In this document: positions 1 through 64,000 of the stretch, in pieces
Layout: every line of letters begins with the position of its first letter
Numbering within the stretch: the first letter of the stretch is position 1
DNA from: Bordetella genomosp. 11
Lineage (GTDB): Bacteria > Pseudomonadota > Gammaproteobacteria > Burkholderiales > Burkholderiaceae_B
Length of the DNA stretch: 64,000 nucleotides
Direction of reading: 5' to 3'
NCBI RefSeq assembly: GCF_002261215.1
Contig: NZ_NEVS01000004.1
Location: 930,001-994,000 of the forward strand
Program-made: the position numbers and the translations under genes
The notes under the pieces: generated by a model
What the model saw: only the letters and a program-made list of their open reading frames with translations
What the model was told of the DNA's origin: nothing
The model's database searches: none

Positions 1-1
1 T

Positions 2-1780
2 GCCCGCTGCGCCGCGATCGTGCGCGCGGCGATGCCGTCATGCGTACTGGTCGCCTCGGAGACGTTGGCTGCACGCGCGCAAGCGTGGGCCCAGGGTGTG
101 CCGTTGTTCGCGTCGGCGCGTCTGGAGGTGGCGCCGGATGACGCGCGTCCCGGCACGCCGGGGCAGGGCGGCAGGGTGGCCCCCGCGGATCGCGGCGATG
201 CTTGCGCGCGGGGCGATAGCGATATGCCGACGCGGGACGATGTCGATTCCTCCGTCCTGGACGATGTCGCTTACGTCCTGTTCACGTCGGGCTCCACGGG
301 CGAACCCAAAGGCGTGCCTATCGCGCATCGGCAGTTATTGAACTACGTAGCCGCGGCGACCCGCGCGATGGACCTGGGGCAGTCGCGCCGCTGGGCCTTG
401 ACGGGCACGGTCGCGGCGGACCTGGGGAACACCGCCTTGTTCGGCGCTTTATCCCAGGGCAGCGCCCTGATCGTTGCCGCGCAGGACGATATGCGCGATG
501 GCGCCACCTTCGCCGCCTTTCTGGCGGCGCATCGTATCGACGGAATAAAGATGGTTCCCTCGCATCTGGAAGCCTTGCTCGACCACGAGCACGCCCGCGT
601 GCCTGCGCGTGTGGTGCTGGGCGGCGAAGCGTCGTCGGCCGCGCTGGTGCGCCGCATTTTCGCCCTGTCGCCGCGATGCGCGCTCTACAACCATTACGGT
701 CCCACCGAAGCGACGGTCGGCGTGATGATCCACCCGGTGGACGCATGGTGCGGAGATACGCCGATGGACGAGGCCCCTATCGCGGCCGATGGCGCGGCGG
801 GTCCCGGCTACGGGTCCACGCTGCCGCTGACCCGCGTCCTGGGCAATTGCCGGGTGTATGTGCTGGACGCCGATCTGTCGCCGACGCCGCTGGGCGCGGC
901 CGGCGAAGTCTATCTGGGCGGCGCGCAGCTGTGCGCCGGTTATCTGGGCGGGGAAGGGGCGCAAGCCTTCGTGGCCGATCCCCATCGGCCAGGCGAACGC
1001 CTGTACCGCACCGGCGACCTGGCCTGCGTGCTGCCGGACGGCGCGATTCGCCTGGCGGGACGCGTGGACCACCAGGTCAAGATACGCGGCCACCGCATCG
1101 AACCCGCCGAAATCGAGGCGCGCCTGCTGGCCTTGCCGGATATACGGCAGGCCGCGGTCATCGCGGTCCCGGCGGCCGGCGGCGTGGCGTTGACGGCGTT
1201 CGTGGTGGACACGGAAATGCCGGATGCGGTGGGCATCGCGGCCGACGGATCGGAGCCCGCCCGCGGCGGCGACGAGCGGATCGCGGCCTGGCGCCGCGCC
1301 CTGGCCGATATGCTGCCGGACGTCATGGTGCCGGCCCGGTTCCTGCGCTTGCCCGCCTTCCCGCGCCTGGCCAACGGCAAGATAGACCGGCAGGCCCTGG
1401 CGGCGCGCGCGCGCGGCCATGTCGAACAGGACGTCGGCCAGGCGCGGCCGCGCGACGCATTGGAGACTGTCGTGGCAAGCCGCATGGCCGAGTTGCTCGG
1501 GCAGCCCTCGTTGGGTATCGATGACGACTTCTTCGCGATGGGCGGGCATTCGCTGCTGGTCATCAGGCTGGTGACGCGGCTGCGCAAGGCGCTGAAGCTG
1601 GAGTTGCCGCCCGGCGCGGTGTTCGATCATCCGACCGCGGCGGCGCTGGCGGCCGAATTGCGCCGCCGTGCCGAGGATCCATCCGCCCTGGCGCGTATCG
1701 CCGAATCGCGCGTGGCCCTGGATCGCATGACGCCGCGGGAACGCGCCGCGCTGGCGGCCGGCATCGAGGAGCGCGCATGA
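2..1780 (+). CDS. NRPS, 3' part: adenylation (Asp) - carrier protein; 5' end outside window
   Basis: The reading frame is open to the left edge, so this is the C-terminal part of a larger synthetase. It begins inside an adenylation domain, between core motifs A2 and A3. Visible cores are [10 protein letters not shown] (from nt 272), NHYGPTEAT (A5), YRTGDL (A7) and NGKIDR (A10). A peptidyl carrier domain follows, with the phosphopantetheine Ser in GGHSL at 1550-1552. The selectivity residues I read are D-L-T-K-V-G-H-V-G, which is essentially the aspartate code known from other synthetases. The protein ends straight after the carrier, with no epimerase or thioesterase, so the aspartyl chain must pass to the next gene, whose first domain is an L-type condensation domain. 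The stop TGA overlaps an ATG in an ATGA, and the downstream start region is duplicated. Neighbouring dedicated genes suggest a siderophore. No Asp beta-hydroxylase domain is visible in this part. Confidence 0.93.
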   Translation, partial: ARCAAIVRAAMPSCVLVASETLAARAQAWAQGVPLFASARLEVAPDDARPGTPGQGGRVAPADRGDACARGDSDMPTRDDVDSSVLDDVAYVLFTSGSTGEPKGVPIAHRQLLNYVAAATRAMDLGQSRRWALTGTVAADLGNTALFGALSQGSALIVAAQDDMRDGATFAAFLAAHRIDGIKMVPSHLEALLDHEHARVPARVVLGGEASSAALVRRIFALSPRCALYNHYGPTEATVGVMIHPVDAWCGDTPMDEAPIAADGAAGPGYGSTLPLTRVLGNCRVYVLDADLSPTPLGAAGEVYLGGAQLCAGYLGGEGAQAFVADPHRPGERLYRTGDLACVLPDGAIRLAGRVDHQVKIRGHRIEPAEIEARLLALPDIRQAAVIAVPAAGGVALTAFVVDTEMPDAVGIAADGSEPARGGDERIAAWRRALADMLPDVMVPARFLRLPAFPRLANGKIDRQALAARARGHVEQDVGQARPRDALETVVASRMAELLGQPSLGIDDDFFAMGGHSLLVIRLVTRLRKALKLELPPGAVFDHPTAAALAAELRRRAEDPSALARIAESRVALDRMTPRERAALAAGIEERA

Positions 1781-1856
1781 CCGTGTCCGACCGAACCCTT
1801 GCAGCGAGGATCAAGCATGACCGTATCCGACCGAACCCTTGCAGCGGGGATCAGGC
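1777..1856 (+). repeat. 40-bp tandem duplication of a start-codon/RBS segment at an NRPS gene junction
   Basis: Two head-to-tail 40-bp units (1777-1816 and 1817-1856) differ at only three positions. Each starts with ATGACCG and ends with an AGGATC- or GGGATC-like Shine-Dalgarno segment. A third ATGACCG begins at 1857, the true start of the next synthetase. The result is three ATG codons at exactly 40-bp spacing, each in a different frame because 40 is not a multiple of three. The first ATG opens a 27-codon frame ending at 1860, overlapping the true start. The second opens a 16-codon frame ending at 1867. A single-copy ancestor would have had an ATGA overlap between the two synthetase genes. 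Confidence 0.9.
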
Positions 1857-4800
1857 ATGACCGATAGCCGACTGGATCTGTTGCGGGCCCTGCTGGCCGA
1901 TGACGAGGACGATGGCGAGCGCGCGGCTGGCGCGGCCTCCGTCGATGCCATGCCTCGCGCGGTGCTCGACACGGAGGGCTGGGCCGGGGTGTCGCCGGCA
2001 CAGCGCCAGTTGTGGTTCCTGCATCGCTATGCGCCGTCGTCGACCGCCTACAACCTGCCGCGCGCGTTTCTGTTGCGCGGACCGCTGGACGCCGATGCGC
2101 TGCGGCGGGGCTTCGACGCCCTGGTGCGGCGGCATGCCATCCTGCGTACCCGCTTCGGCGAGATCGACGGCGTGCCGATGCAGCGCGTCGATCCTCATGG
2201 CCGATGCGAGCTGGCCTGGCACGACTTGTCCGGGCTGGCGCCCGCCGATCGCGAGCTGGCGCGCGAGGCGCGGCTGGCGGCGCTGGCGGGCCATGTCTTC
2301 GATCTGGAGGCGGACTTCCCGCTGGTAGCGACCTTGATGCGTCTGGACGCGGATACGCATGTCCTGGCGTGGTGCCTGCACCATATCGCGTCGGATGCCT
2401 GGTCCAATCCGGTCTTCGCCCGGGATCTGGCGCAAGCCTATCGACAGGCCCTGGCGCGGGAGGGCGAGGTGGCCTTGCCCGCCCTGGCCCGGCAGTACGT
2501 GGATTTCGCGGCATGGCAGGAGGAGCGCGCCGCGCGGGGCGCATGGGCGCAAAGTATCGACTATTGGGACCGGCACCTGGGCACCGACGCGCCGGCCCTG
2601 GTCCTGCCCACCGATCGCACGCGTCCCGCCGACATCGGTTTCGCGGGGGCATCCCATTACTTCGAGGTGCCGCCGGACCTGGCGCGCGCGCTGCGGGCCC
2701 ATTGCGCCGCCCTGCGCTGCACACCCTTCGTCGTGTTGTTCGCCGCGTGGCAGGTGCTGCTGTCGCGCTATGCCGGGCAGGAGAGCTTCACCATCGGCGT
2801 ACCGTCTTCCGGGCGCTCGCTGCCGATGTCACAGGAGCTGGTGGGCTTCTTCGTGCAGACCCAGGTCTTCAAGGCGGATATCGATGCCGCGCAAACCCTG
2901 GAGCAGGTGTGCCGCCGCGTACGCGACCTTGCGCGTGGCGCGATGGATCACGCGGACCTGCCGTTGGAACTCTTGCTGGAACGGCGCCATCTCGCCCGCG
3001 AGCCCGGCCGCCATCCCTTGTTCCAGGTGATGTTCGGCGTGCAGGCCACCGACGGCGCGCCGGAACTCGCGCTGAAGGACCTGTCGTCGACGCGACTGCC
3101 TTTGCCCGAGCGCGCCGCGAAATTCGAGCTGTCGCTGGACTTCCTGTTGAACGAGGCAGGGTGGGCGGACCCGCGTGGCGGCGAGAGCGCCGTGCTTGGC
3201 CGCCTCGAATACAACACCGCGCTGTTCACGGACGCCACCGCGCGGCGCCTGGCCGCGCGCTTCCTGGCCGTGCTGGCCGAGGTGGTGCAACGCCCGCAGT
3301 CGCGGGTCGCCGACGTGGACATCGTCCTGCCCGATGAAGCGGAGCGGTTGCGGGACTGGAGCCGGGGAGGGCCGGCCCTGGCCCCCTTGCCGCCGGTCCA
3401 CGTCGCGTTCGCGGAACAGGCCCGGCGCACGCCGCGCGCGCCCGCGCTGGAAATGGGCGATGCGGTCCTGAGCTATGCGGAGCTGGACGGCCGCGCCAAC
3501 GCATTGGCGCATCGCCTGGCCGCATTGGGGGTGGGGCCGGATGTGCCCGTCGCCATCATGCTGGAACGTTCCGTCGAGATGGTGGTCGGCTTGCTGGGCA
3601 TCCTGAAGGCCGGTGCCGCCTATGTGCCCGTGGACCCGGAGTACCCGGCGCAGCGGCTGGCTTATATGCTGGAGGACTGCGGCAGCCGCCTGCTGCTGCT
3701 GAAAGGCGCCACGCCGGCCGCGCTGTCCATTCCGCCCGGCATGGCGGTGGTGGATCTGGCGCGGGACGCGGCGGCGACGCATGCGCGGCCGCCGGCGGTC
3801 CGCCTGCATGGCGAGAACCTGGCCTACGTCATCTACACATCCGGTTCGACGGGCCGCCCCAAGGGGGCCGCCAATCGCCACGGCGGCCTGGCCAACCGCA
3901 TCGCGTGGATGCAGCGCGAATACGGGCTGACGCCGGACGACGCGGTGCTGCAGAAGACGCCATTCGGTTTCGACGTGTCCGTGTGGGAATTCTTCTGGCC
4001 GCTGATGACGGGCGCGCGCCTGGTCATGGCTGCGCCGGGCGATCACCGCGATCCCGCCCGCCTGGCCGCATGCATCGTGCGCCACGGCGTGACCACGCTG
4101 CATTTCGTTCCTTCGATGCTGCGGGCATTCCTGGCCGATGGACAAGCCGCCCATTGCCGCGGCGTGCGCCGCATCCTGTGCAGCGGCGAAGCGTTGCCCG
4201 GCGATGCGCGCGACGCGGTTTCGCGCGAGATGCCCTGGGCCTGCCTGCACAATCTCTACGGGCCCACCGAGGCCGCCATCGACGTCACCCATTGGACCTG
4301 CGCCGCGTCGGATACCGGCAATGTCCCCATCGGGCGGCCCATCGCCGGCCTGCAGACATGGATATTGGACGGCGGCCTGAAGCCCGTGCCGCCCGGGGTT
4401 CTGGGCGAACTCTACCTGGGCGGCGCCGGATTGGCGCGCGGCTACGCGCGGCGGCCGGGGTTGACCGCGGATCGTTTCGTCGCCGATCCCTTCGGGGCGC
4501 CGGGCACGCGCCTGTATCGGACGGGCGATCTGGCCAGTTGGGACGCGGAAGGACGGATCGTCTACCAGGGCCGTACCGACCATCAAGTGAAGATACGCGG
4601 CCTGCGCGTGGAACTGGGCGAGGTGGAAGCCTGCCTGCTGGCGCAGCCCGGCGTGACGGCAGCGGTGGCGGTGGCGCATGCCGGACACGCGGCCACGCAA
4701 CTGGTGGCCTATGTGGCGGCGGGGGAACGCGCGCCGGATCCCGCCTCGCTGCGGGAAGCGCTGGCCGGCCAGCTGCCGGACTACATGGTGCCGGCCCTTA

Positions 4801-7800
4801 TCATGGTGCTGCCCGGCCTGCCCCTGAACGCCAACGGCAAGATAGACCGCAAGGCGCTGCCGCCGCCGGACTTCGTGGCCGGCGCATCCCATGAGCCGCC
4901 GCACGGGCCGTTGGAAACGCTGCTGGCCTCCGTCTGGGCCGGGGTGCTGGGTGTACAGCGCGTGGGACGGCTGGACAACTTCTTCGAGATAGGCGGGGAT
5001 TCCATCCTGAGCCTGAAGGTGGTGGCCGGCATGCGCAAGGCGGGCTGGGCCATCAGCCCGCGCGATGTCATGGAACGGCAGACCGTGGCCGCGTTGGCCG
5101 CGGCCGCCCGGCCTTTGGGTGCTGTATCGGGTGCTGTATCCGGCGCGGCGGCGGCGGGTCGCGCGGCGCTGGCGCCCATCCAGCGCTGGTTCTTCGATAC
5201 GCCCATGCCGGCGCGCGAACACTGGAACCAGTCCGTCCTGTTGCAGCCGGCGGGTGCGATCGACCTGCCGGCATTGCAGGCCGCCGTGCGCGCGGTGATG
5301 GCGCATCACGATGCCTTCCGGTTGCGCTATGCGCCGCAAGGGGATGGGTCGTGGGTACAGCGCTATGCGCCGCCTGCCACGCCGCCGGATGACTGGGTTG
5401 TTGTCGATCTGTCGCGGGCCGAGGATGTGCCACAGGCCATCGGCGCCGCCGCGGAGGAAGTCCAGCGGGGACTGGATCTGGGGGCCGGCCCGGTGACGCG
5501 GGCCGCCTGGCTGGATCTGGGCGCCGGCCGGCCCGGCCGCCTGCTCTGGGTGGCGCATCACCTGGTCGTGGACGCGGTGTCGTGGCAGATATTGCTGGAC
5601 GATCTGCAGACCGCCTACGAGCAGGCCAGGCTGGGGCAGGCGCCCTGCCTGGGCGCCGTGGGCGTCAGCTACGGCGCCTGGACCGCCGCGCTGGAAGGCT
5701 ACCGCGATCGCGCCGCCACGCAGGCGCAACGCGAGCTCTGGCGCGCGCTGTGCGGCCACGACGAACCGCCCTTGCCGGCACGCGATCCGGCCGGCGGCAA
5801 TACCGTGCGCATGGCGCGCACCGTGCACACCGTCCTTGAGGCGGAGACGACCGAAGCCCTGCTGGCGCGCGCCGCCCGGGACCATCGCGCGCAGGCCCAC
5901 GAAACCCTGCTGGCCGGGCTGGCGTTGGCGCTGCGCGAGTGGACCGGCCGCGACAGTGTCCTGGTGGAAATCGAAGGCCATGGCCGCGAGGACGTGGTGG
6001 CGGACCTCGATGTTTCGCGTACCGTCGGTTGGTTTACCGCCCTGTATCCCGTGCGGCTGGCCCCGGGCAGCGGGGGGCCAGTGCAGGCGCTGGCCGCCGT
6101 CAAGGCCCAGCTGCGCGCCATCCCCGACAAGGGATTGGGCTACGGCGCGCTGCGCCATGGCGGCGCGGGCCTGCAAGGGCTGGCGTCGCCGCGCCTCACG
6201 TTCAATTACCTGGGCCGGCTGGACGGCACGCTGCGCGGCTGGACCTGGGCGGCGGAATCCGCGGGCGCGGAGCGGCATCCCGACAGCCCCCGGCGCACCT
6301 GGCTGGACGTGGGCGCATCGGTGCGCGACGGTGCCCTGCATGTGGCCTGGACCTACAGCGGCGCCATCTTCGACGATGCGGCCATCGAGACGCTCGCGCA
6401 CCGCTACATGGCCCATCTGCGCGAGCTGGCGGAAGCCTGCGCGGCTTCCGCGGCCGTCGCGCCGATGGCGTCCGACTTTCCGCTGGCCGGCCTGGACCAG
6501 GCGCAGCTGGACCGCCTGGCGCCGGATCCGGCCGTGGTGGCGGATATCTATCCGGCGACGCCCTTGCAGCAGGGGCTCTTGCTGCACACGCTGATGAAGC
6601 CCGCTTCGGGGATATACCTGATGCAGGATCGCTACCGCTTCGACCGCCGCATCGATGCTCACGCGATGGAACGGGCGTGGCGGTTGCTGGGCCAACGCCA
6701 CGAGGCGCTGCGCGCCGGCTTTGCCTGGCGCAGCGGAGAAGCCCCCATGCAGCTTATCCACTACGACGTCGGCACGCCCGTCGACATCCTGGACTGGCGG
6801 CGGGACGACACCGCGGTGGCGCTGGAGCGCATGCAAGGCATGCTGCGCGGCGAACTGGCCGCCGGCTACGACATGAGCCGCGCGCCCTTGTGGCGGGTCA
6901 GGTTGTTTCGCCTGGCGGATGCGGACCGCATGGTGCTGAGCTATCACCATATCCTGATGGACGCCTGGTGCCGTTCCGTGCTGCTGGCGGATTTCTTCCA
7001 CGCCTACAAGGCCTTCCGCGACGGCGGCGAGCCGCGCCTGGGCAGCACGCGGCCGTACCGGGATTTCATCGCGTGGCTGGGACGCCAGGACAAAGGGGCG
7101 GCGCGAAGCTACTGGCGCGGCGCGCTGGCGGGATATTCGACGGTGACGCCGTTGCCGCTGCCTGCCATCAACGCGTCCGGCACGAGCACGTCCAGCGCGG
7201 ACGCCGATGCGGGCGGCGGCGAGGCCGCCGACGCGCTGCTGCGCCTGCCGGCATCCGATACGGCTGCCTTGCAGCACGCGGCGCAAGGGGCGCAACTGAC
7301 CGTCAATACCTATGTGCAGGGCGCCTGGGCCTTGCTGCTGGCGCGCTGCGCCGGCATGGACGAGGTGTTGTTCGGCGTGACCGTGGCGGGGCGGCCGACC
7401 GAGCTGGATGGCGTGCACGATACCGTAGGCCTGTTCATCAATACGCTTCCGCTGCGCCTGGCGGTGCCGGCGACGGCGCGGGCCGCGGCGTGGCTGCGCG
7501 ACATACAGGCGGTCAACGCCGTCATGCGCGAACACGAGCATCTGTCGCTCGCGGAGATCCAGGCCCTGGCCGGCGATCTGCCGCGCGGCATGAACCTGTT
7601 CGACACCCTGTTCGTTTTCGAGAACGCGCCGCTGGATAGCGCGATGCTGGCCGACGCCGAGGAACTGGGCCTGTCCGCCGATGGCGCGCGCACGCATACC
7701 AACTACCCCTTGACCCTGGTGGCGAAGCCCGGCCCGGAACTGGGCCTGCAGATCACCTATGACGCCACCCTGTTCAGGCGATCCGAGATCGATGGCCTGC

Positions 7801-9809
7801 TGCATAGCCTGCGGCACATCGTGATGGAATTGGCCGGGCGGCCCGACGCGGTGCTGGCCGACGTGAACCTGCTGCCCGAAGCCGGACGCGAGCGCCTGCG
7901 CGCGTTGGGATGCGGCGCGGCGCCCGCGTATCCGCTGGACGCCGGCTATGCCAGCCTTTTCGAGAGGACGGCCGCGCATCATGCGGAGCGCACGGCCGTG
8001 CGTGCCCGCGAAGGCTGCCTGACGTATGGCGAGTTGAACCGGCGCGCCGAGCGCCACGCGCATGTGCTGGCCGCGCATGGCGTGGGGCGCGACGATGTGG
8101 TGGCTATTTTGGCCGAGCGGGGATTGGAGATGCTGGCCAGCGTGCTGGGCGCGTTCAAGCTGAATGCGGCCTATCTGGCGCTCGATCCGTCCTTGCCGCC
8201 GCGGCGCATCGCGCAGGTCCTGCAACTGGCGGGCGTGCGGACGCTGGTGGTATCGGCGCCGGTGGCCGCCGCCCTGGGCGACGGCCTGGCCGCGCTGCCC
8301 GCGTCGATACGGGTGGTGCCCGGCCCGGCCTTCGACGGCGACGAACCCAGGACCTATCCGCGCGGCGCGGCCCGGCCGGACCAGGCTGCCTACGTCATCT
8401 TTACCTCCGGATCGACCGGCGAGCCCAAGGGTGTCGTGGTGACCGCGCGCGGCATGCTCAACAATCAACTGAGCAAGATTCCCTACCTGGGACTGGGGCC
8501 GGACGATGCGATCGCGCAGACCGCGTCGCAGAGTTTCGATATTTCCGTATGGCAATTGCTGGCGGGGCTGCTGTGCGGGGCGTGCGTGCACATCGTTCCC
8601 GACGAGGTCGCCCGCGATCCCGGCGCCCTGTTGGAACAAGTGCGGCAGGATGGCATCACCGTACTGGAATGCGTGCCGACCCTGATTCAGGGCATGCTGC
8701 TGCGCGACCCGGTGCCGCTGCCGCGCCTGCGCTGGCTGATGCCGACCGGGGAAGCCACGTCCATGGCCCTGGCACGGGCCTGGCAGGCGCGCTATCCGGA
8801 CATCGGGGTGGTGAATGCCTACGGTCCCGCCGAATGCGCCGACGATGTCGCCTTGTACCGCTTGCCCGCGATGGCGGCGGACGACGCATCGGGATCGATA
8901 CTGGCCATCGGCCAGGCCACCGACCATAACCGCCTGTACGTGGTCGATGCGAACCTGGCGCCCCTGCCTGCCGGCGTGGTGGGCGAACTATGCGTCGCCG
9001 GTGTCGGCGTCGGGCGCGGCTATCTGCATCGGCCCACGATCACCGCGGAAAGATTCGTGGCCGATCCCATGCCCGGCTCGCCGGGGGCGCGCATGTACCG
9101 CACGGGCGATCTGGCGCGTTTCCGGGAGGACGGCATCCTGGAGTACCTGGGGCGCGTGGACCACCAGGTCAAGGTGCATGGCTTCCGTATCGAACTGGGC
9201 GAGATCGATGCCCAGTTGGCGCGCATCGCGTCGGTGCGGCAGGCTGTCGCCGTGGTAAGGGAGGACGGGCAGGGCGGACATCGCCTGGTCGCCTACGTTG
9301 TCGCGCGGGAGCCGGCGCAGGTCGATAGCGACGAGGGGCGCGTGCGTTGGCTGGCGGATGTCCGGGCGGCCCTGGCGCAGGCATTGCCGGCGTACATGGT
9401 GCCCGCGGTATGGGTGGCGTTGGCGGCCTTGCCGCTGAGCCGCAACGGCAAGGTGGACCGCAAGGCCCTGCCGGCGCCGGAACCCCAGGACGCGAGCCAG
9501 GCGTATGTCGCGCCGGCCGACGACAACGAGCAGCGGCTGGCGCGGATCTGGTCGCAGGTGCTGGGGGTACCGCGGGTGGGCCGGCATGACAGCTTCTTCG
9601 AACTGGGCGGGCATTCGCTGATGGTGATGCAGGTGGTCGCGCGCATCCAGCGCGAATGGCAGGTGGACGTGCCGCTGACCGCCCTGTTCGAGGCACAGAC
9701 CCTGGCCGCGTTCGCCGGCCGGGTGGCGGAGGCGGCGACGGCGGCGGCCGGCCGCGACCAGGCGCTGCGGCGCATGGACGATTTCCTGGATACGCTGGAG
9801 GCGATGTAA
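1857..9809 (+). CDS. NRPS, two modules: C-A(Ser)-T-E-C-A(Dab)-T
   Basis: This 2650-residue synthetase adds two residues to the chain. Domain order, with approximate residues: condensation 25-490 (HHIASDAW near 175, L-donor type); adenylation 515-1000 with code D-V-W-H-L-S-L-I-D (serine); carrier with Ser1049 in GGDS; epimerase 1100-1535 ([22 protein letters not shown]); condensation 1560-2015 (HHILMDAW, D-donor type); adenylation 2030-2540 with code D-I-W-E-M-T-A-D-D, very close to the diaminobutyrate code of pyoverdine-type synthetases; carrier with Ser2587 in GGHS. Expected step: D-Ser then Dab. The epimerase His motif has Ala where Gly is usual. I chose ATG 1857 because GGGGA lies 6 nt upstream. 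An upstream in-frame TTG at 1839 lies inside the duplicated segment and is less likely. The stop overlaps the next start (TAATG). The Dab call fits the Dab aminotransferase gene at 39327-40868. Confidence 0.93.
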
Positions 9810-12800
9810 TGGACCAGACCCTGACGCGCCGCGTCGCCGCCAAATTCATGGCGCTGGCGCCGGCACAGCGCCGCGCGGCGTACCGGCAGATGGTCGAGAC
9901 CGGCATGGAGGCCGCCCAGCTGCCCATCCTGCCACGCGCCACGACACCGGTCTTGTCCCACGCGCAGCGCCGGCTATGGTTTCTTTGGCGGCTGGATCCC
10001 ATGGATGCCACCTACCACCTGCCGGGCGCGCTGCGCCTGAAAGGCGCGCTGGATGTGCAGGCCGTGCGTGCCGCGCTTATAGCGGTCCGCGCGCGGCATG
10101 CCGCGCTGCGTACGCGTTTCGTCGCCGACGATGCGGGGCTGGCCATGCCGGTGGTCGACGCCGATGCTTCCATGCGTGTCGACTTCCACGATGCGCGTGT
10201 CCATTCCGGGGACGAACGCGAAGGGCGGGCCGGCGAGGTGGCGCGCGCATGGCTGGAGCAGCCCTTCGATTTGACGGCCGGTCCGCTCTTGCGCGCCGGC
10301 CTGGTCCGGTTGGCCGACGACGAGCATCTGCTGGTGATCGTCATGCACCATATCGTGGCGGACGGGTGGTCCGTGCGCCTGGTGATGGCGGATTTCGCGG
10401 CGGCCTACGAGGCGGTGCGGGCGGGCGGCACCGCGCAGCTGCCGCCAGCGCCCTCCATCGCGTATACGGACTACGCGGGCTGGCAGAGCGACCTGCTCGA
10501 CGCGGGCGAGCATGACAGGCAACTGACCTATTGGCGCAATGCGCTGGGCGACGAGCATCCCGTCCTGCAGATCGCCTGCGACCATGCGCCGCGGCCAGGC
10601 GCCCGAGTGGCGGCACAGGTGGCGCTGGATCTGGAGGCGGCCACGGCGGCGCGCCTGCGGACGCTGGCGCGCGGGCGCGGCGACACGATGTTCATGCTGC
10701 TGCTGGCGGCCTTCCAGTCCTTGCTGTATCGGTATACGGGCCAGGACGATATCCGCCTGGGCGTGCCGGCGGCGGGCAGGCACCGCGCCGAAACCCAGGA
10801 CGTGGTGGGCCTGTTCGTCAATACCCAGGTATTGCGCGCGCGCTTCCAGGATGATTCCACGTTCGAGGACGCGGTGGGACAGGCGCGCGCGGCCGTGCTG
10901 GGCGCGCAGGCGTATCCGGACCTTCCCTTCGATAGCCTGGTCGATGCCCTGCGTCCGGAGCGCAGCCTGGACCGGAATCCGCTGTTCCAGATCCTGTTCA
11001 ATCATCAGCAGTCCGACGGCGCCGCCGGCAGGATGCCGCCCGGACTGGCGTGCGCCCCGTATCCGCTGGGCGTGGCGGCGCTGCCTGTCGATCTGCAGTG
11101 CGATACGGTGGAACATGCCGACGGACGCATCGTGCTGACGTTGCGCTACGCGAGGGACCGATACGAACCGGCGACCATGCGGCGGCTGTTGCAGGCGTAT
11201 GGGGCGGTGCTGGACGCGATGTCGACGACGCCGGGCATGCGCGTGGCGGACGTGCCCTTGTTATCGGCGGAGGACAGGGCAGTGCTGCGGTCCTGGACCG
11301 ACGGTTCGCCGCTGGGCGAGGCCATGGCGCAATGGCGGGACAGGCCTGTGCATGCGGTGATATCGGCACAGGCGGCGCGCACGCCCGATGCGGTGGCGGT
11401 GATCATGGAGACCGATCCGGCCCTGGCGGCCGATGGGGTATCCGACCCGTTGCCGGGATCGGTACTGACGCTGACGTATGCGCAGCTGGAGCGCCAGTCG
11501 AACCGTCTGGCGCAGCGGCTGTTGGCGCTGGGCGTCGGTCCGGAACGTCGGGTGGCGATCGCGGCGCATCGGCATCCGTCGCTGGTGGTGGGGTTGCTGG
11601 CGGTGCTCAAGACGGGGGCGGCGTATGTGCCGCTGGATCCGGAGTATCCGGACGATCGCCTGTCGTACATGATCGAGGACAGTGCACCGGCGCTGGTGCT
11701 GACCCAGTCGTGGCTGTCGGCGCGTGTGCGCGAGTGGATCGGGGGTGGGGCACGGCAGCAGGGTGCCGTGCCGCTTCTGGAGATCGACACGCTGGATGCG
11801 CCGGCTGGCGCGGCTGACGCAACGACTGGCCAGACCTTCGAGTCGAATGTCGCGGTGCGGGCCTTGGACCTTCCCATTCACGCCTCGGATTCGGTTCACA
11901 GCTCGGCGCTTCCGGATCACGCGTTGAACGCCGTTCATGAACCGAGCGTTTCTGTTCATACACCGGACATGCCGGTCCACCCGGAGCAGGCATGCTACGT
12001 GATCTATACATCGGGTTCGACGGGCAAGCCGAAGGGCGCGACCAACCGCCACGCCGGATTGAGCAATCGCCTGGCGTGGATGCAACAGGCCTATGGTCTG
12101 GGACCGCAGGACACGGTGCTGCAGAAAACGCCTTTCAGCTTCGATGTCTCGGTCTGGGAGTTCTTCTGGCCGCTGATGGCGGGCGCGCGCCTGGCGCTGG
12201 CCGCGGTAGGCGAGCATCGCGACGCGGAACGATTGCTGGGGCGCATCGTGGCGCAGCAGGTCAGCACGCTGCACTTCGTGCCCTCGATGCTGCACGCCTT
12301 CGTGGCGCACTGCGAATCGCAGGAGGATAGCGCGGTGCTGTCAGCCGCCAGGAAAGTGCTGCGGCGGGTCTTCTGCAGCGGTGAAGCCTTGCCGGCAGAG
12401 TTGTGCGCGCGGACCTATGCGTTGTTCCCGGGGATCGAACTGCACAATCTGTACGGCCCGACGGAAGCGGCGATCGACGTGACGCATTGGGACTGCGCGC
12501 GGCCGGCCGCAACAGGCGTGCCGATCGGGCGCCCGATCGCGGGACTGCGCACCTATGTGCTGGATGCCCAATTGAACGAAGTGCCGCCCGGTGTGGGCTG
12601 CGAACTCTACCTGGGCGGCATCGGCCTGGGCCGTGGCTACCTGAACCGGCCGGGCTTGAGCGCGGAGCGCTTCGTGGCCGACCCGTTCGGCACGGGCGAA
12701 CGCCTGTACCGCACCGGCGATCTGGCGCGTTGGAACCGGGAAGGCCAGCTGGAGTACCTGGGCCGGCTGGATCACCAGGTCAAGCTGCGCGGCCAACGCA

Positions 12801-15800
12801 TCGAGCTTGGCGAGATCGAAGCGCAGCTGTTGGCGCAGGACGGCGTCAAGCAGGCCGTGGTGCTGGCGCAGACGGGGCCGGCACTTGCCGGAGTTGCTGG
12901 ATCAGGACCGCACGAAGCGACCAATGCGGACGGCCTGGGTAACCCGATTGGGCAGAATGGATTCAGCGTGTCGAGAGGACCGGGCGAACCGGCCGGCCCC
13001 CAAGGCCTGGATGCGCAAGGTTCCTCCGGTAGCGCGCAAGCCAGCCTGCGACTGGTCGCCTACGTAACCCCGGCAAGCCTGGACACGGCGATGCTGCGCC
13101 AGGCGCTGGAACGCAGCCTGCCGGCGTACATGGTGCCGTCGGCCATCGTCACGCTGGACACCTTGCCGATCACGGCCAACGGCAAGCTCGATCGCAAGGC
13201 GCTGCCGCAGGCGCAGTTCGCCTCGACGCAAAGTTACGAAGCACCGCAAGGCCAGTTGGAGGAAACCCTGGCCGGCATCTGGCGCGAAGTCCTGGGTGTG
13301 GTGCAAATTGGGCGACACGATAATTTCTTCGAGGTTGGCGGGGATTCGATCCTGAGCCTGCAGATCGTGGCGCGGCTGCGTCAGGCGGGCTGGCGGATCA
13401 GTCCGCGCCAGATGTTCGAGCGCCAGACCGTGGCGGCCCTGGCGCAAGTGGCCGTGCGCGTCGCGGCGGATGGCCAGCCCTACCAGGGCGCATCCGCGCA
13501 CGATGCCTCGGGCAATGCTGCGGGACAGGCGCGGGCAGGCGAGGGAAATGCCGAACCGGACCAGGAAGACACCGCAGCGGGCCAGGAAGAGATCTCGGCG
13601 GGGCAGGAAGTGCCCTTGCTGCCGATCCAGGCGCAGTTCCTGTCGCTGCCCCTGTCCACGCATAACCACTGGAACCAGGCAGTGCTGCTGCGCAGCGACA
13701 CCGAAGTGGATATCCAGGCCTTGAAGGCGGCGCTTGCGGCGGTGGTGTCGCATCACGACGCGCTGCGGCTGCGCTACCGGCGCGGCGAGGATGGCCAATG
13801 GATCCAGGCGTATGGAGATATCGATCCTGTTCCGACATCTTCGGATTTCAATGCCGTTCAGGCTTCTTCGGATATCGACCCTGTTCAAGCTTCTTCGGAT
13901 ATCGATGCCGTCCAGGCTTCTTCAAATATCGATACCGTCCAGGGAGATGCGGATCGTATTGCCTCTCACGATGAGGCAGCCCCGGATGCCCCCGACGCAG
14001 GCATCTGGGACCTGACGGCGGCCGACGCGGCCGAGATCGAAGCGCACTGCGCGCGCGCGCAGGCGAGCTTGGACATTACCCATGGCCCGTTGGTGCGCGC
14101 CGCGCGCATGCGGGTGGCCGACGGCAGTTGGCGCTTGCTGCTGGTGATCCACCACCTGGCGGTGGATGGGGTCTCCTGGCGCATCCTGCTGGAGGACCTG
14201 CGCCAGGCTTACGAGCAGGCGCGCCGGCAACAAGCGCCGCGCCTGGCCGCGCGTACGGCCAGCTATGGCGCGTGGGCGCGCGGTCTGCGCCGGCAGGCAG
14301 CGATGCATGCCCAGGAGCAACCGTATTGGACAAACCTGCCGGCCGGCGCCTTGCCGCCGCCGGACCGGGTGGATGGTCCGGCCCGCGTCGCCGACCTGCG
14401 CCGGGTCGAGGTCAATCTCACACCCGCGCAGACGCAGGCCTTGCTGCGGCAAGCGCCGTCGGCCTATCGCACGCAGGTCAATGACTTGCTCCTGGCCTCG
14501 CTGGCCCTGGCGTTGCGCCAATGGCGCGGGCTGCGGCAGATCCGCATCGACCTGGAAGGACACGGACGCGAGGCCGATGCGCTGGGCCTGGATGTCACGC
14601 GCACGGTGGGCTGGTTCACCACGGTCTATCCGGTGGTACTGCAAACGGATGGCGAAGCCGCCGACCTGATTCGGGACGTGAAGGAGCGCTTGCGCGCCGT
14701 GCCGCGGCACGGTTTGGGCTATGGGGTGCTGGGCCGCTGGGGCGATGCCTCGGTGCGGCAGGCCTTGTCCGGCGCGCCGGCCTCGCCGATCCTGTTCAAC
14801 TACCTGGGCCAATTCGACGCGGGCGTGGGCGGCGGGGACTGGCGCGTGGCCGAGGAAGACGTCGGTTCGGGCCAATGGGAGGCCGCGCCGCTGTCGCATG
14901 CGCTGACCGTGAACGGACGGGTCTACGACGGCCAGCTGTCGCTGTCGCTGGGCTACAGCGGCACGCAGTGGCACGAGTCGACGATGCGGGAGCTGGCGGC
15001 GCGCTGGACCGAGGCGCTGTCCACGGTGATCGGGCATTGCACCAGCGGCGCGCAGGGAGTGACGCCATCGGACTTCCCGCTTGCCGGCTTGACGCAGTCC
15101 GAAGTGGATGCCTTGCCGATCGGCCAGCCGATGGGGCAGTGGCAGGATGTCTACCCCGTCACGCCGATGCAGGCAGGGATGCTGTTCCACGCGATCTATG
15201 GAAATGATGCCGATGCCGTCACGCGTGTAGGCAAGGATCCGGATGCGGGCCGGCAGGATACCGGGCGGGACGATCAGCCCTACATCAACCAATTGCGGGT
15301 CGATATCCATGGCCTGGACGAATCGCGTTTCCAGGCTGCGTGGGAATCGGCGGTGGCGCGGCACGATGTGCTGCGCACGGGGTTCATCGCGCGGGCGGGC
15401 GCGCCGCTGCAATGGGTGGCGCGCCAGGCGCGGCTGCCGTTCGAACGGCAACAGGTCAGGGGCGATGCCGGGGAAGTGGCCGCGCGGCTGGACGCCCTGG
15501 CCGCGTCGCAGCGCGCGGCAGGGTTCGATCTGTTGGTGCCTCCTCTGATGCGCTGCCTGCTGGTGCGGGTCAACGATGCGTATGACCACTTTATCTGGAC
15601 GCATCATCACCTGCTGCTGGACGGCTGGAGCACGTCGCAGCTGTTGGGAGAGGTATTGAGTGACTACGCGGGCGGGGCAGTGGCGCGCCCGGCGGGCCGC
15701 TATCGGGACTACCTGCAATGGCTGGCCAGGCGCGATGCGCAGGCCACGCAGGCTTACTGGATGGGGCGGCTGCGGGAGCTGGAAGCCTCGACCCTGTTGG

Positions 15801-18800
15801 CCGAGGCGATGCCCGCCTCCGGCATTGCGTTGCGTGCAAGCGCTACGCATGAAGGTTATCCGCATGAGGGATCCACGCTTGAAGATCCCAGGCATCGAAG
15901 TGCCTTACAGCGCGCGCCAGCGGATGAATGCCTGACGCCCGACCTGGCGGGTGGCGCCGCGCACGGCGGTACGTATGGCGAGTGGGCGATAGATCTGGAC
16001 GCGGTCCAGACCCAGCCACTGGTGGCGTATGCGCGCAGGGAACGCGTAACCCTCAATACGCTGATACAAGGTGCCTGGTCGCTGGTACTGGGACTGCACA
16101 CAGGCCGGGACACGGTGGTGTTCGGCGCGACGACTTCGGGTCGTCCCGACGTGCTTGCCGGTTCGCAGCAGGTGCTGGGCCTGTACATCAATACTTTGCC
16201 GGTGGTGGTGCGGCTGCCGGCCACGCAGCCGGTGGGAAGCTGGCTGCGCGATCTGCAGGCAAGCAACGTGGCGGCGCGCGAGCACGAACATACGCCCTTG
16301 TACGACATCCAGCGCTGGGCCGGGCAGGGTGGCCAGGCACTGTTCGACACCCTGGTGGTCTTCGAGAACTACCCGGTGGACGAGGCGCTGGGGCAATCGC
16401 GGCTGGATGGCCTGCGGTTCAGCGGTCTGGTCAACAGGGAGCAGACCAGCTATCCGCTGACGCTGGTCGTGTCGCGCAAAGAAGGCTTGCATGTGCACAT
16501 GAGCTATGACCGCGCGCACTACGGAAGTGCCGCGGTCGAGGTTTTGGCGCGCCGGCTGTTGCAGGTCTTGAGGCGGTTGACGTTGGATGCGCAGGGAAAG
16601 CTGGGCACGTTGTCCTTGTTGATGCCCGGCGAGCAGGACCTGCTGCGGTCCTGGACCGACGGTTCTCCGCTGGGCGAGGCCATGGCGGAATGGCGGGACA
16701 GGCCTGTGCATGCGGTGATATCGGCACAGGCGGCGCGCACGCCCGATGCGGTGGCGGTGATCATGGAGACCGATCCGGCCCTGGCGGCCGATGGGGTATC
16801 CGACCCGTTGCCGGGATCGGTACTGACGCTGACGTATGCGCAGCTGGAGCGCCAGTCGAACCGGCTGGCGCAGCGGCTGCTGGCGCTGGGCGTCGGTCCG
16901 GAGCGTCTGGTGGCGATCGCGGCGCATCGGCATCCGTCGCTGGTGGTGGGGTTGCTGGCGGTGCTCAAGACGGGGGCGGCGTATGTGCCGCTGGATCCGG
17001 AGTATCCGGACGATCGCCTGTCGTACATGATCGAGGACAGTGCGCCGGCGCTGGTGCTGACCCAGTCGTGGTTGTCGGCGCGTGTGCGCGAGTGGATCGG
17101 GGGTGGGGCACGGCAGCAGGGTGCCGTGCCGCTGCTGGAGATCGACACGCCGGATGCGCAGGCCGGCGTGGCCGACGGGTCGAATGTCGCGATCCTGGCC
17201 TCGGACCTTCCCGTTCGCGCATCGGGCACAGTCCACGCATCGGAACCAGGTTACGCCTTGGACCCAGTTCACGCACCGAACTTCGCGGTCCACGCGCCGG
17301 ATACGCTGGTTTCCGCGCCGGACCTTCCTGTCCATGCCGAGCAAGCGTGCTATGTGATCTACACCTCGGGCTCGACGGGCAAGCCGAAGGGCGCGACCAA
17401 CCGCCACGCCGGATTGAGCAATCGCCTGGCGTGGATGCAACAGGCCTATGGTCTGGGACCGCAGGACACAGTGCTGCAGAAAACGCCTTTCAGCTTCGAT
17501 GTCTCGGTCTGGGAGTTCTTCTGGCCGCTGATGGCGGGCGCGCGCCTGGCGCTAGCCGCGGTCGGCGAGCATCGCGACGCGGAACGATTGCTGGGGCGCA
17601 TCGTGGCGCAGCAGGTGAGCACGCTGCACTTCGTGCCCTCGATGCTGCACGCCTTCGTGGCGCACTGCGAATCGCAGGAGGATAGCGCGACGCTGTCGGC
17701 CGCCAGGAAGGTGCTGCGCCGGGTCTTCTGCAGTGGTGAGGCCTTGCCGGCAGAGTTGTGCGCGCGGGTCCATGCGCTGTTCCCGGCGATCGAACTGCAC
17801 AATCTGTACGGCCCGACGGAAGCGGCGATCGATGTGACGCATTGGGACTGCGCGCGGCCGGCCGCAACAGGAGTACCGATCGGGCGCCCGATCGCGGGAC
17901 TGCGTACCTATGTGCTGGATGCCCAGTTGAACGAGGTCCCGCCCGGTGTCGGCGGCGAGCTCTACCTGGGCGGCGTTGGGCTGGGGCGTGGCTATTTGAG
18001 CCGGCCGGGCTTGAGCGCGGAGCGCTTCGTGGCCGACCCCTACGGTAGCGGAGAACGCCTGTACCGAACGGGCGATCTGGCCCGTTGGAACCAGGAAGGC
18101 CAGCTGGAATACCTCGGCCGGCTGGATCATCAGGTCAAGCTGCGCGGCCAGCGCATCGAGCTGGGTGAAATCGAAGCGCAGCTGTTAGCACAGGACGGCG
18201 TGAAGCAGGCCGTGGTGCTGGCGCAGGCGGGGCCGGCACTTGCCGCAGTTGCTGGACCAAGACCGAACGAAGCGACCGATGCGGACGGCCTGGGTGGCCC
18301 GATTGGGCAGAATGGATTCAGCGTGTCGAGAGGACTGGGCGAACCGGCCGGACGCCAAAGCCTGGATGCGCAAGGTTCGTCCGCCGGATCGCAGGCCAGC
18401 CTGCGCCTGGTCGCCTACGTGACCCCGGCAAGCCTGGACACGGCGATGCTGCGCCAGGCGCTGGAACGCAGCCTGCCGGCGTACATGGTGCCGTCGGCCA
18501 TCGTCACACTGGATACCTTGCCGATCACGGCCAACGGCAAGCTCGACCGCAAGGCACTACCGCAGGCGCAGTTCGCCTCGGCGCAAACCTACGAAGCCCC
18601 GCAAGGCCAGCTGGAAGAAACCCTGGCCGGCATCTGGCGCGAAGTCCTGGGTGTGGCGCAGGTCGGCCGGCACGACAACTTCTTCGAACTGGGCGGCGAT
18701 TCGATTTCGGTGATGCAGGTCTCCGCCCTGCTCAGGCAGCGCCACGGCGTGGCAGTGGGCCTGCGTGCCCTGTTCGACGCCCGCGACATCGCCACCCTGG

Positions 18801-18895
18801 CGCGTTCTCCGCTATTGAACGCGATGCATGCGTCCGGCGGCGGACGCGACGACCTGGCGGCCATCGATTCCCTATTGAACGAATTGGAGATGTAG
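9809..18895 (+). CDS. NRPS, two serine modules: C-A(Ser)-T-E-C-A(Ser)-T
   Basis: The protein has 3028 residues. Approximate layout: condensation 50-487 ([10 protein letters not shown]-donor type); adenylation 495-1130 with code D-V-W-H-F-S-L-I-D (serine); carrier Ser1180 (GGDS); epimerase 1270-1760 ([22 protein letters not shown]); condensation 1775-2280 ([11 protein letters not shown]-donor type); a second serine adenylation domain 2280-2920 with the same code; carrier Ser2965. It should add D-Ser then L-Ser. The start ATG at 9809 follows GGAGG by 7 nt and overlaps the previous stop. Both A domains are unusually long, because repeat-like inserts sit between A2 and A3 and between A8 and A9. 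The epimerase carries a 27-bp in-frame minisatellite. The two A domains are nearly identical at DNA level to each other and to one in the next gene, which points to recent duplication or gene conversion and makes this locus prone to misassembly. Confidence 0.94.
11282..13490 (+). repeat. Near-identical Ser adenylation/carrier block, copy 1 (others 16648-18700 and 28682-30760)
   Basis: From the CTGCGGTCCTGGACC segment before the A domain through the carrier domain, the DNA is almost the same as at 16648-18700 in this gene and 28682-30760 in the next gene. Synonymous sites are mostly conserved too, including long runs across the A3-A6 region. Divergence is concentrated in the two linker inserts. 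Copy 2 departs from the others just after the carrier GGDS, where it switches to a carrier type without a following epimerase. Confidence 0.9.
11848..11982 (+). repeat. Degenerate VHxxD-type repeat insert in Ser A domain, copy 1
   Basis: Between cores A2 and A3 the protein contains a run rich in Val-His, Ala-Ser-Asp and Pro (for example PIHAS, SVHSS, AVHEP, SVHTP, PVHPE). The underlying DNA repeats GTTCA(C/T) and GCGTCGGA-like words about every 21-27 nt. The equivalent inserts in the sister domains (17179-17336 and 29244-29345) have the same flavour but different lengths, so the segment behaves like an in-frame minisatellite in a surface linker. Confidence 0.75.
13608..15812 (+). repeat. Epimerase-condensation block, copy 1 (second copy 25662-27958)
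   Basis: The epimerase domain and the N-terminal part of the following D-type condensation domain are nearly identical in DNA to 25662-27958 in the next gene. The copies differ mainly in the 27-bp minisatellite and in a variable linker early in the condensation domain (15195-15285 versus 27285-27420). After a second variable linker (15812-15970 versus 27958-28015) the homology continues to the end of the condensation domain. Confidence 0.88.
13817..13951 (+). repeat. 27-bp in-frame minisatellite in epimerase domain, 5 units
   Basis: Five consecutive 27-bp units begin at 13817, 13844, 13871, 13898 and 13925. Each encodes a 9-residue unit of the form DID-xxVQASS, with the last unit ending GDA. 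The array lies early in the epimerase domain, after the ...DGQWIQAY segment and before the [10 protein letters not shown] segment. The first-module epimerase of the preceding gene has a short ordinary linker at this point. The related epimerase in the next gene has six units (25872-26033). Confidence 0.93.
16648..18700 (+). repeat. Near-identical Ser adenylation block, copy 2
   Basis: This is the second Ser A domain of the two-Ser synthetase, nearly identical to 11282-13490 and 28682-30760. It shares the repeat insert between A2 and A3 (17179-17336) and the long A8-A9 insert (about 18240-18395). Upstream it also shares the C-domain tail and GGCGAGCAGGACCTGCTGC segment with copy 3. Confidence 0.9.
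17179..17336 (+). repeat. Degenerate VHxxD-type repeat insert in Ser A domain, copy 2
   Basis: The insert between A2 and A3 encodes repeated ASDLPV, TVHASE, PVHAPN, AVHAPD and SAPDLPV-like words. It is longer than the equivalent at 29244-29345 and different in order from that at 11848-11982, although the flanking A-domain DNA is almost identical in all three. Confidence 0.75.
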
Positions 18896-18899
18896 ACAC

Positions 18900-21800
18900 A
18901 TGGCATACGATCCGCGCGAACTCGCCCAGCGCATCGCCAGGCTCGACCCGCAGCCGCGCGCCGATCTGCTGAAGAGGCTGGCGGAGCAGGGCGTCGACAT
19001 TGCCACGTTGCCCATCGTCCCTTTTCCGCAAACCGACCGCTATCCCTTGTCCTATGCCCAGCAGGGCTTGTGGCTGACGTGGCGCATGGCGCCGGGCTCC
19101 TCCGCGTACAACATGGCGGGCCTTCTGGCATTGGAGGGGCTGTTGGACCGCCAGGCCCTGGTGCGGGCACTGTCCGATCTGGCGGCGCGCCATGCGGTGC
19201 TGCGCACCGTATTCGTCGAAGAGCAGGACCAGCCCATGCAATATGTCCGGCAAGCGGCCGGGCCGTCTTTCGATGCGTTCAGCGACTTCGATGTCTCCGG
19301 TCTGCCGGCGAACGAACGCCAGGCGCGGGCGCGCCAAATCGCCTCGGACTTTGCCGGACAGCCGTTCGATCTGGCCGCCGCGCCGGCATGGCGCGTCGCG
19401 CTTATCCGGCTGGATGCGCAAAGCTATTGGCTGTCCATCGTCATCCACCACATCCTGGCCGACGGCTGGTCGCAGGATATCCTGCTGCAGGACCTGGCGC
19501 ACTGCTATGCCGCCCGCGTCGCGGGCGAGGCGGCCACGCTCGCTCCCTTGCCCATCCAGTTCGGCGATTACGCGATATGGCAGCGCGAATGGTACGCCGC
19601 CAGCCGCCTGCCCGCCCAACTGGCCTATTGGAAATCGGCGTTGGGCGCCGACATGGAACCATTGCGATTGCCGCTGGACCGTCCGCGTCCGCCGCAGCGG
19701 GCCGGCGAGGGGGCCACCCTGCGCTTCGCATTGCCGCTGGCGACCGCGGCCGGATTGCGCCGCCACGCGCGCGACGCCGGCGCGTCGGTCTACATGTGCA
19801 TGCTGGCCTTGCTGAAGCTGACGCTGTCGCGTTACTGCGGCCAGGACGATATCGTGGTGGGTTCGCCGGTGGCCGACCGCATGCGCGCCGAAACCCACGG
19901 CCTGATCGGCTACCTGACCAACATGACCGTGCTGCGCACGCGCGTGGATACACGGCAGAACTTCCGCGCATTGCTGGATGCCGTCCGGAGCACGGTGCTG
20001 GATGCGCAGGCGAACCAGGATTGCCCGTACGACCTGCTGGTGTCCGAACTGGCGGGCGCGCGCGAGCCCGGCGTCAATCCCTTGTTCCAGGTGAAGTGCA
20101 CCGAACAGGCGTCGCTGGAGACGATGGCACGCGGCCGCTTCGGCGATCTCGTCCTGCGCGGTGTGCCGGCATTGTCCGAATCGGCGCATTTCGATCTGAG
20201 CCTGGATTACTCCGTCGACGGCGACACCATCGCGTGCTCGCTGACCTATGCCACGGACATATGGGATGCCGCGACGATCGATGGCCTGGCGGCCACGTTT
20301 TCAGCCTACGCGCAAGCCGTCGCGCAGGATGCCGGCCAGGCGCTGAACCGGCTTCCGCTGCCCGGCATCGTGCCGGATATCGACGGCGAATATGCCGCCT
20401 ACGCCGCCCGCGACGTGCTTGAGTTGTGGGCGCAACAGGTGGCGCGGCGCGGCGACCGCATCGCCGTGCGCGACGATGCGCGGGCCATCGGCTATCGCGA
20501 CCTGGACGCCGCGGCGCACCGATTGAGCCTGCGCCTGGCGGCCGCCGGCGTGGGCGCGGAGTCCCGCGTGGCCCTGCACGCCGGCCGCGATTGCGGCTTC
20601 GTGGCGGGGCTGCTCGCCATCCTGAAGACAGGGGCGGCGTGCGTCCCCATGGACCCCGCCTTGCCGCCGGACCGGCTGGCGCATTTGTTGCGCGACAGCG
20701 CGGCCTGCGCGGTCCTCAGCGACGACGCTGTCGGGGCGGCCGCCTGGATCGGCGGCTTGCCGCGCATCGGCCTGGCCTGGAGCATGCAGAACGCCGAGGC
20801 CGATACGCCGCCGGTCGACGGCGCGTCCGACGCGGCCGCCGCTGGCCGGCCGGACGATACCGACGCGCGCGGCCTGGCGCCGGGCCACCCGCCTTTTGCC
20901 ATGCATCCCGCGCAGGCGGCCTACCTGATCTACACCTCCGGTTCCACCGGCATGCCCAAGGGCGTGATCGTCAGCCGTGGCGCGCTGAACAACTATGTGC
21001 AGGGCGTGCTCGGGCGGCTGGCCTTGCCGGAAGAGGCGGACAGCATGGCCATGGTCTCGACCGTCGCCGCGGACCTGGGCCATACGGTGCTGTTCGGCGC
21101 GCTCTGCGCGGGCCGTACCCTGCATATGGTTGCGGCCGCTCGGGCGTTCGATCCGGACGGCTTTGCCGCCTATATGGCGGAACATCGCATCGGCGTGCTC
21201 AAGATCGTTCCCGGCCATCTGCAGGCCCTGCTGCAATCCTCGCGCGCCGCCGATGTCCTGCCGCGCCACGTCCTGGTGCTGGGCGGCGAAGCGGCGAGCT
21301 GGGCGCTGTACGACCGCATCGCCAGCCTGGCGCCGGCGTGCCGCGTCCTGAACCATTATGGTCCCACCGAAACCACCGTTGGCGCCGTGACCCAGGCGGT
21401 GACGCCGGACGCGGCGCGCCAGGGGGACACCGTGCCGGTGGGCAGGCCACTGCCGAATATGTCCCTGTGCGTGCTCGACGGCAATCTGGATCCGGTCCCG
21501 CCCGGCGCGGAGGGCGAGCTGTACATCGCCGGCCCCGCGGTGGCGCGCGGCTATCAGGGCCGCCCGGGCCAGACGGCGGAGCGTTTCGTGGCGTCGCCGC
21601 ATCTGCCCGGGCAACGCATGTATCGCACCGGCGACCGTGTCAGGGTCCTGCGCGATGGCGCCTTGTCCTTCCTGGGCCGTGTCGATGACCAGGTAAAGAT
21701 ACGCGGCTACCGCGTCGAACCCGCCGAGGTCGCAGCGGTATTGCGGACCGCGCCAGGCATCGCCGACGCCGCGGTGTTGCCGCGCGCGGAACCGGACGGA

Positions 21801-24800
21801 CGCCTGCAACTGCATGCCTATGTGGCTCCCTCGGAAATGTCCCGGGATGGCGCGCCGGACGTGGAGGCGCTGCGGCGCCACGCGGCCGCCCGGCTGCCGG
21901 AATACATGGTGCCGGCCACATTCACCCTGATGCCCGCGCTGCCGAGAACGGCCAACGGCAAGCTGGACCGCCGTGCCTTGCCAGAACCGCGGCGCTCGGC
22001 GCCCGCCGCGCACGATGCGCCGGTGGGGCCGGTCGAGGAAGTCCTTGCCGTCATCTGGGCCGAGGTGCTGGGCGTGCCGCGTGTGGGCCGCGAGGACAAT
22101 TTCTTTGAGCTGGGCGGCGATTCCATACTCAGCCTGAAGGTGATGGCCCGGGCCCGCCGGCACAAGCTGCGCATCGAGCCGCGCCTGATCTTCGACCACC
22201 AGACGCTGCGGGCGCTGGCCGCCGCCATCGCCGCGGCGGCGGGGGACGATGCGCCGCCGGCCGGAATGCAGCCGGGTCCGGCGGCGTCCGAGCCCCCGCC
22301 GCCGCGGATGTCCTATGCGCAGCAGCGCCAGTGGTTTCTCTGGCGCATGGACCCCGCGAGTTCCGCCTATCACGTCTCGGGCGCCATGCACCTGCGCGGC
22401 CCGCTGGACCGGCATGCGCTGGCGCGCAGCTTCGATACCCTGGCGCAACGCCACGCGGGCTTGCGGACCTGCTTCCGGCCGACGCCGGACGGCCTCGCAT
22501 TGCCGGAGGTCCAGCCGGCGCGGCCGGTCGCGATCCGCGATTGCGACTTGACCCGCATCGCGCGGGCACAGCGCGATGCACGCGCCCGCGCGGTGGCCCG
22601 CGACTGGGTCGCGGAATCCTTCGATCTGGAAGCCGGCCCCTTGTTGCGGGTAGGCACGATCAAGCTTGACGATGCCGAACACGTCCTGGTGCTCGTCATG
22701 CACCATATCGTGTCCGATGGCTGGTCCATGCAGATCCTGGTCGACGAGTTCTCCACGCTGTACCGCGCGTATGTACAGGGCCGCGCGCCGTCGCTGCCGC
22801 CCGTTGCCGGGGATTACGGAGACTACGCGGCGCGCCAGCGCGCCTGGCTGGAACAGGGCGAAGGCCGGCGCCAGCTTGCCTATTGGGTGGACAGGCTGGC
22901 GGGCGAACAACCGGTATTGCATCTGCCCGCGGACGCGCCGCGCCGTACCGACGGCGCCTACCCGGCGCGAACCCATGGCTTCGATCTTCCGCCGCGACTC
23001 GCGCAAGCCTTGCGGCAAACGGCCCGCGCGCACGGCGCGACCGCGTATGCTGGGTTGATTGCCGCCTTCCAGGCACTGCTGCACCGCTATTGCCGGGAAT
23101 CCGATATCCGCGTGGGCGTGCCGATCGCCAACCGGCATCGCGCGGGCACCGAACAGATCATTGGTTTCTTCGTCAATACGCAAGTCATGCGGGCGACGAT
23201 CGCGGCCGGCACCACCCTGGCGGAACTGCTCGCGCAGACACGCGATGCCGCGCGCGAGGCCCAGGCGCACCAGGACCTGCCCTTCGAGCATCTGGTCGAA
23301 GCTTTGCAGCCGGACCGCGCGGTCGGACAGACCCCGCTGTTCCAGGTCATGTTCAATCATCAACGGCCGGACTACGCGGCCTTGCGCGAGCTGCCGGGGC
23401 TGGAGGTGGCGGACTACGCCATAGGCGGGCAGGCCGCGCAGTTCGAGTTGACCTGCAATACGGCCGAGCTGCCCGATGGCCGCATCTCCGTGAACCTGGT
23501 GTACGCGGGCGGGCTGTTCGATCCGCGCGCCATCGAGCAGTTCGGCCGGCATTATCTGGCCATGCTGGAGCAGTTGACCGTGGATGCGCAGGTCCCCGTC
23601 GGGCGGGTGCCGCTGAATACGGACGCCGAATGCGGCCGGCTTGCCGCCTGGGGGGCGCAACGCGCCATGCCTGCCATTCCAGGCGCGTCCGGCATCCATC
23701 GCCGATTCGAGGAAGCCGTCCGCCGCCATCCGCATGCGCCGGCCCTGGCCTGCGGCGCATCCGTCATCGATTACGCGGAGCTCAATGCGCGCGCCAATCG
23801 GCTCGCGCATCGCTTGCGCGCGCAGGGCGTCGGGCCGGAGGTCCGGGTCGGCCTGGTCGCGGAGCGGTCCGCCGGCATGATCGTCGCGATGCTCGCCATT
23901 CTGAAAGCCGGCGGCGCCTATGTGCCGCTGGATCCGGATTATCCGGAGGAACGGCTGCGCTATACGGCGCGGGACAGCGGCATGACGCAACTGATGATGC
24001 AGACGCAGTTGGCCGGTCGCATGGGTTGGCTGGCCGCGGCCTTGCCGGCCGGGACCCAGGTGGTGGAGTTCGATGCCGGCGGCCTGCCGGCCGCGCCGGG
24101 TGGCGATGAGCCGACGCACGATCCGGACGTGCGCCTGAGCGAGGCCAACCTGGCGTATGTGATCTATACGTCGGGTTCGACGGGACGTCCCAAGGGCGCC
24201 CAGCTGTGCCATGGCCAGGTGCTGCGCCTGCTGTCGTCCACCGACGCCTGGTTCGGCTTCGGGCCGGGCGACGTCTGGACGCTGTTCCATTCGTATGCGT
24301 TCGACTTTTCCGTCTGGGAAATCTTCGGTGCGCTGTGCACCGGCGGCAAGCTGGTGGTGGTGCCCTATGCCGTCAGCCGGTCCCCCGATGAATTCCTGGC
24401 GCTGTTGCGCGACCAGCGCGTCACCGTGCTGAACCAGACGCCGTCGGCATTCCAGCAGTTGATGCAGGTGCCGGCGCTGCATGCGCGGCAGGACGGCCAT
24501 GGCCTCGCATTGCGCGTGGTGATATTCGGCGGCGAGGCGCTGGAACCGCGTGCGCTGCGGACGTGGATATCCGCCTTTGGCGACCAGGCGCCGCGCCTGG
24601 TGAACATGTATGGGATTACCGAAACCACGGTACACGTGACCTACCGGCCCATTACGGAAGCCGACCTGGATTCCGGCAGCAGCCCCATAGGAATCGGTAT
24701 TCCCGATCTGGGCCTGGCGGTGCTGGACGAAGAGATGGCGCCCGCGCCGATAGGCGTGCCTGGCGAGCTCTATGTCAGCGGCGCGGGATTGGCGCGCGGG

Positions 24801-27800
24801 TATCTGAATCGGCCCGGCCTGAGCGCCGAACGCTTCGTCGCGCATCCCGACGGCAATGGCGCGCGGCTGTACCGCACCGGCGACCTGGCGCGCTGGACCC
24901 ACGATGGCCAGCTCGAGTATCTGGGCCGGTTGGACCACCAGGTGAAGATCCGGGGATTCCGCATCGAGCTGGGCGAGATCGAGGCGCAGCTGTTGGGGCA
25001 GGAAGGCGTGACCCAGGCCGCGGTGCTGGCGCAGGCGGGGCCGGCGCTGGCCGGGGCGGGGCAGGATGGGCAGGGCAGCCTGCGCCTGGTCGCCTACGTG
25101 ACCCCGGCAAGCCTGGACACCGCACTGCTGCGCCAGACGCTGGAGCGCAGCCTGCCGGCGTACATGGTGCCGTCGGCCATCGTCACGCTGGATACCTTGC
25201 CGATCACGGCCAACGGCAAGCTCGACCGCAAGGCGCTGCCGCAGGCGCAGTTCGCTTCGACGCAAAGTTACGAAGCACCGCAAGGCCAGTTGGAGGAAAC
25301 CCTGGCCGGCATCTGGCGCGAAGTCCTGGGTGTGGCGCAAATTGGGCGACACGATAATTTCTTCGAGGTTGGCGGGGATTCGATCCTGAGCCTGCAGATC
25401 GTGGCGCGGCTGCGCCAGGCCGGCTGGCGGATCAGTCCGCGCCAGATGTTCGAGCGCCAGACCGTGGCGGCCTTGGCGGAAGTCGCCACGCGCGTGCAGG
25501 CGAACGGCCAGTTCCGCGATGGCGCATCCGCGCAGGGTGCCTCGGGCAATCCTGCGGCACAGGAGCCGGCAGGCGAAGGAGATGTCGCGGCGGGTCAGGA
25601 GGACCCCGTAGCGCGCCGGGAAGATACTCAAGCGGGCGAGGAAGACATTCCAGCAGGCCAGGAAGTGCCCTTGCTGCCGATCCAGGCGCAGTTCCTGTCG
25701 CTGCCCTTGTCCACGCACAACCACTGGAACCAGGCGGTGCTGCTGCGCAGCGACGCGGAAGTGGATATCCAGGCCTTGCGCGCGGCGCTCGCGGCGGTGG
25801 TTTCGCATCACGACGCGCTGCGGCTGCGCTACCGGCGTGGCGAGGATGGTCAATGGATTCAGGCGTACGCGGATATCAATACTGCTCCGGCATCTACCCA
25901 TGTCAATCCTGTTCAGGCATCTGCCGATATCCCTACCGCTCAGGCTTCTTCGGATATCCATATCGCTCAGGCTTCTTCGGATATCCATACCGTTCAGGCT
26001 TCTTCGGATATCCATACCGTTCAAAACGATGCGGATCGTATTGCCTCTCAGGATGAGGCAGCCCCGGATTCCTCCGACGTAGGAATCTGGGACCTGACGG
26101 CGGTAGACGCGGCCGAGATCGAAGCACACTGCGCGCGCGCGCAGGCGAGCCTGGACATTACCCATGGCCCGTTGCTGCGCGCCGCGCGCATGCGGGTGGC
26201 CGACGGTAGCTGGCGCTTGCTGCTGGTGATCCACCACCTGGCGGTGGATGGGGTCTCCTGGCGCATCCTGCTGGAGGACCTGCGCCAGGCTTACGAGCAG
26301 GCGCGCCGGCGTCAAGCGCCGCGCCTGGCCGCGCGCACGGCCAGCTATGGCGCGTGGGCGCGCGGTCTGCGCCGGCAGGCAGCGATGCATGCCCAGGAGC
26401 AACCGTATTGGACAGGCTTGCCGGCCGGCGCCTTGCCGCCGCCGGACCGGGCGGATGGGCCGGCCCGCGTGGGCGACCTGCGCCGGGTCGAGGTCAATCT
26501 CACACCCGCGCAGACGCAGGCCTTGCTGCGGCAAGCGCCGTCGGCCTATCGCACGCAGGTCAATGACTTGCTCCTGGCCTCGCTGGCCCTGGCGTTGCGG
26601 CAATGGCGCGGGCTGCGGCAGATCCGCATCGACCTGGAAGGACACGGACGCGAGGCCGATGCGCTGGGCCTGGATGTCACGCGCACGGTGGGCTGGTTCA
26701 CCACGGTCTATCCGGTGGTACTGCAAACGGATGGCGAAGCCGCCGACCTGATTCGGGACGTGAAGGAGCGCTTGCGCGCCGTGCCGCGGCACGGTTTGGG
26801 CTATGGGGTGCTGGGCCGCTGGGGCGATGCCTCGGTGCGGCAGGCCTTGTCCGGCGCGCCGGCCTCGCCGATCCTGTTCAACTACCTGGGCCAATTCGAC
26901 GCGGGCGTGGGCGGCGGGGACTGGCGCGTGGCCGAGGAAGACGTGGGCTCGGGCCAATGGGAGGACGCGCCCCTGTCGCATGCGCTGACCGTGAACGGAC
27001 GGGTCTACGACGGCCAGCTATCGCTGTCGCTGGGCTACAGCGGCGCGCAGTGGCACGAGGCGACGATGCGGGAGCTGGCGGCGCGCTGGACCGAGGCGCT
27101 GTCCACGGTGATCGGGCATTGCACCGGCGGCGCGCAGGGGGTAACGCCATCGGACTTCCCGCTTGCCGGCTTGACGCAATCCGAAGTGGATGCCTTGCCG
27201 ATCGGCCAGCCGATGGGGCAGTGGCAGGATGTCTACCCCGTCACGCCCATGCAGGCAGGGATGCTGTTCCATTCCATCTACGGTCAGGATGCCGTCGCCG
27301 GGTCGCCAGCAGGCGATGGCGCGCCGATGGGGCTTCGTTCGAATACGGAAAGGGACGAAGCCTCTATGCGGGAGGACGTATCGGGCGTCACGGAAGACGT
27401 TGCGGGTCTGGCCGTCCAGCCGTACATCAACCAACTTCGGGTGGATGTGCGAGGCCTGGATGCGCGGCGTTTCCAGGCTGCGTGGGAATCGGCGGTGGCG
27501 CGGCACGATGTGCTGCGCACGGGATTCATCGCGCGGGCGGACGCGCCGCTGCAATGGGTGGCACGCCAGGCGCGGCTGCCGTTCGAACGGCAACAGGTCA
27601 GGGGCGATGCCGGGGAAGTGGCCGCGCGGCTGGACGCCCTGGCCGCGGCGCAACGCGCGGCGGGGTTCGATTTGTTGGTGCCTCCCCTGATGCGCTGCCT
27701 GCTGGTGCGGGTCAACGACGCGTATGACCACTTTATCTGGACGCATCATCATCTGCTGCTGGACGGCTGGAGCACGTCGCAGTTGCTGGGAGAGGTACTG

Positions 27801-30800
27801 AGCGACTACGCGGGCGGGGCGGTGACACGCCCGGCGGGCCGCTATCGGGACTATCTGCAATGGCTGGCCGGGCGCGATGCGCAGGCCACGCAGGCCTACT
27901 GGATGGAGCGGCTGCGGGAGCTGGAAGCCCCGACCCTGTTGGCCGAGGCAATGCCCGCCCCGGCCGCTGGCGCTCGGGAAAGCGATGCGCCGGAACGTGT
28001 CGCGCATGAGTCCGCCTACGGCGAGTGGGCGATCGATGTGGACGCGGCCCAGACCCAGGCGCTGATGGCGTATGCGCGCCGGGAACGTGTAACCCTTAAT
28101 ACGCTTATGCAGGGGGCCTGGTCGCTGGTGCTCGCGTTGCATACCGGTCAGGACACGGTGGTATTCGGCGCGACGACAGCGGGACGTCCCGAGGACCTGC
28201 CGGGCCTGCACCGCGTGCTGGGGCTGTACATCAACACCTTGCCGGTGGTGGTGCGGCTGCCGGCCACGCAGCCAGTGGGAAGCTGGCTGCGCGATCTGCA
28301 GGCAAGCAACGTGGCGGCGCGCGAGCACGAACATACGCCCTTGTACGACATCCAGCGCTGGGCCGGGCAGGGTGGCCGGGCGCTGTTCGACACCCTGGTG
28401 GTCTTCGAAAACTATCCGGTGGACGAGGCGCTGGGACAATCGCTGCCGGACGGCGCGCGGTTCAGCGGTCTGGCGACGACGGACCCGACCAGCTATCCGT
28501 TGACGCTGGTGGTTTCGCAGCGCGGCGAGCTGCATCTCAGGATCAGCTATGACCGTGCCAACTATGAGGCGGCCACCGTCGAGACACTGGGCCAGCGGCT
28601 GTTGCAGGGTTTGCAGCGGCTGGCGGCGGAAACGCCGGAAAGATCGGGCACGCTGTCCTTGTTGATCCCCGGCGAGCAGGACCTGCTGCGGTCCTGGACC
28701 GACGGTTCGCCGCTGGGCGAGGCGATGGCGGAATGGCGGGACAGGCCTGTGCATGCGGTGATATCGGCGCAGGCGGCACGCACGCCCGATGCGGTGGCGG
28801 TGATCATGGAGACCGATCCGGCCCTGGCGGCCGATGGGGTATCCGACCCGTTGACGGGATCGGCGCTGACGCTGACGTATGCGCAGCTGGAACGCCAGTC
28901 GAACCGTCTGGCGCAGCGGCTGCTGGCGCTGGGCGTCGGTCCGGAGCGTCGGGTGGCGATCGCGGCGCATCGGCATCCGTCGCTGGTGGTGGGGTTGCTG
29001 GCGGTGCTGAAGACGGGGGCGGCGTATGTGCCGCTGGACCCGGAGTATCCGGACGATCGCCTGTCGTACATGATCGAGGACAGCGCACCGGCGCTGGTGC
29101 TGACCCAGTCGTGGCTGTCGGCGCGTGTACGCGAGTGGATCGGGGGTGGGGCACGGCAGCAGGGTGCCGTGCCGCTGCTGGAGATCGACATGCTGGATGC
29201 GTCTGCTGGCGTGACTGCCGAATCGGCCGGCGTGGCCGACGGGTCGAATGTCGCGATCCAGGTCTCGAAGCTCCCGGTTCACGCATCGGATCCTTCAGTT
29301 CACGCATCGGACCCGGTTCGCGTACCGGACCTTCCGGTCCATGCAGAACAGGCATGCTACGTGATCTATACATCGGGCTCGACCGGAAAGCCGAAGGGGG
29401 CGACCAACCGCCACGCCGGATTGAGCAATCGCCTGGCGTGGATGCAACAGGCGTATGGTCTGGGACCGCAAGATACGGTGCTGCAGAAAACGCCTTTCAG
29501 CTTCGATGTCTCGGTCTGGGAGTTCTTCTGGCCGCTGATGGCGGGCGCGCGCCTGGCGCTGGCCGCGGTCGGCGAGCATCGCGACGCGGAACGGTTGCTG
29601 GGGCGCATCGTGGCGCAGCAGGTGAGCACGCTGCACTTCGTGCCCTCGATGCTGCACGCCTTCGTGGCGCACTGCGAATCGCGCAAGGACAGTGCGGCGC
29701 TGTCGGCGGCCAGGAAGGTGCTGCGCCGCGTCTTCTGCAGTGGTGAGGCCTTGCCGGCAGAGTTGTGCGCGCGGGTCTATGCGCTGTTCCCGGGGATCGA
29801 ACTGCACAATCTGTACGGCCCGACGGAAGCGGCGATCGACGTGACGCATTGGGACTGCGCGCGGCCGGCCGCAACAGGCGTGCCGATCGGGCGCCCGATC
29901 GCGGGACTGCGTACCTATGTGCTGGATGCCCAACTGAACGAGGTCCCGCCCGGTGTCGGCGGCGAGCTCTACCTGGGCGGCGTTGGGCTGGGGCGTGGCT
30001 ACTTGAGCCGGCCGGGCCTGAGCGCGGAACGCTTCGTGGCCGACCCATTCGGCACGGGCGAACGCCTGTACCGCACCGGTGATCTGGCACGTTGGAATCG
30101 AGAAGGCCAGCTGGAATACCTGGGCCGGCTGGATTACCAGGTCAAGTTGCGCGGCCAGCGCATCGAGCTGGGTGAGATCGAAGCGCAGCTGTTGGCGCAG
30201 GACGGCGTCAAGCAGGCCGTGGTGCTGGCGCAGAAGGGGCTGGCGGTTGCTGGAGCAGGGCAAGACGGATCGAGCGGCCCCCAAGGCCTGGATGCGCAAG
30301 GTTCCTCCGGTAGCGCGCAGGCCAGCCTGCGACTGGTCGCCTACGTAACCCCGGCAAGCCTGGACACGGCGATGCTGCGCCAGGCGCTGGAACGCAGCCT
30401 GCCGGCGTACATGGTGCCGTCGGCCATCGTCACACTGGATGCCTTGCCCATCACGGCCAACGGCAAGCTCGACCGCAAGGCGCTGCCGCAGGCGCAGTTC
30501 GCTTCGGCGCAAACCTACGAAGCCCCGCAAGGCGGGCTCGAGGAAACCCTGGCCGGCATCTGGCGCGAAGTCCTGGGCGTGGAGCAAATTGGCCGCCACG
30601 ATAACTTCTTCGAAGTCGGTGGCGACTCTATCCTGAGCCTGCAGATCGTGGCGCGGCTGCGCCAGGCGGGCTGGCAAATCAGCCCGCGCCAGGTGTTCGA
30701 GCGCCAGACCGTGGCGGCCCTGGCGGAAGTCGCCACGCGCGTGCAGGCGGACGGACAGCCGGGCTCTGGCGCGTTCCCGGATAGCGCTACGCGAGACCCG

Positions 30801-33800
30801 GGCGCACAGGATAGGACGCGACAGGATCGTGCGGAACAAGATCGGGGAGGACAGGATACCCCCGCGTCCGGCCCTCAAAGCCTGGCGGACTATCCCGACG
30901 CCCCCGCCGCCGCGGCCCTGGCGCTGGACGACAGCGATATCGAAGACGTGCACCCCTTGTCGCCCACCCAGGAAGGCATGTTGTTCCACACCCTGGAAGC
31001 GCCGGGCAAGGGGCTGTATGTCAATCAGATCAGCGTACGCATGCAGGGCGCGGACGCGGCGCGGCTGGCGCGCGCGTGGTCGGCCATGGTGGCGCGCCAT
31101 GCGACGCTGCGCACGTCCTATCTATGGCGGGCCGGCATGGACAAGCCGCTCCAGCTGGTCCACCGCAGCGTCGATCCTGGCGTCACGATCCTGGATTGGC
31201 GTGGACGGGACAAGCAGGCCGAACACCTCGCGGCCTTCGCGGAAGAACAATCCCTGGGCATCGACGTCGCGCGCGCGCCGCTGTCCCGGCTGGCCTTGAT
31301 CCGCCTGGATGCGGATACCCATCAATTGATCTGGACGCATCACCACCTGTTGCTCGACGGCTGGAGCGCGTCGCGGCTGGTCGGCGAGTGGTTGCGCACG
31401 TATGGCGGCGAGTCATTGCCGGCCGCCGGCCCCGCCTACGGCCACTACGTGCGCTGGCTGGGCCGACAGGACCGCACCGCCAGCGAACGCTTCTGGAAGG
31501 AATCGCTGAAAGCGCTGGACGGCCCCACCTTGCTGGCGCAATGTCCCGGCGCGCATGCGGCGCCGGGCACGGAAGCCTACGCGCGCATCTACACCCGCCT
31601 GGACGCCGCCCGGACCATCCACCTGCGCGAGTTCGCCCGGTCGCAGCGCGTGACGCTCAATACCGTCATACAGGCCGCCTGGGGCCTGCTGCTGCAGCGG
31701 TGCGCGGGCAAGGATACGGTGGTGTTCGGCGCCACCGTTTCGGGCCGCCCCGCCACCTTATCCGGCGTGGAAGACATCCTGGGCCTGTTCATCAATACCA
31801 TTCCGGTTCCCGTGCGCGCCGCGCCGTCGCGTGCCGTCGGCGATTTCCTGCGCGACCTGCAGGCAGAGAACCTGCGTCTGCGCGAACATGAACATGCCGG
31901 GCTGGCCGATATCCAGCGCTGGGCCGGATCGTCCGGACGGCCGTTGTTCGACAGCATCGTCGTGTTCGAGAACTACCCCGTGGACCGCACGCTGAAAGAC
32001 CGCGAACGCTACGGGCTGCGTTTCGGGGAAAGCCAGGGTGGCGGCCTGACCGGCTACGTCATGGATATCCAGGTAGTCGCCACCGATGAAATCGAACTCG
32101 AATACTGCTATAGCACCGCGCATCTGCCCGAGCCGATGGTCCTGGACCTGCGGCGCCAGATGGAACAGCTGCTGCGCGAAATCACGCGGGATGCGCGCGC
32201 CCCGGTGGGCGATCTGGGGTGGCTGGACGAACAGGCCCTTGACGTGCTGCGCGCGTGGGGGCGCGATGCGGGGCAGGTCCGCGCGGCGGGGCCCGGCTAC
32301 GTGCATCGTCTGATCGCTGCCCATGCGCGCCAGCGGCCCGATGCGCTGGCCCTGGTCATGGACGGCGACAGCCGTTCCTACGCCGAGCTGGACGCGGCCG
32401 CGAACCGCCTGGCCCATCGGTTGATCGAGGCCGGCATCGGGCCGGAACGACGCGTGGGCGTGGCGATGCCGCGTTCGCTCGATACCGTGGTCGCCTTCCT
32501 GGCGGTGTTGAAGGCAGGCGGGGCCTACGTCCCGCTGGACCTGGACCATCCGCAGGACCGGCTGGCGTATATCGCGCGCGACAGCGGCATGGCCCTGCTG
32601 CTGGCGTCCGCTTCGGGCCCGGCGCATCTGTCCCGCCTTGGCGTGCCGGTGCTGGTCTGCGACGAGGCGGCCGCGAACGACGGGCCGGCCACCGATCCCG
32701 GCGTTCGCCTGTCGCCGGACAACCTTGCCTACATCATCTATACCTCCGGATCCACCGGCAAGCCCAAGGGCGTGGCGGTGACCCATGGGCCCCTGGCCAT
32801 GCATTGCCAGGCAACCGCCCGCATCTACGGCATGACGCGCGAATCGCGGGAACTGCTGTTCATGTCCTTCTCTTTCGACGGGGCGCACGAACGCTGGCTG
32901 ACCGCGCTGACCACCGGCGCGAGCCTGGCCGTGCGTGGCGCGGAGCTGTGGACCGCGCAGGAGTCGCTGGCGGCCCTGCACCGCTATGGCATCACCAACG
33001 CGGCTTTCCCGCCCGCCTACCTGGCGCAGATGGCGGACCATGCCGCCCAGCATGGCAACCCGCCGCCGATGGATCTGTATGTGTTCGGCGGCGAGGCGAT
33101 GCCGCGCGCCGTTTACGAGCGCGTGCGCAGCTACCTTCCCGCCCGTTGCTACATCAATGGCTATGGTCCCACCGAAACCGTCGTCACTCCCCTGATATGG
33201 AAGACCGCGGCGGACGCGGGCTTCGACTGCGCCTATGCGCCCATAGGCAAGGCAGTGGGGGAACGCCGGCTGTACGTGCTGGATGCGGACCTGCGCCCGG
33301 TTCCCATCGGCCACGTCGGCGAGTTGTACATCGGCGGCTACGGCGTGGCGCGAGGCTATCTGGGCCGCACGGCGCTGACGTCGGCAAGCTTTGTCGCCGA
33401 TCCCTTCGGCGACGCGGGCTCGCGCATGTACCGCAGCGGCGACCTGGTGCGTTGGCTGGCCGATGGCAATATCGAATACATCGGCCGGCGCGACAGCCAG
33501 GTGAAGATCCGCGGCTTCCGCATCGAACTGGGTGAAGTCGAGGCCAGCGTCCTGGGCTTGCCCGGCGTGGAGGAGGCCGCGGTGGTCTTCCACCAGGCGT
33601 CTTCCGGCGCGCAATTGGCGGCGTACATCGGCGTGGGCGATAAGGCGGCATCGACGCTTTACCCCGTTGCGGGATCGGCATCGCGCGCGGTACCGGCCGC
33701 CGGCGCCGATACCGGCCCGGGCGGCCCGATCAGCCTGGCGTCGCACTTGCGCGGGCTGCTGGCCGCGCGCCTGCCCGACTACATGGTGCCCGCGTCCATT

Positions 33801-35066
33801 ACCGTGCTGCCGCGCCTGCCGCGCCTGATCAGCGGCAAGCTGGACCGGCAGGCGCTGCCGGCGCCCAGCGCGGCGGCGCAGCGGGACTTCGTGGCGCCGT
33901 CCACGGATGCGGCGCGCCAGCTTGCCGCCGTCTGGCAGGAAATCCTGAACGTGCCGCGCGTGGGGCAAACCGACAACTTCTTCGAACTCGGCGGCGATTC
34001 GCTGCTGAGCCTGAAGATGTTGAGCCGCGTGCGCGTGCTGGAGCGGCCGGAGCTGTCATTCACCCTGCGGGACCTGATGCAGCGTCCCACGATCGCCGGC
34101 CTGCTGGGCCTGGAGCAACCCGCCGCCGCCGCGCCCGTGCCCTTGAACAGCGGCCAAGGGGCCGGCGCGCCCCTGTTCTGCGTGCATGCGGGCATGGGCA
34201 CGCTCTACGACTACCAGACGATGGCCAGGCGGTTCGACGGTATCCGGCCGGTCTATGGCTTGCCTTGCCGCATGCTGCTCGACGCCGGGCATGAAGACCG
34301 CGCCTTGGCGCAAATGGCGGAGGACTACAGCGCCATGGTATCGGCCGCGCAGCCGCGAGGCCCCATCCATTTGCTGGGATGGTCGCTGGGCGGCACGCTG
34401 GCCGCGATGATGGCGCAGCGCCTGGAGGCGGATGGCCGCGAGGTGGGCTTCCTGGGGCTGGTGGATCCTTATATCAGCGGCCTGGAGCAGGAAGCGCAGC
34501 GCGATTGGCGCGAGGACTTGCCGGGCTATGCGCGTTTGATGGCGCCGGACATTCCATCCGCGCGCATCGACGCGGCGGCGCAGACCCAGCGGGCCGCGTA
34601 TGCCGCCGTCGACCCGCGGCCGGCGAATGCCGGGCGCACCGAAGCGCTGCCCGACACACCGGCATTGACCCAGGAAGCGGTGGAAGCCCGCCTGGCCGGC
34701 TTGCTGGGCGGCGCGACGGCGAGCCCGGCGGGCTTGGACGTTTGCGAACTGGCGCGCATCTTCCTGGTGGCTCGCCATCTCCAGGTGCTCTCGCTGCAGG
34801 CGGGGCCGATGGGCAAGCTGCGGGCGCGGCCCTGGTGCTGGTGGCGAGCCGGCCGCGATGAGGCCCAGCGGCGCGCGTTGGCGGCGCAACTGGGCCATGC
34901 CGCCGGCGAAACCCATCGCACGCTGGCCGCGGATCATTACGCCATTATCCGTGACGGCGTTCTGCTGGAGCATGTGGCGGGCGCGCTATCGGCGATGGAA
35001 GAGGGCGCCCGCGCTGAAGTGTCAACCGAAGCGTCGCTGGTCGAGGATGTGGGAATGCAGGGATAG
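18900..35066 (+). CDS. NRPS, four modules plus thioesterase: C-A(Asp)-T-C-A(Thr)-T-E-C-A(Ser)-T-C-A(OH-Orn?)-T-TE
   Basis: This 5388-residue terminal synthetase has approximate layout: C 50-495; A 500-1030, code D-L-T-K-V-G-H-V-G (Asp); carrier Ser1075; C 1134-1584; A 1594-2110, code D-F-W-N-I-G-M-V-H (Thr); carrier Ser2161; E 2257-2754; D-type C to about 3255; A about 3265-3860, code D-V-W-H-F-S-L-I-D (Ser); carrier Ser3910; C 4010-4455; A 4467-4987, code D-G-E-A-V-G-G-V-T, which resembles hydroxyornithine-type signatures and is less certain; carrier Ser5034; type I thioesterase 5080-5388 with GWSLGG (Ser5162) and a C-terminal DHY His. All four condensation His motifs are intact. ATG 18900 follows GGAGA by 9 nt and the previous stop by 4 nt. 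The thioesterase should release or cyclise the peptide. The third carrier is of the type that precedes an epimerase, yet no epimerase follows. The A-domain C-terminal part of the Thr module is copied from the Ser modules. Confidence 0.94.
25662..27958 (+). repeat. Epimerase-condensation block, copy 2
   Basis: Nearly identical DNA to 13608-15812. Here it follows the Thr module rather than a Ser module. Upstream, the homology to the Ser modules already begins inside the A domain, near 24950-25080. Confidence 0.88.
25872..26033 (+). repeat. 27-bp in-frame minisatellite in epimerase domain, 6 units
   Basis: Units start at 25872, 25899, 25926, 25953, 25980 and 26007. Units 3-5 differ from each other at only one or two codons and encode DIHT(V/A)QASS. 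The last unit ends QNDA, matching the exit of the five-unit array at 13817-13951. The third base positions are also conserved, which points to recent slippage or unequal exchange rather than selection on protein alone. Confidence 0.93.
28682..30760 (+). repeat. Near-identical Ser adenylation/carrier block, copy 3
   Basis: The third copy of the Ser A domain and carrier, in module 3 of the terminal synthetase. The A8-A9 insert is much shorter (about 30240-30315) than in copies 1 and 2. The carrier is of the epimerase-associated type, but the next domain is a condensation domain. Confidence 0.9.
29244..29345 (+). repeat. Degenerate VHxxD-type repeat insert in Ser A domain, copy 3
   Basis: The shortest of the three A2-A3 inserts. 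It encodes LPVHASD, SVHASD and PVRVPD-like words followed by LPVHAEQ. The DNA shows two adjacent GTTCACGCATCGGA words. Confidence 0.75.
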
Positions 35067-35079
35067 CGGAAACAGGCGC

Positions 35080-35104
35080 GGCGCCGGGGGCCGATCTCGG
35101 CGCC
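35080..35104. terminator. Possible hairpin between convergent genes
   Basis: GGCGCCG (35080-35086) and CGGCGCC (35098-35104) form a perfect 7-bp stem with an 11-nt loop. It lies 14 nt after the synthetase stop and before the convergent gene at 35131-35856. There is no T-run on either strand, so a classical intrinsic terminator is not demonstrated. Confidence 0.35.
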
Positions 35105-35130
35105 TATCCGCGCTGGATGGCAAATGCGGG

Positions 35131-35856
35131 CTAACGCGCGGCATAGGGTGGCTTTACATACGGCTCCAGCGCGGGATACGTATCAACCGTGCCCTTGGCA
35201 AAATTCCGGCAAAAGATGCAGTGTATTTTGGAATACCTGTGGTTCTTGGCACGCAGGTCCGCCAGAAGCTCGGAAAATAGCACCCTGTCCTGCCAGCCAT
35301 TCCCGTGCGCCTTCCCGCGTATCGTCACGACGTCGGTGTAAGGCTGGCGCTCCCGCATGCAGCGCCAGACATCGTCGTAATTCTCGTATGTATCTTGATA
35401 CTCGGCCAGCGCGAAATCCGAACAGAACTGCCCACTGCGCATGATTTCGTATGGGCGCTCGTCCAAGTCAAGGTACACGAAGCCCAGATAGATATCCGTG
35501 GTCAGAAGCGGGGCGTGATTCGGTCCGTAAAAATGGAAGGCCGTTCCCGGGGGCACCATCGTTCGACGCCCCAGCAATTGACCGCCATGAGACGAAATAA
35601 TCAGCTCCGTGCTCTTCCTTCCCTTCATCCGCCACAGCATGTATTTGTCATAGACCAGGCGATCATGCCGATAGGGCCCTTCGTCCGGCAAAAGTGGGAA
35701 GCGCGAAGAAATATCGGTAAGGCGGGAGAAGTGCTCGGACGGCCGCGGTGGCGCCTCGAGTTCCGGCAACTGGTGATCGCCTTCAAGCGGCCGCCGTGAC
35801 GACCTGCCGTCCGCCGACGGATCGGAATAACGGCGAGTGGATAAGAAATTCGGCAT
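35131..35856 (-). CDS. Uncharacterised protein resembling Stv-type putative adhesin/effector domain
   Basis: The frame encodes 241 residues from ATG 35856. No signal peptide or membrane segment is visible. The central part contains ELIISSHGG followed by VPPGTAFHFYGPN. This arrangement of a small beta-rich SHG motif and PPGT-FYGP motif reminds me of the Stv putative adhesin domain; the assignment is from memory and tentative. The C-terminus has a CIFCRNF segment with two Cys. Base composition is visibly less GC-rich than the flanking genes, with codons such as AAA, ATA and TAT that the synthetases rarely use, so it may have been acquired separately. It is convergent with the NRPS operon and has no obvious link to siderophore chemistry. 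ATG 35856 has no clear Shine-Dalgarno. A good one (AGGAG) lies farther up, in front of an in-frame ATC codon at 35946, so the N-terminus may be longer by about 30 residues. Confidence 0.6.
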   Translation of the reverse strand: MPNFLSTRRYSDPSADGRSSRRPLEGDHQLPELEAPPRPSEHFSRLTDISSRFPLLPDEGPYRHDRLVYDKYMLWRMKGRKSTELIISSHGGQLLGRRTMVPPGTAFHFYGPNHAPLLTTDIYLGFVYLDLDERPYEIMRSGQFCSDFALAEYQDTYENYDDVWRCMRERQPYTDVVTIRGKAHGNGWQDRVLFSELLADLRAKNHRYSKIHCIFCRNFAKGTVDTYPALEPYVKPPYAAR

Positions 35857-35943
35857 ATCGATGACTCGAGAATGGGCTACCGCCAGGGCCGGGGGCCAAG
35901 GGACCGATGCCTGGCGAACGTGCGCGTCCAGGGAAGGCGCGTC

Positions 35944-35960
35944 GATGCGCGCGTTCTCCT
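35944..35960 (-). promoter_or_regulatory. Strong ribosome-binding site facing an ATC codon
   Basis: On the minus strand, AGGAG (35960-35956) is followed after 9 nt by ATC (35946-35944), in frame with the ORF at 35131-35856. The frame stays open between them, and a stop lies just upstream of the AGGAG. No ATG, GTG or TTG occurs in frame before 35856. Either ATC is used as a rare start or an original start codon was lost. Confidence 0.4.
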
Positions 35961-36048
35961 CAAATTACACACAATTCCGGATCTCGCGATAAGGCGAAAA
36001 CTCTGATGCGCGGAATCCGCGGCCCGCCGCCGCGTCAGCCGTCGTCAA

Positions 36049-37035
36049 TCACGGGGTCGGCCATGCCGCGTGATGGGGAGAGAGGCCGGTGCCCATCCCG
36101 AACGCATTCGCCAGGCGCACCGCGATATCGCGGCGCAGCCGCATCGCGTCGGGAACGATGTTGCCCAGCCGCGCGAAGTCATGCACCATCCCGGGATAGA
36201 CCGCCCATGCGCAGGACACGCCGGCATCGCGCAGGCGCTGGCCATAGGCCAGGCCTTCATCGGTCAGCATGTCGCATTCGGCCAGCAGGATATGGGCGGG
36301 CGCCAGCCCCGCCAGGTCGCCACATTCCAAAGGGGCGAAACGCCAGTCGCGCGCATTGCCCTCGTCGCCCAGGTAGTGCCGGACCATCCACCGCAGCGTG
36401 GCGGCCTCCAGCAGATGTCCCGTGGCGTAGCGCCGCCGCGATTCGAAGTCGTCCGTGGCACTGGCGCAGGGATACAAGAGCACCTGCGCCATGGGTTGCG
36501 GCATGCCGGCGTCGCGCGCGGCGATGGTCAGGCCCGTGGCCAGCGTCGCCCCCGCGCTATCGCCGCAGACCGCCACGCGCGCCGCATCGCAGCCCCACGA
36601 TGCGGCGTGCCGCAGCGCCCATCGATAGGCATCCCAGGCGTCCTCGACCGCCGCGGGAAAGCGGTGTTCCGGCGCCAGGCGGTAATCCACCGCCAGGACC
36701 GCGCAGGGCACGAGCTCCGCCAGGTCGCGGCACAGGGAATCGTGCGAATCCAGGCTGCCCACGCAATAGCCGCCGCCGTGAAAGAACACCACCAGGGGCA
36801 GCGGCGCCGCGGCATCGGCCGGCCGGTACAGGCGCAGCGCCAGGCGCCCGCCATCGCGCCGCGGCATCTCCAGCGGACGCGCCTGGACGCGCCGCGATCC
36901 CGGCGCGTCCAGCACCGGCGTCGCCGCATCGTAGTCGGCGCGTGCCTGCGCCGGCGTGGACTGGTGCATGGGGCGGGCGTTGCCCGCCGCCACCATGTCC
37001 AGGAATGCCGCCAGATCGGGCTGCAGCATGCTCAC
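36049..37035 (-). CDS. HSL-family alpha/beta hydrolase (esterase) of the siderophore operon
   Basis: A 328-residue serine hydrolase of the hormone-sensitive-lipase family. The oxyanion motif HGGG is at residues 86-89, the nucleophile elbow GDSAG at 158-162 (Ser160), the acid in ECDM (Asp255) and the His in MVHDF (His285), so the triad is complete. No signal peptide is seen, so it is probably cytoplasmic. It is the last gene of the minus-strand siderophore operon, beginning directly at the stop of the receptor gene. A role in cleaving or trimming the ferri-siderophore after uptake, or in tailoring, is an inference from position. Family members are generally small-ester acetyl esterases. The start is either GTG 37035 or ATG 37029 two codons in; neither has a strong Shine-Dalgarno, which suggests translational coupling to the receptor. 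Confidence 0.88.
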   Translation of the reverse strand: MSMLQPDLAAFLDMVAAGNARPMHQSTPAQARADYDAATPVLDAPGSRRVQARPLEMPRRDGGRLALRLYRPADAAAPLPLVVFFHGGGYCVGSLDSHDSLCRDLAELVPCAVLAVDYRLAPEHRFPAAVEDAWDAYRWALRHAASWGCDAARVAVCGDSAGATLATGLTIAARDAGMPQPMAQVLLYPCASATDDFESRRRYATGHLLEAATLRWMVRHYLGDEGNARDWRFAPLECGDLAGLAPAHILLAECDMLTDEGLAYGQRLRDAGVSCAWAVYPGMVHDFARLGNIVPDAMRLRRDIAVRLANAFGMGTGLSPHHAAWPTP

Positions 37036-37036
37036 G

Positions 37037-39271
37037 CTACCAGCTGTACGACAAGGTGCCGACGACCGTGCGTTCCTGCCCGTAGCGGCAGTTCAGTGTG
37101 TTGTTGCGGCATACCACGGTCTCCTTGTTGAACAGGTTGATCACGTTCAATCCCAGCCGCCAACCGCGGATCTCGTAGTGCAGTCCGGCATCGAACAGGA
37201 CGGCGGAATCGTTGGTGATGGTATTCGCGACGTTGGCGTAGGTCGTCCCGATATAGCGCACGCCCGCGCCCATGCCCAGACCCCGCAGCAGGCCGGACGG
37301 CAGCGTGTAGTTCAGCCAGGCGGATGCCATGTGTTCCGGCGTCACGATGGGGATATTGCCTTCCTCGATCGGGTTGTTGCTGCTCTTGACCCGAATGTCG
37401 TTGAAGGTATAGGACGCCAGCACGTCCAGATTCCGCGTCAGGTTGGCCTTGCCTTCGAGTTCGATGCCGCGCGCGCGGATCTTGCCGGTCTGTACGCTGA
37501 AATTGACATCGGTCGGGTCGGTGGTCAGCACGTTCTTCTGCGTCAGGTCATAGACCGACACGGCCACATAGCTTTTGCCGCCCGGCGGCTGGTACTTGAT
37601 CCCGACTTCGTACTGCTCGCCCTTGGTGGGCTTGAACGGCGTGCCGTCCTTGGCGACGCCGGCTTGCGGCAGAAAGGATGTGCTGTAGCTCACGTAGGGC
37701 GTGACGCCATTGTCGAACAGATAGGCCAGGCCCGCGCGCGTGGTGAAGTCGTCGTCGTTCTGCTTGGTGGTGTCGCCGGCCAGCCGGTCGCGGCTGTCGC
37801 TGCGCGCCCAGTCCTGCCGTCCGCCCAGCGTCAGCAGCCATTTGTCGAGTTTGATCTGGTCCTGCAGATAGGCGCCCAGCTGGCGGTTGACCTGCTTCTG
37901 ATCGATGATGGTCCCGGCCGCGGAGGGATAGGGAATGTTCAGGCCGTATTGCGGGTTATCCAGATCCAGGTTGGGGGCGGTGCCCTGGCGGTAATCCTGC
38001 TGGCCGTCGAGGAACTGGTAATCGATACCGGCCAGCAGGGTGTGCGCGGCCAGGCCGGTCTGGAACTTGAATTCTGCCTGGTTGTCGATCACGAAGCTGT
38101 CGGCGCTTTCCTTGGACACCAGCGCATAGCGGCTGATGGTATGGCCGTCGGGCAGCACGCGCAGGGCGTACAGGTCGCGTTGATCCAGCCAGCCTTTCTG
38201 GTAGCGGGCGTTCTGGCGCACCGTGAAGGAAGAATTGAAACGGTGCGAAAACTGATAGCCGATCGAGTACTGCTCGCGATCGTATTTATTGAAATCGTAG
38301 TCGCCCACCAGCGTATGCGTGGGATAGACCGGGCGCGACTCGCCGCCGGTGCGATCGTGCTGGTAGTTCAGCAGCAGCGTGAAAGAGGTATCGGCATCCG
38401 GCTGCCAGGTGAAGGCCGGCGCGATGTAGGCCAGGTCGTCGGGGTAGCGGTGACCGGAACCATACTTGTCCTGGGTACCGGCATCGCGCCAGATGCCGGT
38501 CAGGCGGTACAGGTACTTGCCGTCCTTGTCGACCGGGCCGCCCAGGTCGAACTGCGCCTGCCGCCGGTCCCAGCTGCCGAACTGGACGCCGATGTCGCCG
38601 AAGGGTTCGGCGGTGGGCCGCTTGGTGACACGGTTGACGATACCGCCGGGCGCGACCTGGCCGTACAGCACGGACGACGGTCCGCGGATCACGTCGATGC
38701 GTTCCAGCGCGTAGGGATCCATGCGCATGCGGATCTGGTCGTAAGGCATCTGGCTCAGGCCGTCGCGATAGTCGCCGGAGAGCTTGGCATCGAAGCCGCG
38801 CAGCACGATCCAGTCATTGCGCACATCGTTGCCGCCGAAATTGTTGACCTGGACGCCGGGCACGTACTGCACCGCCTGCGGGACGCTCAGGTCATTGCGG
38901 TCGCGCATCTCCTGCTGGGTGACCACGGATATGGACTGCGGGATTTCACGCAGCGGCGTGTCGGTCTTGGCGCCCGTCAGCGCGTCGGTGGCGACGTAGC
39001 CGCTGGTCGGACCGGTCACGGGATTCTGCTGGGTGCCCGTCACGTTGACCGTGGGCAGCGTCGTCGTGGCGGCCGTATCGGACGGCGCGGATTGTCCGGG
39101 CTGCGCCTGTTGCGCGGGCTGCGCTTGTGGCGTTTGTTGCGTGGACTGGGCCTGCTGCGCCTGGGCACCGGCCGCGAGCGCCAGGCCGAACATCAGGAAG
39201 GTACCGAGCAAGGGCCGGGGCAAAGGGTGAGGCAGAACTCCGGTAGGCAGCGTGTTGTTTTGGTTTTTCAT
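37037..39271 (-). CDS. TonB-dependent siderophore receptor
   Basis: A 744-residue outer-membrane receptor of the FhuA/FoxA/FcuA group for ferric siderophore uptake. A Sec signal peptide (hydrophobic run LLGTFLMFGLALAAG, cleavage after AQA) is followed by a Gln/Ala/Pro-rich linker (about residues 29-55) and a TonB-box-like LPTVNVTG. The plug domain (IPQSISVVTQQEM, LRGFDA, IDVIRGPSSVLYG, PGGIVNRVTKRP) comes next, then the beta-barrel. The last residue is Trp rather than the more common Phe. There is no N-terminal STN signalling domain, so it should not itself act as a sigma-factor transducer. I chose ATG 39271; a TTG at 39304 would add 11 residues before the signal peptide and is unlikely. It lies third-to-last in the operon, after the Dab aminotransferase, and presumably imports the product of the adjacent synthetase. 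Confidence 0.95.
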   Translation of the reverse strand: MKNQNNTLPTGVLPHPLPRPLLGTFLMFGLALAAGAQAQQAQSTQQTPQAQPAQQAQPGQSAPSDTAATTTLPTVNVTGTQQNPVTGPTSGYVATDALTGAKTDTPLREIPQSISVVTQQEMRDRNDLSVPQAVQYVPGVQVNNFGGNDVRNDWIVLRGFDAKLSGDYRDGLSQMPYDQIRMRMDPYALERIDVIRGPSSVLYGQVAPGGIVNRVTKRPTAEPFGDIGVQFGSWDRRQAQFDLGGPVDKDGKYLYRLTGIWRDAGTQDKYGSGHRYPDDLAYIAPAFTWQPDADTSFTLLLNYQHDRTGGESRPVYPTHTLVGDYDFNKYDREQYSIGYQFSHRFNSSFTVRQNARYQKGWLDQRDLYALRVLPDGHTISRYALVSKESADSFVIDNQAEFKFQTGLAAHTLLAGIDYQFLDGQQDYRQGTAPNLDLDNPQYGLNIPYPSAAGTIIDQKQVNRQLGAYLQDQIKLDKWLLTLGGRQDWARSDSRDRLAGDTTKQNDDDFTTRAGLAYLFDNGVTPYVSYSTSFLPQAGVAKDGTPFKPTKGEQYEVGIKYQPPGGKSYVAVSVYDLTQKNVLTTDPTDVNFSVQTGKIRARGIELEGKANLTRNLDVLASYTFNDIRVKSSNNPIEEGNIPIVTPEHMASAWLNYTLPSGLLRGLGMGAGVRYIGTTYANVANTITNDSAVLFDAGLHYEIRGWRLGLNVINLFNKETVVCRNNTLNCRYGQERTVVGTLSYSW

Positions 39272-39326
39272 AATGGTCGTAGCGTGAAGAATCCCCTTGG
39301 GCAATGCGAGGCCGGACAGGCCGGCA

Positions 39327-40868
39327 TCAGACCGCGGGTGCGAGTGCCGGAGGACCGGCGGCGATATGCGCCGGGCCCGGTGACCCCTTCGCGTCCGCTT
39401 GGGCCGAAAGCGCCGCGCGTACGGAGAGGGAGAAAATGTCGAAGACCCGATCGATCTGGGCTTCGGTAATGATCAACGGCGGCAGGAAGCGCACCACGCT
39501 GCCGTGGCGACCTCCTAGTTCGACGATCAGTCCGCGCCGCAGGCATTCGGCCTGTACGGCGCCGGCCAGCGCGGGGTTGGCCGGCAGCGCCGTCCCCGCC
39601 GTTCCCGCCGATTCGGCGCCGGCCATATCGATGCCCGGTAGTGGGGCCCGCCCGCCGTCGGCGCCGGGCTGCACCAGCTCGACGCCCAGCATCAGCCCCC
39701 GTCCGCGGACGTCGCCCAGTTCCGGTACGTCCCGCTGCAGCTGCCGCAATAGCCCCAGCAGGCGCAGGCCCATCGCCGCCGCGTGATCGGCCAGCCCCGC
39801 TTCGCGCAGCAGCCGCATGGTGGCCGAGCCCGCCGCCATGGCCAGCTGGTTGCCGCGGAAGGTGCCCGCATGGGTACCGCCGCTCCAGAGGTCCAGCTCC
39901 TTGCGATAGACGACCACGGCCAGGGGCAGTCCGCCGCCCACCGCCTTGGACAGCACGACCGCATCGGGCACGATGTCCGCATGTTCGAAAGCGAAGGGCT
40001 TGCCGGTGCGGCCGAATCCGCTCTGTATTTCGTCGGCGATCAGCGGGACCTCGGCCGCCGCCGTCAGGGCGCGTACGCCGCGCAGCCATGAGGCCGGCGC
40101 GGGGATCACGCCGCCTTCGCCTTGCACGGCCTCCAGGATCATGCCGGCGGGCCGCGGCACGCCGCTTTCCGGATCGCGCAGTACCGACCCGATGTAATGC
40201 AGGCCCGCGCGCACCCCGGCGTCGCCGTGCAGTCCGAAGGGGCAGCGATAGTCGTAGGGATAGGGCAGGAACTGCACCCCGGCCAGCGGCGTGTTCAGCG
40301 AGCGCTTGGGCTGCAGGTTGCCCATCAACTGCAGCGCGCCCTGCGTCATGCCGTGATACGCGCCCTGGAAGGCCAGGATATCGGCGCGCCCGGTCGCGCT
40401 CTTTACCAGCTTCAGCGCGGCTTCGACCCCATCGGTGCCGGCGGGACCGCAGAACTGCACGCGGGCGTCGCGGGCGAACGCCGCCGGCAGCGTATCGAAC
40501 AGATCGCGCATGAAGCGGTCCTTCACGGGCGTGGTCAGGTCCAGCGTCAGCATGGGCGCGTCGTCGCGCAGCGCGCCGTGGATGGCTTCGAGCACGGCGG
40601 GGTGGTTGTGGCCCAGGGCCAGCGCGCCGGCGCCGGCCAGGCAATCGATGAATACGCGGCCTTCCACGTCTTCCACGTAGACGCCCTTGGCGCGCCGCAG
40701 GGCCAGCGGCAGGCGCCGCGGATAGCTGCGGGCGTTGGACTCGCGGCCGGCCTGGTAGCGCAGCAGCGCGTTGTCCGTCAGTTGATAGGGCTGCGACAGG
40801 GCGTCATGACGCCGGGCCAGTTCGGTTTCCGTTGCTTCCGTCTGTTCCAGCGGGGGCAGGCAAGCCAT
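39327..40868 (-). CDS. Diaminobutyrate--2-oxoglutarate aminotransferase
   Basis: A 513-residue class III PLP aminotransferase of the PvdH/EctB/RhbA type. It makes L-2,4-diaminobutyrate from aspartate semialdehyde and glutamate. The cofactor-binding segments are visible: GPAGTDGVEAALKL, AYHGMT, the Asp of ADEIQSGFGRTG, and the Schiff-base Lys in VLSKAVGGGLP. A low-complexity Gly/Ala/Pro stretch near residues 415-445 is longer than I expect for the family. The product is the predicted substrate of the second A domain of the synthetase at 1857-9809. ATG 40868 is preferred because GAGG lies 8 nt upstream; a TTG at 40886 would add six residues. It follows the monooxygenase by about 20 nt in the same operon. 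Confidence 0.93.
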   Translation of the reverse strand: MACLPPLEQTEATETELARRHDALSQPYQLTDNALLRYQAGRESNARSYPRRLPLALRRAKGVYVEDVEGRVFIDCLAGAGALALGHNHPAVLEAIHGALRDDAPMLTLDLTTPVKDRFMRDLFDTLPAAFARDARVQFCGPAGTDGVEAALKLVKSATGRADILAFQGAYHGMTQGALQLMGNLQPKRSLNTPLAGVQFLPYPYDYRCPFGLHGDAGVRAGLHYIGSVLRDPESGVPRPAGMILEAVQGEGGVIPAPASWLRGVRALTAAAEVPLIADEIQSGFGRTGKPFAFEHADIVPDAVVLSKAVGGGLPLAVVVYRKELDLWSGGTHAGTFRGNQLAMAAGSATMRLLREAGLADHAAAMGLRLLGLLRQLQRDVPELGDVRGRGLMLGVELVQPGADGGRAPLPGIDMAGAESAGTAGTALPANPALAGAVQAECLRRGLIVELGGRHGSVVRFLPPLIITEAQIDRVFDIFSLSVRAALSAQADAKGSPGPAHIAAGPPALAPAV

Positions 40869-40888
40869 GGTCTGTGCCTCGCACAAGG

Positions 40889-42190
40889 TCAGGAGATCGA
40901 GACGGCGCGTGCCGTCCGGGGAAGCGGCGGGGCGGCCGGCGCTTCCGGGCGCCTGAGCGCCGCGCCGATCTCCCAGGAGCGAACCGCCAGGATGGATAGC
41001 AGGCTGTCGCTGATGCCGTGCGTGTCTTCGCTGCCGCCCTGCACATAGATGGCGGGACGCAACCGTTCGTCGGCGCGCAGGCGGTAATGGCGATCCGGCG
41101 CATAGCCGTCCAGGTACGCATCCAGCGGCGCCAGCAGCGCCTGGTGCTGGTCGCGCTCGTAGCCGGTGGCCAGCACGACCGCGTCGTAATGCAGCGTGTC
41201 CTGCGTGCCGTCGTGCAGATTGCGCACCGACAGCGCGATGCCAGCCTCGTCGGCGTCCACGGCCGTCGCTTCAAGGCGCCGCAACACGCGATGGCGCGTC
41301 TTGCCGCCGACTTTCTGTTGATACAGCAGGTCGTAGATCCGCTCGATCAACGCCAGGTCGGGTGCCGAATAATTGGTATGCCGCGTCTGCGCGAGCAGGG
41401 CCGCGCGATCGGCATCCGGGCGCGTATAGAGATAATCCGTGTGGTCCGCGTTGAAGATCTCGTTGACGAAGGGGCTGTCGTCGGAGGGCCGTATCGTATG
41501 GCCGCGTATCAGCATGTCCACCCGCGGCCGCGCGGGATGCTCGTGCAGGTGCATGAAGATTTCCGCCGCGCTCTGGCCGCCGCCGATCACGGCGACCCGC
41601 TCCAGCCGCGGCTGCCTGGCCAGCGAGGACAGATAGCCGCTCGTATGGAAGATGCGGCCGTCCTTCATCCATCCGGCAAAGACTTCCGGAATGCGCGGGC
41701 GGCCGCCCACGCTGACCACCAGGTTGCGGGCCAGCCGTTCCCGCAGGCGTCCGTCGGCGGCGCGGGACCGCACCCGCAGCAGCTCGACCACGCCGCCCGC
41801 CGGCTCGGGCTGCACGTCCAGGACGTGTTCGCCATAGGCGCAGCAATCGTCGAAATGGGCCGCCGCCCAGGTCAGGTAATCGTTGAATTCCTGCCGGCTG
41901 GGGAAGAACGTTTTCAGGTTGATGAAGTCCTGCAGGCGGCCCTTGCTGTGCAGATAGTTCAGGAAGGAATAGCGGCTGGCCGGGTTGCGCAGCGTCACCA
42001 GGTCCTTCAGGAAGGAAATCTGCATATGCGTGCCATCGAGCATCATGTCGGGATGCCAGGCGAAGCGCGGCTGTCTTTCGATGAACAGCGCGCCCGTGGA
42101 CGCGGCCCGGCCATGGACCTCTTCCAGGGCGATGGCCAAGGCAATGTTCGAAGGTCCGAAACCGATACCGATCAGATCGTGTACGTGCAT
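40889..42190 (-). CDS. L-ornithine N5-monooxygenase (siderophore hydroxylase)
   Basis: A 433-residue flavin- and NADPH-dependent N-hydroxylating monooxygenase of the PvdA/SidA/IucD family. It should convert L-ornithine to N5-hydroxyornithine for the hydroxamate arm of the siderophore. The FAD motif GIGFGPSN is at the N-terminus, the HMQISFLKDLVTLRNP substrate/FAD segment is present, the NADPH motif is GGGQSAAE and a C-terminal ATGY is present. Lysine-specific IucD members look similar, so substrate choice rests on context: the last A domain of the synthetase at 18900-35066 has a hydroxyornithine-like code. It starts 10 nt after the acyltransferase stop and precedes the Dab aminotransferase. 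Confidence 0.93.
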   Translation of the reverse strand: MHVHDLIGIGFGPSNIALAIALEEVHGRAASTGALFIERQPRFAWHPDMMLDGTHMQISFLKDLVTLRNPASRYSFLNYLHSKGRLQDFINLKTFFPSRQEFNDYLTWAAAHFDDCCAYGEHVLDVQPEPAGGVVELLRVRSRAADGRLRERLARNLVVSVGGRPRIPEVFAGWMKDGRIFHTSGYLSSLARQPRLERVAVIGGGQSAAEIFMHLHEHPARPRVDMLIRGHTIRPSDDSPFVNEIFNADHTDYLYTRPDADRAALLAQTRHTNYSAPDLALIERIYDLLYQQKVGGKTRHRVLRRLEATAVDADEAGIALSVRNLHDGTQDTLHYDAVVLATGYERDQHQALLAPLDAYLDGYAPDRHYRLRADERLRPAIYVQGGSEDTHGISDSLLSILAVRSWEIGAALRRPEAPAAPPLPRTARAVSIS

Positions 42191-42200
42191 GTCGTCCCGT

Positions 42201-43151
42201 TCAGCATGCCGGCGCGGCGATGTATGCGCCGGCCGGTCCTCTAGGTATCCAGAAGCGCTCCGCGAAGAAGCGCTCGCGCGATAGCGTGCCCAGCATTGCC
42301 CGCTTGTGCGGGAAGTCGAAGGCCTTCTCCAGCGCGTAGCCGCTGCGCGACAGATTGCGCAGCATCCGCGCGTTGTCGATGCGAGGCTCGATGACGATGC
42401 GCTGGGTGCGGGGGTCGTCCAGGAACAGGTAATGCGAAATCGACGGCAGCCAGGCGGGCACGTAGCGCGCGCCGCGGAACGCCGGTTCGCCGATCAGCAC
42501 GTGCCAGCCGCGGTCGTAGTCGCGCGCCTCGCAAAAGGGCGCGATGCGGTCTTCCTTGGCCCAGTAGGTTTCGAAATAGCCGAAGGGCACGTTGTCCAGG
42601 CAGGCGATCAAGGCCAGCATGTGCGGGTCCTCGGCACCTCGCCGCAGATAGTCGCGGTGTTTTTCCAGGGGGCCTTCTTCCTGCCAGAAGGCGGCCACGT
42701 GCGGATCGTTCATCCAGCGGTTCAGCCGCTCGCTATCCAGCTCCGCGCTGGCGACGCGCAGCGACAGCGTGGCCCCCAGCCAGGAAATGGGACGCCGGTA
42801 GACAACGCCCGCGGGCTTGGGCGGGCGCAGCGGGTGGCGGTAGCCGCCCGTCATCGTGTAACGCAGGGGGAAGGGTTCCGCGCGCCGCTCGGGCAGCCAG
42901 AGCGGTGCGTACTGGTAAAAGGCATCGGCCGCCAGCCGCGTCTGGCCGTCCGGCGGCGCATCCAGCAGTCCCTGGATGCGCAGGCGTTCCAGATACGGCG
43001 GCGGTGCGTCCAGCACCATGGCGTCGGCCAGCGGATAACGCGTGAAGGCGGCTTCGGCGGCCGCCAGCAGGTCGTCGAATGACGGGATAGCGCCGCCCGG
43101 CCCCGGCCATGCCAGCCGTGGCGATTGCGTCTGATCCCCTGCTTGGTCCAT
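42201..43151 (-). CDS. IucB/RhbD-type siderophore acyltransferase (GNAT)
   Basis: A 316-residue acetyl-CoA-type acyltransferase of the family that acylates N-hydroxylated lysine or ornithine. Recognisable segments are NRWMNDPHVAAFWQEEGP, FGYFETYWAKEDRI, a WHVLIGEPAFRG turn, the LDDPRTQR-IVIEPRIDN core and FPHKRAMLG near the C-terminus. All are typical of IucB/PvdYII-like proteins. It would convert hydroxyornithine to N5-acyl-N5-hydroxyornithine, or act on another amine of the peptide; the acyl donor cannot be read from sequence. It is the first gene of the minus-strand operon, 65 nt downstream of a perfect TAAA-N17-CGTC promoter element. GGGGGA before ATG 43151 serves as the ribosome site. 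Confidence 0.9.
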   Translation of the reverse strand: MDQAGDQTQSPRLAWPGPGGAIPSFDDLLAAAEAAFTRYPLADAMVLDAPPPYLERLRIQGLLDAPPDGQTRLAADAFYQYAPLWLPERRAEPFPLRYTMTGGYRHPLRPPKPAGVVYRRPISWLGATLSLRVASAELDSERLNRWMNDPHVAAFWQEEGPLEKHRDYLRRGAEDPHMLALIACLDNVPFGYFETYWAKEDRIAPFCEARDYDRGWHVLIGEPAFRGARYVPAWLPSISHYLFLDDPRTQRIVIEPRIDNARMLRNLSRSGYALEKAFDFPHKRAMLGTLSRERFFAERFWIPRGPAGAYIAAPAC

Positions 43152-43216
43152 CGATCCATTTCCCCCAGTAAGGGCCCGGCCGGCGTGCAGCCATGATGCG
43201 GTCCGTATTCTTGAGA

Positions 43217-43241
43217 GACGAATGAGAAAGGTTGCTGTTTA
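43217..43241 (-). promoter_or_regulatory. Iron-starvation ECF sigma promoter (TAAA-N17-CGTC) for the siderophore operon
   Basis: Read on the minus strand, TAAA (43241-43238) is followed by exactly 17 nt and CGTC (43220-43217). This is the published architecture for PvdS/OrbS-class sigma factor promoters. It lies in an AT-richer patch of the 155-nt gap between the fhuF-like gene and the acyltransferase, pointing at the acyltransferase start at 43151. The same element with the same spacing recurs at 44201-44225. Confidence 0.8.
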
Positions 43242-43306
43242 GCCCCGGCGCGGCCATGGTCCGGCGCATCGATCCGGGCGCGGGCCGTCCGGGCCGACCT
43301 GGCCGG

Positions 43307-44128
43307 TCAGTCCGGCAGGACCGCCGCTGGCCGCCGATTGCAGGGCGCGAGCGGGCACGGATCGCAATAGCCGTGACCGGGCAGGCGGTAATAGAGGCAG
43401 CAACGGCGCAACAGCGCCACATGCCGGCCGCCGCGCTCGGCATATCGTTGTTGCCGGTACAGGGGGTTGGGCGCATCGCCTTGCAGCGTGGCCGTATCCA
43501 GCAAGCGCTGGCGGTCCAGCGCGATACCGGGTTGGCCGGGCATCGCCTGGTCCAGGCGCGACAGGGTCATGTCCAGCAGGCGCGCGGCGTTGCCCCAGGC
43601 GACGGCGCGGGGCAGGCGCGCATGGATGGCCAGCGCTTCGACCAGTGGACGCAGGTGATCCTCCAGCAGCGGGGCATAACGGTGCAGCGTCGGGGCGCCG
43701 GCCATGGGGGTGCCGTGGTGCGGCAGGACGAAGCGCCATGCGGAACCATCGCGCGCCCAGCGCGGCACGACCTCGGCCGCGCCGACGGGCAGCACGCGTC
43801 CCAGCACGCTGGCCGCCGCGGCCACCGACGGAATCAGGCGTTCGAAATAGGTCAGGCTCCAGACCGATGCCACCACCATGCGATCGGTACTTCGGAAGTG
43901 GCGGGCCTGCGCATCCAGCAGGCGGTCCAGGGCGCGGGGGTCGGCCAGCACGCGTGCCAGCGTGGGCCGCGCGGCCCGGGCACCGTCCCCGGCCGGGTCC
44001 CGCATGGCCGCCGATGTGTCCGCCCGGGTGTCCGGACCGGTATCCGATTCCAGCACCAGCCGCCGCGCGTGCCGCTCCAGGCCGCCGGCGTACAGGGGAA
44101 CGAGCGGCGCGATCAGGCGGTACGGCAC
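43307..44128 (-). CDS. FhuF-like siderophore-iron reductase
   Basis: A 273-residue protein with the FhuF C-terminal iron-sulfur signature: Cys243-Cys244, then Cys255 and Cys258 (C-C-x10-C-x2-C), within RRCCLYYRLPGHGYCDPC. FhuF-type proteins carry a [2Fe-2S] cluster and reduce Fe(III) from hydroxamate siderophores at the cytoplasmic side of the inner membrane, releasing Fe(II). The N-terminal half is variable, as usual. The start is GTG 44128; no ATG occurs in frame between it and an upstream stop. It diverges from the ABC exporter and has its own near-consensus ECF promoter (TGAA-N17-CGTC at 44170-44194). Together with the receptor it provides the uptake half of the locus; no inner-membrane permease for the ferri-siderophore is seen in the window. 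Confidence 0.88.
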   Translation of the reverse strand: MPYRLIAPLVPLYAGGLERHARRLVLESDTGPDTRADTSAAMRDPAGDGARAARPTLARVLADPRALDRLLDAQARHFRSTDRMVVASVWSLTYFERLIPSVAAAASVLGRVLPVGAAEVVPRWARDGSAWRFVLPHHGTPMAGAPTLHRYAPLLEDHLRPLVEALAIHARLPRAVAWGNAARLLDMTLSRLDQAMPGQPGIALDRQRLLDTATLQGDAPNPLYRQQRYAERGGRHVALLRRCCLYYRLPGHGYCDPCPLAPCNRRPAAVLPD

Positions 44129-44169
44129 GTCGGCGCCGGAGGAAGTTTTGCGGGCGGCATAGTTATGCA

Positions 44170-44194
44170 GACGAACCGGCGCGGCGAAAATTCA
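44170..44194 (-). promoter_or_regulatory. Near-consensus ECF promoter (TGAA-N17-CGTC) for the fhuF-like gene
   Basis: On the minus strand, TGAA (44194-44191) is followed by 17 nt and CGTC (44173-44170), one base off the perfect elements at 43217-43241 and 44201-44225. It lies 42 nt upstream of the fhuF-like GTG start and back to back with the exporter promoter, so the two genes would be co-induced divergently. Confidence 0.6.
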
Positions 44195-44200
44195 GTCGGG

Positions 44201-44225
44201 TAAACATCGCCCCCTCTGGTTCGTC
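44201..44225 (+). promoter_or_regulatory. Iron-starvation ECF sigma promoter (TAAA-N17-CGTC) for the ABC exporter
   Basis: TAAA (44201-44204), 17 nt, CGTC (44222-44225), directed at the exporter start GTG 44256. The predicted transcription start just after CGTC would leave a leader of roughly 20-25 nt. Same motif and same spacing as 43217-43241. Confidence 0.8.
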
Positions 44226-44255
44226 ACCTTATGGCATGGACTTCATTCACAGCCG

Positions 44256-45914
44256 GTGCCCCCAGTGATCAAACAGCTCGTCAAACAGACGCGGGGCCTG
44301 CTGGCCATGGCGACACTGGCCAGTATCGGCACCGGGGCGGCCAGCGTCCTGCTGGTGGCCCAGATCAACATTGCGCTGACCGCGCCGTCGGCCGACCGGA
44401 CGCAGCTGGCATGGCGCTTCGCCGCCACCGCCGTGCTGGTGATGGTCTTCCGCATGGTGTCCGCGCTGCTGTTCGAACGCCTCAGCCAGCGTACGCATGC
44501 CGACCTGCGCCGGTCTATCGCCGAGCGCGCGGTCCACGCGGATTTCGCCTCCCAGGAACGGGTGGGCGCCGACCGCCTGCAATCCGCGCTGACGGAACAC
44601 AGCGCCAACGTGGCCCAGTACTTCGTCAGTTTGCCCGCCATCCTGACCAATACGGTCGTCGTGGCCGGCTGCCTGGTTTATATGGCCATGCTCTCGTGGC
44701 GCGTCTTCCTGGCGGCGCTGCTGGTCGTCGGACTGGGCTCGCTGGGCTATCACCTGGCCCATCTGCGCGCGATCCGGCACCTGGACGATGCCTCGCGGCA
44801 CCAGGACGCGCTGTTCGGCCACTTCCGCTCCATCAGCGGCGGCGCGAAGGAATTGCGGTTGAACCGCGGCAAGCGCCAGGCCTTCCTGGCCGACATGCTG
44901 AACGCCTCCATCGAAGCGGTACGCCGGGCGCGCACCCGCGGCATGTCGATTTTCGTGGTGTCGGCCAGCTGGAGCAGCTTCCTGATCTACGCCTTCATCG
45001 GCCTGGTGCTTTTCGTGCTGGCCACGGGCGAGCCGTCCCAGCAACGCGTCATGACGGGCTTCGCGCTGTTGTTCCTGTACATGGTCGCCCCCCTGGAGGC
45101 CTTGCTGCTGAACATCCCGCGGGCCAATCTGGCCAAGGTGGCGGCGGGGCGCATCGCCGAAGTGGCCGGCGACCTGGTGGCGCGCGAGCCGTCCGCGCCC
45201 GCCGGTTTCGCGGCACGCGGCGCGCGCGTGGAACTGCGCGGCGTCATGCACCGGTATTACCACGAGCAAAGCGATTATTTTTTCGCGCTGGGACCGGTGG
45301 ACCTGGTCCTGGATCCGGGCGAAATCGTTTTCCTGGTCGGCGGCAACGGCAGCGGCAAGACCACGCTGGCCAAGCTTCTGGTGGGCCTGTATCGCCCGGA
45401 AAGCGGCCAGGTCCTGTTCGGCGGCGAGAACATCGACGACGCGAACCGCGACCGCTATCGCCAGGCCTTCACCGCGATTTTCTCGGACTTCCATTTGTTC
45501 GACCGCTTGCTGGAGGCGCCGCGCGAGTCGCTGGATCGCGACGCCAACGGCTGGCTGGCGCGACTGCATCTGCAGCACAAGGTGCGGGTGCGCGATGGGG
45601 CGTTCGATACACGCGCGCTATCGCAAGGCCAGCGCAAGCGGCTGGCGCTGGTGGCGGCCTATCTGGAAGACCGGCCTTTCCTGGTCTTCGATGAATGGGC
45701 GGCCGACCAGGATCCGGTCTTCAAGCGGGTCTTCTACCTGGAGCTGCTGCCGGAGCTGCGGGCGCGGGGCAAGGCGGTGCTGGTCATTTCGCATGACGAC
45801 CGCTACTTCGCTGTCGCCGATCGCGTGCTGCGCATGGAAAACGGCCGTCTGTCGGAAGGCGTGCCGGCTCAGGCGGCATCCGCCCCGGATGCCCAGGCGA
45901 CCGCGCCCGCATAG
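44256..45914 (+). CDS. PvdE/SyrD-like cyclic peptide ABC exporter
   Basis: A 552-residue fused permease-ATPase half transporter. About six membrane segments fill residues 1-290. The nucleotide-binding domain has Walker A GGNGSGKTT (near 362), the signature LSQGQRKRL, Walker B LVFDEWAADQDP and the switch His in VISHDD. LSQGQRKRL and DEWAADQDP are typical of the PvdE family, which exports peptide siderophore precursors to the periplasm. The start is GTG 44256, and it reads from the ECF promoter at 44201-44225. A small ATG frame at 44236 (10 codons) precedes it and is probably not meaningful. Its last 46 nt overlap the 3' end of the convergent phosphopantetheinyl transferase gene. Confidence 0.93.
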   Translation: MPPVIKQLVKQTRGLLAMATLASIGTGAASVLLVAQINIALTAPSADRTQLAWRFAATAVLVMVFRMVSALLFERLSQRTHADLRRSIAERAVHADFASQERVGADRLQSALTEHSANVAQYFVSLPAILTNTVVVAGCLVYMAMLSWRVFLAALLVVGLGSLGYHLAHLRAIRHLDDASRHQDALFGHFRSISGGAKELRLNRGKRQAFLADMLNASIEAVRRARTRGMSIFVVSASWSSFLIYAFIGLVLFVLATGEPSQQRVMTGFALLFLYMVAPLEALLLNIPRANLAKVAAGRIAEVAGDLVAREPSAPAGFAARGARVELRGVMHRYYHEQSDYFFALGPVDLVLDPGEIVFLVGGNGSGKTTLAKLLVGLYRPESGQVLFGGENIDDANRDRYRQAFTAIFSDFHLFDRLLEAPRESLDRDANGWLARLHLQHKVRVRDGAFDTRALSQGQRKRLALVAAYLEDRPFLVFDEWAADQDPVFKRVFYLELLPELRARGKAVLVISHDDRYFAVADRVLRMENGRLSEGVPAQAASAPDAQATAPA

Positions 45915-46642
45915 GCGCCGGGCAAAGGCAGGATGCGCAGGTTCAGCGACCGCAGGAGATCGCGGTCCGCCATGGCGGCGTCCTCGCAGTGTATGGCGTG
46001 CGCATCGCTTGCCGCGGGATCGGTGCGGACTTCGACGCGCTGCAGCGCGTCGGCGATGCCGCGGCCCGTGGCTTTCAGCGCGGCTTCCTTGCATACCCAG
46101 TAGCGGTAGAACTCGTCGCGTCTGACAGCGGCGGGCGCCTGCCCCAGCAACTGTCGTTCGCGCGGGGTAAGAACGATGGCGGCCAGGGCGTCGATGTCCA
46201 GGTCCTTGCGCAGTTCGACATCGATGCCCACCGGGCGCAGACGCGAGATCGCGATCAGCGCGAGCGCGCCGGAGTGCGCCACGTTGAAATGCAGTCGCGA
46301 TCCCGGCCAGACCGGGCGCCCCGCGGCCGTATGGGCCAAGGCGATGGCGGCAGCGTCCGGCGCGGTTTCGGCGCCCGTATGGCTGGCCAGCAGGCGCTTG
46401 AGCATCGCCCGGGTCATGCCGAAACGCACCTGGTCCGCGCGGTGCCGGTAGCGGTCCATCCGCGCGCGCTCCGCGGCGTCCAGCAGCGCCAGGGCCGGCT
46501 CCGGCACAGGCGCCGCCAGGTCCAGTTCCAGGCACCATATTCGAAGGTCGCCCGGCGTGCCCGGCAGGGACAAGGGCACGGCCTGGTCTTCCCAGGCCCG
46601 CGTCCGGCGTTCTCCGTTTTCCATTCCTCGTGCGTGCCGCAT
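45869..46642 (-). CDS. 4'-phosphopantetheinyl transferase, Sfp type
   Basis: A 257-residue enzyme (251 if ATG 46624 is used) that attaches phosphopantetheine to carrier domains. The family motifs are present: HFNVAHSG, VGIDVELRKD (Mg-binding Asp and Glu) and FYRYWVCKEAALKATG with the WxxKEA catalytic element. Roughly 230-250 residues is normal for the Sfp/EntD-like broad group. It is the natural activator of the nine carrier domains seen in this window. It is convergent with the exporter and lies downstream of the MFS gene on the same strand, with a palindrome in between. Neither candidate ATG has a well-spaced Shine-Dalgarno; GAGGA abuts ATG 46624 directly, so ATG 46642 is slightly preferred. 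Confidence 0.92.
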   Translation of the reverse strand: MRHARGMENGERRTRAWEDQAVPLSLPGTPGDLRIWCLELDLAAPVPEPALALLDAAERARMDRYRHRADQVRFGMTRAMLKRLLASHTGAETAPDAAAIALAHTAAGRPVWPGSRLHFNVAHSGALALIAISRLRPVGIDVELRKDLDIDALAAIVLTPRERQLLGQAPAAVRRDEFYRYWVCKEAALKATGRGIADALQRVEVRTDPAASDAHAIHCEDAAMADRDLLRSLNLRILPLPGAYAGAVAWASGADAA

Positions 46643-46652
46643 CGGTATCGTA

Positions 46653-46671
46653 GCGCCGATTGTATCGGCGC
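46653..46671. other. Perfect 8-3-8 inverted repeat between MFS and PPTase genes
   Basis: GCGCCGAT (46653-46660), TGT, ATCGGCGC (46664-46671). It lies 18 nt after the MFS stop and about 10 nt before the phosphopantetheinyl transferase start, both on the minus strand. No T-run follows. It could be a weak terminator or a protein-binding site. Confidence 0.5.
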
Positions 46672-46689
46672 GCGGCGCGCCGGTCCCGC

Positions 46690-47952
46690 TCAGCGCGCCG
46701 GGTATTTCGCGCGCAGCGGCTTGAGCACGGCGATCGCCAGCAGGGCGGCGGCGATGTCCAGCGCGATGGCGGAGTAGAAAACCGGATGCCAGCTGGCGGT
46801 TTTCTCGTGCATCAGCGCGGCCAGCGGGCCGCCCAGGATGGATCCGATTCCCTGGGAGATATACAGCCAGCCATAGTTGGCCGTGGCATGGCGCGTGCCG
46901 AATGTGTCCGTCAGCGTGGAAGGGAACAGGGAGAAGATTTCCCCCCAGCCGAAGAAAACCACGCCGGACAGCAAGACGAAAAGCAGCGGATGTTCGCGCG
47001 TCGCCAGCCATATCGCCATCGCGCAGCCTTCCAGGGCGAAGGCGATGAACATGGTGTTCTCACGTCCGAAGCGATCGGACACCCAGCCGAAGAAAGGCCG
47101 TGTCAGGCCATTGGTAAGGCGGTCCACGGTCAGCGCCAGCGGCAGCGCGGCCATGCCGAAGACCAGAAGATCGGCGACACCGAAATCGCGCGCGAAGCTG
47201 CCCATTTGCGACGTCACCATCAGGCCGGAGGTCGACATCATCGTCATCATGACGAACATCAGCCAGAACAGCGGCTGCTTCAGCATCTCGCGCGGCGCCA
47301 GGCCGCTGGCCGCGCCGGCGGTTTGCGGCTGCGCCTGCGTCGCGGCAGCGTCCACGGGCGATCGCAATCCCTGCGCGGCGATCACGCCGATCACCGCGAA
47401 CAGCACGCCGAAGCGCCACAGGGTGTTTTCCAGGCCGGACTCCGCCAGGGCGCTGGCGATGGGGAAGGTCGTCAGGATGGCGCCCATGCCGTAGCCGGCG
47501 GCAACCATGCCGGCGGCGAAGCCGCGCCGGTCGGAAAACCAGCGCACCATCAGGCCGACCACGCCGACATAGACGATGCCCGTGCCCAGGCCGCCCACGA
47601 TGCCGTAGGTCAGGTAAAGCATGCCGATGCTGCCGGCCGATGCGGCCAGGATCCAGCTGCATCCGGACATCAGCGTGCCCAGGGCGATGAGACGCCGCGG
47701 ACCGAAGCGGTCGATCAGGCTGCCCTGGAAGGGCGAGAAAAAGGTCTGCAGCACGATCAGCAGCGAAAAGGTGATCTGCAGTTCGGACAGCGGTACGCCC
47801 AGCTTGGCGGACAGGGGCTTGGTGAAAAGCGCCCAGACATATTGGGGACTGGAAATGGCCATCATGCAGATCAGGCCAAGTCCCAGCTGGGTCCAGCGAT
47901 TGCCCAGGATGTCCCTGGGTGTGTCGAGTGCGGCTTCCGTGGATACGCTCAT
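46690..47952 (-). CDS. OFA-type MFS transporter (oxalate/formate antiporter family)
   Basis: A 420-residue, 12-segment major facilitator. It has the family loop FQGSLIDRFGPRRL between segments 2 and 3, a repeated cytoplasmic motif FGWVSDRFGREN between 8 and 9, and the central hydrophilic linker with Ala/Gln (near residues 200-225). Related proteins exchange small mono- and dicarboxylates. The substrate is not determined here. The gene follows the DSD1-family enzyme after 181 nt, in line with a Bug receptor and an M81 protein, so uptake of the substrate processed by that set is the likely job. ATG 47952 has GGAG 8 nt upstream; longer upstream frames overlapping the next gene are not real. I see no feature linking it to siderophore export. 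Confidence 0.88.
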   Translation of the reverse strand: MSVSTEAALDTPRDILGNRWTQLGLGLICMMAISSPQYVWALFTKPLSAKLGVPLSELQITFSLLIVLQTFFSPFQGSLIDRFGPRRLIALGTLMSGCSWILAASAGSIGMLYLTYGIVGGLGTGIVYVGVVGLMVRWFSDRRGFAAGMVAAGYGMGAILTTFPIASALAESGLENTLWRFGVLFAVIGVIAAQGLRSPVDAAATQAQPQTAGAASGLAPREMLKQPLFWLMFVMMTMMSTSGLMVTSQMGSFARDFGVADLLVFGMAALPLALTVDRLTNGLTRPFFGWVSDRFGRENTMFIAFALEGCAMAIWLATREHPLLFVLLSGVVFFGWGEIFSLFPSTLTDTFGTRHATANYGWLYISQGIGSILGGPLAALMHEKTASWHPVFYSAIALDIAAALLAIAVLKPLRAKYPAR

Positions 47953-48133
47953 GAGATGGCTCCAGGCCTTGTTGGTCTGGAGTAAGCCTGATGCAAAGCT
48001 TGTGCCAACTCCACGGCGGGGCGATGCGCCTTGGGCATGCGGTTCATGCCCCGGTCCGTGGCCGCCCGGCACGCACTTATGGTGCAGCGCATGCCCCTGC
48101 GTGGTGCGGCGTCGGGGGTATCCTGTCGCCGGC

Positions 48134-49294
48134 CTACCAGCCGCGGAAGCGCGGCCAGTGCGCGACGACCCGGCCGGAATCGTCCTGGATGACGTGATAC
48201 ATCTCGTGCTGGGCACCGGTGGCGCAGGCGTGGTTGGGCAATATCCGCACCATCGTGCCCAGCGGCAGGTCGGGCAGCGTCGCCGTGCTGCCGGGACGCA
48301 GGGCCAGGATGCCTTGTTCCTGGTTGGTCTCGCGCATGACCAGGTCCGCATACGGCTTGCCATCGATGTCGCATACCACGCCGTAATACTGGTCGACTTT
48401 CTGCTTGGCCGTGCCGCGGTCGCGCGACATCGCCATCCATCCGGCGTCGACCAGGATCCAGCCTTTGTCCTCCTGATGGCCGATCACCGTGGTCAGCACG
48501 CTGAGCGCGATGTCGTCCTGGCGGCAAACGCCCAGGCCCGCCATGAACAGGTCGAAGAATACGAAGACGCCCGCGCGCAGCTCGGTGACGCCCGTCAGGT
48601 CGCGGCTGAACAGGGCGGTCGGCGTCGAGCCCACGCTGACGACGGGGCAGGGCAGCCCGGCCGCGCGCAGCGCTTGCGCGCAGGAGACCGCCGCGGCCCG
48701 TTCGCGTTCGGCCATGGCTTCGATGGCCTGGGTGGTATCGCAGTTATAGGATTCGCCGGCATGGGTCATCACGCCGCGCAGTTCCGCGCCGTGGTCCTGC
48801 AGCGCGCGTCCGATGGCCAGCAGGCGGTCCGTCTGGCCCGGTGCCACGCCGGCCCGATGCCCGTCCGAATCGATCTCGATCAGGCAGGGAATGCGCATCC
48901 CGCTGGCGCGGGATTTATCCGCCACCGCCCGCGCGCCGTCGACGCTGTCGACCACGATGGTCAGGTCCACGCCCTGCTGCCGCAGCGCTACCACGCGGTC
49001 CAGTTTGTTGGGGGCGATACCCACGGCGTACAGGATGTCCTTCACGCCGGCCTGCGCGAACTGCTCCGCTTCCTGCAACGTCGAGACGGTCGCGGGCCCT
49101 TGCGGCGTATCCATGACCCGGCGCGCGACGTCCATGGATTTCGGGGTTTTCAGGTGCGGGCGCAGTTGCACGCCAAGGGCGCGGGCGCGCTCGCGCATGC
49201 GTTCGATATTGGCCGTCATGCGGCGTTCGTCCAGCACCAGGCTGGGCGTTTCCTGTCCTTGCAGGCGGTCGTGATCGATGATCGACGTGGTCAC
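48134..49294 (-). CDS. DSD1-family PLP enzyme (D-threonine aldolase / D-serine dehydratase-like)
   Basis: A 386-residue fold-type III PLP enzyme. The cofactor Lys lies in RPHLKTPKS near residue 49. The C-terminal metal site characteristic of the family is visible as PNHACAT (His-x-Cys) followed by HEMYHV. Known members cleave or dehydrate D-beta-hydroxy amino acids, including D-threonine, D-serine and D-threo-3-hydroxyaspartate. Which one applies cannot be read by eye. The start is GTG 49294 with GGAG about 6 nt upstream; the nearby ATG is out of frame. It begins 15 nt after the M81 gene and is part of the Bug-M81-DSD1-MFS operon, consistent with a catabolic role. Confidence 0.88.
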   Translation of the reverse strand: MTTSIIDHDRLQGQETPSLVLDERRMTANIERMRERARALGVQLRPHLKTPKSMDVARRVMDTPQGPATVSTLQEAEQFAQAGVKDILYAVGIAPNKLDRVVALRQQGVDLTIVVDSVDGARAVADKSRASGMRIPCLIEIDSDGHRAGVAPGQTDRLLAIGRALQDHGAELRGVMTHAGESYNCDTTQAIEAMAERERAAAVSCAQALRAAGLPCPVVSVGSTPTALFSRDLTGVTELRAGVFVFFDLFMAGLGVCRQDDIALSVLTTVIGHQEDKGWILVDAGWMAMSRDRGTAKQKVDQYYGVVCDIDGKPYADLVMRETNQEQGILALRPGSTATLPDLPLGTMVRILPNHACATGAQHEMYHVIQDDSGRVVAHWPRFRGW

Positions 49295-49309
49295 GAAGTC
49301 TCCATGGGT

Positions 49310-50845
49310 TTAATGGGACAGCCGTACGGTCGGCGTCCATTCGGTATCGGGGTCCAGCGGCACGACGGGGCGCGGCAGGCGCCGGAAGTCGAAGCGCGAC
49401 AGGATGGGCGAGGTCAGCCCCGGCGCGTCGACGCTATGGATGCGCTCCGGCGGAAAGAACTCGTCGAAAGCGGCACGGAAATGACCGCGCGATTTGACCA
49501 CGACGGTGCGTGCCGCGCCGATGTCCAGCCCGAACATTTCGAAGAAAGTGGGTTCGTGGCACTGGTGGCGGTGGGTGATGACGACGATCTGGATGCCGTC
49601 GACGGCGATCAAGGCCGAAGGGCCCAGGTCGAAGCTGCACCCCGCCAGCTGGCCGCGCCGCCCCACGCCCTTGCCGTCGCGCAGCGCCACCACGGTGGCA
49701 TCGGCCTCGAAGGGCTCGGAATAGCGCGTGGTTTCGCTGCGGTTGAAGCGTGCCCGCAGGGCCGCGCCCACGCCGGCCGCATGCGCGTCGGCGGCCAGTT
49801 CGGGATCGGTGACGACACCGGCAATCACCCCGCGCGCGCCGGCCTTCAGTAGCGCCCGCAACAGGTAAGGCGTGTTGCCCCGCGCGCCGCCGCCCGGATT
49901 GTCGGCCACGTCCGCCAGCAGGACCGGCGGCCGCGCGGCATCGTTGCCCGTCGCCACGGCCAGGGCCACCGCGTCGTCCAGCGGCATCAATTGGGGAAAG
50001 AAGGCGGCGCGGTCGCGCCATGCCGGCGTGACCAGGTCCAGCGCCGTGCGCCGGGCCAGTTCGGCGTCGCCGCGCGTGGTAACCAGGACCGTCAAGCCAT
50101 TCTTCGGCGTATCGCCATAGGCGAATCCGCCCATCGCCGACACGTTCAGGATGCGCGGATCGTCCAGCGCTTCCGCCTTGTGGATCATGTCCGCGTAGGG
50201 GCCGGTGCCCGCCGCGGTCAGCAACTGCGTGGGCGGCGCGCAGACCGGCATGCGGACATGGGCGACTTCCACGCGCAGGCCGGCCAGCAGCTCGCGCAAG
50301 ACGTCAGCGGCTTCCGCGCCGCGTTCGGCCATGTCGACGTGCGGATTGCGGCGATAGGAAATCAAGGTGTCGACCTGGTCGACCATGCGGTCCGAGACAT
50401 TGGCGTGCAGATCCACCGTGGCGACGATCGGTACCTTCGGACCGACGATGCGCCGCACGGTTTCGAAGACCAGGCCGTCGGGGTCGTCCTCCTCGGTGGT
50501 GATCGCCGCGCCGTGCTCACAGATATAGACGCCGTCCAGGGGCAGGGCCGCGCGCAGGCGGCTCTCGAACTGCGCCAGCGTATCGGCGAAGAAACCGTGT
50601 TCCACCGGCCCGCCGGATTCCGCGTTGGCGAACAGGATGGGCACCGGCGTCCATTCCGCGGTGGCATCCATGCGGCGCACGAAGGCGGGGATTTCCGGCG
50701 TCATGCGAGGCGTCGCGTCGCGCGCGTCGCGCATCAGCTCCGCGCCGGCCAGATAGGCGCGCGATACGAAGTCTTCGCGGGTGGAGACCGGCGCGTAGCG
50801 GTTGGATTCGATGGCGAAGCCCAGCAGGGCAATGCGTAGGGACAT
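49310..50845 (-). CDS. M81-family metallopeptidase-like protein (MlrC-type)
   Basis: A 511-residue protein of the MlrC/DUF1485 family, named after microcystinase C but widespread in soil proteobacteria with mostly unknown substrates. Visible conserved parts are GFAIESNRYAPV at the N-terminus (usually E-x-N), YICEHGAA, VATVDLHANVSD (Asp-x-His metal-site region), SYRRNPHVDMAERG, LLADVADNPGGGARGNT and VVKSRGHFRAAF near the end. The length fits the family. It starts 7 nt after the Bug receptor gene in the minus-strand operon and runs into the DSD1-family gene. Hydrolysis of an amide or lactam upstream of the PLP enzyme is a reasonable inference, not shown. Confidence 0.9.
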   Translation of the reverse strand: MSLRIALLGFAIESNRYAPVSTREDFVSRAYLAGAELMRDARDATPRMTPEIPAFVRRMDATAEWTPVPILFANAESGGPVEHGFFADTLAQFESRLRAALPLDGVYICEHGAAITTEEDDPDGLVFETVRRIVGPKVPIVATVDLHANVSDRMVDQVDTLISYRRNPHVDMAERGAEAADVLRELLAGLRVEVAHVRMPVCAPPTQLLTAAGTGPYADMIHKAEALDDPRILNVSAMGGFAYGDTPKNGLTVLVTTRGDAELARRTALDLVTPAWRDRAAFFPQLMPLDDAVALAVATGNDAARPPVLLADVADNPGGGARGNTPYLLRALLKAGARGVIAGVVTDPELAADAHAAGVGAALRARFNRSETTRYSEPFEADATVVALRDGKGVGRRGQLAGCSFDLGPSALIAVDGIQIVVITHRHQCHEPTFFEMFGLDIGAARTVVVKSRGHFRAAFDEFFPPERIHSVDAPGLTSPILSRFDFRRLPRPVVPLDPDTEWTPTVRLSH

Positions 50846-50852
50846 GGCGTGA

Positions 50853-51848
50853 TCAATCCTGTTTCTCGATATGGGCGTCGGTGATCAGGTCGCCCCATTT
50901 GCGCTGCTCGGCCGCGATGAAGCGCGCGAACTCCTCCGGTGTGCCGGGCGTGCCCGGCGAGGCGCTGGTGTTGGCCAGATCCTTGGCCAGGGAATCGCTG
51001 ACCAGCACTTTCCGCAACGATTGCGACAGGCGGTCGATGATGGGCTGCGGCGTGCCGGCCGGGAACACCAGGCCGCCCCAGGATACATTCTCGTAGCCCT
51101 TCAGGCCCAGTTCGTTCAAGGTGGGCATGTCGGGGAACAGCGCCACGCGATCCTTGCTGGTGATCGCCAGGGCTCGCAGCTTGCCGCTCTTGACCAGGGG
51201 ATAGGCCACGGACGCATTGGTGAATGTGTAGTCCAGCCGTCCGCCCGCCAGGTCGGACAGCGACGCGGGATCGCCGTTGTAGGGAATGAACATCACGTCC
51301 ACGCCTGCCATCTGCTTGAACAGTTCGCCCGCCATTTGGCCGCTGCTGCCGATGCCCGCCGCGCCATACGACATCTTGCCGGGCTCGCGCTTGGCCTGGG
51401 CGATCAGGTCCGCAACCGTATGGATCGGCGAATCGCCGCGTACCACGAGCAGGTTATAGACGGCGAACATCTGGCCTACCGGCGCGAAATCCTTGACGGC
51501 GTCGTAGGGCAGTTTTTTGAACAGCGCCGGATTGACCGCCAGCGTATTGATATTGCCGTAGCCCAGCGTGTAGCCGTCCGGGGCCGCGCGCTTGATCTGC
51601 GCCATGCCGATGTTGCCGGCCGCGCCCGGGCGGTTCTCCACGACGAAGTTCGCGCCGGTATCCTCGGCCACGTGCTTGAGCACAATCCGGCTGAGCACGT
51701 CGGCCGAGCCGCCGGCCGCCGAGGCAATGATGACCGTGACGGGCCGGTTGGGCCAGTCGGAGCCGGCGGCGTGGGCGGTGGATGCCAGCAGTCCCAGCGC
51801 GCCGGCGGCGATCAGGGTGGTCCAGGCATGGGCAAGGGTACGTCGCAT
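50853..51848 (-). CDS. Bug/TctC-family periplasmic solute-binding protein
   Basis: A 331-residue tripartite tricarboxylate transporter receptor of the Bug family. It has a signal peptide (hydrophobic run ending STAHA|AG), then the family core WPNRPVTVIIASAAGGSAD, VENRPGAAGNIGM, PDGYTLGYGN and FIPYNGDPASLSDL. Bug proteins bind small carboxylates or amino acids in the periplasm; many lack linked TctA/TctB membrane genes, as here. ATG 51848 is preceded by GGAGG at 6 nt. The upstream extension of the frame is not translated. It is the first gene of the minus-strand operon that continues into the M81, DSD1 and MFS genes, and it diverges from a LysR gene. Confidence 0.93.
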   Translation of the reverse strand: MRRTLAHAWTTLIAAGALGLLASTAHAAGSDWPNRPVTVIIASAAGGSADVLSRIVLKHVAEDTGANFVVENRPGAAGNIGMAQIKRAAPDGYTLGYGNINTLAVNPALFKKLPYDAVKDFAPVGQMFAVYNLLVVRGDSPIHTVADLIAQAKREPGKMSYGAAGIGSSGQMAGELFKQMAGVDVMFIPYNGDPASLSDLAGGRLDYTFTNASVAYPLVKSGKLRALAITSKDRVALFPDMPTLNELGLKGYENVSWGGLVFPAGTPQPIIDRLSQSLRKVLVSDSLAKDLANTSASPGTPGTPEEFARFIAAEQRKWGDLITDAHIEKQD

Positions 51849-52023
51849 ACAACCTCCAGGATGGGGAGCGAGGCCGCGCCGCTGGCCGGTCCCCGCCGGA
51901 TACACGGGCGGGCCCGTGTCCATGGCTGGTGCGGCCGCCGTGAACGGCAATGAGGTAAAGCACGGATGCCGCAAGTATGGAGATAAGGCTAAAGTCCCGG
52001 GTTAACCGGCAATGAATCCATTC

Positions 52024-52039
52024 TTAAGCCGGGGCTTAA
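52024..52039. promoter_or_regulatory. Perfect palindrome TTAAGCC-GG-GGCTTAA in the Bug/LysR divergent region
   Basis: Seven-base arms (52024-52030 and 52033-52039) with a 2-nt centre, 13 nt before the LysR TTG start. It lies in the 203-nt gap between the divergent lysR-like gene and the Bug-M81-DSD1-MFS operon. It is a candidate autoregulatory or operator site for the LysR protein, although it does not fit the exact T-N11-A spacing. Confidence 0.55.
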
Positions 52040-52051
52040 TGGAGCAAGGGG

Positions 52052-52963
52052 TTGCTGTCCAGCGAAGACCTGCGTTTTTTCCTGACCGTGGTGGCCGCGC
52101 GCTCGTTGGCGGAAGCGGCGCGCACGCTGGATGTGACACCGCCCGCCGTCACCCAGCGGCTGGCGGGACTGGAAAGGCGCCTGGGCATCCGGCTGGTCGA
52201 ACGGACCGGCCGGCGCATCGCGCTTACCGACGAAGGCGAGCTGCTGGCCGCGCGCGGGCGCCGGATCTGCGAGGACCTCGGTCAGTTGGCCGATACGCTG
52301 GGCAGCCGCGGCAGCGTCATCGCGGGACATCTGCGCGTCCTCGCGCCCCTGGGATTCGGCCACCGCTACGTGGGGCCCGCCGTCGCGCGGGTGCGGCGCG
52401 ATTACCCCGAAGTCACCGCCACGCTGACGCTGTCAGACCGCCCCGGCCGCGTGGCCGAGGACGGGTGGGACGTCCTGGTCCATATCGGCGAATTGCGCGA
52501 TTCGGCGCTGGTCATGCATCGCATCGCGGCCAACCGGCGCATCCTCTGCGCCGCGCCCGCCTACCTGCGGCGGCGCGGCATGCCGGCCCGTCCGGAGGAC
52601 TTGCGGACGCACGAATGCATCGCCCTGCGGGAAAACGACGAGGACGTCACGCTCTGGCGTTTCACCGACGCGCGCGGCGAAACGGCCAGTGTGCGCATCG
52701 ATCCGGTCCTGGCCAGCACGGAAGGGGCGGTGGTCCATGATTGGGCGGTCGCGGGCATGGGCATTATGGTCAGGTCGGAATGGGATGTCGCGGGCGACCT
52801 GCGCGATGGCCGGCTGGTCGCGCTGCTGCCGGGTTGGCGCCTGCCCGATGCGGATGTGATCGCGCTGTTGCCCTCGCGCCAGGAGCGCTCCGCCCGGACT
52901 TCCCATTTCCTGACGTGCCTGCGGGCGGAGGTGCAGGCGCATCCCTGGACGGTGGCCGGCTGA
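52052..52963 (+). CDS. LysR-family transcriptional regulator
   Basis: A 303-residue LTTR. The N-terminal winged helix-turn-helix (residues 1-60) contains the standard FLTVVAARSLAEAARTLDVTPPAVTQRLAGLERRLG pattern, followed by a linker helix and a type 2 periplasmic-binding fold effector domain. The start is TTG 52052, with GGAG 7 nt before it; the ATG at 52039 is in another frame. It is transcribed away from the Bug-M81-DSD1-MFS operon and probably controls it. The palindrome at 52024-52039 lies directly in front of the gene. The effector-domain sequence (GHLRVLAPLGFGHRYVGP) resembles the CrgA/YhjC subgroup often found beside small-acid catabolic genes. Confidence 0.92.
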   Translation: MLSSEDLRFFLTVVAARSLAEAARTLDVTPPAVTQRLAGLERRLGIRLVERTGRRIALTDEGELLAARGRRICEDLGQLADTLGSRGSVIAGHLRVLAPLGFGHRYVGPAVARVRRDYPEVTATLTLSDRPGRVAEDGWDVLVHIGELRDSALVMHRIAANRRILCAAPAYLRRRGMPARPEDLRTHECIALRENDEDVTLWRFTDARGETASVRIDPVLASTEGAVVHDWAVAGMGIMVRSEWDVAGDLRDGRLVALLPGWRLPDADVIALLPSRQERSARTSHFLTCLRAEVQAHPWTVAG

Positions 52964-53031
52964 CAAGAAGCTGTCAAACTTGCCGGGCAACATGTGCAGG
53001 ACCGAACGCCGCCCGGCAAGGAGAGAACCGC

Positions 53032-54900
53032 ATGTCGCACTCGACCGACCAAGCAAAGACACGCTGCCTTGCGCTGTTGCCGGATGCGGCCGAACCGCCG
53101 ACGCCGCGTCCGGGCCAGACGCTGGACGACGTACTGGCATTCGATCCGGCGCGGCGGATCTGGCTGAAGTCCGGCCTGGGGGCGGCCGTGCTTTCCCTGT
53201 TCGGCGCGCCCGCCCTGGCGGGGAATGCGGATAGAACCAACGGTGGCGCGGATGTCGGCGGCAAGGCGCCGGATACCGGGCGGCCCTACACGGCGGGACT
53301 GGACCCCGCCCAGGACTACACCGTCCGCTTCGAGTCCGTGCCCCGCTCGCTGGCCGATCGGGTCGTCGTGCCGCCCGGGTACGAAGTACAGGTGCTGTTT
53401 TCTTCAGGCGACGCCGTCGAAGCGGGATCGACGTCCTGGACCGAAGGCGTCTTTCCCTCCTGGGACGTCGCGGGCCGGCGCGCCGGCGGAGATCACGACG
53501 GCATGCATTACTTCGAGCTGCCCGGCGTCGACCCGCGCAGGGGCGGGCTGCTGGCGATCAATCATGAACAGGTCGACATGCGGGTCTTTTTTGCCGAGGA
53601 AACGTTCCCGGGCAACGCTTTCGACGAAAAGACAGCGACGCCCGAACAAAAGCGCGTCGCGCTGTCGGCGGTCGGCGTTTCCATCATCGAAATCGAGTTC
53701 GATGGCGGTACATGGCGCATCCAGCGCGATTCCCGCTACAACCGCCGCTATACGGGCAACACGGTCTATGACGTCGGCGGCCCGGCGCGCGAACGCGTCG
53801 GCGCGACGGTAACCGGCACCTTGAACAACTGCTCCAGCGGCGCCACGCCGTGGGGCACCTACCTTACCTGCGAGGAAGCGACGTTCAACTATTTCGATTC
53901 CAGCCAGCCCAGGCACGGCTACGGTTGGGTGGTGGAGCTGGATCCACAGGGCCGGATCCTGCGGCAGGGCGTCAAGCGCACCGCCATGGGACGCTTCAAC
54001 CATGAAAACGTCGCCTGGCTGGACGACGCCGACAGGCGCGTGGCGTTCTACATGGGCGACGACAGCACGCCAGGCTGCATCTACAAGTTCGTGCCCGACC
54101 GGCCCTACGATGCCGCGGACCGCGCGGCCAACCTGGGATTGCTGGACGAAGGCACGCTGTATGTCGCGCGGTTCGAACCCTCGGGCCAGGGCAAATGGCT
54201 TCCATTGAAGCAGGGCCTTCCCGGCCTTACCGCCGCCGAGGGCTACGCGACGCAGGCCGACATACTGGTCGAATGCCAACGGGCCGCCGTGGCTGCCGGC
54301 GGCACGGTGATGGATCGTCCCGAGTGGATCACCGTCGGTCCCGGCAAGGATATCCACGTGACGCTGACCAATTACAACGGCCGGGGCGGCAAGGTGCCGG
54401 TGGACGACGCCAACCCCCGGCCGGAGAACCACCATGGCCATATCATCCGTTGGACGGAAGCCGGGCACTCGCCGCTGGCGACCGCGTTCACCTGGGACAT
54501 CTTCCTGCTGGCCGGGGATCCGCGGCAGGCGGCCGCGCAAGGCAAACCGAATCTCGCGGGCAATATCCAGGGCGATAGTTTCAGCAGCCCGGATGGCCTG
54601 CGCCAGGATCCGGCAGGGCGGTTATGGGTCCAGACGGATATGAACCTGGGCGCGGTCGCCACGCCGGCCGTCTTCGGCAACAACGGCATGTACTGCGTCG
54701 ATCCGGCGACCGGGCAATCTAAGCGCTTCCTGGTCGGCCCGGTCGGCTGCGAACTGACCGGCGTCGCCTACACGCCCGACCTCACCACGTTCTTCGTCAA
54801 CATCCAGCACCCCACGCAGGCCTGGCCCACCGCCGGTCGCACACCGCGTTCGTCGACCCTGGCCATACGGCGCACGGACGGCGCGCCGGTCGGCGCGTAG
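53032..54900 (+). CDS. PhoX/DUF839-family protein, probably Tat-exported
   Basis: A 622-residue beta-propeller protein of the PhoX family. An N-terminal segment with RRIWLKSGLGAAVLSLFG and APALA resembles a Tat signal, with Trp in place of the usual Phe after the twin Arg. Family segments seen are FPSWDVAGRRAGGDHDGMHYFEL, LLAINHEQVD, NNCSSGATPWGTYLTCEEATFNYF, GRFNHENVAW and the C-terminal SPDGLRQDPAGRLWVQTD. Characterised PhoX enzymes are Ca/Fe-dependent alkaline phosphatases; many DUF839 members are untested. ATG 53032 has AAGGAG upstream. It lies 68 nt after the LysR gene on the same strand, with no further partner gene, so it is probably its own unit. Confidence 0.88.
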   Translation: MSHSTDQAKTRCLALLPDAAEPPTPRPGQTLDDVLAFDPARRIWLKSGLGAAVLSLFGAPALAGNADRTNGGADVGGKAPDTGRPYTAGLDPAQDYTVRFESVPRSLADRVVVPPGYEVQVLFSSGDAVEAGSTSWTEGVFPSWDVAGRRAGGDHDGMHYFELPGVDPRRGGLLAINHEQVDMRVFFAEETFPGNAFDEKTATPEQKRVALSAVGVSIIEIEFDGGTWRIQRDSRYNRRYTGNTVYDVGGPARERVGATVTGTLNNCSSGATPWGTYLTCEEATFNYFDSSQPRHGYGWVVELDPQGRILRQGVKRTAMGRFNHENVAWLDDADRRVAFYMGDDSTPGCIYKFVPDRPYDAADRAANLGLLDEGTLYVARFEPSGQGKWLPLKQGLPGLTAAEGYATQADILVECQRAAVAAGGTVMDRPEWITVGPGKDIHVTLTNYNGRGGKVPVDDANPRPENHHGHIIRWTEAGHSPLATAFTWDIFLLAGDPRQAAAQGKPNLAGNIQGDSFSSPDGLRQDPAGRLWVQTDMNLGAVATPAVFGNNGMYCVDPATGQSKRFLVGPVGCELTGVAYTPDLTTFFVNIQHPTQAWPTAGRTPRSSTLAIRRTDGAPVGA

Positions 54901-55017
54901 CCCCGCCGGGCGCACGATCCCCGGGCAGGCCGCGATCGCCCGCGTGGCGTACCGGGCGGGCCCGCCCTTGCGGGATCGCGCCGCCGCGGCAGAGCACCCG
55001 CGCGGCGGGGAAGGCGC

Positions 55018-55037
55018 TTGTACACGCGGGTATACAA
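55018..55037. promoter_or_regulatory. TTGTA-N10-TACAA inverted repeat upstream of second Bug gene
   Basis: TTGTA (55018-55022) and TACAA (55033-55037) flank a 10-nt centre, and TATACAAT within it resembles a -10 box. It stands out as AT-rich in the otherwise GC-rich 245-nt gap between the PhoX-like gene and the Bug gene at 55146. It could be a promoter with an overlapping operator, for example for a GntR-type regulator. Confidence 0.4.
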
Positions 55038-55145
55038 TCCTGCCGCAAGTGCTCGCGGGACGCGACGGTCTTCAAAAAGCGCGGCATCAGCCGCCCCTCG
55101 ACCGTTTTTGCCAAGCTCCCACAAACCTGGATATCAGGAGAAAAC

Positions 55146-56111
55146 ATGAAATTCGGCAAATCCCTGCTGGGGAAGTTGCTCGCAGGCACCGTGCTCTGCG
55201 CCGGCACCCTGGCGGCCCACGCCGCCGGTTGGCCCGAGAAGCCGATCACCCTTGTGGTCCCGTTCCCGCCCGGCGGCACCACCGACATCGTCGGCCGCCC
55301 GCTGGCGGAAGCCCTGGCCAAGAAACTCGGCAAGCCTGTCATCGTGGACAATCGCGCCGGCGCGGGCGGCACGATCGGCGCGGGGTACGTTGCGCGTTCC
55401 AATCCGGACGGCTACACCATTTTCCTGTCGACCATCGCGCACACCATCGCGCCTTCGACCTACGACAAGCTGCCCTACGACTTCGAAAAGGATTTCGCGC
55501 CGATCACCATCATCGCGTCCTCGCCGAACCTGCTTATCGTCAATAACAACCTGCCGGTCAAGACCATTCCGGAATTGATCGACTACGCCAAGAAGAATCC
55601 GGGCAAGCTGAACTTCGGTTCGGCAGGCATCGGCAGCACGGAGCACCTGGCTGGCGAGCTGTTCAAGAGAATGGCCAAAATCGATATCGCGCACGTGCCC
55701 TACAAGGGTGGCGCGCCGATGATGGCGGACCTGATTTCCGGCCAGATCCAGATGGCCATCGAAACCAGCGGCTCGGCACTTTCGCAGATCCGGGCCGGCA
55801 CGGTCCGCGCCCTGGGTGTCAGCAGCGAGAAGCCCAGCGCCTACTTCCCCGGGATTCCCGCCATCGACGAGGCCGGGCTGCCGGGCTACACCTTCTCGAC
55901 GTGGTATGGCCTGGTGGTTCCGGCCAAGGTGCCCAAGGATGTGCAGGCCAAGCTGTACCAGGCCACGCTGGAGGCTTTGAAGGACCCGCAGATGGCCAAG
56001 GTGCTGGAAACCATCGGCGCGGAGCCGGGCGGCGAGAAGCCGGAAGTGTTCGGCAAGTTCATCGTCGACCAGACCAACAAGTGGCATGACATCCTGAAGG
56101 GCGGCAAGTAA
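55146..56111 (+). CDS. Bug/TctC-family periplasmic solute-binding protein
   Basis: A 321-residue Bug receptor with a signal peptide (LLAGTVLCAGTLAAHA|AG) and the core WPEKPITLVVPFPPGGTTDI, VDNRAGAGGTIGAGYV, PDGYTIFLST, YDFEKDFAPIT and VPYKGGAPMMADLISGQ. ATG 55146 is preceded by AGGAG at a good distance. It is monocistronic by appearance: about 245 nt of leader region upstream and a strong intrinsic terminator at 56148-56176 downstream. No transporter membrane genes or enzymes adjoin it to suggest a ligand. Confidence 0.94.
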   Translation: MKFGKSLLGKLLAGTVLCAGTLAAHAAGWPEKPITLVVPFPPGGTTDIVGRPLAEALAKKLGKPVIVDNRAGAGGTIGAGYVARSNPDGYTIFLSTIAHTIAPSTYDKLPYDFEKDFAPITIIASSPNLLIVNNNLPVKTIPELIDYAKKNPGKLNFGSAGIGSTEHLAGELFKRMAKIDIAHVPYKGGAPMMADLISGQIQMAIETSGSALSQIRAGTVRALGVSSEKPSAYFPGIPAIDEAGLPGYTFSTWYGLVVPAKVPKDVQAKLYQATLEALKDPQMAKVLETIGAEPGGEKPEVFGKFIVDQTNKWHDILKGGK

Positions 56112-56147
56112 GCCGGCGGGCGCCTTGCCCGACCGTATGTCATCGAC

Positions 56148-56176
56148 ACGGCCGCCGGTGTTCCGGCGGCCGTTTT
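56148..56176 (+). terminator. Rho-independent terminator after second Bug gene
   Basis: A perfect 11-bp GC-rich stem (56148-56158 with 56163-56173) with loop TGTT and a TTTT tail (56173-56176) lies 37 nt after the Bug stop. It ends only a few bases before the Shine-Dalgarno of the next gene at 56193. Confidence 0.85.
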
Positions 56177-56192
56177 CCTGGAGGCATGGATC

Positions 56193-56501
56193 ATGCACTA
56201 CCTGCTTGCCTACGAGTTGGCGCCCGATTACCTTGCCCGCCGCGGCCAGTTCCGCGACGCGCACCTGGACCTGGCCTGGCGGGCGTCCCAACGCGGCGAA
56301 ATCGTCCTGGCCGGCGCCGCCGGCGATCCGATCGACAGCGCGCTTCTGTTGTTCGAATCGGATAGCCCGGCGGTAGCGGAAGCCTTCGCCAGGAACGACC
56401 CTTATGTGGTCAATGGCCTGGTCACGCGCTGGACGGTCAAGCCCTGGCACACCGTGGTCGGCGCGAAAGCCGCCACGCCGGTCAGGCCCGGCGGCGCCTG
56501 A
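56193..56501 (+). CDS. YciI-like small protein
   Basis: A 102-residue protein with the YciI fold signature: MHYLLAYEL start, RGQFRDAHLDLAW with the family His/Asp, GEIVLAGAAGD, and ESDSPAVAEAFARNDPYVVNGLVTRWTVKPW. YciI-like proteins are small ferredoxin-like proteins, some fused to or acting with enzymes of aromatic degradation. No activity can be assigned here. The Shine-Dalgarno GGAGG lies directly after the terminator of the preceding Bug gene, so expression needs read-through or a promoter hidden in the terminator region. Confidence 0.88.
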   Translation: MHYLLAYELAPDYLARRGQFRDAHLDLAWRASQRGEIVLAGAAGDPIDSALLLFESDSPAVAEAFARNDPYVVNGLVTRWTVKPWHTVVGAKAATPVRPGGA

Positions 56502-56691
56502 CGCCGGTCCGGCGGCCTTAACCGCCCGCGAAGGGTGCCTATCCGGAACATGAATTCCCAAGGCGGGCAGAATCTCCTACAGTCGTGCTGTCGCCCGCGT
56601 GCCGGCATCGTCTATCCCGGTGGCGGTCCGCGTGGCGGCCGCGGCCGTCCCGGCACCCCGGGGCCGCAGGCAACCCTGGGAGACTCGCAAA

Positions 56692-57072
56692 TTGATCGAC
56701 CATCTGGATCACCTGGTTCTGACCACGGCGAACGAAGCCGCGTGCACGCGCTTCTACGTCGATATCCTCGGCATGCGCCTGGAAACCTTCGGCGAGGGGC
56801 GCAAAGCCTACGCTTTCGGTAACCAGAAGATCAATCTGCACGTCAAGGGCCGGGAATTCGAACCCAAGGCGCATCTGCCGGTGCCGGGCGCGCTGGACCT
56901 GTGCTTTATCGCCAGCGTCCCCCTGGAGCAGGTCATCCAGCGCCTGCGCGAGCACCATGTAGAGATCGAGCAAGGCCCCGTCATGCGCACCGGAGCGACC
57001 TCGCGCATCCGTTCGGTGTATGTGCGCGACCCCGACCTGAACCTGATCGAAATCTCGGAGCTCGCGGCATGA
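56692..57072 (+). CDS. VOC-family (glyoxalase/bleomycin-resistance fold) protein
   Basis: A 126-residue vicinal-oxygen-chelate protein: [30 protein letters not shown] at the N-terminus, [10 protein letters not shown] in the middle and [17 protein letters not shown] with the metal-ligand Glu at the end. This is the pattern of lactoylglutathione-lyase-like or bleomycin-resistance-like single-domain VOC proteins. The substrate is unknown. I chose TTG 56692 because GGGAG lies 9 nt upstream and the frame before it encodes an implausible Ala/Arg/Pro-rich extension. Its stop overlaps the ppc start in ATGA, so the two are translated together, an unusual pairing. Confidence 0.85.
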
Positions 57073-59918
57073 GCGGCGCCTCCATTGCCCCCGATGCCGG
57101 TGCCGCTGCGTATGCCGGCCGCGACGACGGCACGCCGCCCGCCGCGCCCTCGCAACAGCCCCTGGCGGACGATATCCGCCTGCTGGGACGTTTGCTGGGC
57201 GAAGTCATCCGCGAACAGGAAGGCGACGAGGCCTACACGCTGGTGGAGCAAGTGCGCCAGCTGGCCGTGGCCTTTCGCCGCGACGACGATGCGCAGGCGG
57301 ACCAGACGCTCAAGAACCTGCTGCAATCGCTGCCGGGCATCATGCTGGTCTGCGTGGTGCGCGCCTTTACCTATTTCAGCCTGCTGGCCAATCTGGCCGA
57401 GGACCGCCACTACATCCGCCGTCGCGTGGCGCGCGAGCGCGGCGGCGACGTGCAGGAAGGCAGCATCGAGGCCATGATGGGGCGGCTGCGCGCGGCCGGC
57501 GTCGCGGCCGATCGCATTGCGCGCACCCTGGCAGACAGCCATGTGTCGCCGGTGCTGACGGCGCATCCCACCGAGGTGCAGCGCAAGAGCATCCTGGATG
57601 CGCAGCGCGCCATCGCGCAACTGCTGACCGAACGCGACGACATCCGTGGCCATGGCGTGGCGGGTGCCGCCGACGCCGTGCTGGCGCGCGAGCTGGACGC
57701 CAACGCCGCCCAGCTGCGCGGCCGCATCATCCAGTTATGGACCACGCGGTTGCTGCGCATGTCCCGGCTGACCGTCGCCGACGAAATCGAGAACGCGCTC
57801 AGCTACTACCAGACGACCTTCCTGCGCGAAATCCCGCGCCTGTACGCCAGCCTGGAGCGCGAGATGCCCGGCCATGCCGTGGCCAGTTTCCTGCGCATGG
57901 GCCAGTGGATAGGCGGCGACCGCGATGGCAATCCCAATGTGTCGGCCGACACGCTCGCCTATGCCCTGAAGCGCCAGTCGGAAATCGCCCTGCGCCACTA
58001 CCTGGCGGAGGTCCACCAGCTGGGTGGCGAATTATCCATGTCCAATTATCTGGTGGACGTGGCGCCGGCCCTGCAGGCGCTGGCGGACCGCTCGCCGGAC
58101 GATAGCGCCCATCGCCGCGACGAACCCTATCGGAAGGCGCTGTCCGGCGCGTATGCGCGGCTGGCGGCGACGCTCCAGGCCTTGACGGGCGGGGAGGCCG
58201 CGCCGCATCCGGTGGCGCCGCAGCCGCCTTATGCACGGGCGGAAGAGTTCCTGGACGATCTCAAGGTGGTCGAAGCGTCGCTGGACAGCCATCATGCCGG
58301 CGCCCTGGCCGCGCAGCGGCTGCACCCGCTGATGCGCGCGGCCAGCGTGTTCGGCTTTCACCTGGCGACGGTGGACCTGCGGCAAAGCTCGGACAAGCAC
58401 GAGGCCGTCATCGCGGAACTATTGGCCGTGGCGCGCGTGCATGCCGATTACGCGTCGCTGGACGAGGCGGCAAAGGTCGATCTGTTGCTGCGGCTGCTGG
58501 ACGATCCCCGCCCGCTACGCGTTCCCGGATCCGCGTATTCCGAACTGGCGCGCGGCGAGCTGGCCATCTTCGAAGCCGCCCGGGTCATGCGCGAGCGTTA
58601 TGGCCGGCACGCCATCCGGCACTACATCATCAGCCATACGGAAACGGTCAGCGATCTGCTGGAAGTCCTGCTGCTGCAGAAGGAATGCGGGCTGATGCGC
58701 GGGCTGCTGGGCGAGGACGCGCGGGCGGAACTGATCGTCGTGCCGCTGTTCGAAACCATCGAGGACTTGCGCAACGCCACCGCCATCATGCGCGGTTTCT
58801 ATGCCTTGCCAGGGATCTTCGATCTGGTGCATCGCAGCGGCGCCGAGCAGGACATCATGCTGGGCTACTCGGACAGCAACAAGGACGGCGGCATTTTCAC
58901 CAGCAATTGGGAGCTTTATCGCGCGGAGGTCGCCCTGGCCTCGCTGTTCGACGAATTCGCCGCGCGTGCCCCGATCAAGCTGCGCATGTTCCATGGCCGC
59001 GGCGGCACGGTAGGGCGGGGCGGCGGTCCCAGCTACCAGGCCATCCTGGCGCAGCCACCCGGAACGGTGCGCGGCCAGCTGCGCCTGACCGAGCAAGGCG
59101 AGGTCATCGCCTCCAAGTACACCAACCCGGACATCGGCCGCCGCAATCTGGAAACGCTGGTCGCCGCCACCCTGGAAACGACGCTGCTGCGCACCCAGCA
59201 GTCCGCGCCGGATGCCTTCCTGCGCGCCGCGGCGGCCCTGTCGGATGCCAGCATGCGGGCGTACCGGGCACTGGTGTACGAAACCCCGGGTTTCCGCGAG
59301 TATTTTTTCGGCTCCACGCCCATCCGCGAGATCGCCGAATTGAACATCGGCTCGCGTCCGGCATCGCGCAGCGGCGGCCAGCGGATCGAGGATCTGCGTG
59401 CCATTCCCTGGGGCTTCAGCTGGGGCCAGTGCCGCCTGACGCTGCCCGGCTGGTACGGGTTCGGCTCCGCCGTGCGCACCTTCGTCGAAGAGGCGGGCCA
59501 CGACGCCGAGGCCGCCTGGACGCTGCTGCGGGATATGTACCGCGACTGGCCTTTCTTTTGCACGCTGTTGTCGAACCTGGATATGGTGCTGGCCAAGTCC
59601 GATCTTGCCCTGGCTTCCCGCTACGCCGAGCTGGTGACCGATACCGCGCTGCGCGATCGCATCTTCCCGGTCATCGAAGCCGAATGGCACCGCACGGCGC
59701 AGGCCTTATCGCGCATCACCGGCGAGGGCGAGCGGCTGACGAACAATCCGGTCCTGGCGCGCTCGATCAGCCATCGCTTTCCCTATCTGGATCCCTTGCA
59801 CCACGTGCAGGTGGAGTTGATGCAGCGCTATCGCGAAGGACGCGGCGACGCGGTGGTGAAAACCGGTATCCACATCTCCATCAACGGGATTGCGGCGGGT
59901 CTGCGCAATAGCGGCTGA
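57069..59918 (+). CDS. ppc: Phosphoenolpyruvate carboxylase
   Basis: A 949-residue PEP carboxylase that makes oxaloacetate from phosphoenolpyruvate and bicarbonate to refill the TCA cycle. The catalytic His lies in [13 protein letters not shown] (near residue 165). [24 protein letters not shown] (near 599) and [14 protein letters not shown] (near 641) are intact. The C-terminus reads [11 protein letters not shown], where (Q/R)NTG is usual, so Ser replaces Thr in the tail that takes part in catalysis. The length is slightly above the E. coli enzyme, with an N-terminal extension of about 30 low-complexity residues. ATG 57069 overlaps the VOC stop. The last 38 nt overlap the 3' end of the convergent IclR gene. 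Confidence 0.97.
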
Positions 59919-60699
59919 GCGGGCCCGCCGCGCCGCGCGACATGTCGGCCTGCACATGCTTCACGCAGGCCGACAGATACTTGCCGAGCAAGGCCCTGCG
60001 TGGCGGATCCATGCGCTGGGAGATCGTCGTGACGAACACCGCGGCGGCGGCCATGCCGCCGGGTTGCCGGATATCCATGCCGATGGCGCTGACGCCGGCG
60101 GCCGCGACGCCGTCATCCAGCGCGTAGCCGATTTGCCGCGTTTGCCGGATCGATTCGCGCAGCGAGGCGGCGCTGAAATTCGGGTACCGCGCCAGCTTGT
60201 CCGCGATGGCGTGCAGGGCGATATCGATTTCCTCGTCGCTCATCGCGGCCAGGATGGCAAGCCCGCCCACCCCCACGCCCAGCGGATGCCGGTCTCCCAC
60301 GCCCGAGGTCAAGGTCTGGATCGGGAAGTTGCCCGCGATCCGGTCCAGGCATACGGTTTCGAAGCCGCTGCGCACGACCAGGAAGGCCATATCGCCGGTC
60401 TGTTCCGCCAGGCGCCGCAAATGCGGGTGGCAGGTTTCCCGCAGATTGTTTTCCGGCAGCGCGCACAGGCCCAGCTCGTAGATCAGCGGACCGAGACGAT
60501 AGCCACGCTGGCCGGGGATGCGCACCAGCATGCGTTCGCTGACCAGCCGTTGCAGCAGGCGGTGCGCGGTGGATTTTTCCATGTCGGCGCGCCGCGCCAG
60601 GTCGATCAGGCGCAAGTGCTGCGACGGGCTGCTGGCAATCAGGCGCAGCAGATCGACGGCGCGGCCCACGGTGCTGGCCGGCGAAGCTCGGTTTTGCAT
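59881..60699 (-). CDS. IclR-family transcriptional regulator
   Basis: A 272-residue IclR regulator with an N-terminal winged helix-turn-helix ([14 protein letters not shown] to [15 protein letters not shown]) and a C-terminal GAF-like effector domain ([59 protein letters not shown]). ATG 60699 fits the usual N-terminal length; a TTG at 60744 would add 15 residues. No clear Shine-Dalgarno is seen for either. It diverges from the operon of a Bug receptor and two alpha/beta hydrolases, which it probably controls. It is convergent with ppc, overlapping by 38 nt. Confidence 0.92.
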
Positions 60700-61177
60700 G
60701 GTTCGTATCAACCGCCTGAAGCGGTCATCCAGGACGTCATACAAATTTCCAGATACTGGGAATGCATCGATGCGGCGCTGCCGGGGCCGCGTTTCCCGCG
60801 ACGGCTGCGTTGCCTCAAAATATCACGCGCCATGCGCGCGACAAACCCCTTTTTCGCATCGCGCCGCACGATCCCTACCCGGGCGTTCCGCGCGCGCGAT
60901 CGCGGTGCATGAACGAAGGTGCCGCGCGCTTTTGGTGCCGGCCTCGCGCACCACCGGGGGGAGCTGGCGGCCTTGCCGCGCGCCACCCTCGCCATCGCGC
61001 CGCACCATTTGCGCCGGGTTTTACTAAATGGGAAAAACCGGCCGAAACATTGACGGCCGTTTCGGCGGGTTCCAATATCGCCCTGACAACGCGCACGGCC
61101 GCTCGAGCCGGCGCAATCACGGGGAACGAAGGCGCCACGCGGACACGCGGCATGCCTTCAACAAAGGGGGTCGTTGC
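60700..61177. promoter_or_regulatory. Divergent intergenic region (IclR / third Bug operon) with an 8-10-8 inverted repeat
   Basis: No convincing gene is seen in these 478 nt. The most notable element is a perfect inverted repeat, GCCGAAAC (61041-61048) and GTTTCGGC (61059-61066), with looser symmetry continuing outwards through GGGAA and TTCC. IclR proteins bind palindromes of this sort, so it is a candidate operator about 110 nt before the Bug start. Short frames crossing the region are high-GC artefacts. Confidence 0.5.
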
Positions 61178-62152
61178 ATGGACAAGATCTTCGCCTGGAC
61201 CATCGGGATTCTGCTTTCCCTGGCGCTCGCCAGCCCGACCCCATCCCGCGCCGCGGGTTATCCCGACCATTCGATACGCATCATCGTCCCGTATCCGCCC
61301 GGAGACCTGGCCGACGTCATCACACGGCTGCTCGGCAACGACATGGCGCAATCGCTGGGGCAGTCCATCGTCGTGGAAAACCACCCGGGCGCATCGGGCC
61401 TGATCGGCCTGCAGATGGCCTCGCGCGCCGAACCCGACGGCTATACCCTGGTGATGGGGCAGATGGGCGCGGTGGTGGTGGCGCCCTTGACCAACGACTG
61501 GCCCATCGATGTACGCAAGACGCTGGCGCCCGTGGCGCTGGCATACACCAACTACATGATGCTGGTGGCCAAGCCGGATTTCCCGGCGAAGACGTTGCCG
61601 GAATTGATCGCATATTCCCGGCAGCATCCCGGCCGGGTGCGCGTCGGCACCAACGGGGAGGGCGGTTTCCCCCATTTGTCGATGGAGCTGTTGAAGGAAA
61701 AGGCGGGCTTCGATTTTACGAACGTCCCTTACAAAGGCAGCACCCAGATCATGTCGGACCTGATGTCCGGGCGTGTCGAGTTGACGGTGTTCGGCTACTC
61801 GGGCCTGTACCCCTATGTCCAGGACGGCCGCTTGATCGCGCTGGGCGTGACGGGCCGCAGCCGGGCGCCGAACGCGCCGAATATCCCCACCTTCGGTGAA
61901 AGCGTGCCTGGCTACGAGGCGCTGGGATGGTTCGGCTTGTTCGCGCCGGCCGGTACCCCCGCCGACGTGGTGGCAAAAGTGAATAACGCCCTGAACAAGG
62001 CGGTTGCCGATCCGCAGGTCCAGGTGCAGGCGCAGCGGCTGGGCCTGGACGCGGCGACCGGCACGCCGGCCCAGTTCGCGAAAGTCTGGGCCGACGATTA
62101 CGCCAAATGGGGCGGCACGATAAGCAATCTTGGCCTGGCCAGGAAAAAGTGA
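61178..62152 (+). CDS. Bug/TctC-family periplasmic solute-binding protein
   Basis: A 324-residue Bug receptor: signal peptide (IGILLSLALASPTPSRA|AG), then YPDHSIRIIVPYPPGDLADV, VENHPGASGLIGLQM, PDGYTLVMGQ, NVPYKGSTQIMSDLMSG and a C-terminal WADDYAKWGGTI. Most Bug proteins have PPGG after the first strand; here it is PPGD. ATG 61178 follows AGGGGG by about 8 nt, and the longer frame upstream is not needed. It heads an operon with two alpha/beta hydrolases and diverges from IclR, suggesting uptake of an aromatic or heterocyclic acid whose breakdown needs those hydrolases. Confidence 0.93.
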   Translation: MDKIFAWTIGILLSLALASPTPSRAAGYPDHSIRIIVPYPPGDLADVITRLLGNDMAQSLGQSIVVENHPGASGLIGLQMASRAEPDGYTLVMGQMGAVVVAPLTNDWPIDVRKTLAPVALAYTNYMMLVAKPDFPAKTLPELIAYSRQHPGRVRVGTNGEGGFPHLSMELLKEKAGFDFTNVPYKGSTQIMSDLMSGRVELTVFGYSGLYPYVQDGRLIALGVTGRSRAPNAPNIPTFGESVPGYEALGWFGLFAPAGTPADVVAKVNNALNKAVADPQVQVQAQRLGLDAATGTPAQFAKVWADDYAKWGGTISNLGLARKK

Positions 62153-62204
62153 CCGGCGTTCCGCGCCGGGCGACGGCACGGGCCACAACAAGGAGACACG
62201 CGGC

Positions 62205-63398
62205 ATGGCTGCCTCTGAACACCCCGCACCCAAATATGAAGCGTTCGGCTGGCATCACTGGCCGGACGATTTCTGGATGTCATACCAGTTCCGGCGCGGC
62301 CTGGGCGAGACGCAGGAAGGCGGCGGCGCCGTCAGCGAGGTTTTCCAGGCCGCCACGCATATCGTGCCCGGAGACTTCGAAACCTGGTACGCCGCCTGGC
62401 GTCACATCGCCGACCGCAACGCCCGGCGCGGCGACCAGGCCTTGCGCGAAGGCCACATCCGCACCGCGATGAATTGCTGGTTGCGCGCGGCGAACTACTA
62501 CCGCGAGGCCGAGTTCTGGCTCAAGCCCGACGATCCGCGCCGGCTCGACGCTTTTACGCAAGCCGAGCGCGCCTCCGCCAATGCCTTCACGCGCATGAGT
62601 CCGCCGGCGGAAGTCGTGGAGATTCCCTATGAAGACGGCAAGACCTTGCCGGCGTATTTCGTGCGCGCGGCCAATGGCGGGCCACGGCAGCCCGTGCTGA
62701 TCTCCGTGGGCGGGCTGGATTCGTACAAGGATGAACTTTGGTTCATGAACGGCCGCGGGGCCGTGCAGCGCGGCATGTCGGTGCTGATGGTCGATGGACC
62801 CGGGCAGGGCGGGGCGCTGCGCCGGCATGGCCTGGCGACCCGTTACGACTATGAGGTGCCCATCGGCCGCTGCATCGATTGGCTGTCGGCCCGTCCGGAC
62901 GTCGACGCCAGCCGCATCGCCGTCAGCGGATCCAGCCTGGGCGGCTACTACTCGGCGCGGGCCGCGTCCATGGACGCGCGGCTGGCGGCCTGCATCTCCC
63001 ACGGCGCCATTTGGGATATCCACGAACGCTGGAAGGCCCGTGACGAAAACCACGGCCTGGCGGGCCATATCAAGTGGGTGTTCGGGGCGGGCAGCATGGC
63101 CGAGGCCACGGAGATCGCGCGGCCCTTCACGCTGGAAGGCGTGCTGGAACATATGAAATGCCCTTACCTGATCATCCACGGCGGCCACGACGTGCTGGGC
63201 GTGGAGACGGTCAGGAAGGTCCATGACTACGCGCTCGCGCATGGCATCGAGGCCACGCTGAAGCTGACCAGCGCCGAGGAAACCGGGGCCGAACACTGCC
63301 AGCACGACAACCCCACGTTGGGACAGGAATTGATGCTGGACTGGCTGGCGGATGTGTTCGGCATCGATCAGGCCGGGTTGTCGTTCTTTCCCGGATAA
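62205..63398 (+). CDS. Alpha/beta hydrolase, FrsA / dihydroxypseudooxynicotine hydrolase-like
   Basis: A 397-residue alpha/beta hydrolase with a long helical N-terminal cap region (residues 1-150; HIRTAMNCWLRAANYYREAEFWL) before the hydrolase fold. The oxyanion-side VSVGGLDSYKDEL, the nucleophile elbow SGSSLGGYYSAR (Ser in GSSLGG), the acid in IHGGHDVLG and the His in GAEHCQHDN complete a triad. This cap-plus-fold arrangement is that of FrsA/DUF1100 and of 2,6-dihydroxypseudooxynicotine hydrolase, a C-C bond hydrolase. The substrate is unknown here. ATG 62205 follows AGGAG. It sits 52 nt after the Bug gene and 50 nt before a related hydrolase. Confidence 0.88.
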   Translation: MAASEHPAPKYEAFGWHHWPDDFWMSYQFRRGLGETQEGGGAVSEVFQAATHIVPGDFETWYAAWRHIADRNARRGDQALREGHIRTAMNCWLRAANYYREAEFWLKPDDPRRLDAFTQAERASANAFTRMSPPAEVVEIPYEDGKTLPAYFVRAANGGPRQPVLISVGGLDSYKDELWFMNGRGAVQRGMSVLMVDGPGQGGALRRHGLATRYDYEVPIGRCIDWLSARPDVDASRIAVSGSSLGGYYSARAASMDARLAACISHGAIWDIHERWKARDENHGLAGHIKWVFGAGSMAEATEIARPFTLEGVLEHMKCPYLIIHGGHDVLGVETVRKVHDYALAHGIEATLKLTSAEETGAEHCQHDNPTLGQELMLDWLADVFGIDQAGLSFFPG

Positions 63399-63448
63399 AG
63401 GCCGCGCGGTCCGTCGCTCCCGGTCCGGCGCGGCAATTGGAGAAGGAA

Positions 63449-64000
63449 ATGAGTCATTGGTTCGAGTATTTCCCCAGCAACCATATGTGGTCGCAGGGCA
63501 TGATGTTCGGCATCGAAATGGCGGGCTGGGGCGCCGCGTCCATCAGCGAGATCGACCAGATCGGCCAGAAGCTCAAGGGCCACGAGGGCGACAATGAGCT
63601 GTGGTGGAAGGAGTGGGTCGACATGGCCCGCCGCATCGAAGGCTTCGGCGACGACGAAGAGGCCAGGGGCCACCGGCTGACGTCGGGCGCCTATTACCTG
63701 CGCGCCGCGGTCTACTACTTCTGCGGCGAACGGTTCATCGCGCCTTCCGAACGCAAATGGCAAACCTATCGGGACTGCCTGCGCTGTTTCGCCAAGGGAC
63801 TGGAGCGGCGCTATCCGCGCATCACGCGCGCGGAAGTTCCTTATGAGGGCACGACGCTGCCTGCCTGGTGGCTGCGCGCCGACGTGGACGGCCCCGCCCC
63901 CACGGTGGTGATGTTCGACGGCCTGGACAACGCCAAGGAGATGAGCGTGCTGTTCGGCGGCATCGAAATCGCCAGGCGCGGAATACATGTGCTGGCCATC
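63449..64000 (+). CDS. Second FrsA-like alpha/beta hydrolase, 3' truncated by window edge
   Basis: The first 184 codons of a hydrolase related to the preceding gene. It has the same type of helical cap (RLTSGAYYLRAAVYYFCGERFI), then VPYEGTTLPAWWLRAD and VVMFDGLDNAKEM, equivalent to the oxyanion region of its neighbour. The nucleophile and the rest of the triad lie beyond the window. ATG 63449 is preceded by GGAGAAGGA. Two tandem paralogues behind one Bug receptor suggest successive or alternative substrates of one pathway, under the divergent IclR regulator. Confidence 0.85.
   Translation, partial: MSHWFEYFPSNHMWSQGMMFGIEMAGWGAASISEIDQIGQKLKGHEGDNELWWKEWVDMARRIEGFGDDEEARGHRLTSGAYYLRAAVYYFCGERFIAPSERKWQTYRDCLRCFAKGLERRYPRITRAEVPYEGTTLPAWWLRADVDGPAPTVVMFDGLDNAKEMSVLFGGIEIARRGIHVLAI

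What the first reader, a model, noticed from the sequence alone, without database searches (positions are those of the whole stretch)
2..35066. Large, apparently undescribed peptide siderophore synthetase with readable order Asp, D-Ser, Dab, D-Ser, Ser, Asp, D-Thr, Ser, OH-Orn
The A-domain pocket residues, epimerase positions and condensation types give a nine-residue partial sequence ending in a thioesterase. The accessory genes make exactly the two non-protein monomers predicted (Dab and N-hydroxyornithine). The A-code readings rest on established codes for Asp, Ser, Thr and Dab; the hydroxyornithine code is less secure. I do not recall a known Alcaligenaceae siderophore with this order. Residues are partly missing because the operon starts upstream.
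Basis: partly seen in the sequence, partly recalled or inferred. Interest (0 to 1): 0.85.

Follow-up and report, generated by a model that had tools for sequence, protein, structure and literature searches.

The report
Potashchelin-like lipopeptide siderophore assembly line
This stretch of a Bordetella-like bacterium encodes most of an assembly line for a fatty-acid-tailed, nine-residue iron-scavenging peptide that is predicted to match the known potashchelins of Halomonas at eight of nine positions, so it is a new relative of a known molecule rather than something wholly new.

Summary
Nine A domains read Asp, Ser(E), Dab, Ser(E), Ser, Asp, Thr(E), Ser, OH-Orn, ending in a thioesterase, with Dab-transaminase, Orn-monooxygenase, GNAT, FhuF, TonB-receptor and exporter genes alongside. 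Two points of the interpretation need correction. (1) Residues are probably not missing: three relatives hold the same line whole and a fourth in pieces; there the upstream part is an acyl-loading protein (FAAL-T-C-TauD), a stand-alone TauD and a C-like domain without the catalytic motif before Asp1. The nine residues are then the whole peptide, N-acylated, both Asp probably beta-hydroxylated. (2) It is close to something described: potashchelins are acyl-OHAsp-Ser-Gly-Ser-Ser-OHAsp-Thr-Ser-cyclic OHOrn (PMC7100376); the prediction differs by Dab for Gly at residue 3. Listings of five searches and the passages I opened showed no Dab version. Nearest named relatives: Bordetella bronchialis, B. 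sputigena, Bordetella genomosp. 8 and 9, Achromobacter. In passing: Ser modules 4, 5 and 8 evolve in concert within genomes. New member of a known kind; product unverified.

The parts
2..1780 (+). N1, 3' part: A(Asp1)-T; the window cuts its 5' end
   Evidence: Pfam AMP-binding from profile position 84 on; code DLTKVGHVGK; homologues in G442, G438, G419 are Cx-A-T of 1046-1068 aa
1857..9809 (+). N2: C-A(Ser2)-T-E-C-A(Dab3)-T
   Evidence: start from database copy P0001, 2650 aa
9809..18895 (+). N3: C-A(Ser4)-T-E-C-A(Ser5)-T
   Evidence: start from database copy P0241, 3028 aa
18900..35066 (+). N4: C-A(Asp6)-T, C-A(Thr7)-T-E, C-A(Ser8)-T, C-A(OHOrn9)-T-TE
8031..9512 (+). A domain of module 3 (Dab), code DIWEMTADDK; the one residue that differs from potashchelin (Gly)
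5172..6482 (+). E domain after Ser2
   Evidence: HHLVVDA and EGHGR
13745..15079 (+). E domain after Ser4
   Evidence: HHLAVDG and EGHGR
25800..27161 (+). E domain after Thr7
   Evidence: HHLAVDG and EGHGR
32385..33893 (+). A domain of module 9, code DGEAVGGVTK (hydroxyornithine)
   Evidence: near-identical DGEACGGVTK listed among ornithine codes that accept modified Orn
34167..35066 (+). Thioesterase region
   Evidence: PF00975, 68.9 bits, partial match; GWSLG
36049..37035 (-). alpha/beta hydrolase (PF07859), syntenic in relatives
37037..39304 (-). TonB-dependent siderophore receptor, FhuA/FoxA-like
39327..40886 (-). Diaminobutyrate-2-oxoglutarate transaminase (makes Dab)
40889..42190 (-). Lys/Orn N-monooxygenase (makes N5-hydroxyornithine)
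   Evidence: PF13434, E 1.9e-119
42201..43151 (-). GNAT acyltransferase of the Acetyltransf_8 type; role at OH-Orn uncertain
   Evidence: PF13523, E 2.3e-56
43307..44128 (-). FhuF-type siderophore-iron reductase
44256..45914 (+). Cyclic-peptide-type ABC exporter
   Evidence: TIGR01194, 444 vs 286 bits
45869..47011 (-). 4'-phosphopantetheinyl transferase; frame start uncertain, possibly part of the cluster
   Evidence: PF01648; in relatives a PPTase of 35-36% identity lies upstream instead

Best explanation
The locus is most of a siderophore gene cluster of a Bordetella-like Alcaligenaceae bacterium. Shown by sequence: four NRPS proteins hold nine modules ordered Asp, Ser-E, Dab, Ser-E, Ser, Asp, Thr-E, Ser, OH-Orn, with a C-terminal thioesterase, flanked by Dab and hydroxyornithine supply enzymes, exporter, receptor and reductase. 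Inferred from relatives: just upstream of the window lie an acyl-loading protein (fatty acyl-AMP ligase, carrier, starter C, fused TauD hydroxylase) and a stand-alone TauD hydroxylase, so Asp is the first residue and the nine-mer is complete. Proposed working (inferred): the FAAL loads a fatty acid; the starter C joins it to Asp on N1, whose own C-like domain lacks the catalytic motif and probably docks a hydroxylase; the two hydroxylases convert Asp1 and Asp6 to beta-hydroxyaspartate on the carrier; E domains invert Ser2, Ser4 and Thr7 (to D-allo-Thr); the TE releases the chain, probably closing the last residue to cyclic N-hydroxyornithine. Two beta-OH-Asp and one hydroxamate would give six iron ligands and the tail an amphiphilic molecule. 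Predicted: acyl-OHAsp-dSer-Dab-dSer-Ser-OHAsp-d-alloThr-Ser-cycloOHOrn, a Dab3 variant of potashchelin.
For: Codes and domain order. Same nine assignments in G442, G438 and G419 with FAAL-T-C-TauD, TauD and Cx-A(Asp)-T upstream, and in G432 as far as its two fetched contig pieces reach. Homologous FAAL-T-C-TauD proteins in B. sputigena, Bordetella genomosp. 8 and B. bronchialis; in genomosp. 8 the FAAL gene is CAL12_11035 and the N2 homologue CAL12_11045, both on a contig of 6,167,536 bases. Cx lacks HHxxxDx in 4 of 4 copies read (G442, G438, G419, H. socia). Dab transaminase present in the fetched stretch of 9 of 10 clusters with a DIW[EQ]xTADDK code (8 of 9 without the window, whose gene was the query) and 0 of 3 without it. 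Potashchelin: same order but one residue, same D positions, same loading and hydroxylase set, and a DCL-labelled last C domain as here.
Against: The window's own upstream DNA was not seen and no genome is held for it. The Dab, Ser, Asp and Thr code meanings are recalled, and DGEAVGGVTK and DIWELTADD were not found in any paper held. H. salipaludis has a DIWQLTADDK code but no Dab transaminase in its 60-kb stretch. The last C domain groups with post-E C domains although no E precedes it, so Ser8 could be D. The GNAT has no clear role if OH-Orn is cyclic. The potashchelin cluster is reported to have dual C domains and no E domains. No product is known.
Confidence: 0.8

Rival explanations
1. Same nine-residue acyl backbone, but the GNAT acylates hydroxyornithine (acetyl or 3-hydroxybutyryl), giving a linear N-acyl-OHOrn end or a lactuchelin/imaqobactin-type ring instead of cyclic OHOrn.
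For: GNAT gene next to the monooxygenase, kept in G442, G438, G419 and G432. In lactuchelin a 3-hydroxybutyryl group links Orn and OHAsp and the cluster has an N-hydroxyornithine acetyltransferase (PMC12904278, passages).
Against: The potashchelin cluster also has an acyltransferase beside the monooxygenase, yet its product ends in cyclic OHOrn.
Confidence: 0.3
2. The peptide is longer: in the window's own genome, further A domains lie upstream of N1.
For: The window starts inside N1 and its own upstream DNA was not seen.
Against: In G442, G438 and G419 N1 follows a FAAL-T-C-TauD protein directly; genomosp. 8 locus tags fit the same arrangement.
Confidence: 0.05
3. A lipopeptide whose main role is not iron uptake (surfactant or antibiotic).
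For: The exporter is of the general cyclic-peptide class; acyl loading in relatives.
Against: Siderophore receptor, FhuF and Orn monooxygenase in the window, and in G442 two TauD hydroxylases, ECF sigma factors and FecR.
Confidence: 0.02

Closest known systems
Potashchelins A-D, Halomonas sp. MG34 (PMC7100376; abstract, first three parts of the text and sections 18, 19, 21 read)
   Same: Acyl-OHAsp-Ser-X-Ser-Ser-OHAsp-Thr-Ser-OHOrn order, D at residues 2, 4 and 7 (the Ser positions were assigned there from C domains, not chemically), FAAL-ACP-C-TauD loading plus stand-alone TauD as in the window's relatives, monooxygenase and acyltransferase pair, terminal TE, last C domain labelled DCL.
   Different: Gly instead of Dab at residue 3; reported to use dual C domains and no E domains; cluster has an MbtH-like protein, which my motif search did not find in the window, G442, G438, G419 or the G432 pieces. 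Its DNA was not compared.
Homologous clusters in Achromobacter (G438, 100% match to Achromobacter sp. MFA1 R4 at the FAAL protein) and in Bordetella bronchialis, B. sputigena, genomosp. 8 and 9
   Same: Same order at 9 of 9 positions in G442, G438, G419; single homologous proteins in the named Bordetella species
   Different: N2 is 76-77% identical in Bordetella and 58-61% in the G genomes; no product found for any of them in the searches named in Tried and rejected
Lactuchelin A, Pseudomonas lactucae (PMC12904278, passages)
   Same: Acyl tail, TauD, two OHAsp, hydroxamate from Orn, GNAT, FhuF, TE
   Different: Seven residues, no Dab or Thr, OHOrn inside the chain and ring closed through 3-hydroxybutyrate

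Membership tests
Potashchelin itself (same compound) | Gly at residue 3 | tested here: not met
   Module 3 code DIWEMTADDK with a Dab transaminase in the cluster
Potashchelin-type acyl nonapeptide siderophores | Module order OHAsp/Asp-Ser-X-Ser-Ser-Asp-Thr-Ser-OHOrn | tested here: met
Potashchelin-type acyl nonapeptide siderophores | Epimerisation at residues 2, 4 and 7 | tested here: met
   E domains after Ser2, Ser4 and Thr7, by E instead of dual C domains
Potashchelin-type acyl nonapeptide siderophores | FAAL-type acyl loading and Asp hydroxylases | tested here: inconclusive
   Outside the window; present in G442, G438, G419 and G432
Potashchelin-type acyl nonapeptide siderophores | Orn N-monooxygenase and terminal OHOrn module with TE | tested here: met
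Potashchelin-type acyl nonapeptide siderophores | Isolated iron-binding product | not testable with these tools
   needs culture and mass spectrometry

The most novel reading that the evidence does not exclude
Bordetella and Achromobacter species share a so far uncharacterised acyl-nonapeptide siderophore of the potashchelin kind with a free, positively charged Dab side chain, whose three serine modules (4, 5, 8) are kept near-identical by repeated gene conversion, so that pocket residue 299 (Phe, Tyr or Val) changes in the copies of a genome together, while the other A domains evolve by position.
Probability: 0.65. Interest if true: 0.48.

Novelty: new member of a known kind. Interest (0 to 1): 0.4.

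Why it matters
It gives an almost complete, mass-testable structure for a siderophore in genera better known for alcaligin (recalled), including species found in human airways (recalled). The matched pair (Gly3 with dual C domains in Halomonas, Dab3 with E domains here) shows two domain solutions to one stereochemical pattern, and the homogenised Ser modules are a clean natural case of near-interchangeable NRPS parts.

Tried and rejected
Tried without gain: the window's own genome (none held); the genus group of the ppc-nearest genome G102 (0 of 6 genomes matched, and the tool warns that an empty answer shows nothing); a paper search for the codes DGEAVGGVT, DGEACGGVT, DIWELTADD and DGEAVGGI (one paper, for DGEACGGVT only). 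Plasmid collection: partial relatives; the Methylosinus OB3b and Variovorax plasmid stretches have other orders as far as read, as have the Halomonas salipaludis and H. socia clusters. The potashchelin cluster itself was not fetched, so that comparison rests on the paper. Corrugatin-type siderophores were considered; the passages I opened did not give their residue order, so they were not compared.

Paper searches for a described Bordetella/Achromobacter or Dab version: 13 papers; 2; 43, of which 20 listed; 12 naming potashchelin; 2. Most were seen as listings; of the 12 I opened three. The library is open-licence only, so absence is weak evidence.

Rejected: a truncated longer peptide; a non-siderophore lipopeptide; 'undescribed' in the strong sense. 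Left open: form of the C-terminal OH-Orn; configuration of Ser8.

Dropped or special rows: P0241 (database copy of the window's own N3) was removed before the trees, G432 was left out of them, an unrelated A domain (G419_2863_4446) stayed in tree A as an outlier, and bronchialis A4 was taken as one span because the profile hit was split by an insert. N3 was searched from 9806, one codon before the likely start.
Full report
What was claimed and what is there. Both are real. Frames 2-1780, 1839-9809, 9656-18895 and 18900-35066 hold nine A domains, nine carrier domains, three E domains and a terminal thioesterase. The pocket codes, taken from an alignment with a recalled GrsA stretch as ruler (tenth Lys assumed), read DLTKVGHVGK, DVWHLSLIDK, DIWEMTADDK, DVWHFSLIDK, DVWHFSLIDK, DLTKVGHVGK, DFWNIGMVHK, DVWHFSLIDK, DGEAVGGVTK: Asp, Ser, Dab, Ser, Ser, Asp, Thr, Ser and an ornithine-type code. 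The Asp, Ser, Thr and Dab meanings are as I recall them. For the last, a paper lists the near-identical DGEACGGVTK among ornithine codes that accept modified Orn (PMC12283262, sections 11 and 16 read). The exact codes DGEAVGGVT and DIWELTADD were in no paper held.

Accessory genes. On the minus strand: alpha/beta hydrolase, TonB siderophore receptor, Dab transaminase, Lys/Orn monooxygenase, GNAT acyltransferase and FhuF; on the plus strand a cyclic-peptide exporter; then a PPTase on the minus strand. The Dab reading was tested independently. Of 13 clusters compared (G432 counted once over its two pieces), 10 have a DIW[EQ]xTADDK code and 9 of these 10 have a Dab transaminase in the fetched stretch (8 of 9 if the window, whose gene was the query, is left out); the exception is Halomonas salipaludis. 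Of 3 without the code (H. socia, G447, Variovorax plasmid), 0 have it (codes). Stretches of 40-75 kb were read, and the Variovorax cluster runs to the end of its stretch.

Which organism. N2 is 77% identical to proteins of Bordetella genomosp. 9 and 8, 76% to B. bronchialis and 59% to Achromobacter kerstersii. N3 is 65% to B. bronchialis, 64% to B. sputigena and 52% to A. spanius. The listed copy of N3 itself lies on a contig of 4,813,373 bases.

How widespread. In the 268 genomes held for the family group of G102, which I take to be Alcaligenaceae because it contains G438 (its FAAL protein is 100% that of Achromobacter sp. MFA1 R4), 13 have the monooxygenase at E<=1e-60. Of these 13, 4 have an N2 homologue at 58-61% over nearly its full length. 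In 399 genomes sampled from the order, 20 have the monooxygenase; their assembly lines were not read, apart from none chosen for that purpose. The named Bordetella species were reached only through single proteins.

The missing upstream part. In G442, G438 and G419 the cluster is syntenic with the window from N1 to the exporter. Upstream of N1 come a FAAL-T-C-TauD protein and, before it, a stand-alone TauD dioxygenase; N1 itself is Cx-A(Asp)-T. G442 also has, further upstream, a PPTase, a type II thioesterase, a second TonB receptor, two ECF sigma factors and FecR. G432 shows the same from TauD to the first half of N3 on one contig and modules 8-9 with TE on another. Cx lacks HHxxxDx in 4 of 4 copies read, like the interface domains described for Asp hydroxylases (recalled). 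Homologous FAAL-T-C-TauD proteins exist in B. sputigena, Bordetella genomosp. 8 and B. bronchialis (56-58% to G438's). In genomosp. 8 the FAAL gene is CAL12_11035 and the N2 homologue CAL12_11045, both on a contig of 6,167,536 bases, which suggests the same gene order. So Asp is most likely residue 1 and the nine-mer complete. This was not seen in the window's own genome.

Comparison with the known. Potashchelins A-D are fatty acid-OHAsp-Ser-Gly-Ser-Ser-OHAsp-Thr-Ser-cyclic OHOrn (PMC7100376). [quoted passage not shown] loading is FAAL-ACP-C-TauD, with a stand-alone TauD and a TE. The predicted molecule differs at one residue, Dab for Gly at position 3. The machinery differs: they report dual C domains and no E domains, while the window has three E domains. 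In my C-domain tree the domains that follow E group together, and those at protein starts or after a plain carrier form another clade, with two exceptions: the last C of N4, in the window and G442, G438 and G419, falls with the post-E clade although no E precedes it, and the Halomonas HHLVMDH type branches beside that clade. The authors label the corresponding last potashchelin domain DCL too and still assign L-Ser8, so Ser8 remains a point to test.

Literature. Searches for a Dab version or a Bordetella/Achromobacter lipopeptide siderophore showed none in the listings and the passages opened. One 2026 paper mentions a putative graminine-containing metallophore in several Bordetella genomes (PMC12971057, passages), a different thing. 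The library holds open-licence papers only.

Iron binding. Two beta-hydroxyaspartates and one hydroxamate would give six donor atoms. This is inference from the family; hydroxylation is not shown for this organism.

A side result. On trimmed alignments the A domains of Ser4, Ser5 and Ser8 are 94.6-97.6% identical within each of six genomes (for B. bronchialis and B. sputigena only Ser4 and Ser5 were available), 81.1-86.1% between the window, B. bronchialis and B. sputigena, 90.4-92.7% between G438 and G442, and 63.0-72.6% for the other pairs. In the tree they group by genome for the window, B. bronchialis, B. sputigena, G438 and G419, while G442's copies intermix with A. spanius; Asp1, Ser2, Dab3, Asp6, Thr7 and OHOrn9 group by position. 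The E domains after residues 4 and 7 pair within the window, G438 and G419 (identical in G419 over the trimmed columns); G442's two lie unresolved with the A. spanius copy. Pocket residue 299 is Phe in the window and B. bronchialis copies, Tyr in B. sputigena's and Val in those of G442, G438, G419 and A. spanius. In the window, DNA blocks of 88-97% identity link parts of 11250-18705 and 25070-30760. Concerted evolution of NRPS domains is already described (PMC4256081, passages), so this is a good example and no new principle.

Verdict. Real, well read by the first stage, almost complete, and a new predicted member of a known siderophore kind. The product is unproven, and the C-terminal form is the main open point.

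Noticed in passing
window 11250-18705 and 25070-30760: Ser modules 4, 5 and 8 and the E domains after residues 4 and 7 are near-copies (88-97% DNA identity in blocks) and cluster by genome rather than by position: concerted evolution.
   Followed up: yes
window 13816-13943 and 25870-26036: 27-bp tandem repeats (about 5-6 copies, in frame) enlarge the same loop of both E domains; the loop is short in the B. bronchialis, B. sputigena and G438 copies viewed.
   Followed up: partly
window N3 and N4, stretch before motif A3 of A4, A5, A8 and A6: Low-complexity inserts: spacer of 112, 111 and 99 residues in the Ser A domains and 83 in Asp6, against 56-61 in the relatives measured. B. bronchialis has inserts at other places.
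   Followed up: partly
window 1761-1872: A 40-bp unit repeated 2.8 times lies at the N1-N2 junction; ATGA overlaps frame it, leaving a tiny frame between the two genes.
   Followed up: partly
window 30942-32234: The last C domain is of the post-E (DCL-like) clade though no E domain precedes it; the same holds in G442, G438 and G419.
   Followed up: partly
window 35131-35856 (-): A gene with a Stv putative adhesin domain sits between the NRPS and the accessory genes; no match in the relatives' stretches.
   Followed up: no
G442, positions 41620-43143 and 43180-56775 of the fetched 75-kb stretch: The N4 homologue appears as two frames (C alone, then the rest) in G442, against one frame in G438 and G419.
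   Followed up: no
window 48134-51974 (-): Neighbouring genes of another kind: D-serine dehydratase-like protein, MlrC-like protein and TctC-type binding protein.
   Followed up: no
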